A stretch of 64,000 nucleotides of DNA, taken from positions 382,001 through 446,000 of the forward strand of contig JAPMOS010000023.1 of the NCBI GenBank assembly GCA_027972325.1, given 5' to 3'. The number at the start of each line of letters is the position of its first letter. Positions within the stretch are counted from its first letter, which is position 1. The position numbers and the translations under genes were made by a program. Positions 1 through 64,000 of this stretch are shown here, piece after piece. The stretch comes from Paratrimastix pyriformis (taxonomy: Eukaryota > Preaxostyla > Paratrimastigidae). The notes below the pieces were generated by a model. That model was not told the DNA's origin, made no database searches, and saw only the letters and a list, made by a program, of their open reading frames with translations.

Positions 1-231
1 GCCCCGCCTCTCGCGGCTTGGCCACCGAGCTCCCCCCACCGTCGCCTGCCATCAGGCCGACCTTCCCCCGTTCCGTCCCCCAACCGGCCCTCCCTGAGGA
101 CTCCCTCCCGCGGCGGTGCGGCGGTCCCGGCCACCGCTGCCGGGCCATCCTCTGGGCCGCCAGGACGAGGGGCCCCACCCCTGCCCGCCGTCTTGTTCCC
201 CGCCACCCCTGCCAGCTCCCCGTTTCGGCGT

Positions 232-370
232 CGGCTCTCCGTTCAGCGATCGCGCATACATCCATCAGCGGCTCTCCGTTCAGCGATCGCGCATACATCC
301 ATCAGCGGCTCTCCGTTCAGCGATCGCGCATACATCCATCAGCGGCTCTCCGTTCAGCGATCGCGCACGC
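232..370. repeat. 37-bp tandem repeat, about 3.7 copies
   Basis: Three near-perfect head-to-tail copies of a 37-bp unit beginning at 232, 269 and 306, plus a partial copy from 343 that diverges after about 28 bases. The unit contains GCGATCGC, a short palindrome. It lies just beyond the 3' end of the MSH2 gene (stop at 399-401) in sequence with no convincing gene. There are no spacers between copies, so it is a minisatellite rather than a CRISPR array. The first 230 bases hold no gene that I can support. Confidence 0.9.
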
Positions 371-398
371 ACACACACAGCACCGGGGGCCGTCGGAT

Positions 399-1788
399 TT
401 ATTGGGCTGCCACGGGGGCAGCGGCGGCGGCCTGGGCAGGGCCGGGGCTGGGCAAGGGCTGGGGCTGGGCAGGGCCGGGGCTGGGCAAGGGCGCCGCGTT
501 GGGGGCGGGCGAGGGCCCGCAGATGGCCTGCACGGCCTGGGCGGTCTCCTCGGGGCCCATCTGGGGGAGCCGCCCGCCCCGGAGCAAGGTGAGGAGGCCA
601 GTTGGTCGGCCCCATGGGCGGGTGGCAGGGGGGCCAAAGACCCAGAAGCGAGGGCGGGGGGGGGGGGGGGGGGGGGGGGGGGCGCACCTTGTCGAGGGGC
701 AGCTGGGCGAACCGGGCCAGCACGTCCTCCGCCTGCTCCTTCACTGCAGCCGCCCCGCCCAGCAACACGCCGTCCAACCCCCGAGGAGGGTGAGGGCGGG
801 CCGGCGGCCCGAGAAGGGGAGAGATCGTCGGGGGCATGCAGGCACCCATGCGGGCAGGCGGGCAGGCGGGCAAGTTGGTGGGGGACAGGGAGGGCCGGGC
901 GGTGGGCAGACTGGTGGCCGAGGGGGCCGCGCCCAAGGTGCCTGCCTGCTCGAGGTCGGCCAGCTTGGCCCGGGCCACGGCCAGCACGTCCGCCGGGAAG
1001 GCCGCCATCTCGGCCACGTGGATGCCGAAGCTCCGCTCGCAGGGCCCTGCTCGGCCCGGCCCGCCGCCACGCCACCGCCGTCACCCCGCCATTGATGATG
1101 AAGGGGGAGCCGCGTTGCCATCGGATGCCTTCGAGGCCCTGATCCCGATGGCTCGGGCGGGTGGGGGGCCTCCCTCCGTCTTGGGCCAGACGGGGGCTGG
1201 GGGCAGGGGTGGCGGGTGGCGGGTGGCGGGTGGCTGGGGGCGGACCGGGCATCACCTTGTAGAGGAAGACCAGCCGGGACTCCTCGGCGATGGCGCTCAC
1301 GTGGCAGTTGGCGATGGCCGGGTTGCGGGCCCCCAGCTCGGTTAGCTCTGGGGTGCCAGCAGGGATGTGACAAACCATCTGGGCGGGCGGCGGGGCGGCG
1401 GGGCGGCGGGGCGGCGGGGCGGCGGGGCGGCGGGGCGGCGGGGCGGCGGGCGGCGGGCGGGCGGGCGGGCGGGGGGGCGGACCGTGGAAGTGGGTCGAGA
1501 AGAGGGTCGGTGCGCGGATGGCGGTGGCGATGTGCTCGGCGATGGCCCAGGCCAGCCCGAAGCCGTCGTATGTGGAGGTGCCCCGGCCCAGCTCGTCGAT
1601 AATCAGCAGCGACCGCGAGCTGGCAGCCTGCCGCAACCCATCCACCCCCCCACATGCAAAAGGTGAAGCATGATGGCAAACGGGGCACACGGATAGGGGG
1701 CACACGGATGGGGGAGCACACGGATGGGGGGGACACACGAATGGGGGGGCACACGCACACGCACACGCACACGCGCACACACACACAC

Positions 1789-1837
<49 letters not shown>

Positions 1838-4800
1838 TGCGGGCCTTGATGATGGTGGCCGTCTCGAGCATCTCGGCCATGAAGGTGGAGACGCCCCGCA
1901 GGAGGGAGTCCCCGGCCCCCACCCGGGCCAGGATCCGGTCCCGCACCGAGATCTGCTCCCCCGCGCCCCCCACCGGCAGCCCCACGATGGCAGGTGAGGC
2001 GGCGAGGCACGCAGCGGGCTGGAGATGGCGATGCGATGTCCCGAGAAGGCAGGGCATGGGAGGGCGCGGGTGAGGCGGGGGCGGGGGCGGGGGCGGGCCT
2101 TGGCGGATGTGCAGGGGACGAAGCTGCCCAGCTGGGCCATCAGGCTGCCCTCGCCACCCCAAACAAGAGAGAGGGAGGGAGCGGGGGAGAGACCGAGCCA
2201 CACGGAGTGAGAGGGCGGCGAGCCACTGGCGGGGGAAGGGGACGGCGAGGGACAGGAGGAGGGGCAGGAGGAGGGGCAGGAGGGGCAGGAGGGCAGCGGA
2301 CACGATGACGCCCACCGTGCGGATGAAGGTCGACTTGCCCCCGCCTGCAGCCCCCCGCCCGCCCGCCCAGCGCACACGAGACGCACCGTTATGAGACAGG
2401 CGGAGGCAAGGGGGTGATTGAGACCCGCCCCAAGGAGCCCAAGGAGGGTCGGATGCCCGAGGGAAGGGCGGGGAGGGAGGGGCGGGCCGGACAGTTGGGG
2501 CCGGTGACGATCCAGAAGTTGTGCCGCTCCTCCTCGGTGAAGGCCCCTGGGCCCTCGGCTGGGGGCGGCGGGGCAGCGGCGGCGCCCGGGGCGGCCGTGT
2601 CGGGGGGCGGCACGAGGACGCAGTCGTTGGGGATGAAGTTGAGCCCGTCGAGGGTCTCCAGGCAGGGGTGCCGCATGCCCCGCAGCACCACCTGGCCCTC
2701 GTCGGGGTCCCCCATCACCGGCCGCACGTACGGGGTGGGCGCGCAGGCGGCCACGTGGGCCAGGGCCACGTAGATGTCCAGGGTCGACAGCAGGCTGGCC
2801 GTGTCCTCCATCACCGGGATGTAGCTCGCTGGGGGGTGATGTCGACATCACGTTGTGAGATTCGTGACGGGTCGATGATGGTGGTGCTGCGGACCTACGA
2901 TATCCAGGGCACGACTCTCGAGGTCCTTCTGTTTGGTGTCGTAGGTGCGGCATAACTCGAGATATTTCATCGAATTCGATCGAAGTTTGGGGTTGGTGAA
3001 CCGAACTCCGTCTTTGCGGGTCTCTAAGGCCTGGTAGGTGGGCTTTTGCCGAAGGACCTTCTCCTCCTTTCGGCTGGACAAAACAAGGGAAGGGGGGGGG
3101 GGGGGGGGGGGGGGGGGGATATAAAAAGGATGAGGTGAAAAAATGTTGCTGCCCGGGATCGAACCGGGGACCCCCAGTGTGTAAGACTGATGTGATAAAC
3201 CACTACACCACAGCAACTTATAGCACAGTTAGGGAAGTGCCATCAATAGTGAGGATCTCGCAGCACGGTGCGGTCGGGGGCGACGGACCTGAGGCGGAGG
3301 TAGTAGCCGAGGATGTTGTTGAAGTCCATCTTGAGCTTGCTCCCGTCGAGGCCCAGGTCGGTTCCAACCTGGTCGACCCACATGCGGTCCCAGTGCGCAA
3401 GTGCAAAGGGGGGATGGCGGGTGAGTGCCGCTCGGATGGGGGGCAGGCCGCGGCGGCGGACGGACCTCGGTCTTGATCTTGTCGATGGCTTTCTTGAGGT
3501 TCTCCCGGGCCGCGGCGAGCTCTTGCAGCTCCGGGTCGAAGGTGGGGTTGATCAAGTACTGGTGCTGTGAGCAGGAATAAGAATGGGAATGGGAATAAGA
3601 ATGGGAATGGGAATGAGAATGGGGCGAGCGTGGGAGGGGGGCGGGGACCTCGGCGAGCCGCTCGAAGTCGATGGTCTGCTCGATCATCTCGCGAAACTTG
3701 TCGAACTCCCCGCTCAGCTTCTGCGCGTGGGCCCCGGGGAGGGCGCCCGAAGGGCCGAGTGAGGGTCGAGGAAGGCCGGCCGAGGGGAGGCAAAGGTGGG
3801 CCGAGGGGAGGCAAAGGTGGGCCGAGGGGAGGCAAAGGTGGGCCGAGGGGAGGCAAAGGTGGGCGGATGAGCGGGCGGCGGGGGGTGCCGGACCTCGAGG
3901 GGGGCCGCGAAGACCCGCTCGAGGAGGGCGCGCTCCTTCTCGCCGAGGCCGCCCGGGGCGGGCAGGTCCTCGAGGGCCATCGCGGGCCCGTCGTCGTCCT
4001 CCTCGATGCGGCTCTTCTTCCGGGGCCGGTCGCCCGGGGCCCCGCCGGCCGTGGTCGCAGTGGCGGCGCCCAGCCCGCGGAGGGCGTCCACGAGCAGCGG
4101 CAGCCGCTGCACGCTCTGGTAGAGCCGCACCGCATCCTGAACGGGACGAGGCCGAAAGGCGTGGCGGTGATGGTCTGTCGCCCATGGGGTTGGAGAGGCA
4201 GGGGCGGCCGCGGCCGGGCGCCAGGCAAACCCTGCCCTCGCCAGGCAAACCCTGCCCTCGCCAGGCAAACCCTGCCCTGCCCTCACCCCCGGGGGGCCCG
4301 ACCTGGAGGGAGCCCTTGCCGCGCTGGAACTTCTGTGCGATCTTCTCGATGTCCCCGAAGTGGCCCAGGTGCTGGTCCTGGAGGCTCTTGCGCAGGGTCA
4401 GCTGCGAGAAGAAGATCTCCACGAAGTCCAGCCGCTCCTCTGCCCGTCGGGCCCGCACCAGGGGGGGGTCGGGGCGCATATGAATGGTGGCAGGTCGTGG
4501 TAGAGGGAGCCGAGCGGGGTGGCGCATCTGGTGTGACCGGGCGGGCGGGCGGGCGGGCGGGCGGGCGGACCGATGGGGGCCCGCTGGGCGAGTGGCTGCC
4601 GGATCCACTGGCGGAGGAGGCGGGCCCCCATGGGGGTGCGGCACTGGTTCAGCAGCCCGTACAGATGCAGCGTTCGCGCCCCTGCAGTGCAGCCGCAGCC
4701 GCCAGTCGCGGCCCGTCAGAAGCCGACCACCTCGACGCGGGCAAAGCGGCCAGGAGGGGGGCAGACAAGGGGCGGCGGGGCCTGGGCGGCGGACCGTCGA

Positions 4801-5766
4801 CGCCCGAGTCGAAGAGGTTCAGTGCCTGGGTGGCGGCCGCGTCGACCTTCAGGTAGCGGTCGGGTTCGAGTGGCTGCAGGAGGTACTTGCCCAGCGCATC
4901 GTCCCGCGAGAGAAGCTGCCCCAGCCGCCCAGCCGCCCAGCCGCCCAGCCGCCCAGCCACCCAGCCGCCCAGCCGCCCAGCCACCCAGCCGCCCAGCCGC
5001 CCAGCCGCCCAGCCGCCCAGCCGCCCAGCCGCCCATGCACCGATGCCAGCCAGCAGGGGTCGTCAGCCACGGACGGACGGAGCGGGACGGCGGAGGGACA
5101 GGGATGTCCATGGGGCCGGGAGGGTGGAGCAGAAGAAGGACCTCGTGCTGCTTGAGGATGCCCGCGAAGGCCGCCAGGGCCTGCCGGTGCTCGTCCGTCA
5201 CTGGGGCCGGGGTGAGGCAGGTGGAGACGACACTCCCGACCGGAGGCGCAGACCTGTTGTGCACCCCTCGGCTACCACCAGCCGCGTGAGGTCGTCGAAG
5301 GTCTCCTTGGGTTTGAAGGGCACTGCCGGGGGGAGTGAGTGAGGGAGGGGAAGAGGGAGGAGTTGGCAACACGGTCGGAGGCGGCCGACCTTTTTTCAGT
5401 TCTGTGGAACCAAAGGAAAGGGTGAGTCGGGTGAGAAAGGAAATGGGACCTTTCCCTTGAATCCCGCACTTTTGCAGGACTGCATTGATCTTCTGGCGAT
5501 CATAACTTTGCTCGGGGGGGATGAGAACTTCGGTCGTGCCCAGTTGGAGTAAGATACTCTATTGTTCGGGTAATGATGAGCGAACGGAACATAAAGAGGA
5601 CATGGACCTCAAGAGTATTAAAAGAGTCGCTGTCGAGAAACTCGCCCAAAGAAATGGTAAATTTGTTCAGATTTACCACGGCGACACCAACTTGCTTCTG
5701 AAAGCTTTTTGTCCCCCATGAAATCGAGACGACTTCCCCTGACCCTGCTTCGTCGTCACGGTCCAT
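399..5766 (-). CDS. MSH2: DNA mismatch repair protein MSH2 (22 exons, lacks MutS domain I)
   Basis: MutS-family ATPase of nuclear mismatch repair. Exons on the minus strand: 5608-5766, 5450-5558, 5390-5401, 5254-5322, 5142-5200, 4795-4915, 4571-4681, 4303-4439, 3894-4136, 3649-3720, 3466-3564, 3289-3368, 2895-3073, 2493-2828, 2302-2344, 2099-2144, 1845-1952, 1483-1627, 1246-1347, 942-1046, 688-743, 399-560. They join to exactly 850 codons plus TAA. The order of conserved blocks follows MSH2: connector, lever ([24 protein letters not shown]), clamp (KEEKVLRQ), then ATPase with [21 protein letters not shown], the Walker B/D-loop block [25 protein letters not shown] and [13 protein letters not shown]. 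Translation starts in the connector, so the N-terminal mismatch-binding domain (about 130 residues) is absent or sits on an unseen exon. Three introns begin with GC (744-941, 1628-1844, 1953-2098). Exon 5390-5401 is only 12 bp and could be skipped in frame. Walker A has Cys where MSH2 normally has Met. Confidence 0.93.
656..682. repeat. poly-G run in MSH2 intron
   Basis: About 27 consecutive G on the plus strand in intron 561-687, so the MSH2 pre-mRNA carries a C run directly after its GTGCGC donor. Length may be unreliable because of sequencing slippage. Confidence 0.9.
1750..1833. repeat. CA dinucleotide microsatellite in MSH2 intron
   Basis: Almost pure (CA)n with a few CG interruptions inside intron 1628-1844, which is one of the GC-AG introns. 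On the transcript this is a (GU)n tract just downstream of the donor. Confidence 0.92.
3092..3118. repeat. poly-G run in the tRNA-bearing MSH2 intron
   Basis: About 27 consecutive G, giving a C tract near the 3' end of intron 3074-3288, about 20 nt upstream of its TTGTCCAG acceptor and downstream of the nested tRNA-Val. Confidence 0.9.
3145..3217 (-). tRNA. tRNA-Val (anticodon TAC), nested in an MSH2 intron
   Basis: 73-nt cloverleaf on the minus strand. The 7-bp acceptor stem GTTGCTG/CAGCAAC pairs perfectly, the D arm reads GTGTAGTGGTTTATCAC, the anticodon stem TCAGT/ACTGG closes loop CTTACAC (anticodon TAC at 34-36), and the T arm is CCCGG-TTCGATC-CCGGG. The A and B box promoters are therefore intact. 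No intron and no encoded CCA. It lies entirely inside MSH2 intron 3074-3288 and on the same strand as MSH2. Confidence 0.95.
3775..3863. repeat. 20-bp minisatellite in MSH2 intron
   Basis: Four tandem copies of a 20-bp unit (GGCCGAGGGGAGGCAAAGGT) inside intron 3721-3893. The neighbouring introns 4137-4302 and 4916-5141 carry unrelated repeat units, so each intron has its own family. Confidence 0.9.
4919..5035. repeat. 8-bp minisatellite (CCGCCCAG)n in MSH2 intron
   Basis: About 14 copies of CCGCCCAG, with two CCACCCAG variants, in intron 4916-5141. On the transcript strand this reads as repeated CTGGGCGG and abuts the 3' splice site CTGGGGCAG. Confidence 0.9.
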
Positions 5767-5971
5767 TCAAAGCAGTTTGAAAGCACTGATAGCCTGTTTG
5801 ACCTGAACGGTTCTCTTCACTCCTTTCAGCTCATCAAGCACCCGCTTGAAAAAAAAAAGGGACACTCCTCTTTCCATCATTACGTTCTACGGCAAACCTT
5901 CACACCTTACTGCAGAGCGTCTTTTCGACCTACTTTGCACACATCCCGGAGATGTCTTATTATTTCATTGC

Positions 5972-8806
5972 ATGACGCGGCTCGCGTCCGTCGAACAACA
6001 GGAGTTGGTTCAACGCCTCGAAAAGGATTCTCAAGGTTATTCTGTTGCTCGACTCATGGAGTCACTGCCTGCAGATTCGCCTCAGCCTCGCTCCCACATT
6101 GCCACGGCGCTACCACTTATCATTAACGGCAGGAATACCGAACCGTTGGCCTCTCTCGCCTCCAGCAGCCATTCAGAAATGGACCAACGCGGCACAATTA
6201 TTGTTGTTTGCGTCGACTTCACCCGTGAGGACCTCTCCCGTGAGGACCAACACCCCCCAGACCCGGAAGCGCCCTCCCCCCGGCCGTTGCGTCGATCGCC
6301 TTCCCTGCGCTTATCCGGCCTGCGAAGTCCTCTGGCCAGCCAAGACCCGTCTGCGGTGGCCCTGGAGGAGGCCCGCCAGGCCCTGGTGGCGGCCTCGTGG
6401 GACCCGTGCAACGTGGCCGAGTTCGCCGTGCTCCCGCAGCCCCAACTGGCCCACTTCCGGGAGCTGCACCCGGCCTACTGCATCATCAGTGAGAAGATTG
6501 AGTGCTGCCTCCACCCCAGGCTCCGTGCCCTTCGCGCCCGGCCCGCCTCGCCTGGCCCCACCGAGGTGCTGCCCCATGTCGGTACCCGTACCCCCCCCCC
6601 CCCCCCCGCGCAGCATGCACGCACGCACACAAGACTCAGAGGAGCCACTCGACAGGGGCATTTTAAAAAGAAGGGGCGGCAGGTTGTTTTTTGTGCTCAC
6701 GATGCCCGCCCGGCCTGCCTGCCGCCTGCAGATCTACCTGTGGCGGGCCCCGATGCTGCGCAAGGAGGACCTGCCCCTGGTCGACCAGTGCCGCATCACG
6801 CACATCATCGACTTCCGCGAGGCCGAGGAGTGCGGCAATCCGCGGCTGGCCCGGCTGACGGGCCGGTGGCACCCCCAGGAGGAGCCCGACGGCCGGTTCG
6901 CCTGCCTGCGGCTGCCCGTGGCCGACATGAACTCCTCCATGGCCACCATGCGCGCCCACCTCCTCAGGGGCGTCCAGTGGATCGGTCTGCATCCCGCAGC
7001 TGCGTCCCACGGACCCCTGCCGCCTACCGCCCCCTGCCCAACACCCATACCCGTACCCGTACCCATATACCCATGCCGCCCCACCGCCCTCCCGTCCACC
7101 CCGCGGCGCCGCAGATGACCAGTTGGATGAGGGCCGCCGGGCGGGAGGCGCCGAGCCGCACTTCCTGGTGCACTGCGCGGCGGGCGTGAGCCGGAGCCCG
7201 AGCTTCGTGGTGGGCTACCTGATGCTCACCCGGCACCCCTACCTGCCCGGCAACCCGGCAGGCAGGCTCTCCCTCGCCCAGGCCTACACTTACGTCAAGG
7301 TCACCACACACACGCACACTGACCCGGCCACACACGCACCCACCGCCAGGCGGCTTGCCGGGCATGCCACCCTGCCTTTTGTGGCCCACGGGGGGGGGGG
7401 GGGGGGGGGGGGGGGGGCCGGCCGGGGCTGGAGGGCGCCCACTCATCGCCGCCCGGTTTGTGGCCCCGCAGGAGCGCCGGCCGGGTGTGTGCCCCCAGGC
7501 GGCCTTCATGCAGCTGCTGTCGGAGCTCGAGCGGGAGCGCTTCGGCCCGGGCGGCTCGATGGGCACGCCCCTCTCGCCCCTCTCGCCCCTGACGGCCATC
7601 TTCGGGGCGGCCGGCCTCAACAGCGCCTCGCCCTCGTGTCTCTTCCTCCCGCCCTCGCCCTGCGGCCCGTCCCCCACGGCCGCCTCGCCGCCCCTGCGCC
7701 ACTCGGCCGATGCGGCCCCCCTGCCCGGCACTTCCCTGCCCGATGATCACCGCCCCGACCCGCCCGATCGGCGGAAGGTGGCCCTGGCCCTGCCCCCGGC
7801 CGATGCCCAGCCGGCGCCCAGGGCGCCCAGCCCCACCGCCATGGAGATCGTGGCCGACCCGCCGCCGGAACCCTCGGGCGCCCCGTCGGCCCCGCCGAGC
7901 CCCTTCTCGGTGGCGGCCCCGCCGAGCCCCTTCTCGGTGGCGGCCCCGCCGAGCCCCTTCTCGGTGGCGGCGAGTCCCTTTTCGGTGGCCGGGAGCCCCT
8001 CCATGGACCAGCACACCAACAGCATCCTCTTCGCGGCCGCGGGGGGCGGCCTCTTCGGCAGGCCCACCGCCCCGGCTGCGTCGGCCGCGGCCCCGGGGAA
8101 GCCGCCCTCGCCCTTCGCGGCCCTGCCGGCCCTGCCCAGGCCCCTGTTCGCCCCCCAGCAGGCCGTCTCCTTGGCGGGCCCTGACCGCGACGTCCCACCC
8201 GCCTCGCGGAGCGCCCCGCCCCTCTTCACGGAGATCTCCTTCCAGGGGCTTGCCATGGGCCTGGGGGGCCGCAAGGATCCGCCTCTCCCGGCCAGCCGCG
8301 GGGCGACCCCATTGCCCCCGGCATCGACACCCATCCCCGGGCCCACGCCCACGCCCACGCCTGTCTTCACGACGACGCCAACACCGACGCCAACACCGAT
8401 GCTTCTATCCTCCGCGCCCACCCCCGCACCGCCCACCTCGACTCCCGCAGCGCCCGCTGCATCCTTCTGTCTGCCGCCCCCGGCCAGCGCCCCGCCGCCC
8501 CAGGCCTTCTCCGGAGGCCTGACCCGGGCCACACTGCATCGCTCACAGAGCCTCCGCTTAGCCCAGAACGCCCGCACGATGCACCCCATCCACGCCTCGA
8601 TGGAGGCCGAGTTCCTGCATCTGGTCTGCTCGCTCGACTCGGACGGCCTCGCCCGCTTCGGGGATGAGTCGACCGCCGCCCCGGCCGGCTGCCCCTCAGA
8701 CTCCCCATCTGTCGGGAGAGGCCGCGACGGCAGGCCGGTACCGCCCCGGAAAATGCCACCCGTTGGGGAACAAGCGGCGCCAGCAGCATCACATAATGGT
8801 GTCTGA
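5972..8806 (+). CDS. Dual-specificity protein phosphatase with long Pro/Ser-rich tail
   Basis: Predicted cysteine-dependent protein phosphatase. Exons 5972-6577, 6732-6984, 7115-7299 and 7472-8806 join in phase to about 792 residues. The catalytic domain (about residues 200-375) starts at IYLWRAPMLRKEDL, runs through ITHIIDFREAEE and carries the signature HCAAGVSRSPS (HCxxGxxRS/T) in exon 3. The roughly 200-residue N-terminal part is not a family I recognise. The tail is low complexity, including three PPSPFSVAA copies at about 7890-7965, followed by charged and proline-rich sequence. The start is uncertain: 5972 is the first in-frame ATG, but the frame stays open upstream to 5804, and a CTTTCAG acceptor just before 5830 suggests an earlier 5' exon. 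The gene diverges from MSH2. Intron 7300-7471 contains a run of nearly 30 G on the sense strand. Confidence 0.8.
7893..7986 (+). repeat. 27-bp coding minisatellite in the phosphatase tail
   Basis: Three 27-bp units encode PPSPFSVAA repeats, followed by a degenerate fourth copy (SPFSVAGSPS). The period is a multiple of three, so copy-number change keeps frame. Confidence 0.85.
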
Positions 8807-9146
8807 GAACCGACCAGAACCCGATCAAGTGCCAAGTCCGGTGGACATTGGCGCCCAATTTCTGTTTCTTTCGTTTCATTTGGGGGTTCTATTTTTTGGC
8901 TTGTTTGCGTTCTCTGCAAGTGGCTGTGCTCTTCGTTGGTCCGATTGGGAGAGCGATCCCTCTTGGCTGACTTTTTTCTCCGGCTTTCCTTCAAAAATAA
9001 TATCTTTAGTAACGCTCGCCTTGAGAGGGGAAATGTAGAATTCGCTCCTGCCAGGCGCCCTTTGTGCCGCTGACAGAACGCAGCGCCCTTCTCCTGGTGA
9101 GCTTCCCACAGAGCCGGTGCCGAAAAACTGGAAAGACCGCCAAAAA
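8807..9146. other. Intergenic stretch between phosphatase and dehydrogenase genes
   Basis: 340 bp of lower GC content with no protein I recognise. It probably holds the phosphatase 3' UTR and the promoter of the dehydrogenase gene. TTCCCACAG at 9103-9111 looks like a 3' splice site, so a short 5' exon of the dehydrogenase gene may lie here. Confidence 0.4.
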
Positions 9147-11702
9147 ATGATCCCGCGATTTCTCGATCTGCTTTTATGCGAATCATACGGACCAAATTGG
9201 CGAACGATCATGAAAGTTGTCGCAGAGGAAGATCGGCGCTATCTCGAACTCGGACGATCAAACATCGCTCTTCTATCCAAAATCGGTATTGTCTCCGACG
9301 ATTTGGGGCCTTCCCTAATTGCAATCATGTGGCGAGATGACGGGAATCTTGAGGTCGGCGGATACCTCTCGGTTGATAATCTCGCGATGGGGATCCCGGC
9401 TGCTGGTGGCATCCGGATGCTCCCTCAACTCAAACCCGACACGATATTCAACCTGGTCGGTACACGCTCTTTGTGGCGAGGAGTCTCACATCTTGACCAG
9501 TCGCGCGGGATGACTCTGAAAAACGCGGCCGCGCTGCTCCCTTACGGAGGCGGAAAAGCGGGGATTGTCCTTCCCGATGGCGATCCACCAACTCCAGAAC
9601 AGCGCGAGCAAATTATGGTCTCTTTCGCGATGTTGCTCAAACGGTACCGATCCGTGTACCGTCCTGGCCCTGACGTTGGCACAAGCGATATGTCTGTTCG
9701 TGCACTTCCCGGGCGGGATGACTCCTCCGGCCCAGTGACATGGGAACCATCGCCATCTGCAACGGACTTGACTCGGCAGTGAGCAAGCCGAAGGATTTTG
9801 GCGGGAATCGAATCGATGAACTGGGGGCAGCGGGTGTGGGGACTGTTGTCGCGTTGGCGGCGATATTGCACGAGATGCCCCGCTTGGCGGCACATCCATT
9901 CTTTGGTCCTTCATATCAACTTCCTGCGCCAAACGACGTGACGGTGATGATTCAGGTTTGCTCCACCAAGAATGTCCACACTTCCAACCTCCGAAGGGCT
10001 TTGGGGCCGTGGGAGCCCACGCGGCACGAGCGACAAAACTGCTCCTCCCGGGTTCACGAGTGGTGGGCATTTCAGACGAATTCGGATACCTGTATTGCCC
10101 GGATGGCCTTCCGATTGAGGAGCTCTTCTCGCTGTGGAAGTCTGTACCCTTTTTTCACTGGAGCTGAAGGAAACTCGCCAAGGGAGAAGAGGCCTGTGAC
10201 ACCGTCCTTCTTCCAGAACACCCGGCAGCCGACTGGGAGCTGCCCCCGGATCAAGTTTTCCACATGCCCCAATGATATGCTCCGCGAAGATGCGTGTCTG
10301 CCAGGTTCTCCCGCCGCCTTGACTCGTCTGACCGGACTGGGGGATAGTTTGTTTGATCCCGGCGACTCCCCTCTGGAATTACGTCGACCCCAGTGGAAGC
10401 ACTGACCCTTGCGTGACCACGGCCAAGATGGGGCGTTGGCAGCTGGTGGTCGAAGGTGCAAACACCTACTCACCACTCCAGGAGCGCCGAGCGCAACGTC
10501 GGCGAATGGAGATTGAACTGTTCACGAACCGCAAGGTGAGTGACTCCTCGGCACTGGCACTGGCACATTTTGCACCCTGTAGATTTTGGTGGTCACTGAT
10601 TACTTGGTCAACTCGGGTGGCGTCATCTTCGCCAGTCAAGAGCTCGGCATCCCGACGCCACCTCACCTCCAGTTCCCACCTGAGAGTCTCGGCAACCCGA
10701 CGCTCGCAGCCCAGTGGCTTGCGGACCACCAAATCGAGTTCAACACACTGTGCGAGAAACGCCAGACAGCCGCCGAGAGGTGGCGCGCAGAAGCCATTGA
10801 GTCTGTCTCCCCCACCCCCCCTCCCTCCCTCCCCCCCCTCCTCCTCCTCCTCCTCCTCCTCCTCCCCTCCCCTCCCCTCCCTCCCCTCCCTCCCCTCCCC
10901 TCCCCTCCCCTCCCCTCCCCCCTCCCTCCCCTCCCTCCCCCCCCCTCATCCCCCATCCCCATCCCCCTCCGACGATCGTCGGACACTCAGAGGACCCGTT
11001 TTTTTCAGGACCAACATGCGCGAGTTCATCGACACCTTACTTGCAAAGCCCACCCTGCTCCCCTGCCAGGCCGCCGAACGGATCAGTATCAAGCGGCTTC
11101 ACAAAAAGGAGGCCGCCCGCACGGCCGCGTCCATCATGCAACCCCTTCGTCTGCGCCGCCCTTGCGGCGCCCTGCTGACCTTGATCATTCCCCTCCAGCC
11201 ACGGTGCTCGAGAGTGACACCCTGACAGCAGCCTGCGTGGCGATGCTCTCCAATGCGTCTCCTCTCGTGGGAGTCTTGAAGGTCGCCGAATCGCGGAATG
11301 CTCCTCTTTTATACCGAATACGGGATGGCGGCATAGGAGAATCAGCTGGTGGGCGTGCTGACCGAATGGGATATCACAGCCTCCATGGCCCGCGGCCTGC
11401 CGAGCGAGACCCCGGTCAGCCGGGTCATGAGCACCCAAGGTCGCTCCCCCCGTTCCTTCTTGCATACTCATTGGGGTCCAGTCGTCGCAGTGGGACCCCA
11501 GGAGTCGCTTGTTCGCTGCCTGACCTTACTCGAGACGCACAAGATTTCCAACCTCCCCGTGGTGGCTGCGGACGGGGTCTGGCGGCAGATTTCTTTCTGG
11601 AATCTCTAACAGTGGCACGCGGATGGATAGGCGGTGCAAGGCCTGGTGACTAGTGATGCTCTGGCAGCACGATCGCTCCGACTTTTCAATGGGCTCAAGT
11701 GA
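9147..11702 (+). CDS. Glu/Leu/Phe/Val dehydrogenase fused to a C-terminal CBS-domain pair
   Basis: Oxidative deamination or reductive amination of an amino acid, probably glutamate, with NAD(P). Exons: 9147-9691, 9736-9955, 9997-10139, 10170-10295, 10348-10535, 10583-10800, 11009-11148, 11199-11281, 11337-11439, 11482-11576, 11631-11702 (about 644 residues). Catalytic lysine motif LLPYGGGKAGI, then SKPKDFGGNRID, Rossmann glycine motif QGFGAVGAHAARAT, VVEGAN and VVTDYLVNSGGVIFAS are all present. After the family's C-terminal helix the frame continues through intron 11149-11198 into two CBS repeats (MQPLPTVLESDTLTAACVAML...LVGVLTEWD and SRVMSTQVVAVGPQ...SNLPVVAADGAVQGLVTSDA), so the fusion lies within one gene. 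One extra C in the run 10267-10270 breaks the frame between VFHMP and NDMLRED; this is a sequencing slip or a real lesion. ATG 9147 is the first in-frame; a 5' exon may be missing. Confidence 0.88.
10808..10960. repeat. CT/CCT-rich tract in dehydrogenase intron
   Basis: Pure pyrimidine stretch of TCC and TCCCC units filling most of intron 10801-11008, which ends in TTTTTTTCAG. It forms an unusually long polypyrimidine tract. Confidence 0.85.
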
Positions 11703-11827
11703 GGTTTCTGGAGTGGTTTGAGGGTCCGACTTGGGGGAAAACGTAGCCCATTCACACACCCCATTCACACACCCCTCTTCTTGGAGTGACGATCCAGCAA
11801 ATTAAAACAAAGGCCAAGCCTGGGCGT

Positions 11828-13948
11828 TCATTGAGCGGGTGCGGGGTCAGAGGCGGGGGCGGGGGCGGGGTCAGAGAGCAGGGAGGGGGCAGGGGCCGCA
11901 TCCGGGGATGAGACGGGGGCAGCGGGTGTAGGGGCAGTGGCAGTGGCAGGGGCAACATCGGCAGCTGGTGGGGCAGCCGACTCGGCAGCGGGGGGCAGTC
12001 GGGGCGGGGCGGCCTCAGCCGAGGCGGGCACTGGGCTATGGCTACAAGAAGGAAGCAGAAGGGAATGGGGATGATGGTCGTCACACGCTCGTCACATGGC
12101 CACCGGGGCAGCGGGTCGGGAGGGCGGCTGGGGCTGACCTGCGGGCGCGCTTGTCGTCGGCGGCCGAGGGGGAGGGGCTCCGGGAGTGCTTCCTGGATGC
12201 CGAGGAGAGGGAGCCGGAGGATGAGGAGGAAGAAGACGGGGCAGATACACGGGATCATCAGAGCGAATGCCAGGTCGGTGGCAGGCAGGCGGGGGCAGGC
12301 AGGCGGGGGCAGGCAGGCGGGGGCAGGCAGGCGGGTCTGGAGGGATGGGCATGTGTGGAGCCAAGGATGGGTGGGGCGAGGAGACGAACCGCTCCGACGG
12401 GGCGCTGGCCGACGAGTCGCCGGATGGGGCAGCTGTGGCTGTGGCTGTGGCCGTTGTGGGGTCGGCCGGCTTGTCGGCCTTGTCCTTCTCCTTCTCCACC
12501 CGCTCGGCGGCCTCCTTGTCGCGGCTGCTCCGCCGGTCGCTCTCGTGCGAGTCGTGGTGCCTGCAATCGCACGCCCCCCCACCCACAGCGCAGCGCAGTG
12601 TGCCCCCACCAGCCCAGTGGTCGGAATCGATGCGTGGGGCACCTTCCCACCGGCTTCGATGGTGGGGGGTGGGCTGGGGGCGCTCACGGACCGGTGGCTG
12701 CTGCGGCTGCGGTGGCGGTCGTGGGAGGAGCGGTCGTGGTGGTCATGGTGGTCGTGGTGGTCATGGTCACGGTCACGGGAGTGGTGCGAGTGGTGGTGCG
12801 AGTGGTGGCCGTGGTCGCGGTCGTCCCGGTCGTGGTCCCGGCCCCGGGAGCCATCTTGCGGCCTGGCATGGCATGCCCGCACCCCCATCAAGCAGAGTGT
12901 CAGCCCCAACACGGGCGGGCGGGCGGGCCGAAGGAGGGACGGCGGCGGCTGGGGGCTGGAGGGGCCGTGGCTGGGGGCTGGAGGGGCCGTGGCTGGGGGC
13001 TGGAGGGGCCGTGGCTGGGGGCTGGAGGGGCCGTGGCTGGGGGCTGGAGGGGCCGTGGCTGCGGGGTGCTGGGCGGACCTGGGGTGGAAGTCCTGGCCGT
13101 ACCCGTAGCGGGAGCGGCGGTCGTCGCGGCCCCGAGAGCGGCTCCGGCTCCGGCTGCTGGGGCGCTTGCTGTCCGAGTGGCCGAAGAGCTTCTTCCGCAG
13201 CCGGGAGGAGATGTCCAGCAGGTGCAGGAAGTTGCACACGCCCCCCCGGTCGCACTGGCCCATCTCGTACTGGCGGCAGCGGGCCTCGCGGAAGTCCGTC
13301 ACGGGGGTGAGCTCCGCCAGGATGGGGCGGCCCCCGTAGAAGCGGCCCGCCAGTCCCTGGACGCACCGAGTGGCACTCTCCTCATCGGCGAACTTGACGT
13401 AGACGTTGCCCAGGAGGTGCTCGCAGAGGTTGTCGCACTGCGAAGAAGGAAGGTGCCAATGATGGGGAGGGGGTGGAGCAGACCACTTGCAACTCTTCGA
13501 TCTCACCGAACTTTTGCAGCTCGCCGTAGACGTCTTCGTAGAAATCTTCGAATTGCTGTGGGTGGTGGAGGGGGGATGTATGAGTGGCGAAAGGGGCAGT
13601 GTGGCGGGCGTGCAGGAAAACTCAAAATCGCTGAAACCTCCCACCTCTTGCGCAAAGAGACCTGCTGAACCTGTTTCCTGTCGATCTGGGCCGCGGCATT
13701 GGGCATGTTGGCAATGGCGGCGAGGGGATTGTTAAACATGTGCTGGATGAGGACCGATTGTGAGAAGAGTGGACGATTGTGCTGTCGACTGCACCGATCG
13801 CCGTGACGGCAGGCACCCATCTTAAAATAGAAGGGACAGTTCCTAGGCGGCGAAACAGTCGAGCGATCATCGTGATCGGTGGAGGAAACAGGCGAACGGA
13901 CACTTTGTCCTGCTCTGTGCCATAGATTTGGGCGAGTTTCTGTGCCAT
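11828..13948 (-). CDS. U2AF1: U2AF small subunit (U2AF35/U2AF1) with long His/Arg/Ser-rich tail
   Basis: Recognises the AG of 3' splice sites with U2AF65. Exons 13902-13948, 13662-13842, 13484-13555, 13079-13437, 12692-12862, 12390-12560, 12139-12192, 11828-12041 give 422 residues in frame. First CCCH finger CPFYFKMGACRHGDRCSRQH, then the atypical RRM (QFEDFYEDVYGELQKFGEIEE, NVYVKFADEESATRCVQGL), then the second finger CRQYEMGQCDRGGVCNFLH: the diagnostic order of U2AF35. The tail starts with SRSRSRGRDD and becomes His/Asp/Arg-rich (HHSHHHSHHSRDRDHDHHDH), then a charged and a Pro/Ala-rich segment, making the protein much longer than the roughly 240-residue human form. Intron 12863-13078 carries a ~21-bp minisatellite. 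Start codon is 103 bp from the divergent Rpn8 gene. Confidence 0.93.
12945..13066. repeat. ~21-bp minisatellite in U2AF35 intron
   Basis: Five to six tandem copies of GGGGCTGGAGGGGCCGTGGCT inside intron 12863-13078. Confidence 0.88.
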
Positions 13949-14051
13949 GTTTCAGGAAACGATGCAAGCGCACGCACCGAAACAGAAAAACGGCTGGCTA
14001 CGCCCCGGTTCTCGTCTCAGAATTTCTGCGTCATTCTCTCTCGCCGTACAA

Positions 14052-16065
14052 ATGCCCGCGCCCACTCCAACTGAAGCCGCAGTCCATCCTGTGGTTTTGC
14101 TCTCGGCTGTTGGTTTGTGCCATAATTTCATAGGGCCAGACACATACTCATTTCCCCCCCTCGTCAGATCACTTCAACCGCGAAGGGAAGTCTCGGGTTG
14201 TTGGTATTCTCCTTGGTGAGAATTTTCGTGGAAAGGTGGAAGTCACCAATTGTTTCGCAGGTCTTTCCCCTTTTTGATGGCGCGCCGGCATCGTTTTTTT
14301 CCAGTGCCTTTTGAGGAGAACGACGATGGCTCAACGTGGTTTGTTGATACCAATTATATCACTGCTATGCGTGGCATGTTCCGCAAGGTCAATGGTCTGT
14401 CGTCGTGGTTTTATCGACACCGGGCTGACATTCGAACCAGCAAGCGAGGTGATCGTCGGCTGGTACAGCACCGGCCCCAAAATTTGCCCCAATGATCTGG
14501 CGATTCACCAGGTCCGAGTGCGCCCCAAAGACAACCGCATCCTGAAAATGACCGAGAGGCGGGCCGCACACTGCCCATCCCGCGTTCTTTGCCGGCAGCC
14601 ATTTTCCCGGCCTTCCCAACATCGTCCCTGGGACCGTCCTCCCACTTCCCGCCTCACCGTCCCGTCCTTTCGCGCTGCTGGGCCCGTGGGTCTTGCTTCC
14701 CTCTTTCCTTCCTGTGGGGGCGCGTAGGTGCTCCGAAGGATGTGCGACGACCCGATCTTCGTCATCATCGACGTCAACCCCAAGGCCGACGAGTTCCCCA
14801 CCCAGGCATACATCTGCCGGATGCAGGACTCCAAGGTTCGCCCGTGAGTGGTCGCCCATCCGCTCCGATGTTCACCCCCGCCCGCTCTGCTCTGCTCTGC
14901 TCTGCTCTGCTCTGCTCTGCTCTGCTCTGCTCTGCTCTGCTCTCTAGGATGGCAGCAAGCTGGTCGAGACCTTCCAACACATCCCCTCCGAGATGGGCGC
15001 CCAGGAGGTCCGCACCTCAGTCCCACACGGATGGGAGCGGCGGGCCGGGAACACTCGGCCTGAGATGGCTGGGAGGATGGACGGGGGATGATGCGTGAGC
15101 TGACTCGGTGCGGGGTCCATGGGGCGGCGCAGGCCGAGGATATTGGTGTGGAGCACCTGCTGCGCGACGTCCAGGACAGCACCGTCACCTCGCTGCACGC
15201 GCGCATCCTTCAGAAATGCTCCTGTCTGTGGCGGCCTCCCCTTTCCCACATCGGCGCTGCGCCCGCGTCCGGGGAGGACGACCGTTCTCATCTCGTTCCG
15301 TGCTGCTCTTGGGTGACGCCCCACCAGCCCTGCGGGCCTTGCGGACGCACCTGCAGGAGATCCAGAACTACCTGGACGAGGTGCTGGCCAAGCGGTTGCC
15401 CATCAACCAAAACATCCTTGCCCTGCTGCAGGAGGTCTGCCCACCGCCTCTTCGCTCCTCCCCTCCGGTCGCAGGCGCCGCCAGATGCGCACCGCCACCG
15501 CTGCCACCACCGCCACCGTCATCGCCACCGCCGTCATCGCCACCGCCGTCATCGCCACCGCCGTCATCGCCACCGCCGTCATCGCCACCGCCGTCATCGC
15601 CACCGCCGTCATCGCCACCGCCGTCACGCTGCGGGTCCTCGAACCAACGGCGCTTCCCCCCCCCCCCCCCCCCCCCCCCCACTTTTGCCATGTATCCCCC
15701 AGGTGATGAACCTGCTGCCCAACCTCAACGTGCCCGAGCTCCGACAAGCCCTGGCCAGCGCCACCAACGACAACGCAGCCGTGCTGGTGGTGAGCCACTA
15801 CCTGCGCACCATCCTGGCCCTGCACCAGCTGGTCGACAACAAGCTCACCATGCAGCACGCCCAGCAGCAGCTCGCCGAGCAGCTCGCCAAGAAGCAGCAG
15901 GAGGACAAGGAGCGCCAGGAGAAGGAGCGCCAGGAGAAGGAGCGCCAAGAGAAGGAGAAGCAGGAGAAGGAGAAGCAGGACAAGGAAGCCGCCACCCCCG
16001 CAGCCCAGCCGGGGGCGACACCTGCCGCCCCTCAGCCGCCCCCCGAGGAGAAGAAGGACAAGTGA
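14052..16065 (+). CDS. RPN8: 26S proteasome regulatory subunit Rpn8/PSMD7
   Basis: Lid subunit of the 19S proteasome, partner of the Rpn11 deubiquitinase. Exons 14052-14112, 14168-14260, 14305-14394, 14441-14511, 14728-14835, 14948-15007, 15133-15223, 15328-15434, 15703-16065 join to 347 residues. The MPN domain begins AVHPVVLLSAVDHFNREGK and contains VPFEENDDGSTWFVD and VGWYSTGPKICPNDLAIH. As in other Rpn8 proteins the JAMM metal-ligand pattern is absent, consistent with a structural role. GVEHLLRDVQDSTV and LPINQNILALLQEVMNLLPNLNVPE match the family C-terminal helices. The C-terminus is a long Lys/Glu/Gln coil (repeated RQEKE). Introns hold a (CTCTG)n array at 14885-14945 and a 15-bp array at 15520-15625. 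Confidence 0.95.
14885..14945. repeat. (CTCTG)n pentanucleotide repeat in Rpn8 intron
   Basis: About 12 copies of CTCTG running right up to the CTCTCTAG acceptor of intron 14836-14947, so the repeat itself forms the polypyrimidine tract. Confidence 0.92.
15518..15626. repeat. 15-bp minisatellite in Rpn8 intron
   Basis: Seven copies of CACCGCCGTCATCGC in intron 15435-15702, followed by a run of more than 20 C at about 15658-15680 upstream of the acceptor. Confidence 0.9.
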
Positions 16066-16630
16066 AGGGGAGCCCCACGTGGCTCGGTCTTGACGGGTCG
16101 ATAAGGCGCTCGCGCCATTTGGGGACACCCCCCACTCGGATCTGCTCGGGTTGCTGGCGTGCAAGATTTGCCGGTTGTAGATTGCAACTCCTGGGCGGTG
16201 CGAGAGAAAAGCGGGCGTAGATGGAGGAAAGGATCCACTGAAGAATGCGACAAAAAGAGGGCTTCCAAACTGTGATTTCGGAGCCCTGGAAGGTTTGAAC
16301 GGCATCCTAGATCATTATCTATCACTACTGATTCTGGCAACGGCACGGTGAAACCAACCATGCAGAAGTGCACCACCATGGTACCACACTTCAAACTTGC
16401 ATGCAGAGTCCAACAAAATGAAAGTAGAATTGCCGGGACTCGCAAAGTTCGTTGAATCGTTGGAAGCCAAACAGTCGTTTCGTGGAAGAAGTGCGAAGAA
16501 AAAAATTAAACTCAATCGAGGCTGCTGGTTCCTGTAAAAAGTGTCCACAAGCTGGATGGGATGAGGGGATAGAGTGTATCCCAGGGGATTGATAGCCCTT
16601 TTACCGCGGCTTTCCTTCCGCAGAACCAGA
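16066..16630. other. Intergenic region between Rpn8 and uS4 genes
   Basis: 565 bp of moderate GC with no gene recognised on either strand. It ends in a pyrimidine tract and TTCCTTCCGCAG just seven bases before the uS4 start codon, which looks like the 3' end of a 5'-UTR intron. The uS4 promoter and a non-coding first exon probably lie here. Confidence 0.45.
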
Positions 16631-17373
16631 ATGGCTCGTAACTTCAGGAAGACCTTCAAGGGTCCCCGTCACCCATTCGAGAAGGAGCGTCTTGATGATG
16701 AGTGCAAGATTGTTGGCGAGTACGGTCTCCGCTGCAAGCGGGAGGTGTACCGCATTGAGGTCATGCTGAGCAAGGTCCGGACTCCTGCACATGCACCAGA
16801 GGATGCTGTTGCGCTGAAAATGATAAATATGTGTTGCAAGCCAACCAATGGCCGAACTTCATCATTTGTTTTCTTGGGCATGGTTGATTAGATTCGTGAT
16901 ACTGCTCGCGAGCTTCTGACCCTCTCTGAGAAGGATCCTCGCCGTGTCTTCGAGGGCCCCGCTCTCCTCCGCCGTCTGACCCGCCTCGGCGTTCTCGATG
17001 AGACCAAGCAGAACCTGGATTACGTCCTGGCTCTTAAGGTTCAGGATCTCATGGAGCGCCGCCTTCAGACTCTGGTTCTGAAGAAGAAGCTCGCCAAGTC
17101 CATCCACCACGCCCGTGTTATGATCACTCAGGGCCATATCCGGTCCGCTTTCCCCAGTTGCCCCACCCTGATTCATACCTTTTCAGCGTTGGCAAGCAGA
17201 TCGTCACTGCCCCCTCTTTCCTTGTTCGCACTGACTCTGAGGCCCACCTCGAGCTCTCCGCTCGCAGCTCCCTGGCTCCCGGTGGCCCCCTGGGCCGTGT
17301 TCGCCGTATGGCCGCCAAGTCCCACCCCAAGGCCGCCGCTGAGGATGCCGCTCCCGCTGAGGATGCCGAATAA
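16631..17373 (+). CDS. RPS9: 40S ribosomal protein uS4 (S9)
   Basis: Small-subunit ribosomal protein binding 18S rRNA early in assembly. Exons 16631-16774, 16892-17142 and 17187-17373 give 193 residues, the usual length. It opens [39 protein letters not shown] and contains the S4 RNA-binding block [20 protein letters not shown] split by intron 17143-17186. It ends in an Ala/Glu-rich tail. Donors are GTCCGG and GTCCGC. Codon choice is less GC-extreme than in neighbours, in line with a highly expressed gene. Convergent with BBS8, 119 bp apart. Confidence 0.97.
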
Positions 17374-17492
17374 GCCGCTTGTTATCAAGAGATCCGAACG
17401 AGCCATTCACCTTTGGTTCACCAAGGAGGGTTGAAAAGTGAAGAAAAATCTTAATGAAGATGCGGCACACAGAAAAGAGGCTGTCGGGAATG

Positions 17493-20373
17493 TTACAAAT
17501 TGGAAAAGAGCTGCTGAAGCTGCTTCTTCAGCTCCTGCGAATCGGGGTGGAGCGGGTCGATCTGGAGGGCCTTCTCGACCAGCTTGAAACTCTCCTGAAA
17601 TTCGCCCACCTTGAAGGCCAGCAGGGCTATCGGGGGCTGTGTTGGGGGAGGCCAACGAGCAGAGCCGCGACAGACCGCCGTTGTAGTAGGGCTCGAACAT
17701 GTGCTCCGTGAGCCGCATGGCCGTGCGGAAGTTGCTCCGGGCGTGGTCGGTGTTCCCCCGGCGCATCTCCAGGACCTGGGCCGGAGCGGTGTTGGCGGCT
17801 TGGGGTGCACAGCAGACAGCGGACAGACCCCGAGGTTGGTGAACGCCTCGGCGTGGGCCGAGTTGAGGGAGACTGCGATCTTGAAGGCCTGGTAGGCGAG
17901 CCCCAGGTCGCTGATGCCCACGGCGAAGATGCCGATGTTGTACCAGACGTCGGCCATGCAGTCGTCCTCGGCCATGTTCAGCGCCCGCTCGAAGCAGCTC
18001 AGCACCATGTCGTACTTTCCCCCCAACGAAGCCCCCGCAAGGCCCAAGTCAGCGGGCGCGCTGGGCCGAGGGTGGGGGGCGGTGCGGGGCGGGGCGGGGC
18101 GGGGCCGGGGCGGGGCCGGGCGCGGACCTGGCCGGAGTAGAAGCAGCACAGGGCGAGGTTGTTCCAGAGCTCGGGGGAGTTGAGGCCCATCTGGAGGAGC
18201 CGCCGGAAGAAGCGGATGGCGATCTCGGGCTGGTCCGCGTAGAAGTGGTGCGCCCCCAGGCAGGCGATGGCCTCCACGTTGCTGCTGTCCTGCAGCAGCA
18301 CCTGCACGGCCCCGTGCCGGCGGACGGTCGGGCGTGAGGGCGGCCCTGGCCCCGAGGGAAGGGAGGTGGGAGTGGCGAGGGGCGGGCCTTCTTGTAGGCG
18401 ATCTCGGCCTTGGGGATGTCGTTGATGGCGTCGTGCACGTGGGCGATGCCCAGCAGCAGCTGGATGTCCCCCGGGCAGCCCTCGCATCCTGCCGGCCGCC
18501 CCACGACCCCCGTGGTGGGGGTGAGCGCAGGGATAAATGGCGGCCAGGAGGAGCGGCAGGGGGGGATGGGGGCGCCCACGGACCGCGGGTGTAGCACTCG
18601 AGGGCCGTGTTGGGCTGGTCAGTGCGCCAGTAGACCTTGGCCAGCTCCAGATAGACCGAGGCCATGTCCTGCGCCCCCCAGCCACAGCACAGCCACAGCA
18701 CGCCACAGCACAGCCCCCCAGCCACAGCACAGCCACAGCACGCCACAGCACAGCCCCCCAGCCACAGCACAGCCACAGCACGCCACAGCACAGCCCCCCA
18801 GCCACAGCACAGCCCACGATCAGGCGGCTGCTGCTGCCCAAGGGAATGGACGAGGCCAGAGGAAGTGGGTGGTCGCTGTGGGGCGGGATGGGACGGGACA
18901 GGGCGGGGCGCGGGCCTGGATCTTGAGGGCGCTCTTGAACTGCTTGGTGGCGTCGTCGAGCATGCCCAGCTGGTACTCGCACCGCCCGATCCGGGCCTTC
19001 CACCACCAGTCCTTGTACCTGCCCGCATGCAGCCCCCACCGGTCCCGGTGGTGGTCCCGTGACCGAGGAAGGCAGCCCGTCCACCGAGGGGCCAGGGCGT
19101 AAGGGCGGGGCGCCCGAGGACGGACTCGGCCTTTTCGGTTGCCAGGGCGGCCAGCTGGAAGGCCAGCCGGGGGTTGTGCTCCACGTAGAGGATGTAGTCG
19201 CACAGGATCTGTCCGTCCCGGCCCGCGGTCCCGGTCGCGCACAAAGAGATGGGCCGGCGGGGGGGGCCGAGCGGAGGGCGGGTTGAGCAACAGGCGACAG
19301 GGGCGGACGAGGGAGTCGTGAGGTGTCCGGCCACCGTGAGCCCTGCCTGGGTGCTTCTGGGGGGGGGACCTTGGCCAGCCCGGGGCGGGCGGCGTACTTG
19401 GCGAGGTCCAGCCGGCTGGTGTCGATCATGGCCCCCGGGGCGCTCGAGGCCAGCGAGGCCGTCCCCAGCCGCACAAGCCTGCCCGGGCGCGGCACAGCCC
19501 ACAGGGTCATGCAGCCAGAGTGGGGAACGGGACGTCGGACCCCAAACGGGAGTGAGGGAAGGATGGAGGGAGGGAGGGAGGGAGGGGAGGAAGGCGGAAG
19601 GCGGAAGGAGGGATGGAGGGGCAGCGCGGACCGGCCGGAGCTGGTGGCCGGCCTGGCGGTGCCGGGTGCCATGGCCGTCAGGACTCGCTCCAGAGCGCCC
19701 GCTCCACGGACGGCCGTGATGGGCCTGGCGGGACCATCCACCCGACACATACCCGCCCCACCCCGATTGATGCTGAGCGCGGCCCCGCCTCCAACTCGCC
19801 CCAGCGACCGGACCCTCACCCTCACCTCCCTCGACCCCGCCCGACATCCCACCCGCACAGACCGGGTCGATGTGCTTGGACGCTGGAAGCCCGTCAGGGG
19901 GCGGCCCGTCGAGGTCATGGGCCTGGCCGTTCCCGGGGCCGAGCCGGTGCCGGGCCGGGAGGTCAGCGGCCGGGCGAAGGAGGTGCTCGGCCTGGCGACC
20001 GGGATCAGCCGAAATGAGCCCGCTCGGCTGGGACAAACCTGGGTGTGTCTGAGGTTGTGTGTCGATCGAGGAGTTGATCGCCAATGCCCTCCTCCTCCAG
20101 TTCGGTGTCATCGATATACTGTTTCTGAATATTGGCCAGGAGCTTCAGATACCATGCGGACTGCCAGAAAAAGGAGACGATAAAATGGATGTGGTTTAGA
20201 CCTCCGACCTGGTCGTAAGGGTTTTTGGCGAGGAGGTCAGAAAGAATTTTTAAGCTGTCATCATAGCGATGTCTCCTGAGGCGCATCATCGAAATTCGCA
20301 ATGGGTCTTGGAGTAACATCGGGGTTTGGCTTTGCGACGCAGCCGACGTGGGCGGCGGTGCTATTTCTGCCAT
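17493..20373 (-). CDS. BBS8: BBSome subunit BBS8/TTC8
   Basis: TPR subunit of the BBSome, the coat that moves membrane proteins in and out of cilia. Exons 20209-20373, 20039-20160, 19863-19991, 19632-19724, 19370-19478, 19126-19208, 18916-19018, 18584-18668, 18388-18488, 18128-18301, 17829-18014, 17676-17775, 17493-17626 give 527 residues (human form is of similar length). Hallmarks: LRRHRYDDSLKILSDLLAKNPYDQ at the N-terminus, an Arg-Pro-Thr-rich linker (ARPMTSTGRPLTGFQRPST, then SGRLVRLGTASL), YKDWWWKARIGRCEYQLGM, then tandem TPRs with VEAIACLGAHHFYADQPEIA and CCFYSGQYDMVLSCFERAL. Introns 18302-18387 and 18669-18915 begin with GC; the latter holds a ~40-bp repeat. An upstream in-frame ATG at 20430 is possible. 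The gene implies a flagellated organism. Confidence 0.94.
18680..18812. repeat. ~40-bp minisatellite in BBS8 intron
   Basis: Three near-identical copies of a ~40-bp unit built from CCACAGCACAG subunits, in the GC-AG intron 18669-18915. Confidence 0.88.
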
Positions 20374-20605
20374 TCGGGTGCCGCGCCAAAAAAACAAATC
20401 CGCGAAGGCGAGCCGGTTCTGACCTGGCACTGGAAGCTGACGGCAGTCTCGTTTTTTGCTGTCCTCTGCGGAAGCATCCTTGCCTGTTGGGTTCCCGAGG
20501 GATCGGCTGAAAGTGTCCCGTTGCAGCCGTGTTCTCTTTTGTCAGCATATTCTTCTGTTGCGTAATCGTCGTTCGTTTTGCTTATATAGACCACGTGCCT
20601 TTTTT

Positions 20606-21135
20606 TCGTGTGAATGCCCGACAAATGGGTCATTAAACGGAAGCCTCATTTTAGTGCATTGCAAGGCAGTGGACGCGATCGAATGTGAATCTCCACGGGA
20701 GTTTGACCGGCTCTATCCTTGTATCAGGTATGTCTCGTCCCCCCCCCCCCCCCCCCCCCCCCCCGACACGGGTGGGGCGGCCTTATGTTTGATCAAACGC
20801 TCTCGGAAATGGAGGATGATTATTTTGTGTGTGTTTTGTTTTGGTTTTGCGATTCGCGGCACCCTTTCACAGGACGGGCCCTTCGTTTCCGACCGCTGTA
20901 CTTTTTTCGATCTTTTTCGGCCTGTTTGGTCCGTGCTCCTCGCTCAGCTGCCCTCTGACGGGCCCATTTTTTCCTTCAAGGGGGGGACCGCTTCTACCTG
21001 GGACACTTGGCCATGGGGTTGGTGAAGCTGTCGAGCTTGGGGGGACTCGGCGTCTGGTGGCTCGTGGACATCATTTTGCTCGTCACCGACCACCTGCATC
21101 CCCTCGACGGCTCCGGCTGGGATACACATCTGTGA
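20606..21135 (+). CDS. TM2-domain membrane protein (5' end unresolved)
   Basis: Member of the TM2D family: a Cys-rich extracellular part followed by two close transmembrane segments. Supported exons: ~20606-20727, 20873-20928, 20981-21135. The first encodes SCECPTNGSLNGSLILVHCKAVDAIEC...RLYPCIR, matching the family pattern of spaced cysteines ending in PCI. The others encode PTAVLFSIFFGLFGGDRFYLGHLAMG and LGVWWLVDIILLVTDHLHP, with the GxFGxDRFYLG hallmark and an Asp within the second helix. A signal peptide is expected. A hydrophobic stretch (KLTAVSFFAVLCGSILACWV, about 20425-20490) in another frame could be it, joined by an intron I cannot place. That segment lies in the BBS8 5' region, so the two genes may overlap head to head. 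Confidence 0.8.
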
Positions 21136-21214
21136 CGGACACGCCTGGATTGCCGGAATCCGGACGACCTCCTGTTGTACCACAAAAAACACAAAGAAAA
21201 GGATGCGCGCTTGT

Positions 21215-21687
21215 CTAGTCCTTCTTCTTGTCCTCGACGGCCGTCGGGGCTGCGGCGGTGCTGCTCTCGGGACGAACAACTTGGTCGCCAACCATGCTCA
21301 TGAACCTGATCATTGTGATTTGGAAAAGGAGAAATGAGTCCACGAAAAAGGAAAATGCTGCCGCGGGAAGGACCATTTAAATGAGACGATCAGGCCGATG
21401 CCGAGGAAAAACATGATATAAACATGAATGTTCACCCAGCCCATAAGATGGCAACTCACAATCAGGAAAAGCAAAGAGGCCATCATCACCACAAAAATAA
21501 GATCGAGCCACCTCAGCAGCTTGTTGCTGACCCCCGGATTGAGGAGGGAGAGAATGCCCGTCTCAGGGAAGGGCTTTTCTTCGGATGAAGCAGTGGTTGC
21601 AGGGGTCGCAGGGACAGCAGGAGCAACCTCAACCGAGCTCGTGGCGACCGGTGCGGAGTCAGGAGCGGAGGATTCCGTCGTGGACAT
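21215..21687 (-). CDS. Pkr1-like ER membrane protein (V-ATPase assembly)
   Basis: Small two-helix membrane protein resembling yeast Pkr1, which assists V-ATPase assembly in the ER. Exons 21374-21687 and 21215-21305 give 134 residues. After an Ala/Thr/Ser-rich N-terminus it reads LLNPGVSNKLLRWLDLIF, a first hydrophobic helix, then NIHVYIMFFLGIGLIVSFKWF as a second helix, then a short polar tail ending EDKKKD. The NPG...NIH...W-F pattern is the basis of the call. The Pkr1 family is short and poorly conserved, so function is tentative. Start lies 64 bp from the divergent DRC4 gene. Confidence 0.62.
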
Positions 21688-21751
21688 GTCTATTACCGGT
21701 GTCTAATAGGCTCGCTCCGAGAGGTTCAATTTTTTTCTCGAGGAGTTGTAA

Positions 21752-22529
21752 ATGTCAAGAGCGAATAGAGCAGGGACAGCAAGACCAGTCCCAGAGCCCC
21801 CAGCACCATCAGATCCTGTCGAGGAACTCCGGCAACTAACCGAAGAGGCCTTGAAAACCACATTGGAAACGGCTCAACAGGACGCCGAGCTTCAGCTGCG
21901 TCTCCGCAATCTGACACAGGTTGAGCGGGTCTGCTCCTTCTCTTTAGGTTCTTGATGATCCGACCCTTTTCCTCCAGGATAAAGTTAATCAATATTGGAA
22001 TGTCGCCCGAAAAGAGGTCGGCTTGCTGAAAGCCCGATTGAAAAACGTTGAGACAGAAATGGAACAAGACAAAGAAGATCACCGGGCGGAGACAAGGGTC
22101 TGGACACCCCCCCCCCGCCCCGCCCCGCCCCGCCCCGCCCCAGAGCAGCCCGGGTCTCAGCAGCCCATCCCCCGCACCGCCGCCGCCACCACCACCACCA
22201 CCACCACCACAGCAAGTCGAGCAGAAGGTGACGGCCGACCTGGACCGGCACGAGGGCGAGCTGAAGCGGGTCGAACTGGAGAAGGAGACCCTCCTCAAGC
22301 TCGCCTCGGACCTCCATGAGACCACGTCCGTCGCCCGGCGCCCCGGGCATATCGTCTCGGCCACCGATCGCTCCAACACCATCCCCTCCCTCCTTCCCTC
22401 CATCCCCCATGGGCGCCAGGACGGAGAAGCTGAAGAAGGAGAAGAAGGGCCTCAAGGAGGCCTACGCGGACATGGAGGGCGAGTTCATCTCCCAGGTGAC
22501 CGGCCAGAAGGTGGTCCGTACCCACCCGT

Positions 22530-22560
<31 letters not shown>

Positions 22561-22871
22561 CCCCCTCCCCACGCCCAACCGCGCCCAACCGCGCCCAACC
22601 GCGCCCAACCGCGCCCAACCGCGCCCAACCGCGCCCAACCGCCCCATCCGCTCGCCCCATCCCCGCTCACCCAACCCCATCCCCGCTCACCCCATCCCGC
22701 ACCGGATTGGCAGCAAGAGAACGCGGAGATGCTCTCGAAGTCCCTCGATGCCGAGCTTGCAGCCCTCCAGGTCCCTCCTGCCGCCCACGCCCCGCCCACG
22801 CCCACTTCCCGCCAGCCCCACGCCCTGCCTTGACATCCAACTGAAAACGACAATCGCTCACGTGGCCGGAT

Positions 22872-22905
<34 letters not shown>

Positions 22906-24650
22906 CGCGCGACGGGTCCATGGGTTGGTGGTGGCTGGTGTCCGTGGCGGCGGGGCAGCGGCGGCTGGAGGAGAAGCTGGAGCGGCTGCGGCTGGATCTC
23001 GACCTGCGCCGGAAGGTGGAGCTGCGCGAGATCGAGGAGCGCAAGAACCGCCACATCAACGAGCTCCTCCGCCGCCACCGGGCCGCCTTCGCCGAGGCCA
23101 AGAGCTTCTACAACGAGATCACACGCTCCAACCTGCGCATGATCCGCTCCCTCAAGGCCCGCCGCCCCGCACCTGTGCTCCCGCCACCACCCGCCCGTCA
23201 CCCGCCCCACACCCCCACGCTCGCCCCTCGCCCGCCCCGCACCCCATATGCTCGCCCCTCGCCCGCCCCACTTGCTCACAGCAGTCTGCTGCTGGGACGG
23301 GGGCCTGTCCTGCGGTTATGGGCGGGGGGCATGGCGGCGCGTGGGTGTGGCGGCGCAGGCTGAGATCGAGCAGCACGACAAGACCCACGCGGCCATCCTG
23401 CACCAGCGGAGCGAGCTGCAGACCCGGACGGACGAGCTGCAGCCCCAGCTCGAGCTGGCCGAGCAGAAGGTCAAGCGGAAGCTCCTCAAGCTCGCAAACT
23501 ACGAGAAGGCCCGCACCGCGGCCCCCCATCCCCCCATCCCCTACTCCCCCTCCCGCCCGCCCGCCTCCCTCTCCACTCGCCCCGTTCGCTTGGCCGGGTT
23601 TTGTCCGGACCGGTCAGCCCCTGCTTCGCTCAGCGGGCCCTGCCAGACAGACCTCCGGTCGTTTGGTGGTCTGACCATCGCAGCCGCGGCTGTGTGCGGG
23701 GGTGCGACTGTGTGCGGGGGTGCGGCTGTGTGCGGGGGTGCCTGTTGGACCCACAGGACCGGGCCTCGCTGCAGAACACCACCACCCGGATCGGGGCCAT
23801 CAGGGAGCAGATCGGCCGCCTCACCGCCGAGCACGACGACCTCGAGGCCCGCTTCCAGAAGGTCCCCCCGCCCCGCCCTCGTCATGCCATGCCCCTCTCC
23901 CTCCCTCCCCGCCCCTCGCCATGCCCCGATCCTTGCCGCTCCCTGCCCCCGCTGCTCGACCTCGACCCGACCCCGGCGGCCGCGGGCGTGTGGCCACTGG
24001 CGGGTGTGTGGCGGGTTGTGGGGCCTGCAGGCGCAACAAGACCGGGACGACCTGGAGGGGCGTTTCGAGGAGGCCCTCGAGCGGGTCCACGCCAAGTCCC
24101 GCGCCACATGCGACGTCCTCAACGCCCGCATCGAGCGGGCCCACCAGGACCTCCTCGAGAAGGTCCCCGCCCGCCCACAGCCCACAGCCCACAGCCCACA
24201 GCCCATGCTCTCATGCCCGCCTGCCCCGGCCCCGGCCCTGACCACGACGCCACACCCCACTGGGCCTGCATGCAGGAGACCCGGCTGAACGAGATCCTGC
24301 GGGCGTCCCACCTGGACCCGGCCGCGCTGCGGGTGGTGACCCAGCGGCTGGACGAGGTCCTCTCGGCCAAGAACAAGGCCATCCGCGACCTCCAGTACGA
24401 GGTGCACAGGGTCACCAAGGTCCGCCCCCTGCCCCCCCGGGCTGCCCCCCCGGGCTGCCCGCACCACGGCGCCTGGGCTCACCCGCTCCCCCACATCCGC
24501 TCCTCGGTCCAGGCGCACAACGACGCGGTGCGGGTGTACGAGGCCAAGCTGATCGAGTTCGGGGTGCCGCCCGAGGAGCTCGGCTACGAGCCGGTCCTCA
24601 CCCGCACCACCACCGGCCCCGCGGGGCTCGTCTCGGCCCTGGGGGCTTAG
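21752..24650 (+). CDS. DRC4: Dynein regulatory complex subunit 4 (DRC4/GAS8)
   Basis: Coiled-coil subunit of the nexin-dynein regulatory complex of motile axonemes. Exons 21752-21919, 21948-22097, 22213-22325, 22420-22513, 22714-22770, 22959-23156, 23359-23508, 23757-23861, 24031-24162, 24276-24419, 24513-24650 give 482 residues, close to human GAS8. Coiled coil throughout. Diagnostic blocks: LDLRRKVELREIEERKNRHI, RSNLRMIRSLK, LLKLANYEKD, ASHLDPAALRVVTQRLDEVL, KNKAIRDLQYEV, and the C-terminal VYEAKLIEFGVPPEELGY ending GPAGLVSALGA. Intron 21920-21947 is only 28 bp. Introns 23157-23358 and 23509-23756 begin with GC after AAG. Poly-C runs occupy introns 22514-22713 and 22771-22958. Confidence 0.95.
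22528..22560. repeat. poly-C tract followed by (CGCCCAAC)n in DRC4 intron
   Basis: A C run of about 30 interrupted by single T, then seven to eight copies of CGCCCAAC to about 22640, in intron 22514-22713. Confidence 0.85.
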
Positions 24651-24832
24651 GCTACCACGCCTCTCCCGCCTGCCCTCCGCACTTGTTGTTTTTGTACCCC
24701 CTCCCATCCCCCCTCCCCCCCTCCTCTCCCACTTGGGCCGCCAGGGGCCGCCAGCACGCCCGGCCTGTGTTTGCGGACCGACGCGACGAATGGAACGATG
24801 ACGACATACACGCATTCCGGCAGAAGACCCGT

Positions 24833-26776
24833 TCAGGCAGACTCACCCGGGGGCACCTCCTCCTCGGCAGGGGCCGCAGGGGGAGACTCGCTGCGGGGCG
24901 GAGAAGAATGCTGCGGCGCCTCGGGTTCGGCAGGTGCAGGGGCGGCCTCGGGCTGGCTGGGCTCGGGCTGGCTGGGCTCGGGCTGGCTGGGCTCGGGCTG
25001 GCTGGGCTCGGGGTTCTGGGGCCGGGGGGCCGTGGCCTCCGACGGGACAGGGGCTGGAGCCGCAGGCACGGGAGAAGCCGGGTTGGGCTGCTGCTCAGGG
25101 GCTGGCGGAGTCTCGGGGGCGGCAGGGGAGGCGGGGGAGCGGTCCTGAGGCGGCTGTTGCTGTTGCTGTTGCTGTGCGTCTCGGGGAGGGCTGCGCGAAG
25201 AGGGTCTGTTCCTCTTGAAGCGCTCGCCAGAGGGTCCCGCAGGGGGCGGGGGCCTGCGGCGATCGTCCCGCTGGTAGTTGTCGTGCGGTGGATAGCCACC
25301 GTCCCGTCGGTCATCGCGCCGGTCGAAGGGACGCGGTGGGGGAGGGGGCCCGCGGTAGTCGCGGCCTCCCCGGAAGTCGCGATCGTCGGGGCGCGAGCGG
25401 CGCATGGGCAGCCGATCGGGGGGCGGAGACCGGTCGCGCCGATAGGGCGGGAGGTCATCATAGCGCGGAGCAGGGCCGGGTGGGTACCGGGGATAGTCTC
25501 GGGGGGGCTCGTCCCGATAGCGGGGTGGGGGCGGGGGGTAGTGGTCGGTCCGGCTTGGGGGTGGTGGAATGGGCCGACTCGGAGGAGGCTGGGAACGGTC
25601 GCGGTGCGAACGAGCGACATGGAGTTTCCGACCCTCGTACACATAGCCGCTCTCGCTGTTCATGGCCTGGATGGCGTCTTCGGCATCTTGCGGGTTTTCG
25701 AATTCCTGAAGGCACAATTTGATGGATTCCAGTGACGGATGAAGACAGACCACAAAGGCAAAACCGTCCTTCTTATCGACATTGCGGAGGGGACCATAGT
25801 GATTGAAAATGTAGACGAGATCAACATTGCCTGGAGGGAGATTGCCAACATAAACGGTGCACCCTGAACGACCAGAAGCAGTTGGGTATCGAGGTGGCGA
25901 GGGCGAGCGCCTCGATGGAGGATAATCGGACGAAGGCGGTGCACGCCGTCCGTCGTCTCCATCGCGCGAAGATCCTTCATCCTCAAGCAGAGTGATCATG
26001 CTGCCATCAACAGAAGTTCCGGAAAGCTCACGAATTGCATTGATCATCTCATCATGGCGGCTAAATTCCACAACGCCAGTAGGGGCAGCACTCGAGTTGC
26101 GGTAAACATTGGCATAGTAAATCTCGGAACCAGTTCGTTGGCGGATGAAATCCTTCAGCTCTTGCCAGCGGAACGATTCAGGAACATTCCTGACAATTAC
26201 ACGATACCCACGTCGTGGACCTTGGCCTTCAGGAGAGCGGGGTCGCGACGGAGGTCCCCGAGAAGTTGGGGGAGGCGCAGAATCAAGGGGAGGGCGATCG
26301 GCATCACGGTTCGCCGGACGAGTCGGCGCTCCGCCTTTTGCAAAATCAACCTTGATTCTTGTACCCTCCAGTTCATAACCATCCAAGGCAGAAAGAGCAG
26401 CGCGAGAATCTTCGATATTGCTGAACTCCTAGAGAGACAATGCGGTGGCGAGTGGGAGGTTGGGAATAGAGCCAAGAGATAGCGTTGCCCACACCAAGGA
26501 ACCAAATCGCAACCAGACAGCCCCAAAGAGAAGATCCGAGAGAATTGCGGCACAGGATGGAGAGATCACAAACCACGAAGCCGAATTCACCTTTCAGCTC
26601 ACAAGATGTCACATTGCCGTAGTGGGAAAAGAGGTCGGTGAGGTGGCGGAGCTGTACACGCTCATTCAGTCTGCCTGTGATTGAAGGGACGCATGAGAAC
26701 CATCCATTTCAAAAATCCAAGATAACGCACCTACGTATAGTTTTCGCGAGGGCAGCGGGCGCTGATCTGCCATCAT
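24833..26776 (-). CDS. SR-like RNA-binding protein with three RRMs
   Basis: Exons 26731-26776, 26574-26674, 25751-26428 and 24833-25705 give 565 residues. RRM1 (about 1-80) starts SRKLYVGRLNE, includes LFSHYGNVTSCELKGEFGFVEFSN and ends DGYELEGTRIKVDFAKG. RRM2 starts YRVIVRNVPESFRWQELKDFI and RRM3 starts CTVYVGNLPPGNVDLVYIFNHYG with RNP1 DGFAFVEFENPQDAEDAI. The rest is Arg/Asp/Pro-rich (DRDRSPPP-like, many YPP and RDD) then Pro/Ala-rich with four SQPEP repeats from a 15-bp minisatellite at 24950-25015. SR proteins such as SRSF1 have one or two RRMs, so three is unusual. Likely a splicing regulator. Start could be 26773 or 26776 (two adjacent ATGs). Confidence 0.85.
24950..25016 (-). repeat. 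15-bp coding minisatellite (SQPEP)n
   Basis: Four copies of a 15-bp unit encoding SQPEP in the tail of the three-RRM protein. Confidence 0.88.
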
Positions 26777-27112
26777 GAGGAGAACGACTTGGACAACGTC
26801 CCCAAAGGGTGATGAAGATTCCGGAGAGAAAATGGTCTTTGTCTTCCACACGAGGCTCGCGGTCCCACGTTGGATCGAAGACGAAAACAGGGGTGGGAAT
26901 ATGGAAGAGAAGAGAATACCGATCAAACCCATGCATAAAATCATAAACCGGGATCGAGGATCGATCTTCCAATTAAAAAAAGAAAACATCAGATTCGAGC
27001 CAAAAGAAGACCCTCATCGAGTAGTAGACCGCATCGGCATGCGATCACACAACTCCCAAGTAATGGTCGGAGATGCTCCGCTCGCCAGAGAGTCGCGGGT
27101 GGGTCCAACAAC
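26777..27112. other. Intergenic region upstream of the three-RRM gene
   Basis: 336 bp of lower GC than the genes, without a recognisable coding sequence. It should hold the promoter of the RRM gene. A GTGAGTTG sequence directly after the last coding bases of the upstream minus-strand gene (27113) looks like a canonical donor, so that gene could have a further 3' exon in this stretch. Confidence 0.35.
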
Positions 27113-27990
27113 TCACCTCGAGTCGTCGGCATTTTTCCTCTTCGGGGTGGATTTGGGGGCAGGCCTGGAAGAAGTACTGGGGGTATCTTCCTCGGGGGCA
27201 GGACGGGACCGCTTCCCACGTGGATGAGTAGCTTTCTTGGTGGGAGTGTCAGCAGAGCGTGGATGCTTCCTGGGGCTCGAGCCTGGAGCAGGGGCATCAG
27301 AGCCAACGCTGGTGGCTGTGGCAGCAGGGACGATCTCGAACGTTTGGGTGGGAACTTTCTTCTTTTTTTGCGGCTTCGACTTCTTCGAGGGCGCGGAAGC
27401 CTTTTCTCCCATATCGGCGAGAACTTTCTCGCGAATGGTTGTCTGAAACATCAAGTGAACGCCCCGTCAGGAGCTGAAAAGGCACAGCACAGACCCTCTT
27501 CTTTTGACGTTGGTCGTAACGTTCTTGCTTCTCGGCCTTTTTCCTTGCCACATGCACAGCTTTAAGCTCGGCGTTTTTTGATTTCTGTTCTAAATCAGCA
27601 TCAAACGAAGACGATATCATACCGGCAATTTCGAGCGCTTTCGATTTCTGGTGAGGGTAAATGGTTGGATTCACAGAAGGAACAACCAGACATCAGCAAA
27701 ATTTCCTCCACGTGTTCTGTGGGAAGGCGCAGGCTTTTTCTTTTTTTCGATTGTGTTCTGAGGCTTCGGATTGCGCGGAGGCTGACTTCCCTCAGACATT
27801 GCGGACACTTCACCAGGGTTCCAGACTCATTCCGGAGGAGTTCATCGCAGAGTTCGGGGACTCATAGGGGCACTCGAAAATTGTGTCCGAGTGCCAATAC
27901 CGATGAGTGTATCTCCCCTTCTTCTTTAACAGTTATCTCCTCAATTGCACCACTTCCGCCGGCCTTCGCGCCTTAACGTCCCCGGCAACA
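27113..27990 (-). CDS. Unrecognised basic protein with CPxC motif, coiled coil and Lys-rich tail
   Basis: I do not recognise this gene. Two exons are well supported: 27495-27647 (KSKALEIAGMISSSF..., a charged helix with ARKKAEKQERYDQRQKKR) and 27113-27442 (TIREKVLADMGEKA, then QKKKKV and a Ser/Thr/Pro/Lys-rich tail ending KSTPKRKNADDSR), joined in phase across intron 27443-27494. Upstream, 27800-27870 encodes LCDELLRNESGTLVKCPQCL in an open frame that continues to a CSFC motif, which might form a zinc ribbon, but splice joins there are unresolved. The 5' limit of 27990 is an estimate set by the divergent esterase gene. The basic Lys/Ser-rich tail suggests a nuclear protein; that is inference. 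Confidence 0.45.
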
Positions 27991-28025
27991 CTTTTTCTGC
28001 CAGTTTTTTGGCAAGTGTCCATTCG

Positions 28026-30058
28026 ATGCCGGTTCGGTTCTTTCTTCTCTTTCTGCCGCTCGTTTTGTGCGCTCCCACTGTTGACATCACTGTTCGGGTT
28101 TGGTACCGCGAGGCTCGAGTCTGCAAGCCTTGGGATGTCGAGTCCAACCGACTTTTTGGTGTCCGTCCTAGCTCTGCAATCACAATGTTTTCATTCGGGG
28201 CGATCTTTGCGGCCTATCGTGGGACGTGGGCACAATTTTGACTCATAAAGGGAATGATAATTGGGAATCAACGTTACACTGCACCGCTTCGGATGCTGGC
28301 AAGACGTCTGCATCCACACACACTGACTTGAAACCTTTCCCCCCACCTTTCCCCCCACACCTTTCCCCCCACGCGCTGACTTGACACCTTTCCCGCTAGC
28401 ATTTCCATGAAAGTCCTTGTTGATGATTCTCAATGGCAAGTGGGCACCAACGACCAGTTCATTGTGCCGACTCGTTCTGGGGGTGTCGCCGAACTCTATC
28501 CTTGGTTTTTTACATCCAAAGGCAGTTATGAATTGATGGATGGCGGGGAGGTTTTTTCTCCCCAGCTCAACAACACTCGCCCCGTGGTGGTGTACACACC
28601 TCCGTCGTATCTGGAAAATCCCCATAAGGTCTCTATCCTTCTGCATTTCATCTCCTGGCACCCGCTCAACCCTGCCCTCATCGGGGCACGACAGCCACTC
28701 CGCCACCTGCTTGTGATGCACGACGGACAGAATCTCTTCAACGACAGCACAAGCTTTATCGGAGAAGCCTGGCGCGTCCAGGAAGCTGCTGACGAACTGA
28801 TCACAGGAGGCCAGACGGACGAGGTCGGCTTCGCCCCCCTCCACTCCACCCCACACCCCCCCTCGCGCAAGCCAAGCATTCCATCGTCGGCCACCCACCC
28901 ACCACCCCCCAAACGTACCCACGCACCCGGCGACATGGACACACGCACTTACCCATCACATCCCCCCCCCCCCCCCCCCCCCCCGCCCTCTCTGGATCTG
29001 CGGTTGCCCGCACCGCAGTTTTTGATTGTCGGCCCATACAACACGGCCGATCGGATGAATGAATACACCTACTCGTACGACCCGAAGTCTGTCTATCTCC
29101 CAACTCCCCGCTTGGGGGTGTCTGGGCGAGGGCGGGCAGCTGACCATCATTGGCGCCCAGCCGGAAATGGGGCGGGGCCGGGGTGGGTCTGGGCCGGGGT
29201 GGGTCTGGGCCGGGGTGGTGGGACCAGTGTCTCCTCACTGTGCGCCTCACGTTCCAACCCCACCCACCCGTTCGGCGGTTCTCCGGGGCCAGGTACCAAG
29301 TGGGAGGCAAGGTCTGGCCTTCTCCCCAGCAGTTGGTGGACGCTGTCTGTTGGTGGCCCGCAGGGTGACCTGTACCTTCAGTTCGTGCGGGAGACCCTGC
29401 TTCCTCTTGTGCAAGTCTGTCCGCCGCCCCCCTCCGGATCTGTGCCGTTCTCATGCCAGCCGTTGTTCCACAGAAGCGCTACAGGCTGACCGCCGACGCG
29501 ACTCTGGGCATGATGGGCTCGTCGCTGGGGGGCCTGGTCTGTGTGCCGTTCATCTCCCACCCCCCTCCCTCCCTCCCGCCGCCACCTTGCACCAGGCTGC
29601 CGAGCGTAACTGCCGAGCGTAAGAGGCTCATTCCGCTCCCTATCTCACCCGCAGATCTCCTGCTATGAGGGATGGCGGCCGACCCAGGAGCACCCCTTCA
29701 GTCGGCTCGGCTGCATCTCCTCCACCTTCGACTGGAACAGCGAGGATTTCCTCAACGTGGTCATGCCCCGGGCGGGGTTCGTTGCTTTTCCCACGTGGGC
29801 CCGAGTTGATTGGTTCTTCCTCATAGGGCTCCCAAGCCGGCACCGCTCACCTATCTGGACTCTGGCGACGTTGGAGATGACCTCGATGATCGCGACCAAA
29901 CAATTCGTGTCCGGGACGCGATGACAAAGAAGTATCATCTCGGAGACACGACACAGTACTACCTCGATCATGGTGCAGCGCACAACGAGCGCTACTGGGG
30001 GAAGAGAGTATGGAGGCCACTCCTGATGTTCTACCAGCCGACTCCGCGAGTCTTCTAA
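28026..30058 (+). CDS. Secreted esterase-D-like hydrolase with N-terminal carbohydrate-binding-like domain
   Basis: Exons 28026-28118, 28172-28305, 28400-28628, 28695-28823, 29019-29086, 29293-29311, 29364-29414, 29474-29536, 29655-29776, 29827-30058 give 379 residues. Starts with a signal peptide (MPVRFFLLFLPLVLC). Residues about 20-125 (NVFIRGDLCGLSWDVG, MKVLVDDSQWQVGTN, SPQL) resemble a starch-binding CBM20/CBM48-type beta-sandwich. The catalytic part is the alpha/beta-hydrolase Esterase D family: VVVYTPPSYLEN, LLVMHDGQNLF, nucleophile elbow GMMGSSLGG, acid region TYLDSGD, and terminal HNERYW supplying the histidine. The fungal/bacterial enterochelin-esterase family shares this layout. Substrate unknown, likely outside the cell or in a lysosome-like compartment. 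The 19-bp exon 29293-29311 encodes only part of YQVGGK. Start is close to the divergent gene's 5' end. Confidence 0.85.
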
Positions 30059-30191
30059 ACAACATTAAATTGAATCGCGCCAGCAACACGAAAGAAAAGG
30101 GTCTTTGACTGCCCCCGAGTGTGTCGTCGCTTGACGCTCGGCGTGACCAGACTGAGCTACCTCAGCCTTGGTTTAGCAGGCAAAGCTCTCG

Positions 30192-33100
30192 ATGGCTTCT
30201 GAGATTGACCTTCAGACTTGGCAGCGTGCTGTTGCTGGTGGCATCCCGTCCGAGCTGCCCCAGCACCCCGGTCCGAGTGATCCGAGTAATTTCCTTTCTT
30301 CCTCATCGGACGTGATAGGCATCACCTCTGGCATCCCTCATGCCCCGAAGCGGAACCACCAGCTGCAGCCTGCTGAGAAACGCGTCAGTGGCTTATCCGC
30401 GTTCGTCATTTTTTTATCCTCTTCATAGCTGGCCCTGGAAAACGCCCTCCGGTACATCCCGGCCATGTGGCACGAAACCCTTGCCAAGGAGTTTCTGGCT
30501 GAACTGGAAAACGATGGCCATATTTACATGCGCCGGTTCCGTCCCACCTATCGGATGTACGCGCACCCTCTGGAGCATTATCCCTGCCGGTGCAAGCAGG
30601 CCGGTGTGATCATGCTCATGATTCAGAACAACCTCGATCCTGCTGTTGCCCAGTTCCCCGAGGAGCTTGTTACCGTCTGCAGATATTTTTCACCCCACTT
30701 TTCGACGCACGGCTCACGGATGTCTCTTTTCGCAGTATGGCGGCAATGGCACCGTCTTCCAGGTCTTTGCATCCGATCCTCCGCGCGCACGCTCCCTCAA
30801 CCGTCACGTCTTGCCACCTTGCTAGAACTGGGTTCAGTACCTGCTGGTGATGCACTACCTGAGCGAGATGACCGACCACCAGACCCTGGTCATGTACTCG
30901 GGCCACCCGCTTGGGCTCTTCCCCAGCCACCCCGACGCGCCCCGGGTGTGCATCACCAACGGGATGATGATCCCCAACTACTCCTCCAAGACCAAGTCCG
31001 TGCCCACCGCGCTTCCCCCTTCGCCTCTGCCTGCCCCGCCTGGTCGGACCCTCATGCCCATGCCCATGATGCCCATGCCCATGCCCCGTATGCTCGGATG
31101 CCGTGGTGCCTACGCAGCTATGACCGCATGTACGCCCTGGGGGTCACCCAATACGGCCAGATGACCGCCGGCTCGTACGCATGTCCGTCCCACGGCCCCC
31201 CTGCTGCCCCCCCGCCCTGACGGCCCCCCCCTGGCCGGTGACGGTTTGGCTGGTTGGCTGATCTGCGGGTTCCGCCCCTTGGCAGACATCGGCCCGCAGG
31301 GCATCGTCCACGGGACCACCCTGACCGTCCTCAACGCGGCCCGCAAGTACCTCGGCACCCAGGGGCCCACCATCCCCGGCCGCGTCCGTCCCCCGCCCCA
31401 CCCTGGCCCCGGTCATCGCCCCGGTCGTCGCCCTCGCCCCCGCCCGGACGCTGACCCTTTGCCATGATCCTTGGTGCAGGTGTACCTGTCGGCCGGCCTG
31501 GGCGGGATGAGCGGGGCCCAGGCCAAGGCGGGCACCATCCTGCAGGGCATCTCGGTCATCGCCGAGATCAACGGTCCGCCGCCCCCGCGCCCCCGCCCCC
31601 GCCCCCGCCCCCGCCCCCGCGCCCTCCTCACCGACGATGACGACCCGCCTCGGCCGCAGAGGCGGCCCTGATGAAGCGCCACCGGCAGGGCTGGGTGACG
31701 GACGTTGCCCGGGACCTGCCCACCGTCGACCGGCTCGTCCGCGAGGCCCGCGCCCAGCAGCGGTCCCTCTCAGTCGGCTACCTGGTCCGTCCCCCCCCCG
31801 CCCCCGCCCCCCGCCCCCGCCCCCGCCCCTGCCCCACGGGAAGGATGGGCGCCTCCTCCCCTCCTCGGTGGTCCTGACCATGGCCCCGGTGGGGCGGGCC
31901 CCAGGGGAACGTGGTGGATCTGTGGGAGCACTACGCCCAGCTGGCCGAGCGGGGCGAGCACGTGGTGGACCTTGCCTCGGACCAGACCAGCCTGCACAAC
32001 CCCTACGGGGGCGGCTACTACCCGGTGGGGCTCTCCTTCGACGAGGCCAACCGCATGATGGTCGAGAACCCGGCCCTCTTCAAGTCCGCACCTCCACTGC
32101 CTGCCCCCATTGTCCCTCGCGCCCGCCTGGGGGCGCGGTGTGCGGAGCCGCCTTTGTGTGCCCGCCGCCCCGCCGGTGGGCTCATCATCCCCACCTGGGT
32201 GGCTCTTGGCGGCTCGGTGGGGCGCAGGGAGAAGGTGCAGGAGTCGCTGCGGCGCCAGGTGCGGGCCATCAACACCTGCTGCCAGCACGGCGTCCGCTTC
32301 TGGGACTACGGCAACGCCTTGTCCGTCCGGCGGCCCCGGCGCCTCCGCCTTTGCCCCGGCGATCCTCCCGCACACGCACACGCGCAGACGCACACGCGCA
32401 GACGCACACGCGCAGACGCACACCCAGCCCAACGGCTCACATCTGCTCTGGCTGGGCACCCCCCGGGGTTGGGGTTGGGGTTGGGCAGCCTGCTTGAGGC
32501 CAGCCGGGCCGGGGCGGAGATCATGAACCCCACGGGGAGCGGCTTCCGGTACCCGACCTACTTCGAGGAGTTCATGGGGGACATCTTCTCGATGGGCTTC
32601 GGGCCCTTCCGCTGGGTGTGCACCTCGGGCCTCGAGAGCGACCTCCTCGAGACCGACCGCATCGCTGCCGAGGTGCTCACCGTCCGCCCGCATCGCCCCT
32701 CCCCCACCGCCCCCACCATATGATGCCAGAGGCCGCTCCCACCCCGGCCACTGCCACCGCCGCCGCCCCCGACCCCGTGCTCACCACCGCTGCTGCTGCT
32801 GCTGCTGCTGCTCGGTTTGGGCTCTGCCTGGGTGGGGCCGTGCCATGGGATGGGGTGGGGCGCAGAGCCTGATGGAGGAGGCCCGCCGGGCGGCCCATCT
32901 GGAGGCCGACTTCCGGACGCGGCTCATCCAGCAGTACCAGGACAACCTGCACTGGATCCAGCAGGCACACGCCAACCGGATGGTGGTCGGCTCGCAGGCC
33001 CGCATCCTCTACTCCGACGAGCGCGGCCGGATGGCCATCGGGCTGGCCTTCAACCAGGCCATCAAGGAGGGCCGCCTCACCGCCCCTGTGGTCCGTCACC

Positions 33101-33635
33101 CCGCCCGACCTACCGCCCTACCGCCTACCGCCCTCACGCCCTCACGCCCGGAGGGGAGGTGGCTCGGCACGGCCACTCACGGACCGTCGTCGTGCTCTTG
33201 GGGTTGGGGTTGGGGTTTCGGCGGCAGGCCCTGAGCCGCGACCACCACGACGTCAGCGGGACCGACTCGCCCTACCGCGAGACGTCCAACATCAAGGACG
33301 GCAGCCAGTTCACGGCCGACATGGCCGTGCAGACCTTCCTCGGCAACGGCTTCCGCGGCGCCACCTGGGTCTCCCTCCACAACGGCGGTGGTGTTGGGTG
33401 GGGCGAGGTCATGAACGGTGGCTTTGGCCTGGTCGTCGACGGCACCGATGATGCCGCCCGCCGTGCGGCTGCCATGCTCTCGTGGGATGTCAACAATGGT
33501 GTGGCCCGGCGCGCCTGGTCCAAGAATGAGTGCGCTCGGTATGCCATTGCCCGCGCCATGGATGCTGATCCCAACCTCCGCGTTACTCTCGGCGAGAAGG
33601 TCGCGGCCAATGTCCTCGATGCGCTCCATCTGTAA
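30192..33635 (+). CDS. UROC1: Urocanate hydratase (urocanase)
   Basis: NAD-dependent hydration of urocanate to imidazolonepropionate, the second step of histidine degradation. Exons: 30192-30270, 30319-30383, 30429-30674, 30736-30762, 30826-30995, 31118-31182, 31286-31383, 31480-31573, 31660-31784, 31905-32083, 32228-32320, 32489-32681, 32866-33090, 33228-33635; 688 residues in frame. Conserved blocks: HAPKRNHQL, VMYSGHPLGLFPSH, the NAD-binding glycine region GLGGMSGAQAKAG, DQTSLHNPYGGGYYP, GSGFRYPTYFEEFMGDIFSMGFGPFRWVCTSG (the catalytic Cys lies in WVCTSG), FNQAIKEGR and SLHNGGGVGWGEVMNGGFG. The 27-bp exon 30736-30762 encodes YGGNGTVFQ, which is universal in the family and so confirms the microexon. 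Nearly all donors are GTCCGY. Confidence 0.97.
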
Positions 33636-33790
33636 ACTTGAGCGTGCCCTCCCGCGAAACCTTTTCTCTTTTGGTTGGTTTTCATTGTAATAACCGCAAT
33701 CGTTGGTCCCGAACGGCTATTTTGGACGCTTTCTTCTAAGCTTTTCGTCTGGGTGCAGTCTCGTTTGCCCCGGAGTCTGTTCGATAGTGA

Positions 33791-34860
33791 ATGGAAGCAA
33801 AGCCGCAAGAACCTCAAACCCCTGCCCCTTCTCCTGCCCAGGAGGGCCAGGAAGGCGGTCCCCTTGGCAAGCATTACAATCCCAAAGATGTCGAGGCAGG
33901 CAAGTACGAGGAGTGGATGAGGGCGGGCTACTTCCATGCTGATCCCAACAGCCCCAAGCCCAAGTACACGATTGTGATTCCTCCTCCCAATGTCACTGGT
34001 ACTCTCCATCTTGGGCATGCCCTCTTCGCCACCCTGCAGGGTCCGTCCTCTCGATCTCCCCGCCGCCCCTCACCGCCTCACACTGTCCCGCGTTTGGTCC
34101 ATCCGGTGACTTCTGCCCCTCAGATATTCTTGTGCGGTGGAAGCGTATGTCTGGGTTCGAGGCCCTTTGGGTTCCCGGCACTGATCATGCCGGCATTGCC
34201 ACCCAGGTGGTGGTGGAGAAGAAGCTCGCCCGCCAGGGCATCTCGCGCCATCAGCTGGGTCGGGAGGCCTTCCTGAAGGAGGTGTGGAAGTGGAAGGAGG
34301 AGTCCGGCTCTCGGATCTGCGAGCAGCTGAAGATGATGGGCGCCTCGCTGGACTGGGACCGGCTCGTCTTCACGCTCGACGAGACCCGCAGCCGGGCCGT
34401 GGCGGAGGCCTTCGTGCGGATGTTCAACGAGAAGCTCATCTACCGTGCCAAGCGGCTGGTGAACTGGTCGTGCGCCCTGCAGTCGGCCATCTCGGACATC
34501 GAGGTCGACAAGAAGGACCTCAAGAACGACCCCGAGAAGCCCCTGCCCCGGCCCTTCGAGGTGCCCGGATACGACCACCCGGTCTACTTCGGCGAGATCG
34601 AGGACTTCGTCTACCCCATCGAGGGCGGCGGCGAGCTGCGGGTCTCCACGACCCGGCTGGAGACCATGCTCGGCGATACCGCCATCGCCGTCCACCCCTC
34701 CGACGCCCGCTACAAGGTCGGGCCCCCTCGTGCTCGGTGGCACAGGCGGGGGTGAGGCGCGGCGGGTGGGCAGATGCCTGTGGAAATTCGGTAGTGGGAG
34801 TGAGGGTTGATGGCCCAGCCTCCCCCGCCAATTCTTCGTGACCTCATTGCCCCCCCCCCC

Positions 34861-34891
<31 letters not shown>

Positions 34892-37800
34892 CACCACCAC
34901 CAGAGCCTGCACGGCAAGTTTGCCCGGCACCCGTTCTTCCCGGACCGGCGGCTGCCCATCGTGGCCGACGCTGTGGTGGAGATGGGCTTCGGCACGGGGG
35001 CCGTCAAGATCACGCCCGCCCACGACCAGACCGACTTCGAGATCGGCCAGCGGCACCACCTGCCCTCCATCAACGTCTTCACCGACGACGGGCACATCGT
35101 GGACTTCTTCGCGACCACTCCCGACCAGCGGGCCGCCGCCCCGGCCGCCCAGTTCGTGGGCATGAAGCGCTACGACGCCCGCCTGGCCCTGCGGGAGGCC
35201 CTGACGGCCCTGGGGCTCTACCGCGGCCGGCAGCCCCACGAGATGATCCTGAACCTGTGCAGCCGCAGCAAGGACATCATCGAGCCCATGATGAAGCCCC
35301 AGTGGTTCGTCGACATGAAGGACATGGCCAAGGCCGCCGCCGACGTCCGTCCGGACCCCCAAAAGGGCCATCGCCCTCCCGTGCCCATGCCCCCCCGCCC
35401 CTGCCCCCCCGCCCCGTGGTTGCTGTTTTTCTGATCCCATCGCGTGTCCGCTGCAGGCCGTGCGGACGGGCGAGGTGGAGATCGTGCCGCCCGAGTTCAA
35501 GGACGTCTGGTACCAGTGGCTCGACCCCGCCTCCCTCCGCAAGGAGGGCCAGGCTGTCGAGGGTCTGTCGCCCCGTCCTTGGCCCGTCCCCAGCGGGTGG
35601 GTGGTGGGCAGGGGGCAGGTGCGTGGGCGGACGGGCCCTCATCCTTTTCTCCTGGATGGGGCGGTGGGCGGTGGGTGGCGGCGGGTGGGGCGGCAGGTGA
35701 GGTGCGCGACTGGTGCATCTCGCGTCAGCTGTGGTGGGGCCACCGGATCCCGGCCTACTTCATGACCCGCCGGGGGGAGCCCCTGCCGCCCGACGCGTCC
35801 TCGGACCCCGAGCGGTGGGCCGTGGCCCGGGACCGGGATGAGGCCATGCGGATCGCCACGGCCCGGCTGGGCTGCCCGGCGGCCGAGATCGAGCTGGCCC
35901 AGGACGAGGACGTCCTCGACACGTGGTTCTCGTCGGGCCTGTTCCCCTTCTCGGTCTTCGGCTGGCCCGAGCAGACCGCCGACCTCAACGCCTTCTTCCC
36001 CACGGCCGCCCTCGAGACGGGCCACGACATCCTCTTCTTCTGGGTGGCCCGGATGGTGATGATGTCCCTCAAGCTCATGGGCCGCGTCCCCTTCAAGCAG
36101 GTCCCTTGCCCGGCCCGCCCTCCCGCCTCGCCTCACCGCCTGCTCCCTTCGGCCGCTCGCAGGTGCTGCTGCACGCGCTGGTGCGGGACAAGACGGGCAA
36201 GAAGATGTCCAAGTCGAGCGGCAACGTGATCGACCCGGCCGAGGTCATCAACGGCCGCACCCTGGAGGACATCAAGGCCCACATCCGCGAGAGCCACCTG
36301 GACCCGCGCGAGGAGGCCCGCGCCCTGGCGGCCGTCGACAAGGACTACCCCCGCGGCATCTGCGTGGGCGACAACCCCGCCGACCCCACCGCCCCCGGCT
36401 CGGGCATCGACGGCCTCCGCTTCGCCCTGGCCGCTTACGCCGCCGCGGGTCCGGAACCACCACAGCCACCGCCACTGACACCACAGCCACAGCCACCGCC
36501 ACTGACACCACAGCCACTGACACTGACACTGACACCACAGCCACAGCCACTGACACCACAGCCACCGCCACTGACACCACAGCCACTGACACTGACACTG
36601 ACACCACAGCCACAGCCACTGACACCACAGCCACCGCCACTGACACCACAGCCACTGACACTGACACTGACACCACAGCCACTGACACTGACACCACAGC
36701 CACTGACACTGACACTGACACCACAGCCACTGACACTGACACTGACACTGACACTGACACTGACACTGACACCACAGCCACTGACACTGACACTGACACT
36801 GACACTGACACTGACACCACAGCCACTGACACTGACACTGACACTGACACTGACACTGACACCACAGCCACTGACACCACAGCCACTGACACTGACACTG
36901 ACACTGACACTGACACTGACACCACAGCCACTGACACTGACACTGACACTGACACTGACACCACAGCCACTGACACTGACACTGACACTGACACTGACAC
37001 TGACACCACAGCCACTGACACCACAGCCACTGACACTGACACTGACACTGACACTGACACTGACACCACAATCGCTGACATGCACTCTCACGGACCCCCC
37101 GCATTGCCGGGCTGCCATCTGCTCAATGCTCCCTCGGCTGCCATCCTGATCACCATCCCCATCGCATCATTGCCGGCTGCCATCTGACCTGGTCTGATCT
37201 GATCTCCGTCTGCATCGTGGGGCCGGGTGGTGGCGGCGGGGGCGGGGGCGGCGTGCAGCGCGGAACATCAACCTGGACGCGGACCGGGTCTACGGGTACC
37301 GCATGTTCTGCGGCAAGATCTTCGGCGCGGCCAACTTCATCCTCAAGTACATCCCCCCTGAGGGCTTCCGCCGCCTGTCCCCCGTCCGCCCAGCCTCCCT
37401 GCACCCTGTCCTTGGGATGAGCTCCTTGGGGCTTCGATGGTTCTCCCCTGCTCACCATTTCTCCCCTCGCGCGCCCTTCCCTTGCCTTCCCTTGCCCCGC
37501 GCAGGCCGAGCTGAAGGCAGCCCTGCCCGAGATGGGGCCCATGGAGCGGTGGATCATGTCCCGCCTGCAGGCGGCCACCCGGGCGGTCATCGGGGGCTTC
37601 GAGAAGTTCGACATGGCCAGCTCGGCAACGGCCATCTACAACCTCTTCTGGGACGAGCTCTGCGACCACTACCTCGAGTCGGTCAAGCCCCACCTCCGCG
37701 AGATGACCCGCGTCGCCGCCCAGCCCGCCTCTCCCGAGCGCGTCCGTACCCGGCCCCCACTTTGCCATGCCCTGGCCCTCGCCTTGCCCTGGCCCGCGCC

Positions 37801-40401
37801 TTGCCCTGGCCCTCGTGCCGCTCCTGGGTTCGGCCCGGGTGGGTCGTGGTCACGAGCTTCTCCTCTCTGCCCGTCGGGCGGTTCTGGCGGTGCTGCTGTT
37901 GGCGGTGCCAGGACGCGGCCCTGGCGCGGTACCACCGGATCCTGAGCCTGTTCCTGCACGTGCTCGACCAGGGCCTCCGGTTGGCGCACCCCATCATCCC
38001 CTTCCTGACCGAGCACCTCTACCAGCGCCTGCCCCGCCTCCCCGGCGACACCCCCTCCATCGTCATCGCCGCCTTCCCCGTCGCCGACCCGGTCCGTCCC
38101 CGGCCATCCCTGCCCCAACCCAACCCCTGGGCTGTTCTGGCTGCCTTGGCCCCCCCCCCCCCCCCCCCCTGATCTGCCTGGGTCTCAGCGCGCTGCCCAC
38201 TGTCACCGGGTGTCCCGCAGGCCCTCGAGGACGCGGCCCTGGAGGCCCGCACCCAGCGGGCCTTCGACATGCTGCACGCCCTCAACGCCATGCGCAGCGC
38301 CACCGGGCTGGGCCGCAACCAGATGGCCGACTTCTTCATCGAGTCCTCCGACCCCGCCGCCATCGTCCGTCCCCCGCCCGCCACCCCTCACGCACACCCC
38401 TCTCCCCCGCGCACCACCACGCACCCCCGCCCGACACCGACCGCGCACACGCCTGAGATCTGACGTGGTTCTGTGCTTGCTTGCCTGTCCGGCCCACCCC
38501 ACCCCATCCCATCCCACCCGGCAGGCCAACGGGGAGGAGTTCAAGGAGGCGCTGATGGGCCAGTCCCGGGCCCAGTCGCTGCACGTCTGCCCCAAGGGCG
38601 CCATGCCCGTGCCCGCGTCCGAGTGCGCCAACATCGTCATCAACGACACCACCAAGGCCTGCCCCCGGCACGCCCTGCCCCCGGCCCCCAGCCGGCTTCG
38701 GCCCGCCGCCATCCCAGCTCCCCACCCCATCTTGCTCCGCTCCCCCCACTGACCGTCCCCCTCCCTCCCCATCCAATTCCAATTCCAATTCCGATTGCGA
38801 TGGCCTGGCGGCGGCTGCAGGGCTACATGCACCTGAAGGGCCTGGTGGACCCCGAGCGGGAGCTGGGCTCGCTGTACAAGCGGATGGAGGACACGGTGGT
38901 GTACCTCGCCTCGGTCCTCCGCAAGACCATCGTCCGCAACTACGGCACCAAGGTGCCCGAGGCGGTGCGGCGCCAGAACAAGGAGAAGATCGACGGCAAG
39001 CTGGAGGAGCTCTGCGCCATGCTGCACTCCATCTGCAACTTCGAGAAGCTCCGCCTGGCCGCCGCCTCGACGGCCCCCTGCCCCCCCGACGTGACCGTGG
39101 CCGACCTGGCCGTGGCGGCCCTGCAGGAGCGCCTCTGGACGGCCATCAACGAGGAGCCCGAGCGCCCCAAGGTCCCCAAGGGTCCGTCCGCCCGTGCCGC
39201 TCATGTCCCCGTGCCGCCCCGATGCCGGTCCATGACCTTCATCTTCTGCCCCCTGGCCCTGGGACCCCCCTTGTAGGCACCCCGCCCCCACCGCCCACCC
39301 CGACGGTTGCCGACTACGACTTCGAGGGCTTCCTCTGGCGCACCGCCGCCGAGCAGATCGCAGCCCGCGTCCCCGGGTACACCCCCCGCCAGGTCCGCCC
39401 TCTCCTGTGCCCCCCGCCTTCTCCTGTGCCCCCCCGCCCTCTCCTGTGCCCCCCCCGCCCCTGGCCGCGCCTGGTTTCATCTCCGGCATATGCATGTGGC
39501 CCCCGGCGCCCCCCTTCGGCCTTCGGCTGGCGCAGCGGGCCGCCCAGGGTGAGCAGCCTGGCGAGGCCTCGGGGAAGGCGGGCAAGAAGGACAAGGCCGC
39601 CAAGAAGGAGAAGGCCGAGCAGAAGGCCGCTGCCGCTGCCGCCTCCCCCGCGGCCGCCCCCAAGGCCGAGGCGGACCCCTTCAGCCAGCTCGACCTCCGC
39701 GTGGGCCGCGTCCTCTCCGTCGAGCGCCACCCCCAGGCCGACACGTCCGCCCCCCGCTCGCCCTGCCTGCCTGCTTCCCTGCCTGCCCTGTCTGCTCTGC
39801 TCGTCCCGCCCGCCTTGGGTGCTGCGTTCGGTGCTGACCGGCTCCTGGGCGGTGGCTGTGGGTGGGCAGGCTGTACGTTGAGCAGATCGACCTCGGCGAG
39901 GGCGCCCCCCGGCAGGTGGTCAGCGGGCTGGCCCGGGTGGTGCCCCAGGAGCAGCTCCAGGGCGCGGCGGTGGTGGTGCTGTGCAACCTCAAGCCCGCCA
40001 AGCTCAAGGGCGTCGAGTCCAACGGCATGGTCCTCGCTGGTCCGCCCCGCCCCGCCATGTCCCGCCCCCTGCCATCCCCGCCGCCTCGGCTGGTCCTGAT
40101 TGGATCTGCCACCCCGCCCCCCGCCCCGCGCGCAGCCGTCCCGCACGACGCGGACCCCCACGCGAGCGCCGTGCTGGAGCTGCTGCAGCCCCCAGCGGAC
40201 GCTGCCCCCGGGACGCGGCTCCACTGCGGCGGCGAGGCCCCTGCGGCCCCCAAGCAGGTGGCCATCGGGGTGTGGCAGAAGGCCCAGCCCGAGGTCAGCA
40301 CCGACCCCCAGTGCACCCTCACCTACAAGGGCGTCCCCGTCCTGGCCGGCCCCCACGGCCCCGTCCGGGTGGCCACCATCGTCGCCGCCAAGATCGCCTA
40401 A
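33791..40401 (+). CDS. VARS: Valyl-tRNA synthetase fused to a C-terminal EMAPII-type tRNA-binding domain
   Basis: Class I synthetase charging tRNA-Val. Exons 33791-34040, 34124-34716, 34904-35344, 35457-35562, 35697-36100, 36163-36448, 37259-37383, 37505-37741, 37912-38091, 38221-38364, 38525-38656, 38821-39181, 39277-39392, 39548-39744, 39870-40039, 40136-40401 give 1335 residues. HIGH motif as HLGH ([16 protein letters not shown]), editing domain, [23 protein letters not shown] motif KKMSKSSGN, anticodon-binding helices, then the C-terminal coil ending CNFEKL. The frame continues without a stop through a linker ([17 protein letters not shown]) and a Lys/Ala-rich hinge into [33 protein letters not shown]...[17 protein letters not shown] and TYKGVPV: the OB-fold domain of EMAPII/AIMP1/Arc1p. 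Intron 36449-37258 is 810 bp of hexamer satellite; intron 38657-38820 begins with GC. Confidence 0.95.
36458..37080. repeat. Hexamer-based satellite (CACTGA)n/(CACCACAGC) in ValRS intron
   Basis: About 620 bp composed of CACTGA repeats punctuated by CACCACAGC units in a higher-order pattern, filling most of the 810-bp intron 36449-37258. All six frames stay open because the period is six, which produces spurious ORFs of Thr/Leu/Pro or Cys/Gln. Confidence 0.95.
38773..38797. repeat. (AATTCC)n short tandem array
   Basis: Four tandem AATTCC units with neighbouring CC, in the GC-AG intron 38657-38820 of the ValRS gene. Confidence 0.75.
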
Positions 40402-40643
40402 GCGGTGGCCCCCTCCCTGTCTCCCACCTCCTTCCATCTCATCCTCCCTCCCCTCCCATCCTCGGATCTTCTTCACTCCGGAAGCCTCCGCGCGCTGTTC
40501 GGGCGGCCGCTGCCAGCGCCCCCCAAACACTGAAGAGTCGTCGCATCCCATCCCGGTCCCGGTCCCGGTCCCAGAGCAGCATAGAGAGGAAGGTGGAGAG
40601 GAAGAGGTGGAGGGGTTGGTCGTGGTGACGAGCCCCGGGCCTG

Positions 40644-43600
40644 TCAGCATGCGGCGCCCCTGGCTGCCCACTGGTCCCTGGAGAGCTCGGCCTCGGGGAA
40701 GCGGCTGGGCAGGTCCTCCCGGCGGGCCACCACCCGCTGCAGGTCGCCCCCCGCCCGGCCCGGCTCGGCGGCCGGCACGAGGGCCACCAGGGCCCAGCCG
40801 GCCGGGTCGTGGCCCACCGAGTCGGGGCCCAGGGCCTCGGGGTGGGAGGGCGTCGGGGCCACCTCGGCCCCCAGCGGGCTGACCGTGCTGGGCGGCCCCA
40901 AGGGCAGTACCCCCTTGGGCGCGGGCTGGCCGGCCCCACGGCCCGCGGGCAGCACAAGCCGCACCCGGCCCACCAGGCCCTGCATGCACAGCCGGTCCAG
41001 CCCCTGTGCACGCACGTCCCACCCAGCCGGCAACAGCAGAGAAGAGCAAGGCCCAGCGGCGGTGAGCGGGAGGCTGTCGCTCGTCTGTCGTCGTGGTGCG
41101 GGGGGCGGGGGCGGGGGCGGGGGCGGAGGGGACCTGGAAGAATGCCGGCATGGTGCAGGTGCCCTTGGTGCACCGGGCCGCGTAGGCCTGGAAGAGCGGC
41201 CACAGGGCCGACGGGGTGCGGGCCTGCAGGGGCCCCCGGTTGGCGGCAAGCTCGCCCAGGGCCTTCAGGGCCCACAACTCCACCAAGCTCAGGTCTGCCA
41301 CGCGTCCCCCCCGCCGTGCCGCCCACACGTACGCGGTGAGCCAAGCCAGCCCTTCGGGGAGGGCAGGAGAGGGCAGGGAACCGGGCCGCTGCAGACCGCG
41401 GAGGGTGCGGGGGACGATGGCGGGCCGGTCCCAGGCGGGCCGCTCGGAGGGGACCAGCAGCCGCTCCATGGCCGCCCCCAGGGCCGCCCCCTCGGTGGCC
41501 CCGGCCGCCAGGGCATCCACGAGACCATCCACACCGGCGCTCTGCAGCCCGACACCATCGCCCGCCCCCCAGAGGCAGAGCCCCAGCGGCGATGGTGAGG
41601 CACCGGCCAATGAGGGAAGGCCCCCCACCCCAGGGGAAGGGAATGGGTGGCGGACAAGGGCCGGCCAGAGGAGACCCGGGGCGGGCGAGTTGGCCAGCCT
41701 GCAGAGGGCCCAGTTCTCGTACTCCTCCGATCCCACCAGCGCCTGCGCCCCACCACCCGCACATCCACCCCGGGCCGGCCGTGGGCAGGACACGGGCATC
41801 GAGATGATCATCAGAGCCAGGGAGGGGCCTGTGGAGGCGGGCCGGGGCGTGGAGGGCTGTGGCTACCGACCGCAAGTGCGGGCCTGAGGCGCGGCAGCCA
41901 GGGGGCGGCGCGGCCGACGGGACTCCCTGGGGCCAGAGCCGGGTCCCGGGCGAGGGCTTCCTGCCAGGCGGCCAGGGCCCATGCCCCCAGCTGGCCCGCG
42001 GCCTGGGGACCCATCAGGGGGGCCGCCGTCCAGAGGATGTCACACCGGAAGCGCGACTGCACCCGCGCCTCCAGCGACCGGGTCACACCCTGCACCACCC
42101 CGCCCGGCCCGGCCTCAGGCCACGCACCCCCACGCCAGCCCGCAGGCAGCCCCGGTCCCCAAACAGGACGTGCCAAGCAGGACGTGAAGAACGGAAGGCG
42201 GGGGCAGGGCCGTGACGCCCGTGGGGGGGGGGGGGGGGGGGGGGTGGCAGAGCGAGTTCCCGTGGTGTCGAGGGAGGCCGGGTGCGGACGGGGTCGCGGG
42301 CGGCCGCGAGGATGAGGCAGCCCCCGGGGCGCTTGTAGTAGGGGCTGGTCTCGAGGAGGCTGTACAGGAACTGCTGGCTCCCCTGGCGGGCGGCCCCTGG
42401 GCCCCCCAGAGGGCCGTGAAGGCCTCCAGCGGATCGAGGACCGCCACCAGGGGCCGCCCCTCGTCGACCGGCCCCCGGCCGATGCCCCCCATGCCCATGC
42501 CCTCGACCGGCCGGCCCTCGGCCGATGCCCGCATGCAGGACTGCCAGAGGAGCTGCCCCTGGGCCTGCTGCAGGGCGTCCTGCTCGCTGAGGCAGTCCGT
42601 CCCCGATTGCCTGCAGGGGCAGGGGCCGGGGATGAGCAGAGCAGCGTCTGTGCCGAGGCGGCCCACCTTGTGCCGTCCTCTCGCTTCCACTCTCGCCTTC
42701 TTCCGGAACCGAGCGGGTGGGGCGGGGGCGGCGCGGACCATGTCAGGTCGAAGGGCAGCCGGGCGGCGGGGGCGAGTTCGAGGATCCGCTGGGCCCCAAG
42801 CGGCATCGCGGGCCAGCTGGGCGTCTCGGGGCCCTCGGGGGGGGCCAGCCCCAGGGCCGCCTTTTGCCAGTCGAGCGGCCGCCCGGGGCCCAGGGACGCC
42901 CCCATCGAGTGGCTACCCACGGGCCCACCAGAGCGCACGAGACAATGAGAGGCAGCCATGGGGGGCAGGGACAACCAGGGTGTGCTCAGGGGGCAGAATG
43001 GGAGTGATACGGCTAGGTTGGGGGACGGGTGTGGATGGCCCGCGGTGAGGACCGGATGGCTGTGCGCGGGAGGGCGGGCTGCACTGCAGACATGGCCGGA
43101 TGGCGGGCCGTGTGGTGGCCGGGCGCCGAGGACCGGGGCCGCTTCTTGCCGGCCGCGGACCCCACGTGGGCGGCCCTCTTGCGTGGGCCCCGTCCTCGGG
43201 CCGGTTTGGCCAGGGGCTCGTCGTCCTCGCCCAGCAGCTCGGCCTCGAGGGGCACCGGCTCCCGGTCGGGTCCCTCCCAGCGGCCCCCGGGCCCCTCGGC
43301 ATCCTCGTCCTCATCCGACCCGGCCGCGCCCCCGCCCTCGCCGCCACTCCCCGAGCTCTCGCTCCCGCTGGCGCCGTCGTCCCCAGTCCGCTCGTCATAG
43401 TCTCCATCGCCGTCATCGTCATCGCCATCATCATCGTCGTCATGATCATCGTCCTCCTCGTCATCGGGGTCCTTCTTCCCCCCGTCCCCCCTGGACTCCT
43501 TCACCGCAGGCACCGCGCGGAGTTGGCGCCGTGGGGAATCCTCTGCGGGCCCATCGGCCGCCTCCCCGGCTCTTCGGGGCCTCCGGGATGGGGTCCCGGG

Positions 43601-44356
43601 CCCCCCCGGACTCCGGGCCGCCCGCAGGCCCGGGGACGCCCCGCCATCATCTCCCTCCTCGGCCCGAGCCTTGGATGGAGTGCGGGCCTTCGAGGGGGTG
43701 GCCGTCCGCTTCGGGGTGGCCGCCGCGACGCGGAGGACGGGCCGTGGGGACGCGAGGGCGGCCAGGTTGCTGTCGGAGCACAGGTCGAACTCGTCGCCCG
43801 TCCCCAGGGCGATCCCGCACGAAGCTGGCCGCGGGCTTGGCTTGGCCCCGGCGGGGGAGGCAGCAGCCGATGTGGGCGGGGCCCGTGGGGTGGTGGGGCG
43901 ACGGGTCGGGGTGGCAGGGGCAGGGGCGGGGCAGGGCAGGGGCAGGGGCGGGGCCTCGTGGTCGGTCGTGGTCGGGCAGGACGGCCAGCGGGTCGTAGTC
44001 GTCTGTAGCGTCGGAATCTGCGAGCGCTCGACGGATCGCCTCCCTAAAAGAAGTGTGGGATCAAAACCAGGGAGGGGACACGCCGAACCTGATGATCCAG
44101 GTCTTCCCCGTTCCGGCGGCCCCGTCGAGAAGAATGATTCTTCGGCCCCCATGAGTCCGGACACGGCGAATCGCGGACGTCACAATTCTGAACAACGGTA
44201 AGGAGTCTGATGCGGAACCGCGACGACAGACTTGAGAAGATTATCAGCTCCGTAGAGTTGTGTCGTGGGCTGCTCCAGAGCAGAGCGCAACTTCATGCGC
44301 ACAACAATTTCTGGAGGGAAACACCCACCATTGGCCTGGTCCTGCTGCTCGGCCAT
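40644..44356 (-). CDS. ORC4: Origin recognition complex subunit 4 (ORC4) with large acidic insertion
   Basis: AAA+ subunit of ORC, which marks replication origins. Resolved exons: 44232-44356, 44089-44187, 43955-44043 and 43824 down to about 43030; the rest down to the stop at 40644-40646 is only approximately placed. Start MAEQQDQANGGCFPPEIV; ATPase entry LYGADNLLK, SAIRRVRTHGGRRIILL and Walker A DGAAGTGKTWIIREAIR. Exon 4 adds an intrinsically disordered segment of about 260 residues (TPSKARTPSKAR, long Asp/Glu run, then Arg/Lys-rich). Then LAPAARLPFDLT, a degenerate Walker B LVAVLDPLEAF, a YSLLETSPYYKRPGGCLILAA-like strand and SLEARVQSRFRCDIL, which matches the ORC4 sensor helix (LEKRVKSRFSHR in human). 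The C-terminal winged helix ends PSRFPEAELSRDQWA. Intron 43825-43954 begins with GC. Introns in 41000-43000 are GC-rich and their exact borders are uncertain. Confidence 0.78.
42224..42244. repeat. poly-G run in ORC4 intron
   Basis: About 20 consecutive G on the plus strand, hence a C run in the ORC4 transcript, in non-coding sequence between ATPase exons. Confidence 0.85.
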
Positions 44357-44411
44357 CGCTGCCGGACACGGTTCCAGCAAGATAGTGCGCTCAACCGGTG
44401 GCAATTGCGGC
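44357..44411. promoter_or_regulatory. Compact bidirectional promoter of ORC4 and formate-THF ligase
   Basis: Only 55 bp separate the proposed ORC4 start (44356, minus strand) from the formate-THF ligase start (44412, plus strand). No TATA box is obvious. Both genes must share this stretch or place promoter elements inside each other's 5' coding region. The 5' ends could shift if non-coding first exons exist. Confidence 0.5.
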
Positions 44412-47400
44412 ATGCTCCAGTTTTGGCATCTCGCTCGCTCGGCGAGCACTCAGCCACCAGATGTGGTAATTTCGCAAAGCGCGAAGCTTCTTCCAATTCA
44501 AACAGTAGCGAAAAATATTGGGCTTCTGGATGAGGAAATCCTGCCGCATGGGAGCACGGTTGCCAAAGTCAAGCTGGACGTACTGAAACGGCTTGCCGAT
44601 CGACCCAATGGAAATTACGTCGACGTGACTGCAATGTCTCACATTTTTTGGGGAATTTTCATCTGCTAAATTCGTTCTTCCTGCTGGATTATTAGCTCGC
44701 CAACCCCACTGGGCGAAGGCAAGACGACCACAACAATCGGCCTCTCCCAAGCGCTTGGAGCTCATTTGAAAAAGAAGGTCATGACTGTGATCCGCCAGCC
44801 CAGCCAAGGTCCGACTCGTCCTTGGCACCCTCACGGGCTACACCTTCACCCAGGTCCCACGTTCGGCATCAAGGGCGGTGCAGCCGGGGGCGGTTACTCA
44901 CAGATTGTACCCATGGAGGTCGGCGATTCGCGGCTCTTCTGAGATTTGAACCCATGGTGATTCCCCCCCTCGCAGGACATCAACATCCACCTGACGGGCG
45001 ATTTCCACGCAGGTCCGCGGGTCGTTGTCTCCCCCTGGGCGCTGGGTCGGGGCCAGTGCTGTGGCAGCACCACGGAATCTGGTGTGGTCCACTGACGGGC
45101 GCGTGTGGTGGTGGCGTGGGTGGCGTGGGTGGTGTGTGTGTGTGTGGGGGGGCGTGGGTTACAGTGACGGCGGCCAACAACCTGCTGGCGGCGGCCATCG
45201 ATGCGCGCATGATCCACGAGGCCGGCGCCACGGACGAGCAGCTCTTCAACCGGCTGGTGCCCGAGGGGCGGCCCTTCACGCTGCCCATGCTGCGCCGGCT
45301 GGGCCAGCTGGGCCTCGCGGGGCGCACCCGGGACCAGCTGAGCCCCGCCGAGCGGGCCCGCTACGCCCGGCTGGACATCGACCCGGCCTCGGTCACCTGG
45401 ACCCGGGTCATGGACACCTCGGACCGCTTCCTGCGCGACATCGAGATCGGCCGCGACCCCGAGGCTCGCGCCAAGGGATGCGCACGCCAGACGGCATTCC
45501 AGATCACCACAGGTCGGCCGCCCCACCCGAGCAGCCCTCGCACAAACCGCCTGGATATCCCGTGCCCTCACGTGCCGTTGTGGCCGCTCACTCTGTGGCT
45601 GTCGCGCTCCGCCTGGGCGCTGGCTGGCAGCCTCGGAGTGCATGGCCATCCTGGCCCTGGCCACCAGCCTGGCCGACCTGCGGGAGCGCCTGGGCCGGAT
45701 CGTGGTGGGGGTCTCCCGGTCGGGCCGCATGGTCACCGCGGACGACCTCGGGGTCGCCGGTGCCATGGCCGTCCTCATGAAGGAGTCCGCTCGCACCGCC
45801 ACCATGCACCCCCATGCACCCCCAGGCACCGCCATGCACCGCCATGCACCGCCATGCACTGCCCCAGCCTGCTGTTCTCGGGTGGTGGAGCGCTTCCACG
45901 ATCACCAGGGCCCCGGGGGGCGGCTGGGGGGGCGCCGCAGCACGATCATGCCCAACCTGATGCAGACCCTGGAGGGCACCCCGGCCATGGTCCACGCGGG
46001 CCCCTTCGCCAACATCGGTCCGCCCCTGCGCCCCCCCTGCACTGGCCATGATGGACCCGCATGAGTGTGTCATCTCCCATCATCGCCTCCACGATTGGGG
46101 GGCCTCTGCCTGCGGGGCGCAGCGCACGGGAACAGCTCGGTGGTTGGGGACCTCGTGGGCCTGAAGCTGGTCGGCCGGGACGGCTACCTGGTCACAGAGT
46201 CCGGCTTCGGGGCCGACTGCGGCATGGAGAAGGTCCCGCACTTGCCCCCTCCGCTCCATGGCGGACCTTGGTGGGGGGCCCCTCCGCTCCATGGCTGACC
46301 TGGGTGGGGGCCGGGTTGCGGCGGTCCGTCTGGTCTGCTGGGTGGTGGTTGGGGGGCCGGGGGCAGTTCTTCGACATCAAGTGCCGCATGAGCGGGCTGC
46401 GCCCCCAGGCGGTGGTCCTGGTGGCCACCGTGCGGGGCCTCAAGCACCAGGGCGGCGGCCCCCCCGTCGTCGCCGGCCAGCGCCTCCCCAAGGTCCCCAC
46501 AGCACCGACCCAGGCCGCACCTCGGCCACGCCAGCACCACCTGCCCCCGCCTGGTGGGCGCGGGATGCTCATCCTCTGCGGCCGCCCCTCCCCCTCCGGC
46601 AGGCCTACACGAGCGAGGATCTGGGGCTGCTGCGGCGGGGCCTGTGCAACCTGGAGCGCCACGTGCGGAACGCGACCCTCTTCGGGGTGCCCACCCTGGT
46701 GGCCATCAACTACTTCCCCACCGACACCCCCGCCGGTCCGCCCCCGCCCCCCGCAATGGGCCACAGCCCAGAGCCGCCCTCCAGGCCCACCCGCCGCCGA
46801 TCCTAACTAGCGGCCTCCTCATGGCGAGACGCGACGGCTCGAAAAGCACTACAGAGGCGAGCCCCCGAAAGCGAATAGGGCGGTTCCCCCTGGCCGGGCG
46901 CGCCCCGATCACCGCCACGCCCACCTCGTCTCACACCTGCCCGCCGCCCACCTCGCCTCTGATGCATCACCACCGCGCCTACTCGGGCTGGGGGGACGGT
47001 GGACTGGTGGTGGTGGGGGCTGCGCAGAGATTGAGCTCGTCCGGAAGGCGGCCCTGGCGGCGGGGGCCACCGACGCGGTGGTGGGGCGCCACTTCAGCCA
47101 GGGCGGCGCGGGGGCGGTGGAGCTTGCCGAGGCCACGGTGGCGGCCTGCCGGCGGCCGAGCCGGTTCGAGTACCTGTACCCGCTCGAGATGGGCATCAAG
47201 GAGAAGATCCACACCATCGCCACCCGCATCTACGGCGCTCGCGACGTCAAGTTCGCCCCCGCAGGTCCCCTCCCCTCCCCGCGCCCAACGCCCATATGCC
47301 CGTATGTCCATATGCCCGTATGCCCATATGGCCCATATGCCCATATGCCCGCCCGGGTCACGCCTGGTCCTTCCGGCCGCACCGCCCACGGGTACCTGCG

Positions 47401-47892
47401 TGGGGCCGGTTCGGTGCTGACGGGGGTTGCCGGTCGGGGGCTCCGTTTCCGTTTCCTTTGGGGTGGGGCTCGCCGGACGGCGGGGGCGGGGGGCGCAGCG
47501 GAGCGCAAGGTTGCCCTGTACGACCGGCTGGGGCTTGCGGGGCTGCCCGTCTGCATGGCCAAGACCCAGTACAGCTTCAGCCACGACCCGGCCCTGAAGG
47601 GGGCCCCCTCGGGCTACACGCTGCCCGTCCGGGACCTGACCGCGGCCGTGGGGGCGGGCTTCCTGATCCCCGTCCTGGGCGCCATGCAGACCATGCCCGG
47701 CCTGCCCACACGGTCCGCACGCACCCTGCAGCCCCTGTGGCTCTCTCGGGGCGATCTCCGCGACCGCGCTGTCCTCCCAAGCGGCCCGAGCGATATTCTG
47801 ACGGTGGCGGCGGCCCCGGTGGTGTGTGCAGGCCGGCCTTCTACAACATCGACCTCGACCCGGCCACGGGCCGCGTGGTGGGCCTCAACTAG
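44412..47892 (+). CDS. FTHFS: Formate-tetrahydrofolate ligase (monofunctional)
   Basis: ATP-dependent formylation of tetrahydrofolate, feeding the one-carbon pool. Exons: 44412-44635, 44696-44808, 44854-44918, 44976-45012, 45165-45512, 45631-45784, 45941-46017, 46123-46232, 46367-46492, 46603-46735, 47028-47264, 47499-47712, 47832-47892; 632 residues in frame. The P-loop is [15 protein letters not shown]. Other hallmarks: [127 protein letters not shown] and the C-terminal [17 protein letters not shown]. The length matches the stand-alone bacterial-type enzyme; there is no dehydrogenase/cyclohydrolase domain as in animal C1-THF synthase. Confidence 0.97.
47284..47350. repeat. CATATG-containing minisatellite in FTHFS intron
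   Basis: Degenerate repeats of CCCATATG (NdeI-like palindrome CATATG about seven times) in intron 47265-47498. Confidence 0.85.
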
Positions 47893-48235
47893 GCCCCCCC
47901 GACCTGCCTCCTGGGCGGGCCAACGAGGCCCCCCGCAGGTGGATGTGGATCGGCCCCATGTATAGCCAAGCATATATCGGCCTCCCCGCCGGTCGCCGTG
48001 GGGGAGGATCATGATGATTGTATCGATAGCGAGGTCTTGTACAGACGAGCCATGCGGCTCTTCAGAAGAGAAGAAGAATAACAGCATGTAGCACCACCAC
48101 CACCACCACCACGCAGCACCGCAGGACCAGTGGGCAGTGGGTGACAAGGGGATGGGTGGACACACCAATCCCGCCCCGCCCCCCGTCCTGGGCCTCCCAG
48201 GGCATGAGGGGCGAATGCGGGGGCTGCTCCTCCGC
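47893..48235. other. Convergent intergenic region
   Basis: 343 bp between the FTHFS and LRR stop codons. It has a (CCA)n tract near 48095-48112 and no coding sequence that I can support. Presumably the 3' ends of both transcripts. Confidence 0.5.
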
Positions 48236-50771
48236 TCAGATTCCGAAGCAGAAGCCCAGGCGCGGGGCGGCCCCGAGGGCCCTCCTGTGGGCCGGGGCGG
48301 GGGCCGCCGGAGGGGCCGCCTGGAAGAAGGGCGCCCGCACGGTCCAGCTGAGGGCCGGCCGGGTCCCGTCCATGTCGAGCCGCTCCAGGGCGGGCAGCCC
48401 CAGCTCAAGCTCAGCCTCGGGCGGGCGGCCCCCCCGGGCCGGGGGGGCATCCTCCTCCCCCTTGGCGGCCTCCGAAGAGCCCCGGTTGGCGGCCGGGGGC
48501 AGGGGAGACGCCTCGGGGCACCAGTCGGCCAGGCTGAGCAGCCCCAGGGTGGCCGGCCCGGCCAGGGCCAGCCGGGGGAGCCGCAGCCCCACCAGCCGCA
48601 GGGCCCGCAGCCCGGGCAGGGCGGCCACCAGGCCCAGCGCCTCGGCAACATCGCCCGGGGGCAGCCGCAGGGCTAGGGCCACCGCCCGGAGCGGGGCTGC
48701 CCCGCCAGCAGGCAGCGGAGCAAGGCGGGCGAGGGCCGGTCCAGCTTGGCCAAGTCCAGCATCTCCAGGGCGGGGGCGGGGCGGGGGCGGGGCGGGGGGC
48801 GGGGCGGGGGCGGGGCGGGGCGGGGGCGGGGCGGGGGCGGGGCGGGGGCGGGGCGGGGCGGGGCGGCACCTCCGGGCCCGCGGTCGCCTCCTCGGGGGCC
48901 CAGGCGAAGGCCAGCGGGTGTGCGCGGAGGGCGCACTGGTCGTCGAGGACCAGCTGGCGCAGCCGGGGGCTGGCGGCCACCTCCAGGCGGCCCGTCTGGC
49001 CGAGGCAGACCCAGAGCCGCGCCAGGCCGGGGCCGCCCAGGCGGAGCCACTTGAGGGGGGCCCCGACCACGGCCATGTGGAGGGTGGCCAGCGAGGGGGC
49101 CAGGGCGAAGGCCCGCCCGGGCCGGTCGTGGGGGTGCACCGTGTAGCGGACCCGGGTGAGGCAGGCCAGCCGGGGCAGCAGCGAGCCGTCGCAGAGGGCG
49201 GCCAGGTCGGCCCAGCCGCGGCACTGGACCCCCTCGAGCACCCGCAGGCTGGGCCACAGCCCCAGCGGCTCGGCCCAGGCCCCCAGGGACAGCCAGCCGA
49301 TCGCCCCCGCCAGCCGGCCCGGCCGGGCCATGGGGCAGGTGATCTCGAGGGTGGCGCCGCTGGGGATGCCCTGCATGCTGACCAGGGACGGGCACCGGAG
49401 CACCACGTGGGGCCGGACCGTGACGCCGGCGAGAGCCGAGACAGCGAAGGTGACCCGCTCGATGCGAGGGCCCTCCAGCACGATGGGGCTGCCCGGGGGG
49501 GCCTCGCCCAGGACCAGGGTCACCTGCCGCAGCCGCTCTCCCGCCACCAGGACCGCCGCGTCGCCGGGCGGGGGCCCGGCCACCCCCAGGCGGAGGCTCT
49601 CGAGGCGCCCCATCAGCCGGGGCGCGTCCGCCAGGCGGGGCGCGGGCTCGGCGGGGCCGGTGGTCAGCTCGAGGTGCCGCAGGGCGGGCAGTTCGGACAG
49701 GGCCAGGAGCAGGGCCGGCAGGGCGGCCCCCGGGACCTCCTCCAGCGAGGCCGACACGAGGGAGGGGGCGCAGCAGGGGGCGGCCAGCAGGTCGAGGAGG
49801 GCCCCCAGGCGGGCATCGTCCAGCCGGCTGGACATGCGGCACGTCAGCCCCTGCAGGGCGGTGCCCTCGTAGTCGGCCTTGTTGGGCGGGGTGTACTCCA
49901 TGCTGTCCAGGTGGGCCCAGCTGGCGGTGGGCCCCTGCGCATCGGGGGACTGCCCGTTGAAGGTGGCCAGGCCGGGGAAGAGGGCCCCCAGGTGCATCGA
50001 CCGGGGGACGGCCATCGGGCGCGAGAGCAGCCGCTCCGTGAGCGCGTCACGCACCTCGAGGGTGCGCAGGGTGGGGCAGGGCGCAAGGATGCGCAAGCAG
50101 GGCAGCGCGTAGGCGGGCAGCCGGAGGGACAGCGAACGCAGGGCGGTGCACGAGGCGGCCAGGGCCCGCATGAGGGGGTCGGGCTCCCAGCCCCCCGGCA
50201 GCGTCCCCACGGCTAGGTCCTCCAGCTGGGCCCCGAGCACCCCTAGGATGTGTGCAAGCGCCTCCATGCAGAGGCCCGCCAGGCTGGGCAGCCGCAGGGT
50301 GCGGAGCGTCGGATGTTCCCCAAAGGCGCGAGCCACCCAGCCCCCGTAGGTGGACACATCGGTGCCGCATTGCCAGAGGGCCCGCTTGGGGGAGAGCTCG
50401 AGTACCTCCAACTTGGAGCAGGGGCCCACAAGGGCCGCGATGGCGGTCGCGGTCGGGACGGGTGTGCCAACCTCAGTCAAGAGGGTATCGGAACGGGGAA
50501 AGGTGTCATCCTCTTCGCCCAAGTCTGGCGGGTCAATGTTGAAAGAAATACTCCGCATGCTGCCGAGGGTTAGCCTCCGGGTATGGCGGATGAGACTGAG
50601 GAAGAGACAATAAGTGCGGGTCGGGCAAATCGAACGGTTGATGATTTGCAAAAGAAGGTCCGCGGAAAGAGAGGAAAAAAGAGTGTCTTCGCCGAAAGAG
50701 GATTCGTCCAATTTCGGGAGCTTGGGCTGTTTCATCGAACGAGAATAAAAAACCGTAATCTCAACGACCAA
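48236..50771 (-). CDS. Leucine-rich repeat protein, F-box-like N-terminus
   Basis: One long exon from 50771 to about 48870 encodes roughly 630 residues. The N-terminus (LFSSLSADLLLQIINRSICPTRTYCLFLSLIRHTRRLTLG) looks like an F-box-type helical segment followed by irregular leucine-rich repeats (LEVLELSPKRALW, LRTLRLPSLAGL, LRSLSLRLPAYALPCLRILA, LRHLELTTGP, LRVLEGVQCRGWADLA). A GC-rich stretch 48755-48870 then looks like an intron (GAG|GTGCCG to CCTGGAG|ATG). A C-terminal part (LALRLPPGDVAEALGLVAAL, LRALRLVGLRLPRLALAG, ALERLDMDGTRPAL) ends at 48236. The exons around 48670-48760 do not join cleanly: the LRR-like reading EMLDLAKLDRPSPALLRCLL and the downstream LRRs are in different frames. Alternative start at 50735. 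Function unknown, possibly substrate recognition for a ubiquitin ligase. Confidence 0.7.
48770..48868. repeat. (GGGGCGGGGC)n tract in the LRR gene intron
   Basis: Simple GC-box-like repeat of GGGGCGGGGCGGG units, transcribed as CCCCGCCCC, between two LRR-coding segments. Confidence 0.88.
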
Positions 50772-50855
50772 AAGGAGATTCGAACAAAGCCCGGCCGGTC
50801 TTGATTTTTGGCGACGGCTTTTTGCCGACGCCGTGGATTATTTTCCCTGTGTTGA

Positions 50856-53800
50856 ATGAGTGACTTAATTGACTTGAAGAGGGCCATTCTTTTGCGCGAC
50901 ATTGGCGCCCTTCAGCAATTTTTCCGTCGATCTCAGAACAGCCAGGGGTTGGTGAACTGGGTTGACGAGGAAGGCCTCACACCACTTCATCACGCCTGTA
51001 CAAACGGATTTTCTGAGATCGCCACCATGCTCCTAAGCTATGGCGCACTCCCTGATTGTCGAGATCGGGTCCGTCACCGCGACACCACTTTCTCCTTTCA
51101 TTTCCGATGGATTCGTCGCAGGTTGGGCGGACCCCCCTCCACCACGCCTCCTTGCGTGGATTTGCCGAGACCTGCGCGGCTCTGCTTGCACGGAATGCGA
51201 GCCTGGAGGCCCAGGACAAGGTCCGCTCGGGGTCCGCTCGCGTCCCGTCCGGCTGACCGGCTCGCAGGATGGCCAGACGGCCCTGCACCTGGCCTGCCGG
51301 GGAGGCCATCTGGAGGTGATGCGGCTTCTGCTGGACCGTGGCGCCGGCATGGAGACCCGCTTCACCGTCCGCCCGCCCGCCCGCCCGCCCGCCCGCGGTG
51401 GTGGGCCCCGGGTTGCGCCCATCCCCCATCCTCCATCCCCCCATCCCTCGGTCATCTCCCTGGGCACAGGAGGGCGGCCGGGCCCTGCACCTGGCCGCGG
51501 TGCACAAGCAGGTTGGCGCCCTGAAGCTGCTCATCGAGCGGGGGGCCCTCCTCGACGAGCCCGACAAGGTCCCCACCCGTGACCCATGCCTCACCTGCCC
51601 CGTGCCCCCACCCGTGACCCATGCCCTACGCCGCCCTTGGCTGGGACACCCCTCCGCCCGCCGCCGAGCCGCACCGCAACCTCCCCGCATCCCCACCTCG
51701 CGGGTGCCCCGGCCGGGATGGGATGGGGACGCGTGCAGAAAGGGGACACCCCGCTGCACCGTGCCTGCCTGAAGGGCTCCCCGGAGGCGGTTGCGGTGCT
51801 GCTGGAGGCGGGTGCGGCCCCGGAGGCTGTCGACCAGGCCGGCTGGCGGCCCCTCCACCTGGCCTGCGTCCAGGGCAACATGGACGTCGCCGCCCTGCTC
51901 CTCGCCAGGGGCGCCCGCCTCGACGCGCCCTTTCCGGTCCGCACTCACCCCGGGCGGGCAGGGGGGGGGGGGGGGGGGGGGGGGAGGGTATGGGCCGATG
52001 GAGCAATGGGACTTTGGCCCGCGCAGTGCCTTGACGTTCCTGGGGGGTGCGGTGGGTGCCGTACTGTGCGGTGCCGTGCTGTGGTGTGGGCGCCGCCAGA
52101 ACGGGCTGCTGCCGCTGGGTATGGCCGCCCTGCGGGGCCACGTGGGCATGGCAACCCTGCTCCTCGACAGGGGCGCCCCCATCGAGGCCCAGGTCGAGGT
52201 CCGTCCCGCCCCGCCGCCCCGCCGCCCCGCCGCCCCACCGCTCCGGGGGATGGTGGCGTGTGTGGGCCATCCGCGGGTCACGACTGCCGGCCGTGGGCGT
52301 GCCCATTCCTCACGACGGCCTCTTCCATCCCGGCCGGGCGGGGGGGCTGGCTGACTGGGCGGGCAGGGCGGCGGGACGGCGCTGCACCTTGCCTGCAAGG
52401 AGGGCATGGAGGAGCTGGCCGCGGTGCTGCTCGACCGGGGCGCCGACATCGAGGCCCAGGCCAGGGTCCGCCACCACAGACACACACACCCACACCCACG
52501 CACACACGCCAGCCTCGGCCCCGTCCCCTGCCCTCCCCTTCCCCCAGCCCCCTCCTCCCCTCTCCCTCGCGGCGCTCCCCGCGGCTGCCGCTGGGCTCAC
52601 GGCGGCCTGCTGTGTGCTGTGCTGTGTGCTGTGTGTGCTGTGTGTGCTGTGTGTGCTGTGTGTGCTGTGTGCTGTGTGCTGCGGGGGGCGCCCATCCAGA
52701 ACGGGGCCCGGCCCCTCCACCTGGCCTGCGCCTACGGGCACATCGACTGCGCGCACCTGCTCGTCGCCCGGGGCGCCCAGCGGGGCCCCCAGGACCGGGT
52801 CTGAGGGCCCTCCTCCCCGTGGCCGCCCCCTCCTGTCCCTGTCTGCTGCTGACCCTGGCTGATCCCTGGCTGCCTTCCTGCCTTCCTCCACGGGTGGACG
52901 GTGGGCGGGTGGGGTCCGTGCAGGCGGGCATGCGACCGGCCGACTTCGTGCCGGCTGAGAAGCGACCCCTCTTCGACCAGCTCTGGGCGGTCCGCACCCC
53001 GCACCCCGCACCCCACACTCCACACCCGCATGGGCCAGCGCAGGCCAGTACGGCCGGCCGTGTGTCCGCTGGGCTGCTGACCGGGGGCCGCTTCATCCGT
53101 GGGGGCGGGCGGGGCGTCCAGGGCCGCTACGTGCGCACCAGGCGGCAGGAGGCCCCCGACCCGCGGGCGGCCGCCACTGGGCCGGCAAACATCCTCCCAG
53201 ACAGGCGCCGCCAGGGCCAGCAAGGCCAGGGTCAGGGGTCCCCTGCCCCCTCAAGCCAGCAGGCTGGCTCGGGGTTTGCCCCTGAGGGCGAGGCCACCGA
53301 CGAGGGACCGCCCGGGGCCCCGCAGCCCCAGCGGCCGCATGCCCCCCCACCGGGCGCCCCGGCCCCCACCCCGCAGCAGCAGCAGCAGCAGCAGCCCGAG
53401 CAGTCTCCGCCCGGCCAGGCCGCCCCCACGTCGCCCGGGGGCCGGAAGGCTTCGCCCCGCCTGGGGCCACTCCTGGTCGGGGGGGCCGCCGGGCCGGGGG
53501 GCCGCTACGTGCCGCGGGTCTCGAGCCCGCTGGCCCGGGTGCCGCCCCTCTCGGCCCAGCCGCCCAGCCCCTCACCCCCGCCCTCACCGTCGCCCCCGCC
53601 CACCCCAACCGCCGGCGCTCTCGAGGCGGCCGCCGCCATCCCGCTGCCCGCGCCCCAGCCCCAACCCCAGGCCCGCCACCCACCCTCGGCCGAGGCTGGG
53701 ACGGGGGCGACCTTCATGGGCGCCGGGCCGGCCCTGGGCGGCGCCGCGGCCCTGGCCCTGACCCGTGGGACGGGGCCCGCCCCCTTCGGCAGCGGCTCCC

Positions 53801-56800
53801 CGGGGTTGCAGCCGCCAAGCCCGCCAAGCTCTGTCGCCGCACCGCTCGCCCAGCGACCGGCCGCACCGCCCGCCGCAGCCCCATCCCGTCCGCACCGCCC
53901 CTCGCCTGCCCCGCCCCGCCCCGACCCGCCACCCGCACCGCCTCGCCCTACCCTGCCCTGCCCTGCCCTGCCCCGCCCCATCCGGGCCGCTCGATTGATG
54001 GCCTGCGCGTTCCCTCTTCCCCTTCTGGGCGGCCGCCCCGCAGCGGCCATGGTGGAGCCCGGGGATGGCGGCGGGTACCCGTTTGGGCCGATGGGCCTCC
54101 TGGCCAGCGGACCCCCGGGGGCCCCGCCCTCGACGCCCTTCGTGGGGCTGCCCCCGCCGCCCCTGCCCGCCAAGGCCCCGCCTGCCCTGCTCCTCGCGGC
54201 CCGGCCGGCCCCGCCCATGCCCCAGCCCATGCCCCAACCCCATCCCCAGGCCGCACCCGCTCCCGTGGGGCGCATGCCCGGGTCGGCGCCTGGCCTTGTT
54301 GCCGGTGGGGGCCCCGAGCCCGGCAGCGCCCCGTCGCCGTACGGCCCCCCGCTGGGCCAGCTGGCGGGCCTCCAGGCATCCGACTGGCCGCAGCCGTCTG
54401 GGCGCCCCAGCAGCCCCGCAGCAGCCTGGGCCCCACCGCGGAGGGCCACCCCGCCCGCCCAGCCGGCCGGCCCGGGGCTGCCTCTGCTGCTGGGGGATGT
54501 CGACATCCCCGCCCCGCCCTCCCCCGCCCCGTACCCCCAGTCCCCACGGCCCCCCGGCCACGGCACTCCGCCGGGCTCCCCCAGACCGGGACCAGCACCG
54601 GCCCCAGCACCAGCACCAGCCCCAGCACCAGCACCAGCCCCAGCACCAGCACCAGCCCCAGCCCCAGCGCCGGGACCAGCGCCGGGACCAGAGGCCGCGG
54701 ACCCGATCGGCGCCTCCAGCGGCGGGTGGCCCTCGCCCGAGGAGCGCCTGTTGCAGCGGAAGGCCTGTCTCGGCCCTGGGGCCGCTCGGGTGCCAGGGCT
54801 CGCCCCGCCCATCGCCATGCCGCGTGGCCGCGTGGCCGCCGCCATCGAATCCGCTCCTGCCATCTTCACACGCCCCCCTCCTGGTGCGGCGGGTGCGGGT
54901 GGCCTGGCTGCGGCTGCGGCTGCGGCTGCGGGGCTGGCGGGCCGCAGGTTGCCGACCTGGAGGCCTCCTACCGGACCCTGGCCGCGGCCCTGACCTCGGG
55001 GGCCCTGCCACTGTCCCTGCCCGTGCCGCTGCTCTCGCTGGGGCCCTTGGGGCCCTTGGGTCCCTTGGGGCCCTTGGGGGGGCTGGGGCCCCTGGCGGGG
55101 ATGCTCGCCCTGCCCGGCCTCCCCGCCCCGCCCGCTCAGCAGCAGCAGCAGCAGCAGGAAGCCCCGGCGGACTCACTGGAGCAGCAGTACAAGGCCAGCA
55201 GCCCGCCCTCCGCCCCCACCCGTCCCAGATCCACCCTTGCGCATGCCCCCGTGCACCTGCCTGCCCCCGCCCCCTTCTTCTTGGCGGCCCCTTCTTCTTG
55301 GCGGCCCCTTCTTCTTGGCGGCCCTTCTTCTTGGCGGCCCCTTCTTCTTGGCGGCGCCTGACCGGACTGGCCGCGGGTGGGGCTGGCGTCTGGTGTGTGT
55401 GTGCTGGGCGTGTTGGGCTGGACAGAGCGCCCTGGCGGAACGCGAGCTGCTGGCCCGGGGGCAGCTGGAGGCCCTGAGACTCCTCCTGCGCGCCCCCCAG
55501 GTGGCCCCGGCCCCGGCTCCCCCTCAGCCACAGACGGCCGCCCCCTCGGCGCCGGCTCCCCACGAGCCATCGGCCTCGGCCCAGCCTCAGGGCGTGCAGG
55601 GGCAGCCCGCGGGCCCCCCGTCGGCCCCGTCGGCACCCGCCGCGCCATCGCCCCCACGGCCCAGCGGCGACCGTCCGCCCGCCCCGGCCCCCCAGGCCCC
55701 GGCGCCAGCCCACGCACCCGCACCCGCCCAGGCCCCGGCGGCAGCAGCCCGGGCCCCGCCGGCCGTGGGGCTGCCCAGCGAGGCCGTGGTTTCGAGCCCG
55801 CCCACCCTCAGCCCCGCCGTCCTCAGCTCGCCCCTCACCCGCCCCCCACAGCCCCAGCCGCAGCCGCAGCCGCAGCCTCAGCCTCAGCAGCCTCCACCCC
55901 AGGGGCCTCCCGTGCTGCCATCGTCATCAGCCACAACCCAGGCGGGGCGACAGGGCGCTGGCTCGAGTGCGGCCGGCCCCCAGGCGGCAGCTGGTTCGCC
56001 CCCCCAGGGGCAGCCCCGAGCGGCCGCCTCCACGGCCCCGCTGCTCGACATGACGCCAATGCCGACGGCCGCCCTGCCCGCCCTCGCATCCTCGCAGGCC
56101 CCGCCGGCCCCGGTGGCGATGCATGCACCAGGGGGCACCGGCCAGGGAAAGGCCCCAGGGGGCATCGGCCCAGACCGCCAGGGGGGCACGCGCTCCGAGG
56201 CCCCCAGCGACCGGCCCCCCGCAGCTCCGCCGGCCGCTGCCCCAGCCCCCTCCGGCCCGGCCCTGGCGGCCCCGGGTGGCTCCACCTCACCGACCGGCCC
56301 CCCACCCCCCCAGCCGGCGCCATCCCCCCAGCCGGCGCCACCCCCAGCCGGCGCCACCACCATCCGTACAGCCTGCACAAGCCAGCCAACCCGCGCCAGC
56401 CACCAGTTCGCAGGCGTCGCCCCTTCTGCCGAGTCCTGCCGGCCAACCTGCCGCCGCCGCCGCCAGCCAACAGCCTGCACAGGCCCGGGCCGACCAGCCC
56501 CCTGCCGCCCAGCCGCAGCCGCAGCCGCAGTCGCAGCCGCAGTCGCAGTCGCAGCCGCTGCCCGAAGGCCAGCCGCCCGGTGGCCACAGCCCGAGGCCAG
56601 CAGGGTCGGCGCCTGCGACTTCAGCCAGCCCCGGCTCGCGGCGGCCCGATGAAGCGATGGCGGCGAAGGAAGCCGCTCCACCCGCCCCACCCGCGCCCCT
56701 CCCGGCGGCCTCACCGGGCGCAGCTGCAGCCCCCCGTGCGGTGGGGGCCGCCCCGGGGCCGGGCGGGTCGAAGCTGCGGCAGCGGGTCTGGGGCACCGCC

Positions 56801-59800
56801 CAGCAGCCCGAGGGCCCCACCCGGCTGGGGCGGCTGGCCCTGGCCCTGCCCCCCTACGCGCCCCGCCCCGACCAGCAGGCCCCATCGGCAGCCCCGGGCC
56901 CGACACCGGCAGGTGCCCCCGCCCATTCCCATGGGGCCGGCGGTCACTCCGCATCAGCCCCGGCGCCCGCCCCCCGCCCGGGCGCCCGTCGCGAGCCCAA
57001 GAAAGGGAGGCCCGGCCGCGGGGGCGAGCAGGCAAAGGCCCCTTTACCGGCAGTACCGTCGGCCTCTGCTGGGGCCGCAGCACCACCGGGACGTGGGGCT
57101 GCGCGGCCCTTCGCGGGCGGCCGGTCGGCGGCCAGCGGCCATGCGGCATCCGGGAGCCCCCGCCCCCTTGGCGCGCCCTATGCCCAGGGCCCCGCGCCCC
57201 GCCTTCCCGCCCGCAACGAGGTGGTGGAGGAGGAGGACGCGACGGCTGACGAGCTGACCGATGACGATGGCGAGGAGGAGGACGAGGAGAAGGACGAGGA
57301 GAAGGACGAAGAGGAGGACGAGGAGGACGAGGGCCGTGAAGACGGGCCCTTGATGGTGGATCTGGGCGGGCTGATGGCTGCCGAGGAGGACGATGTCCAG
57401 GTCGAGATGAGGCCAGATGCCGACGAGGGCGAGAGTGAGGGGGACCGTGCCGAGGGGGACCGGGACGAGGGGGGGGACGAGGAGGACCTCGACGCCCGGC
57501 CCAAGGGCAAGAGGCGCCCCCCAGCCGCGGCCCCGCCCGCCATGGCCCACGGCCAGAAGCCGCCCTCGGGCCGCTGCGCAGGGGCCGCTCCGAGGCCGCG
57601 CCCCGCCCCGCCCCGGACGCCCTCGCCCGCCTCGCTGCCGCTGCCCTCGCTCGGGGGACGCTCCCCACCCGCTCGCGGCAAGGCCCCAGCGCAGGGACCT
57701 CCCGCGGCTGCCCCCTCGAGCCCACCGCCTGCCGGGGCCCCGCTCAAGGGCGCGCCGCGGTCCACCTCCTCGACCCTGCCCCCGGGCGTCCTGCCGCCCC
57801 ACGGGGCCGCCCACCGACATGCCCCCGCCCCTCGGGCCCCCCAGGCCCCCGCTCCAGCTGCGGCCCCCGCCCCCCGCCCCCGCCCCCGCCCCGAGGGTGT
57901 CCGGGGCTCCATCGGCCGAGGGCGACGAGGGCGCGGCGGCGGCCATCTGGGAGGCACCCGTCGTGCAGCCCGGCCGGCGCATCCTCGCGGCCCGTGGCAG
58001 CCCCTCCTGCCACCCGCCCAGCAACCCCATGCCCATCATGCCCATGCCCACTCAGCCCCCGGCGGGGCCGGCATCGGCCTCCACGCCCCCGCTCGATCGT
58101 CCGGCAGCCTCGTGCTTCCTGGCCGTCCCAGCGGCCCGCCGACCCCCCGGGTCGCCGCCCTCGCCCACCCCGGCGCCCACCCCTGCAGCCTCGCCGCCCT
58201 CCCCGGCACCCTCGCTGCAGTCCTCGGCCTCGGCGGTGGCCCTGGGCGCCCCGCAGCCGCTCGTCTTCTCGTCCAGCGCCCTGGCCACGGCCCCCCCCGT
58301 CCCCAGGCCGCACCTCGCCCCGGCCCCACCGGGCCCCACCACCCGACCCGCCGCGCCCCCCGGGGCCGCACTTCAGCGCCATGGGGCCACCGCAGGGCCG
58401 GCCGCCCCCGTCCCGAGCATCCCCCAGCCGCAGCCCGCGAGCCCGACGGCGGCCCTGGCGGCCTTCCTGGCCCACGACCTGCCCGCGGCCGAGGCCGAGT
58501 GCGCCGCGGTGAGGCAGCTCCTCGACGCGGCCCAGGCTGCCCTCCTCGGGGGTGGCGGCCTGCCCCACGGGGCGGGCGGCTCCCCGGGGGGCCCCGACCA
58601 GGCCGGGCCGGCCCTGGATCTGGAGGCCCCGCTGGCCTGGCCCCCGCGGGCGGCCCTGCCCACCCTCGAGGAGCTCCTGGCGCCCTTCATGCCCCGGCGG
58701 CCACCCGCGCCCACCAGCCCCCGCCAGGGCGGGCCATCCTCCTCCTCATCCGTCGCCGGACCGGCCGCACCGCCTGCTGTGGTCCCAGGCCCGCGCCCCC
58801 CTGCAGCCAGCCAGGCTGGGGCCCTCTCCGCCCCATCGGCGCATCACGGGCCCGCGTCCATCAGCCTGCCCAAGACGACATCCCCAGTCCCCGCCCCAGT
58901 CCCCGCCCCCGCCCCCGCCTCGCCCCCGCCATCGCCATCGCCAGGTGGCGCTGCTCCCGCCCCTGCCGCCCAGCCCCCAGCAGGTGGCCCTTCCGTCGCC
59001 CACCAGCCGCCGCCCTCGCCGCCCCGGCTGCCCTCGGGCACCTCAGAGGCGCCCCCAGCCGCACCATCGGGGCCACCATCCCCGCCCGCACCCACACCCG
59101 CCCCGCCGCCGCCGCCACCACCTCCACCACCCATCGCGGTCTCCCCTTCCCCGCAGCAAGCGCAGGCCCGGCAGCAGCCTGCCGTGTCGCCCCGCCCAAC
59201 CGCTGGCCCGGCCCCCGCTGTCGCTGCCCGTGCCGCGGGCCCTGCCGCCCGGCTGCCCGATGGGGGGCCCTCGGTGGGGGTCGGGGTGGCCGGCGGCCCC
59301 TCACCCGCCTCCCTCGAAGCACCCGCCAAGGCGCCGGCCCTCCCGCCCGCCCCCGCGGGGCTGGCCCTCGAGCGGCAGCTGGGCCCTGCCCCCACCCATG
59401 CTGATGCCGGGGGCGTGGAGGCTCGTGCCGAGGGGCGGGCCGCTGCCGCTGCGGACGGTGGGTCGGCGGCCCCTTCGCCTTGGGCGGGCGCGGCGCTGCT
59501 GGGGAAGGAGCCGGCCCCTCCGCTCGTGCCGGCCCCTCCGCTCGTGCCGGCCCCTCCGCTCGTGCCGGCCCCTCCGCTCGTGCCGGCCCCTCCGCTCGTG
59601 CCGGCCCCTCCGCCCCCGCCCAGCCTTGCCGGGCTGACTGGCCGCCCCTCGGGCAGCCTCCTTGGCGCCCGGGCCGCACTCACGGCCGCCACGGCGGCGC
59701 CCCCGGTCGAGTCGGGACCATCGGGCCCACCGGCCTCTGCCGCCGCACGGGTGTCCCTGGCGCCCCCCGGGGGCCCCCTGCTGCCCGACCGGCCCGTCAA

Positions 59801-61154
59801 GCAGCGCCTGCCCGCGTCCGCCCCGCACCCCCACTGCCTGCCGTGCCCCTTGCCGCACCTGCCCACGCTCTGGCGCCCGTCCCGCCTGACTCACCGCCCG
59901 ACCCTCCCCGGGACCTCGCCACGGCTGGGCGTCGGGACTGGGATGGTGCTGGTTGGCCCTGCCATGGCCCCTGCCCTGCCCCTGCCCCTGCCCCTGCCCC
60001 TGCCCCTGCCCCTGCCCCTGCCCCTGCCCCTGCCCCTGCCCCTGCCCCTGCCCCTGCCCCCCTGCCCCCTGCCCCTGCCCCTGCCGCCCCGCCGCGACCC
60101 CAACAGCCCCAACAGCAGCCCCAGCCCGACGCGGTGGCTCCGGTGCCCCCGGCCAGGGCCCCCGCCGAGGCCGGCTCGGTCTCGCCCCCGGGCAGCCCCA
60201 CGCCCCCGCCCGCATCGCCGGCCCCCTCGGCCCCCTCCCAGTGGGGCTGGGGCGCCCCCTCGGCCCCGCCCTCGGAGGCGGTGCCCCAGTCCCCGCGCGG
60301 CACCGCCAGCCGGCCCGGCAGCCCCTCGTCGTCCAGCTGGGACTCGTCCTCCGCCGCCTCCCGGGCGCCCTCGGCCCCGCCCAGCCCCGGCCCCGGCCCC
60401 CGCGGCAGCGCCAGGCCCGAATGGGCGGCCCCGGCAGCGGGCAGCCTCCCAACCGGCCCTCCGGGAGCCCCCGCGGCCCCGGCCGGCCCTCCCGCCCCCT
60501 TGGGCCCCGCTGGGGCGCCTGTCGGCCCCGCCCACCGCCCCGGCAGGGCCCTGGCCGCCCCCACGGGCGGCTGGATGTGCGAACCGCCCCAGCTGGCCCT
60601 CCCCGAAGAGGCCGGGCCCGAGGGAGCGCCGGAGACGGCAGTGGCAGGGGCAGGAGTAGACGCGCGTCAGGCCCAGCCTGAAGGCACCCAGCAACGCCCG
60701 GAACTGCCCATCAAAGTGCCGATTCTGCCCATCCAGGTGCCTGCCTTGTACCCGCCCTCGCCCCTCGGCAGGCCCTTCGCACGTCTGGCCCCCGCCCCCC
60801 CCCCCGCCCCCCCCCCCGCCCCACAGCCGGCCCTGTGGCCCCCGCCACGCCCGAAGGGGAGCCCCCCGCCGCGGAGCCTCGGCCTGTCCCGGGGGCAGAA
60901 GAGGCCGCCGGGGCGGGGCCCGAGGAGTCGGACGGGGAGCGGTCCCAGTCCCTCTCCATGTCCGCCTCGGCCTCGGCCGCCCGGCTGCAGCCCCACCTGC
61001 CCGGAGCCCCCCAGCCGCCCCCGCTGGGCGGGGGGGCCGAGGCCGTCTGCTCGCTGCCGCCCACCCTCGGCGCCCGCCTCTGCGCAGGCCCGGGGGTCGT
61101 CCCGTCCCCCACGCCCCTGCCCCCGGCCGCCCCGGAGTCCCTGCCCCTGCCCCT

Positions 61155-61185
<31 letters not shown>

Positions 61186-63490
61186 GCGGTCCCCAGCCCG
61201 CTCGCATCTCCCCCGGCTCCCCCATCGGCTCCCCCATCGGCTCCCCCATCGGCTCTCCCATCGGCTCCCCCGCCTCCGCCAGCAGCCGCCCCGGCACCTA
61301 ACCCAGCCGCAGCCACAGCCGCAGCCGGTCCCTCGGCAGCCCCACCGGCGGCCCCATCGGCGACCCCGCCAGGCCCTGCCTCCACTGCCCCGTCCCGGTC
61401 CGGGTCGCCGGGAGCTGCGCAGGAGCCGCCCCAACGCCCGGAGGCCGCCATCCCCGCCACCGCGACCATCCCTCGCCCGGAGGCGGCCATCCCTGCCACC
61501 GCGGCGACCAGGGCCCTGGTCCAGCCCACCGCACAGTGGCAATGGCCGGAGGGTGTCGCCACTGCTGGGGGGCCCGAGGCGGCGCTTCCGACGCCCCAAC
61601 CCACGCCCGCCCCCGAGGCCGAGGCGCCCCGCCCCGTCGTCCCTCTCGGCGGCCCGGCCCCCCCTGAGGCCACCGCGCCTGTGCATCCCGGGGCCGCAGA
61701 CAAGCCGCTCCCTCCGCCGGCGGGTCCCGCGGCCAGCCCGCAGCCCTCGGCCCCATCAGTGGGCGCCGACACGGCCCACGCCCCATCAGTGGGCACCGGC
61801 ACGGCCCACGCCCCCGACCTGGCGGCCCCACCGCCATCGGCACCGCCACCGGCACCGCCACCGGCAGTGGGGACCCTGGGGACCCTGCAGATGCGCGCCC
61901 TCATGACGGCCGGGGCTCCCACAGCCGCAGCCGCAGCCGCCGTGCCGCCGGGCGAGGCCCCTCGGGCGGCCCCCGTGGCCCGGCCCCTCAGCCTGACGGC
62001 CCCCTCCCTGGGCGGCCGCGGGGCCACGCGCTCCTCCAGCCCGGCCTCCCGCCGCCTGCCCGCCAGCCCCCAGGGCCGCCTCAGCCGCCTCAGCCTGGCC
62101 CTCCCCTCCGCTGCCGCGGCCGCGGCTGCCACCCGGGCAGACGGCCCCGCCAACAACAACAACAAGGGCCCCTCAGCCGCCTCGGCCCTCCAGCCCCCCC
62201 AGGAGATGTCGCCCGCCCCCGCCCCCGCCCCCGCCCCCGCCCCGCCGTCGTGACCCAACCACCGACCCTGCCCTCTTCAACAGCCAGCAACTTCGATCAC
62301 ACACCCGCAGCCGCAGCCGCAGCAACAGCAACACCCGCAGCAACACCCGCAGCCGTTGCCGTTGCCGTTGCCGTTGCAGCCGCTGCTGGGCCTCAAGACG
62401 AGGGCGCGTCCATGCCCATGTCCATGGCCTGGCTGGCCGAGGGCGAGGGGACTCCCGAACAGACCCCGCCCCCCACGGCGCCCCGACCCACGACTCCACC
62501 GCAACCGCAGCCTTCAGGCCCTGCGCAGGCCGCCCCAGCGCCGCCCCAGGACGCCCCCGTCTCGGGTCCCGATGCGCAGCAGCAGCAGCAACAGACGGCT
62601 CCAACCCCGGCCCCCGATGATGCACGCCAGCAGCAGCAGGCGGCTCCGACCCCAACCCCAATCCCATCTCCAACCCCTACCCATATTCCGGCCCCGGCCC
62701 CCGAGGATGCGGCCCCCGAGGAGCAGGAGCAAGCCGGGGCAGTGGGTCCGGTTCCCTCCGAGGCCGAGGCCCTTCACCAGGGGGCATCCTGGGCCTGGGC
62801 CAGCCCCCGGGCCCCATCGCCCGGCCCGCAGGGCGCCGCCCAAGCCGAGGGCCCGCAGCCACAGGGCCCGCCCCACCAGGACGACCGCGCCCCGCGCCCC
62901 GACGGAGCCTCGGAGGCCCCCCCATCGCCCCCCGAGGCGGCCCCTTCCGAAGAGGCGGCCACCCCGCCCCCAGCCGGCCTGCCCACGCCCACCCGCGAGG
63001 AGGCGGCGGCGGAGGCGGATGATGACGCCGAAATCCCCACTCGCCCACGGGTCGCCCCGCAGCAGGCGCCTCTTCCTGGGGGGGCGAGGGGCCCCACCCG
63101 GGGCCGGTCGCTGTCGCAGGTGCAGCCCTCGCCCCGGCCGGCGCCCTCGCCGCGCATCCCGTGGGAGCTCCTCGACGGGCCCCCGCCGCCCCCGCCCCCA
63201 CTCACGGCCCTGGCCACCCCCGAGGCCCCGGCCCGCACCCTGGCGACAACGCCGCCGCCGCCCCCCGAGAGCGACGTCGCCCTCGGCCCCCGGTGGCTGG
63301 AAGGCCTGGCCCCCTCGCCCGCGTCCCCGACCGCCCGCCCACGGCCGCCCTCCGAGAGGCGGCCCGGGCCCCGCCGCCCGTCCTCCTCCTCGTCTCCCGC
63401 ACCGTCGCCCGGCTCGTCGTCCCGGGGCCGCCCGCCCCCGTCGCCCTCGGCAACACCCGCCGCCGCCCCCGGGTCGCGCCTCCGGGCCAC

Positions 63491-63532
<42 letters not shown>

Positions 63533-64000
63533 CCACCGGGCGGCCCCAGAGTCGCCTGGCACGCCGCACCGCCAGGCGGCGCCCCCTCCACCATCCCCAT
63601 CGTCCATTCAGCGCCCCGGCCGGCCGGCCGCCCACGGGGGCCCGCCTGCCTCACCCCAGTCTGGCCGCCCTCGGCCGCCCTCGACCCCGCCAGCCTCGCC
63701 CGGGGGGCGGCCTCGGGCCCCCTCGAGGGCATCGACATCGGCCGGGGGGTCGCCCTCACCCGCGCCCGCGCCCGCGCCCGCGCCATCATCCACCCCGCAG
63801 GCCCTCCGTCGCAGGCCCTCCTCTTCAGGCCGCGGCGCGCCCGAGCGGGCCGTCCCGCAGGCCCCTGGCAGCCCATCGCCGCCCGGCTCCCCCGCACAGA
63901 CAGGTCTGCCCCCGCCCCCTTCCTGGCCTGCCCCGGTCCCCCTGCCCACTCCTGGCTGTGGCAAATGCAACAACCGGGCTGCTCGTCTGGGCGGATCTCC
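50856..64000 (+). CDS. Ankyrin-repeat protein with giant Pro/Ala/Gln-rich region (runs off window)
   Basis: Exons 50856-51068, 51122-51220, 51268-51366, 51470-51568, 51739-51936, 52100-52198, 52367-52465, 52700-52798 and from 52924 encode an N-terminal cap (MSDLIDLKRAILLRDIGALQ) and about nine ankyrin repeats (GLTPLHHACTNGFSEIATMLL, GQTALHLACRGGHLEVMRLLLDRGA and so on). From 52990 the sequence is low complexity: poly-Gln at 53378-53397 and 63485-63530, many PAPAPQPQ-type stretches, an acidic block (EEEDEEKDEEKDEEEDEEDE) near 57225-57330, and patches that look ordered, such as KLRQRVWGTAQQPEGPTRLGRL (about 56770-56835) and LAAFLAHDLPAAEAECAAVRQLLDAA (about 58450-58535). The open frame changes several times (near 56.4, 57.85, 59.85, 60.8 and 62.26 kb). 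These may be introns or indels in repeats, and I did not resolve them. No stop ends the last frame at 64000. Confidence 0.65.
52607..52685. repeat. (TGTGTGC) repeats in ankyrin-gene intron
   Basis: About ten copies of GTGCTGTGT-type units in intron 52466-52699. Confidence 0.85.
55268..55362. repeat. 16-bp repeat (CTTCTTCTTGGCGGCC)n
   Basis: Five to six tandem copies of a pyrimidine-rich 16-bp unit, flanked by donor- and acceptor-like sequences, so probably intronic within the long ankyrin/proline-rich gene. Confidence 0.8.
59508..59610 (+). repeat. 18-bp coding minisatellite (PPLVPA)n
   Basis: Six copies of an 18-bp unit encoding PPLVPA in the frame judged coding at this point of the Pro-rich protein. 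Confidence 0.85.
59968..60062 (+). repeat. (CCCCTG)n hexamer repeat
   Basis: About 15 copies of CCCCTG. It coincides with one of the positions where the best-looking frame of the Pro-rich protein switches, so slippage here is a plausible cause. Confidence 0.88.
63484..63531 (+). repeat. CAG repeat encoding poly-Gln
   Basis: About 15 consecutive CAG codons encoding Gln, followed by HH, in the last frame of the Pro-rich protein. Confidence 0.92.

Follow-up and report, generated by a model that had tools for sequence, protein, structure and literature searches.

GTC-type 5′ splice sites and a matching U1 snRNA 5′ end in the anaerobic flagellate Paratrimastix pyriformis

Known donor codes and U1 variants

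Thousands of introns tie the 5′ end of U1 snRNA to the donor consensus, each limiting how the other can change, and the pair is generally treated as fixed, the U1 5′ stretch usually being held invariant. Paratrimastix pyriformis, an anaerobic flagellate (Preaxostyla, Metamonada), shares with the canonical U2-type spliceosome of animals, plants, and yeasts (U1 AUACUUACC) the GT-AG borders (imposed in our intron placement), the U1 register, the U6 ACAGAGA box, U2, and the U5 loop. By contrast, its U1 has A at position 5 and G at position 6, where the canonical RNA has U at both, and its donors have C at +3 and a pyrimidine at +4.

Within the open-licence literature, we found no complete U1 replacement of this kind; the nearest precedent there comes from a diplonemid, S. 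specki, which has an additional, C-rich U1. It is likewise a natural U1 gene with an altered 5′ end, but a canonical U1 persists beside the C-stretch copy (PMC12621601), whereas all eight full-length copies found and the donors have changed in P. pyriformis. The nonconventional introns of euglenids and diplonemids lack complementarity to U1, unlike the donors of P. pyriformis. Parker et al. 2023 surveyed 230 Saccharomycotina and 10 outgroups and recovered candidate U1 genes in 227 and 9 of them, respectively, with ACUUACC invariant; where that study takes up such a U1 change, it weighs the possibility and reports none in the surveyed species (PMC10581693). Saccharomycotina that switched from A to U at +4 resemble P. 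pyriformis in that the donor has left A, but their U1 and U6 are described as unchanged and their +4 U as tracking the absence of METTL16 (PMC10581693), whereas U1 has changed and METTL16-like and SNRNP27K exons remain in P. pyriformis. The tunicate Fritillaria borealis likewise departs genome-wide from the usual splice sites, although its two U1 versions are reported to have identical 5′ ends, and adaptation of U2AF and m6A was proposed for it (PMC13326754). The oxymonad Streblomastix strix, a member of the Preaxostyla from the same phylum, has intron-dense genes as well, but the 21 introns described for it have A, U, and G at +3 to +5, fitting a canonical U1 (PMC1501061).

P. pyriformis appears to offer a natural double change of the U1/donor pair in an intron-rich organism. 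It lets code drift, and whether U1 or U6 leads, be tested directly, as well as the role of the two uridines that it has lost at U1 positions 5 and 6 (pseudouridines in human and yeast) and whether +4 is set by METTL16 and SNRNP27K. Gene prediction programs that assume GTRAGT donors from the outset may fail on this organism.

Donors of P. pyriformis introns

About nine in ten of the P. pyriformis introns that we checked open with GTC, where GTA or GTG would be usual. We placed introns by protein homology using a splice model that demanded GT..AG alone. This yielded 105 introns in 12 genes, all with the imposed GT..AG, at a density of 4.8 introns per kb of coding sequence. We kept the 88 that were unique and well aligned, dropping two with ambiguous placements and 15 with a low local score. 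Three of the genes lie in the window, by which we mean the whole 64,000-nucleotide stretch analyzed, and nine lie outside it; the nine gave the same donor picture. Alignments of MSH2 to a second reference (18 introns) and of urocanase to its own deposited protein (12 introns) were excluded from the 105.

The third base of the 88 well-placed introns was C in 80, T in six, and A and G in one each (C 94, T 7, G 3, and A 1 over all 105), compared with C behind 36.5% of the GTs in those gene bodies (P about 2e-26). A pyrimidine followed at +4 in 83 out of 88 (C 52, T 31) and G at +5 in 81 out of 88, with G at −1 and A at −2 also enriched, and no GTRA donor occurred among these 88 introns of the 12 genes. 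The GTC-type consensus first proposed by the sequence-only reading is confirmed. T at +3 would be the G-U wobble partner, and the eight donors without C at +3 had T in six cases, against a background share of 30% (P 0.012). Seven of these eight had A at −2, compared with 33 of the 80 donors with +3 C (uncorrected P 0.021), as compensation would give.

In the window alone, 28 of 31 homology-placed introns opened with GTC (urocanase 13/13, FTHFS 7/7, MSH2 8/11), as did 23 of the 24 that were well placed. The initial figure of more than four in five held in this set and came out slightly lower in a second one, based on codon usage and bare GT..AG with no donor preference (round 0): 70 of 90 introns (78%) in the window had GTC, and 134 of 189 when further loci were added. 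Self-training rounds 1 to 5 of this model were discarded as over-split (1017, 1282, 1325, 1338, and 1342 introns, with GTC in 679, 786, 769, 740, and 721, respectively), with words such as GTGGGG rising. When self-training was started from any dinucleotide, GT was not recovered, so the codon-usage model gives no evidence for the GT requirement itself.

The donors named at 3288 and 2894 (MSH2, minus strand) were recovered exactly by homology, and that at 17143 (uS4) exactly by the codon-usage model alone. The introns named at 31784 (urocanase) and 46017 (FTHFS) were found, with the donor G one base later, at 31785 and 46018. The putative donors at 51069 (ankyrin) and 10536 do carry the letters GTCCGT and GTGAGT, respectively.

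Introns of the window with the evidence for their placement
Feature	Coordinates	Strand	Donor	Basis
MSH2 intron	3074..3288	-	GTCCGTCG	uniquely placed by spliced alignment to MSH2 of P. eleionoma (P0241)
MSH2 intron	2829..2894	-	GTCCGCAG	spliced alignment
MSH2 intron	3369..3465	-	GTCCGTCC	spliced alignment
MSH2 intron	2345..2492	-	GTCCGGCC	spliced alignment
MSH2 intron	1348..1482	-	GTCCGCCC	spliced alignment
MSH2 intron	1047..1245	-	GTCCGCCC	spliced alignment
MSH2 putative intron	2554..2613	-	GTGCCGCC	sole well-scored window exception to GTC
uS4 intron	17143..17186	+	GTCCGCTT	codon-usage model, bare GT..AG, no homologue alignment
urocanase intron	30675..30735	+	GTCTGCAG	alignment to P0123; deposited P0121 gives same donor, other acceptor
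urocanase intron	30996..31117	+	GTCCGTGC	P0123 and deposited own protein P0121 concur
urocanase intron	31183..31285	+	GTCCGTCC	P0123 and P0121 concur
urocanase intron	31384..31479	+	GTCCGTCC	P0123 and P0121 concur
urocanase intron	31574..31659	+	GTCCGCCG	P0123 and P0121 concur
urocanase intron	31785..31904	+	GTCCGTCC	P0123 and P0121 concur
urocanase intron	32084..32227	+	GTCCGCAC	P0123 and P0121 concur
urocanase intron	32321..32488	+	GTCCGTCC	P0123 and P0121 concur
urocanase intron	33091..33227	+	GTCCGTCA	P0123 and P0121 concur
FTHFS intron	45785..45940	+	GTCCGCTC	alignment to PDB 4ioj chain
FTHFS intron	46018..46122	+	GTCCGCCC	PDB 4ioj chain alignment
FTHFS intron	46736..47027	+	GTCCGCCC	PDB 4ioj chain alignment

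The comparison with P. eleionoma involved one protein. The putative MSH2 intron at 2554..2613 has the acceptor GAG and is possibly an alignment artefact; it was retained in the counts. The deposited urocanase implies GTC donors at 12 out of 12 introns. The annotation behind it is described as using RNA-seq intron hints (PMC10703272), and a conserved exon is missing from the deposited protein, so its RNA support is uncertain.

Because the window has a GC content of 61–80% (in 4-kb steps) and the first list, of about 140 introns, was made by eye, the motif might be an artefact of GC-rich sequence or of misplaced introns, with true GTRAGT donors lying nearby. The data make this very improbable. 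For 103 of the 105 introns, no alternative in-frame GT..AG with both ends no more than 24 bases away came within 3 score units, and the +3 C excess, the lack of GTRA among the 88 donors, and the U1 match described below all count against it. AGGTRAGT was not enriched in the window (2 versus 1.34 expected by shuffling), which also bears on the GTGAGT at 10536. AGGTCYGY occurred there 19 times versus 9.6 expected, a count reached in 1 out of 100 shuffles, and across the 12 gene bodies GTCYGY numbered 98 in the sense orientation and 29 in the antisense.

U1 and U6 snRNAs

A compensating change in U1 had been predicted from the donors, and inspection of the U1 5′ end bore this out: each of the eight full-length U1 genes found starts with AUACAGACCUUG rather than AUACUUACCUGG, with ACAGACC in place of ACUUACC. 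The bases facing +3 and +4 have gone from UU to AG, complementary to GUCUGU. The U1 family search (RF00003) gave eight loci on eight contigs, covering model positions 1–166 and identical in their first 12 bases. Their scores of 50.8–60.2 bits lie below the Rfam cut-off of 69.5, and U1 was not listed when four loci were scanned at the Rfam curated threshold; when two loci were scanned at E ≤ 0.01, U1 was the sole Rfam family matched, over model positions 1–166. We take the loci to be U1 on the basis of their anatomy, promoter, and donor match rather than the Rfam cut-off. A PSE-like CCCATAA stands at −59/−60 of all eight genes and likewise in the three U2 genes compared. When the first 15 bases were left out of the query and the U1 body was searched by itself, one fragment and no further full-length copy came back. 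With respect to the U1 cloverleaf, the model alignment is full length, and a single-sequence fold engages nucleotides starting at position 4, some of the 5′ region among them, in pairing.

The donors are complementary to this U1 5′ end, with the exception of C at +4. At 9 of 12 positions, position 6 included, no base would complement the 88 donors better than the one in the organism's own U1 (positions 7 and 8, among those nine, face the imposed GT); positions 5 and 1 are second best and position 2 is last. The mean duplex energy with the donors was −8.5 kcal/mol for the organism's own U1 versus −4.5 kcal/mol for canonical U1, compared with −4.4 and −3.6 kcal/mol, respectively, at random GT sites.

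A possible change in U6 had also been suggested, and was not seen: all four U6 copies carry the AUACAGAGA box with GAUACAGAGA unchanged, though this is already complementary to UCUGU. The word AUACAGA is shared, in a single register, by U1 positions 1–7 and U6, which lets one donor word fit the two RNAs; GUCUGU was the best of the eight donor words tried, both for the organism's own U1 and for the U6 word.

We infer that these introns very probably belong to the GT-AG class of the major spliceosome and that their donor code was rewritten together with U1 snRNA. A5 and G6 replace U5 and U6 in the sequences of all eight full-length U1 genes found, and the predicted 5′ end, AUACAGACC, is complementary to G followed across the junction by GUCUGUAU, with the almost fixed +3 C opposite G6. 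Pairing between U1 and the donor would span about −2 to +6, and at handover U6 would take over donor bases +2 to +6 from U1 with the register unchanged, removing the canonical conflict between U1 and U6 preferences at +3 and +4. Opposite A (U1 A3 and A5), the intron may tolerate C as well as U, aided by the GC-rich genome, which would explain why GTCYGY is seen rather than GTCTGT alone.

It is possible, if doubtful, that U6 and not U1 selects GTCYG, the donors having moved to an unchanged U6 box and U1 having followed later or neutrally. U6-led selection is discussed in PMC11732430. The unchanged U6, complementary to UCUGU, and a U1 change that copies the U6 word are consistent with this order of events, but C at +4 faces A in U6 too, and the excess of G at −1 and of A at −2 lies beyond U6 pairing and points to U1 or U5.

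The +4 position and other spliceosome parts

GTCCGY, given as the commonest class by the sequence-only reading, fits poorly at +4, where C is commoner than T (52 versus 31 of 88) though U1 and U6 both offer A; G at U1 position 5 would complement the donors better than the present A. The C:T ratio at +4 is the introns' own (31 T seen, 33.0 expected), and +6, which also faces A, prefers T (44 seen, 30.6 expected; P 0.0008). No compensation between +4 C and other donor positions was seen in the 88 donors. T at +4 goes with T at +8 (uncorrected P 0.002) and A at −3 (uncorrected P 0.018), contrary to what compensation would give, and local GC content may be the cause. Composition explains C at +4 and +6 in part; as a cause, it was rejected for +3 and +5.

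C might instead be accepted at +4 because U1 A5 is modified or protonated (inosine, m6A, A+.C), which we consider rather unlikely. The central A of ACAGA is methylated in U6, U1 now contains ACAGA, and a METTL16-like exon is present; C and T at +4 occur in the introns' own proportions even though A favors T, as +6 does. However, the GAA found after ACAGA in U6 is missing from U1, and the use of C opposite A also varies with local GC content. Returning to the joint rewriting of U1 and donors, we tentatively raise a further version in which the two codes have fused: U1 would have taken the U6 word AUACAGA, +2 to +6 would be read twice by one RNA sequence, and the U1–U6 compromise at +3/+4 would be abolished. 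With the ACAGA core now in U1, its A5 may receive the modification of the corresponding U6 adenosine, in which case C and U would serve equally well at +4. Given the departure of U6atac described below, the recoding may extend to both spliceosomes.

The presence of a U6atac gene (46.6 bits, cut-off 33) would fit introns served by the minor (U12-type) spliceosome, a reading that we regard as extremely unlikely. The U12 donor consensus is RTATCC, and GTATCC occurred in 0 out of 88 donors, a set in which ATATCC or AT-AC could not appear because GT..AG was imposed. The donors match U1 and the U6 word, and they were found in all 12 aligned genes.

Genes for U2, U5, and U6 snRNAs are present with conserved cores intact (U5 loop CGCCUUUUACUA), Prp8 is 81% identical to the reference used, and one gene is, by resemblance, presumably U2AF35-like. 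The METTL16-like match covers one exon of PF05971, which also matches in 5 of 14 prokaryote controls, and its name rests on what we take to be a METTL16 motif. An SNRNP27K exon is present and presumably has the equivalent of Met141. U1C was not found with PF06220, which reached one exon, or with a human U1C query, which gave the same exon and one match at E 0.62; we take this exon to be WBP4-like. U1C may have been lost, may have diverged, or may have its finger split by an intron. The U6atac gene departs from the consensus in its donor-pairing word.

Donor composition of homology-placed introns

We placed introns with a protein-to-DNA spliced aligner written for this analysis, which accepts GT..AG introns of 25 bases or more and has no further preference, the GT and AG ends of all introns being imposed. 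Reference proteins were taken from other organisms: Prp8 (P0012), urocanase (P0123), P. eleionoma MSH2 (P0241) and, as PDB chains, FTHFS and eight CCT subunits. Across these 12 genes 105 introns were placed, a density of 4.8 per kb over 21.8 kb of coding sequence. When alternative in-frame GT..AG placements up to 24 bases from both ends were scored for each intron, 103 of 105 proved unique, with no alternative within 3 score units. Unique introns scoring 2.0 units or more per residue of the reference formed a well-placed set of 88.

The sequence-only reading had proposed that donors are mostly GTC, chiefly GTCYGY, rather than GTRAGT, and the well-placed introns agree. Position +3 was C in 80 introns, T in 6, and A and G in 1 each, against a background of 36.5% C after GT at 1678 sites in the same 12 gene bodies. 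Position +5 was G in 81 of 88, and +3 and +5 each carried about 1.5 bits of information (2 minus entropy). At +6 we observed T in 44, C in 33, G in 9 and A in 2, and exons ended with G at -1 (70/88) and A at -2 (40/88). GTCYG began 71 introns and GTCYGY 64, and none of the 88 in these 12 genes had a GTRA donor. Prp8 alone gave 16 introns, all unique (15 GTC, 1 GTT), and a codon-usage model without homology gave GTC in 134 of 189 introns.

The draft of the window's urocanase, based on codon usage and bare GT..AG only, has 631 residues and matches the deposited P. pyriformis protein (P0121, 679 residues) at 100% identity throughout. P0121 implies 12 introns, all GTC; its donors are 12 of the 13 given by P0123, and acceptors agree in 10 of 12. 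According to the genome paper, the annotation was built with RNA-seq intron hints and PASA (PMC10703272). A 27-base exon conserved in P0123 is missing from both P0121 and the draft, which merge its two flanking introns, so RNA support of the deposited urocanase model is not assured. A word search of the main text of PMC10703272 returned no "spliceosom" or "snRNA", two words starting "intron" (one in a reference title) and one "splice".

U1 snRNA genes and their fit to the donors

An Rfam U1 search of the whole genome (56.06 Mb, 495 contigs; Paratrimastix pyriformis, Metamonada, Preaxostyla) revealed eight loci, each on its own contig, with E values from 3.7e-13 to 2e-10 and every score below the curated cut-off. 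U1 was not reported for four of the loci scanned against Rfam at the gathering threshold; for two loci searched against all Rfam families at E<=0.01, U1 was the sole match, at full model length. All eight start with ATACAGACCTTGCTTGG, where the Rfam consensus has AUACUUACCUGGC. A second query, 141 bases of U1 body excluding the first 15 bases, recovered the same eight loci and one 32-base fragment running into N; blind to those 15 bases, it found no further full-length copy in the genome.

CCCATAA lies at -59/-60 in all eight U1 genes, with the same spacing in the three U2 genes compared, at -53/-54 in four U5 genes and at -66/-67 in four U6 genes. This arrangement supports the first A of U1 as +1 of the RNA. 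This PSE-like element, often after a T run, is common to the U1, U2, U5, U6 and U6atac genes (loci L001-L012, L059-L062, L065-L068); U6 and U6atac genes additionally have a TATA-like stretch. U1C was not found: the sole PF06220 (zf-U1) match in the genome, with WW-domain-like residues downstream, is presumably WBP4.

The U1 5' end, A1 U2 A3 C4 A5 G6 A7 C8 C9 U10 U11 G12, opposes donor positions +8 to -4, placing G6 opposite +3 and A5 opposite +4. We tried each of the four bases at each U1 position as complement to the 88 donors. The U1 base was best at positions 3, 4 and 6-12 (7 and 8 being opposite the GT required by the aligner), second at position 1, last at position 2, and second at position 5, where A ranked behind G. 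Opposite U11 (G in the consensus), donors showed a weak preference at -3, where codon position predicts 21.0 A and 25.5 C and we counted 32 and 27. The mean minimum-energy duplex with 12-base donors was -8.5 kcal/mol for the own U1 and -4.5 for canonical U1, compared with -4.4 and -3.6 kcal/mol at 2000 random GT sites. Where +3 was not C, it was U in 6 of 8 (P 0.012), as expected of a G-U wobble with G6. These donors had A at -2 in 7 of 8 cases, vs 33 of 80 with +3 C (uncorrected P 0.021).

Position +4 and the U6 word

At +4, C was more frequent than T (52 vs 31 of 88, with G in 3 and A in 2), T being neither favoured nor avoided given each intron's own C:T content (33.0 expected). At +6, opposite A in both U1 and U6, T was favoured (44 vs 30.6 expected, P 0.0008). 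C at both positions accompanies higher intron GC. The genome holds an exon that we take to be METTL16-like from its NPPFF motif, and an SNRNP27K exon whose YRQYMNRKG presumably contains the Met141 equivalent. We favour a reading in which +4 C is tolerated opposite A and the advantage of U is cancelled by any m6A that U6 may carry; m6A has been described as destabilising A:U pairs (Parker et al., PMC10581693). The yeast association of METTL16 and SNRNP27K would predict A at +4, from which P. pyriformis deviates, its U1 being what changed.

Four U6 genes with one identical sequence (96.7 bits) carry GAUACAGAGAAG, the Rfam consensus. The two changed bases of U1 turn its first seven letters into AUACAGA, a word also found in U6. 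In the accepted register the central A of U6 ACAGA is opposite +4 (PMC10581693), and U1 and U6 would then read the same intron bases. GUCUGU was the best of eight donor words tried with both RNAs. Because only 12 of 88 donors are GTCTGT, the perfect double fit is a property of the consensus, not of most introns.

Precedents, origin and U6atac

Parker et al. consider that U1 could in principle compensate by having A instead of pseudouridine at position 5. They give ACUUACC as invariant in their U1 candidates, which came from 227 of 230 Saccharomycotina and 9 of 10 outgroups (PMC10581693). According to the nucleomorph paper, Guillardia theta has ACUUAC and Bigelowiella has the motif fully conserved; the Giardia paper gives ACUUAC for U1. 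By contrast with P. pyriformis, a diplonemid has one extra U1 with a run of C alongside a canonical U1 (PMC12621601), and tunicate U1 versions have identical 5' ends (PMC13326754). Irimia and Roy raised snRNA changes in Ostreococcus as no more than a possibility. Among the matches listed, drawn mostly from open-licence papers, there was no precedent for complete U1 replacement. Donors of the oxymonad Streblomastix have A, U and G at +3 to +5 (PMC1501061), so the donor and U1 change probably arose on the Paratrimastix side.

A U6atac gene with a PSE-like element makes a minor spliceosome likely in P. pyriformis. Its donor-pairing word is GAGCCGAGAGAAGG, and the Rfam consensus is GAAAGGAGAGAAGG.

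Coordinates of individual features in the window and elsewhere in the genome (G000)
Feature	Location	Strand	Details
U6atac gene (L068)	G000:C445:22122-22254		46.6 bits, cut-off 33; PSE-like element as in other snRNA genes
PF06220 match (L058)	G000:C86:24809-24916
Urocanase 27-base exon	window 30736-30762	+	encodes YGGNGTVFQ
tRNA gene	window 3144-3217	-	62.2 bits; within MSH2 intron 3074-3288, same strand
Gene model	window 12461-13739	-	candidate small U2AF subunit (U2AF35), by resemblance
GC-rich simple tandem repeats	window 1381-1470 and 4921-5040		within placed MSH2 introns (direct reading)
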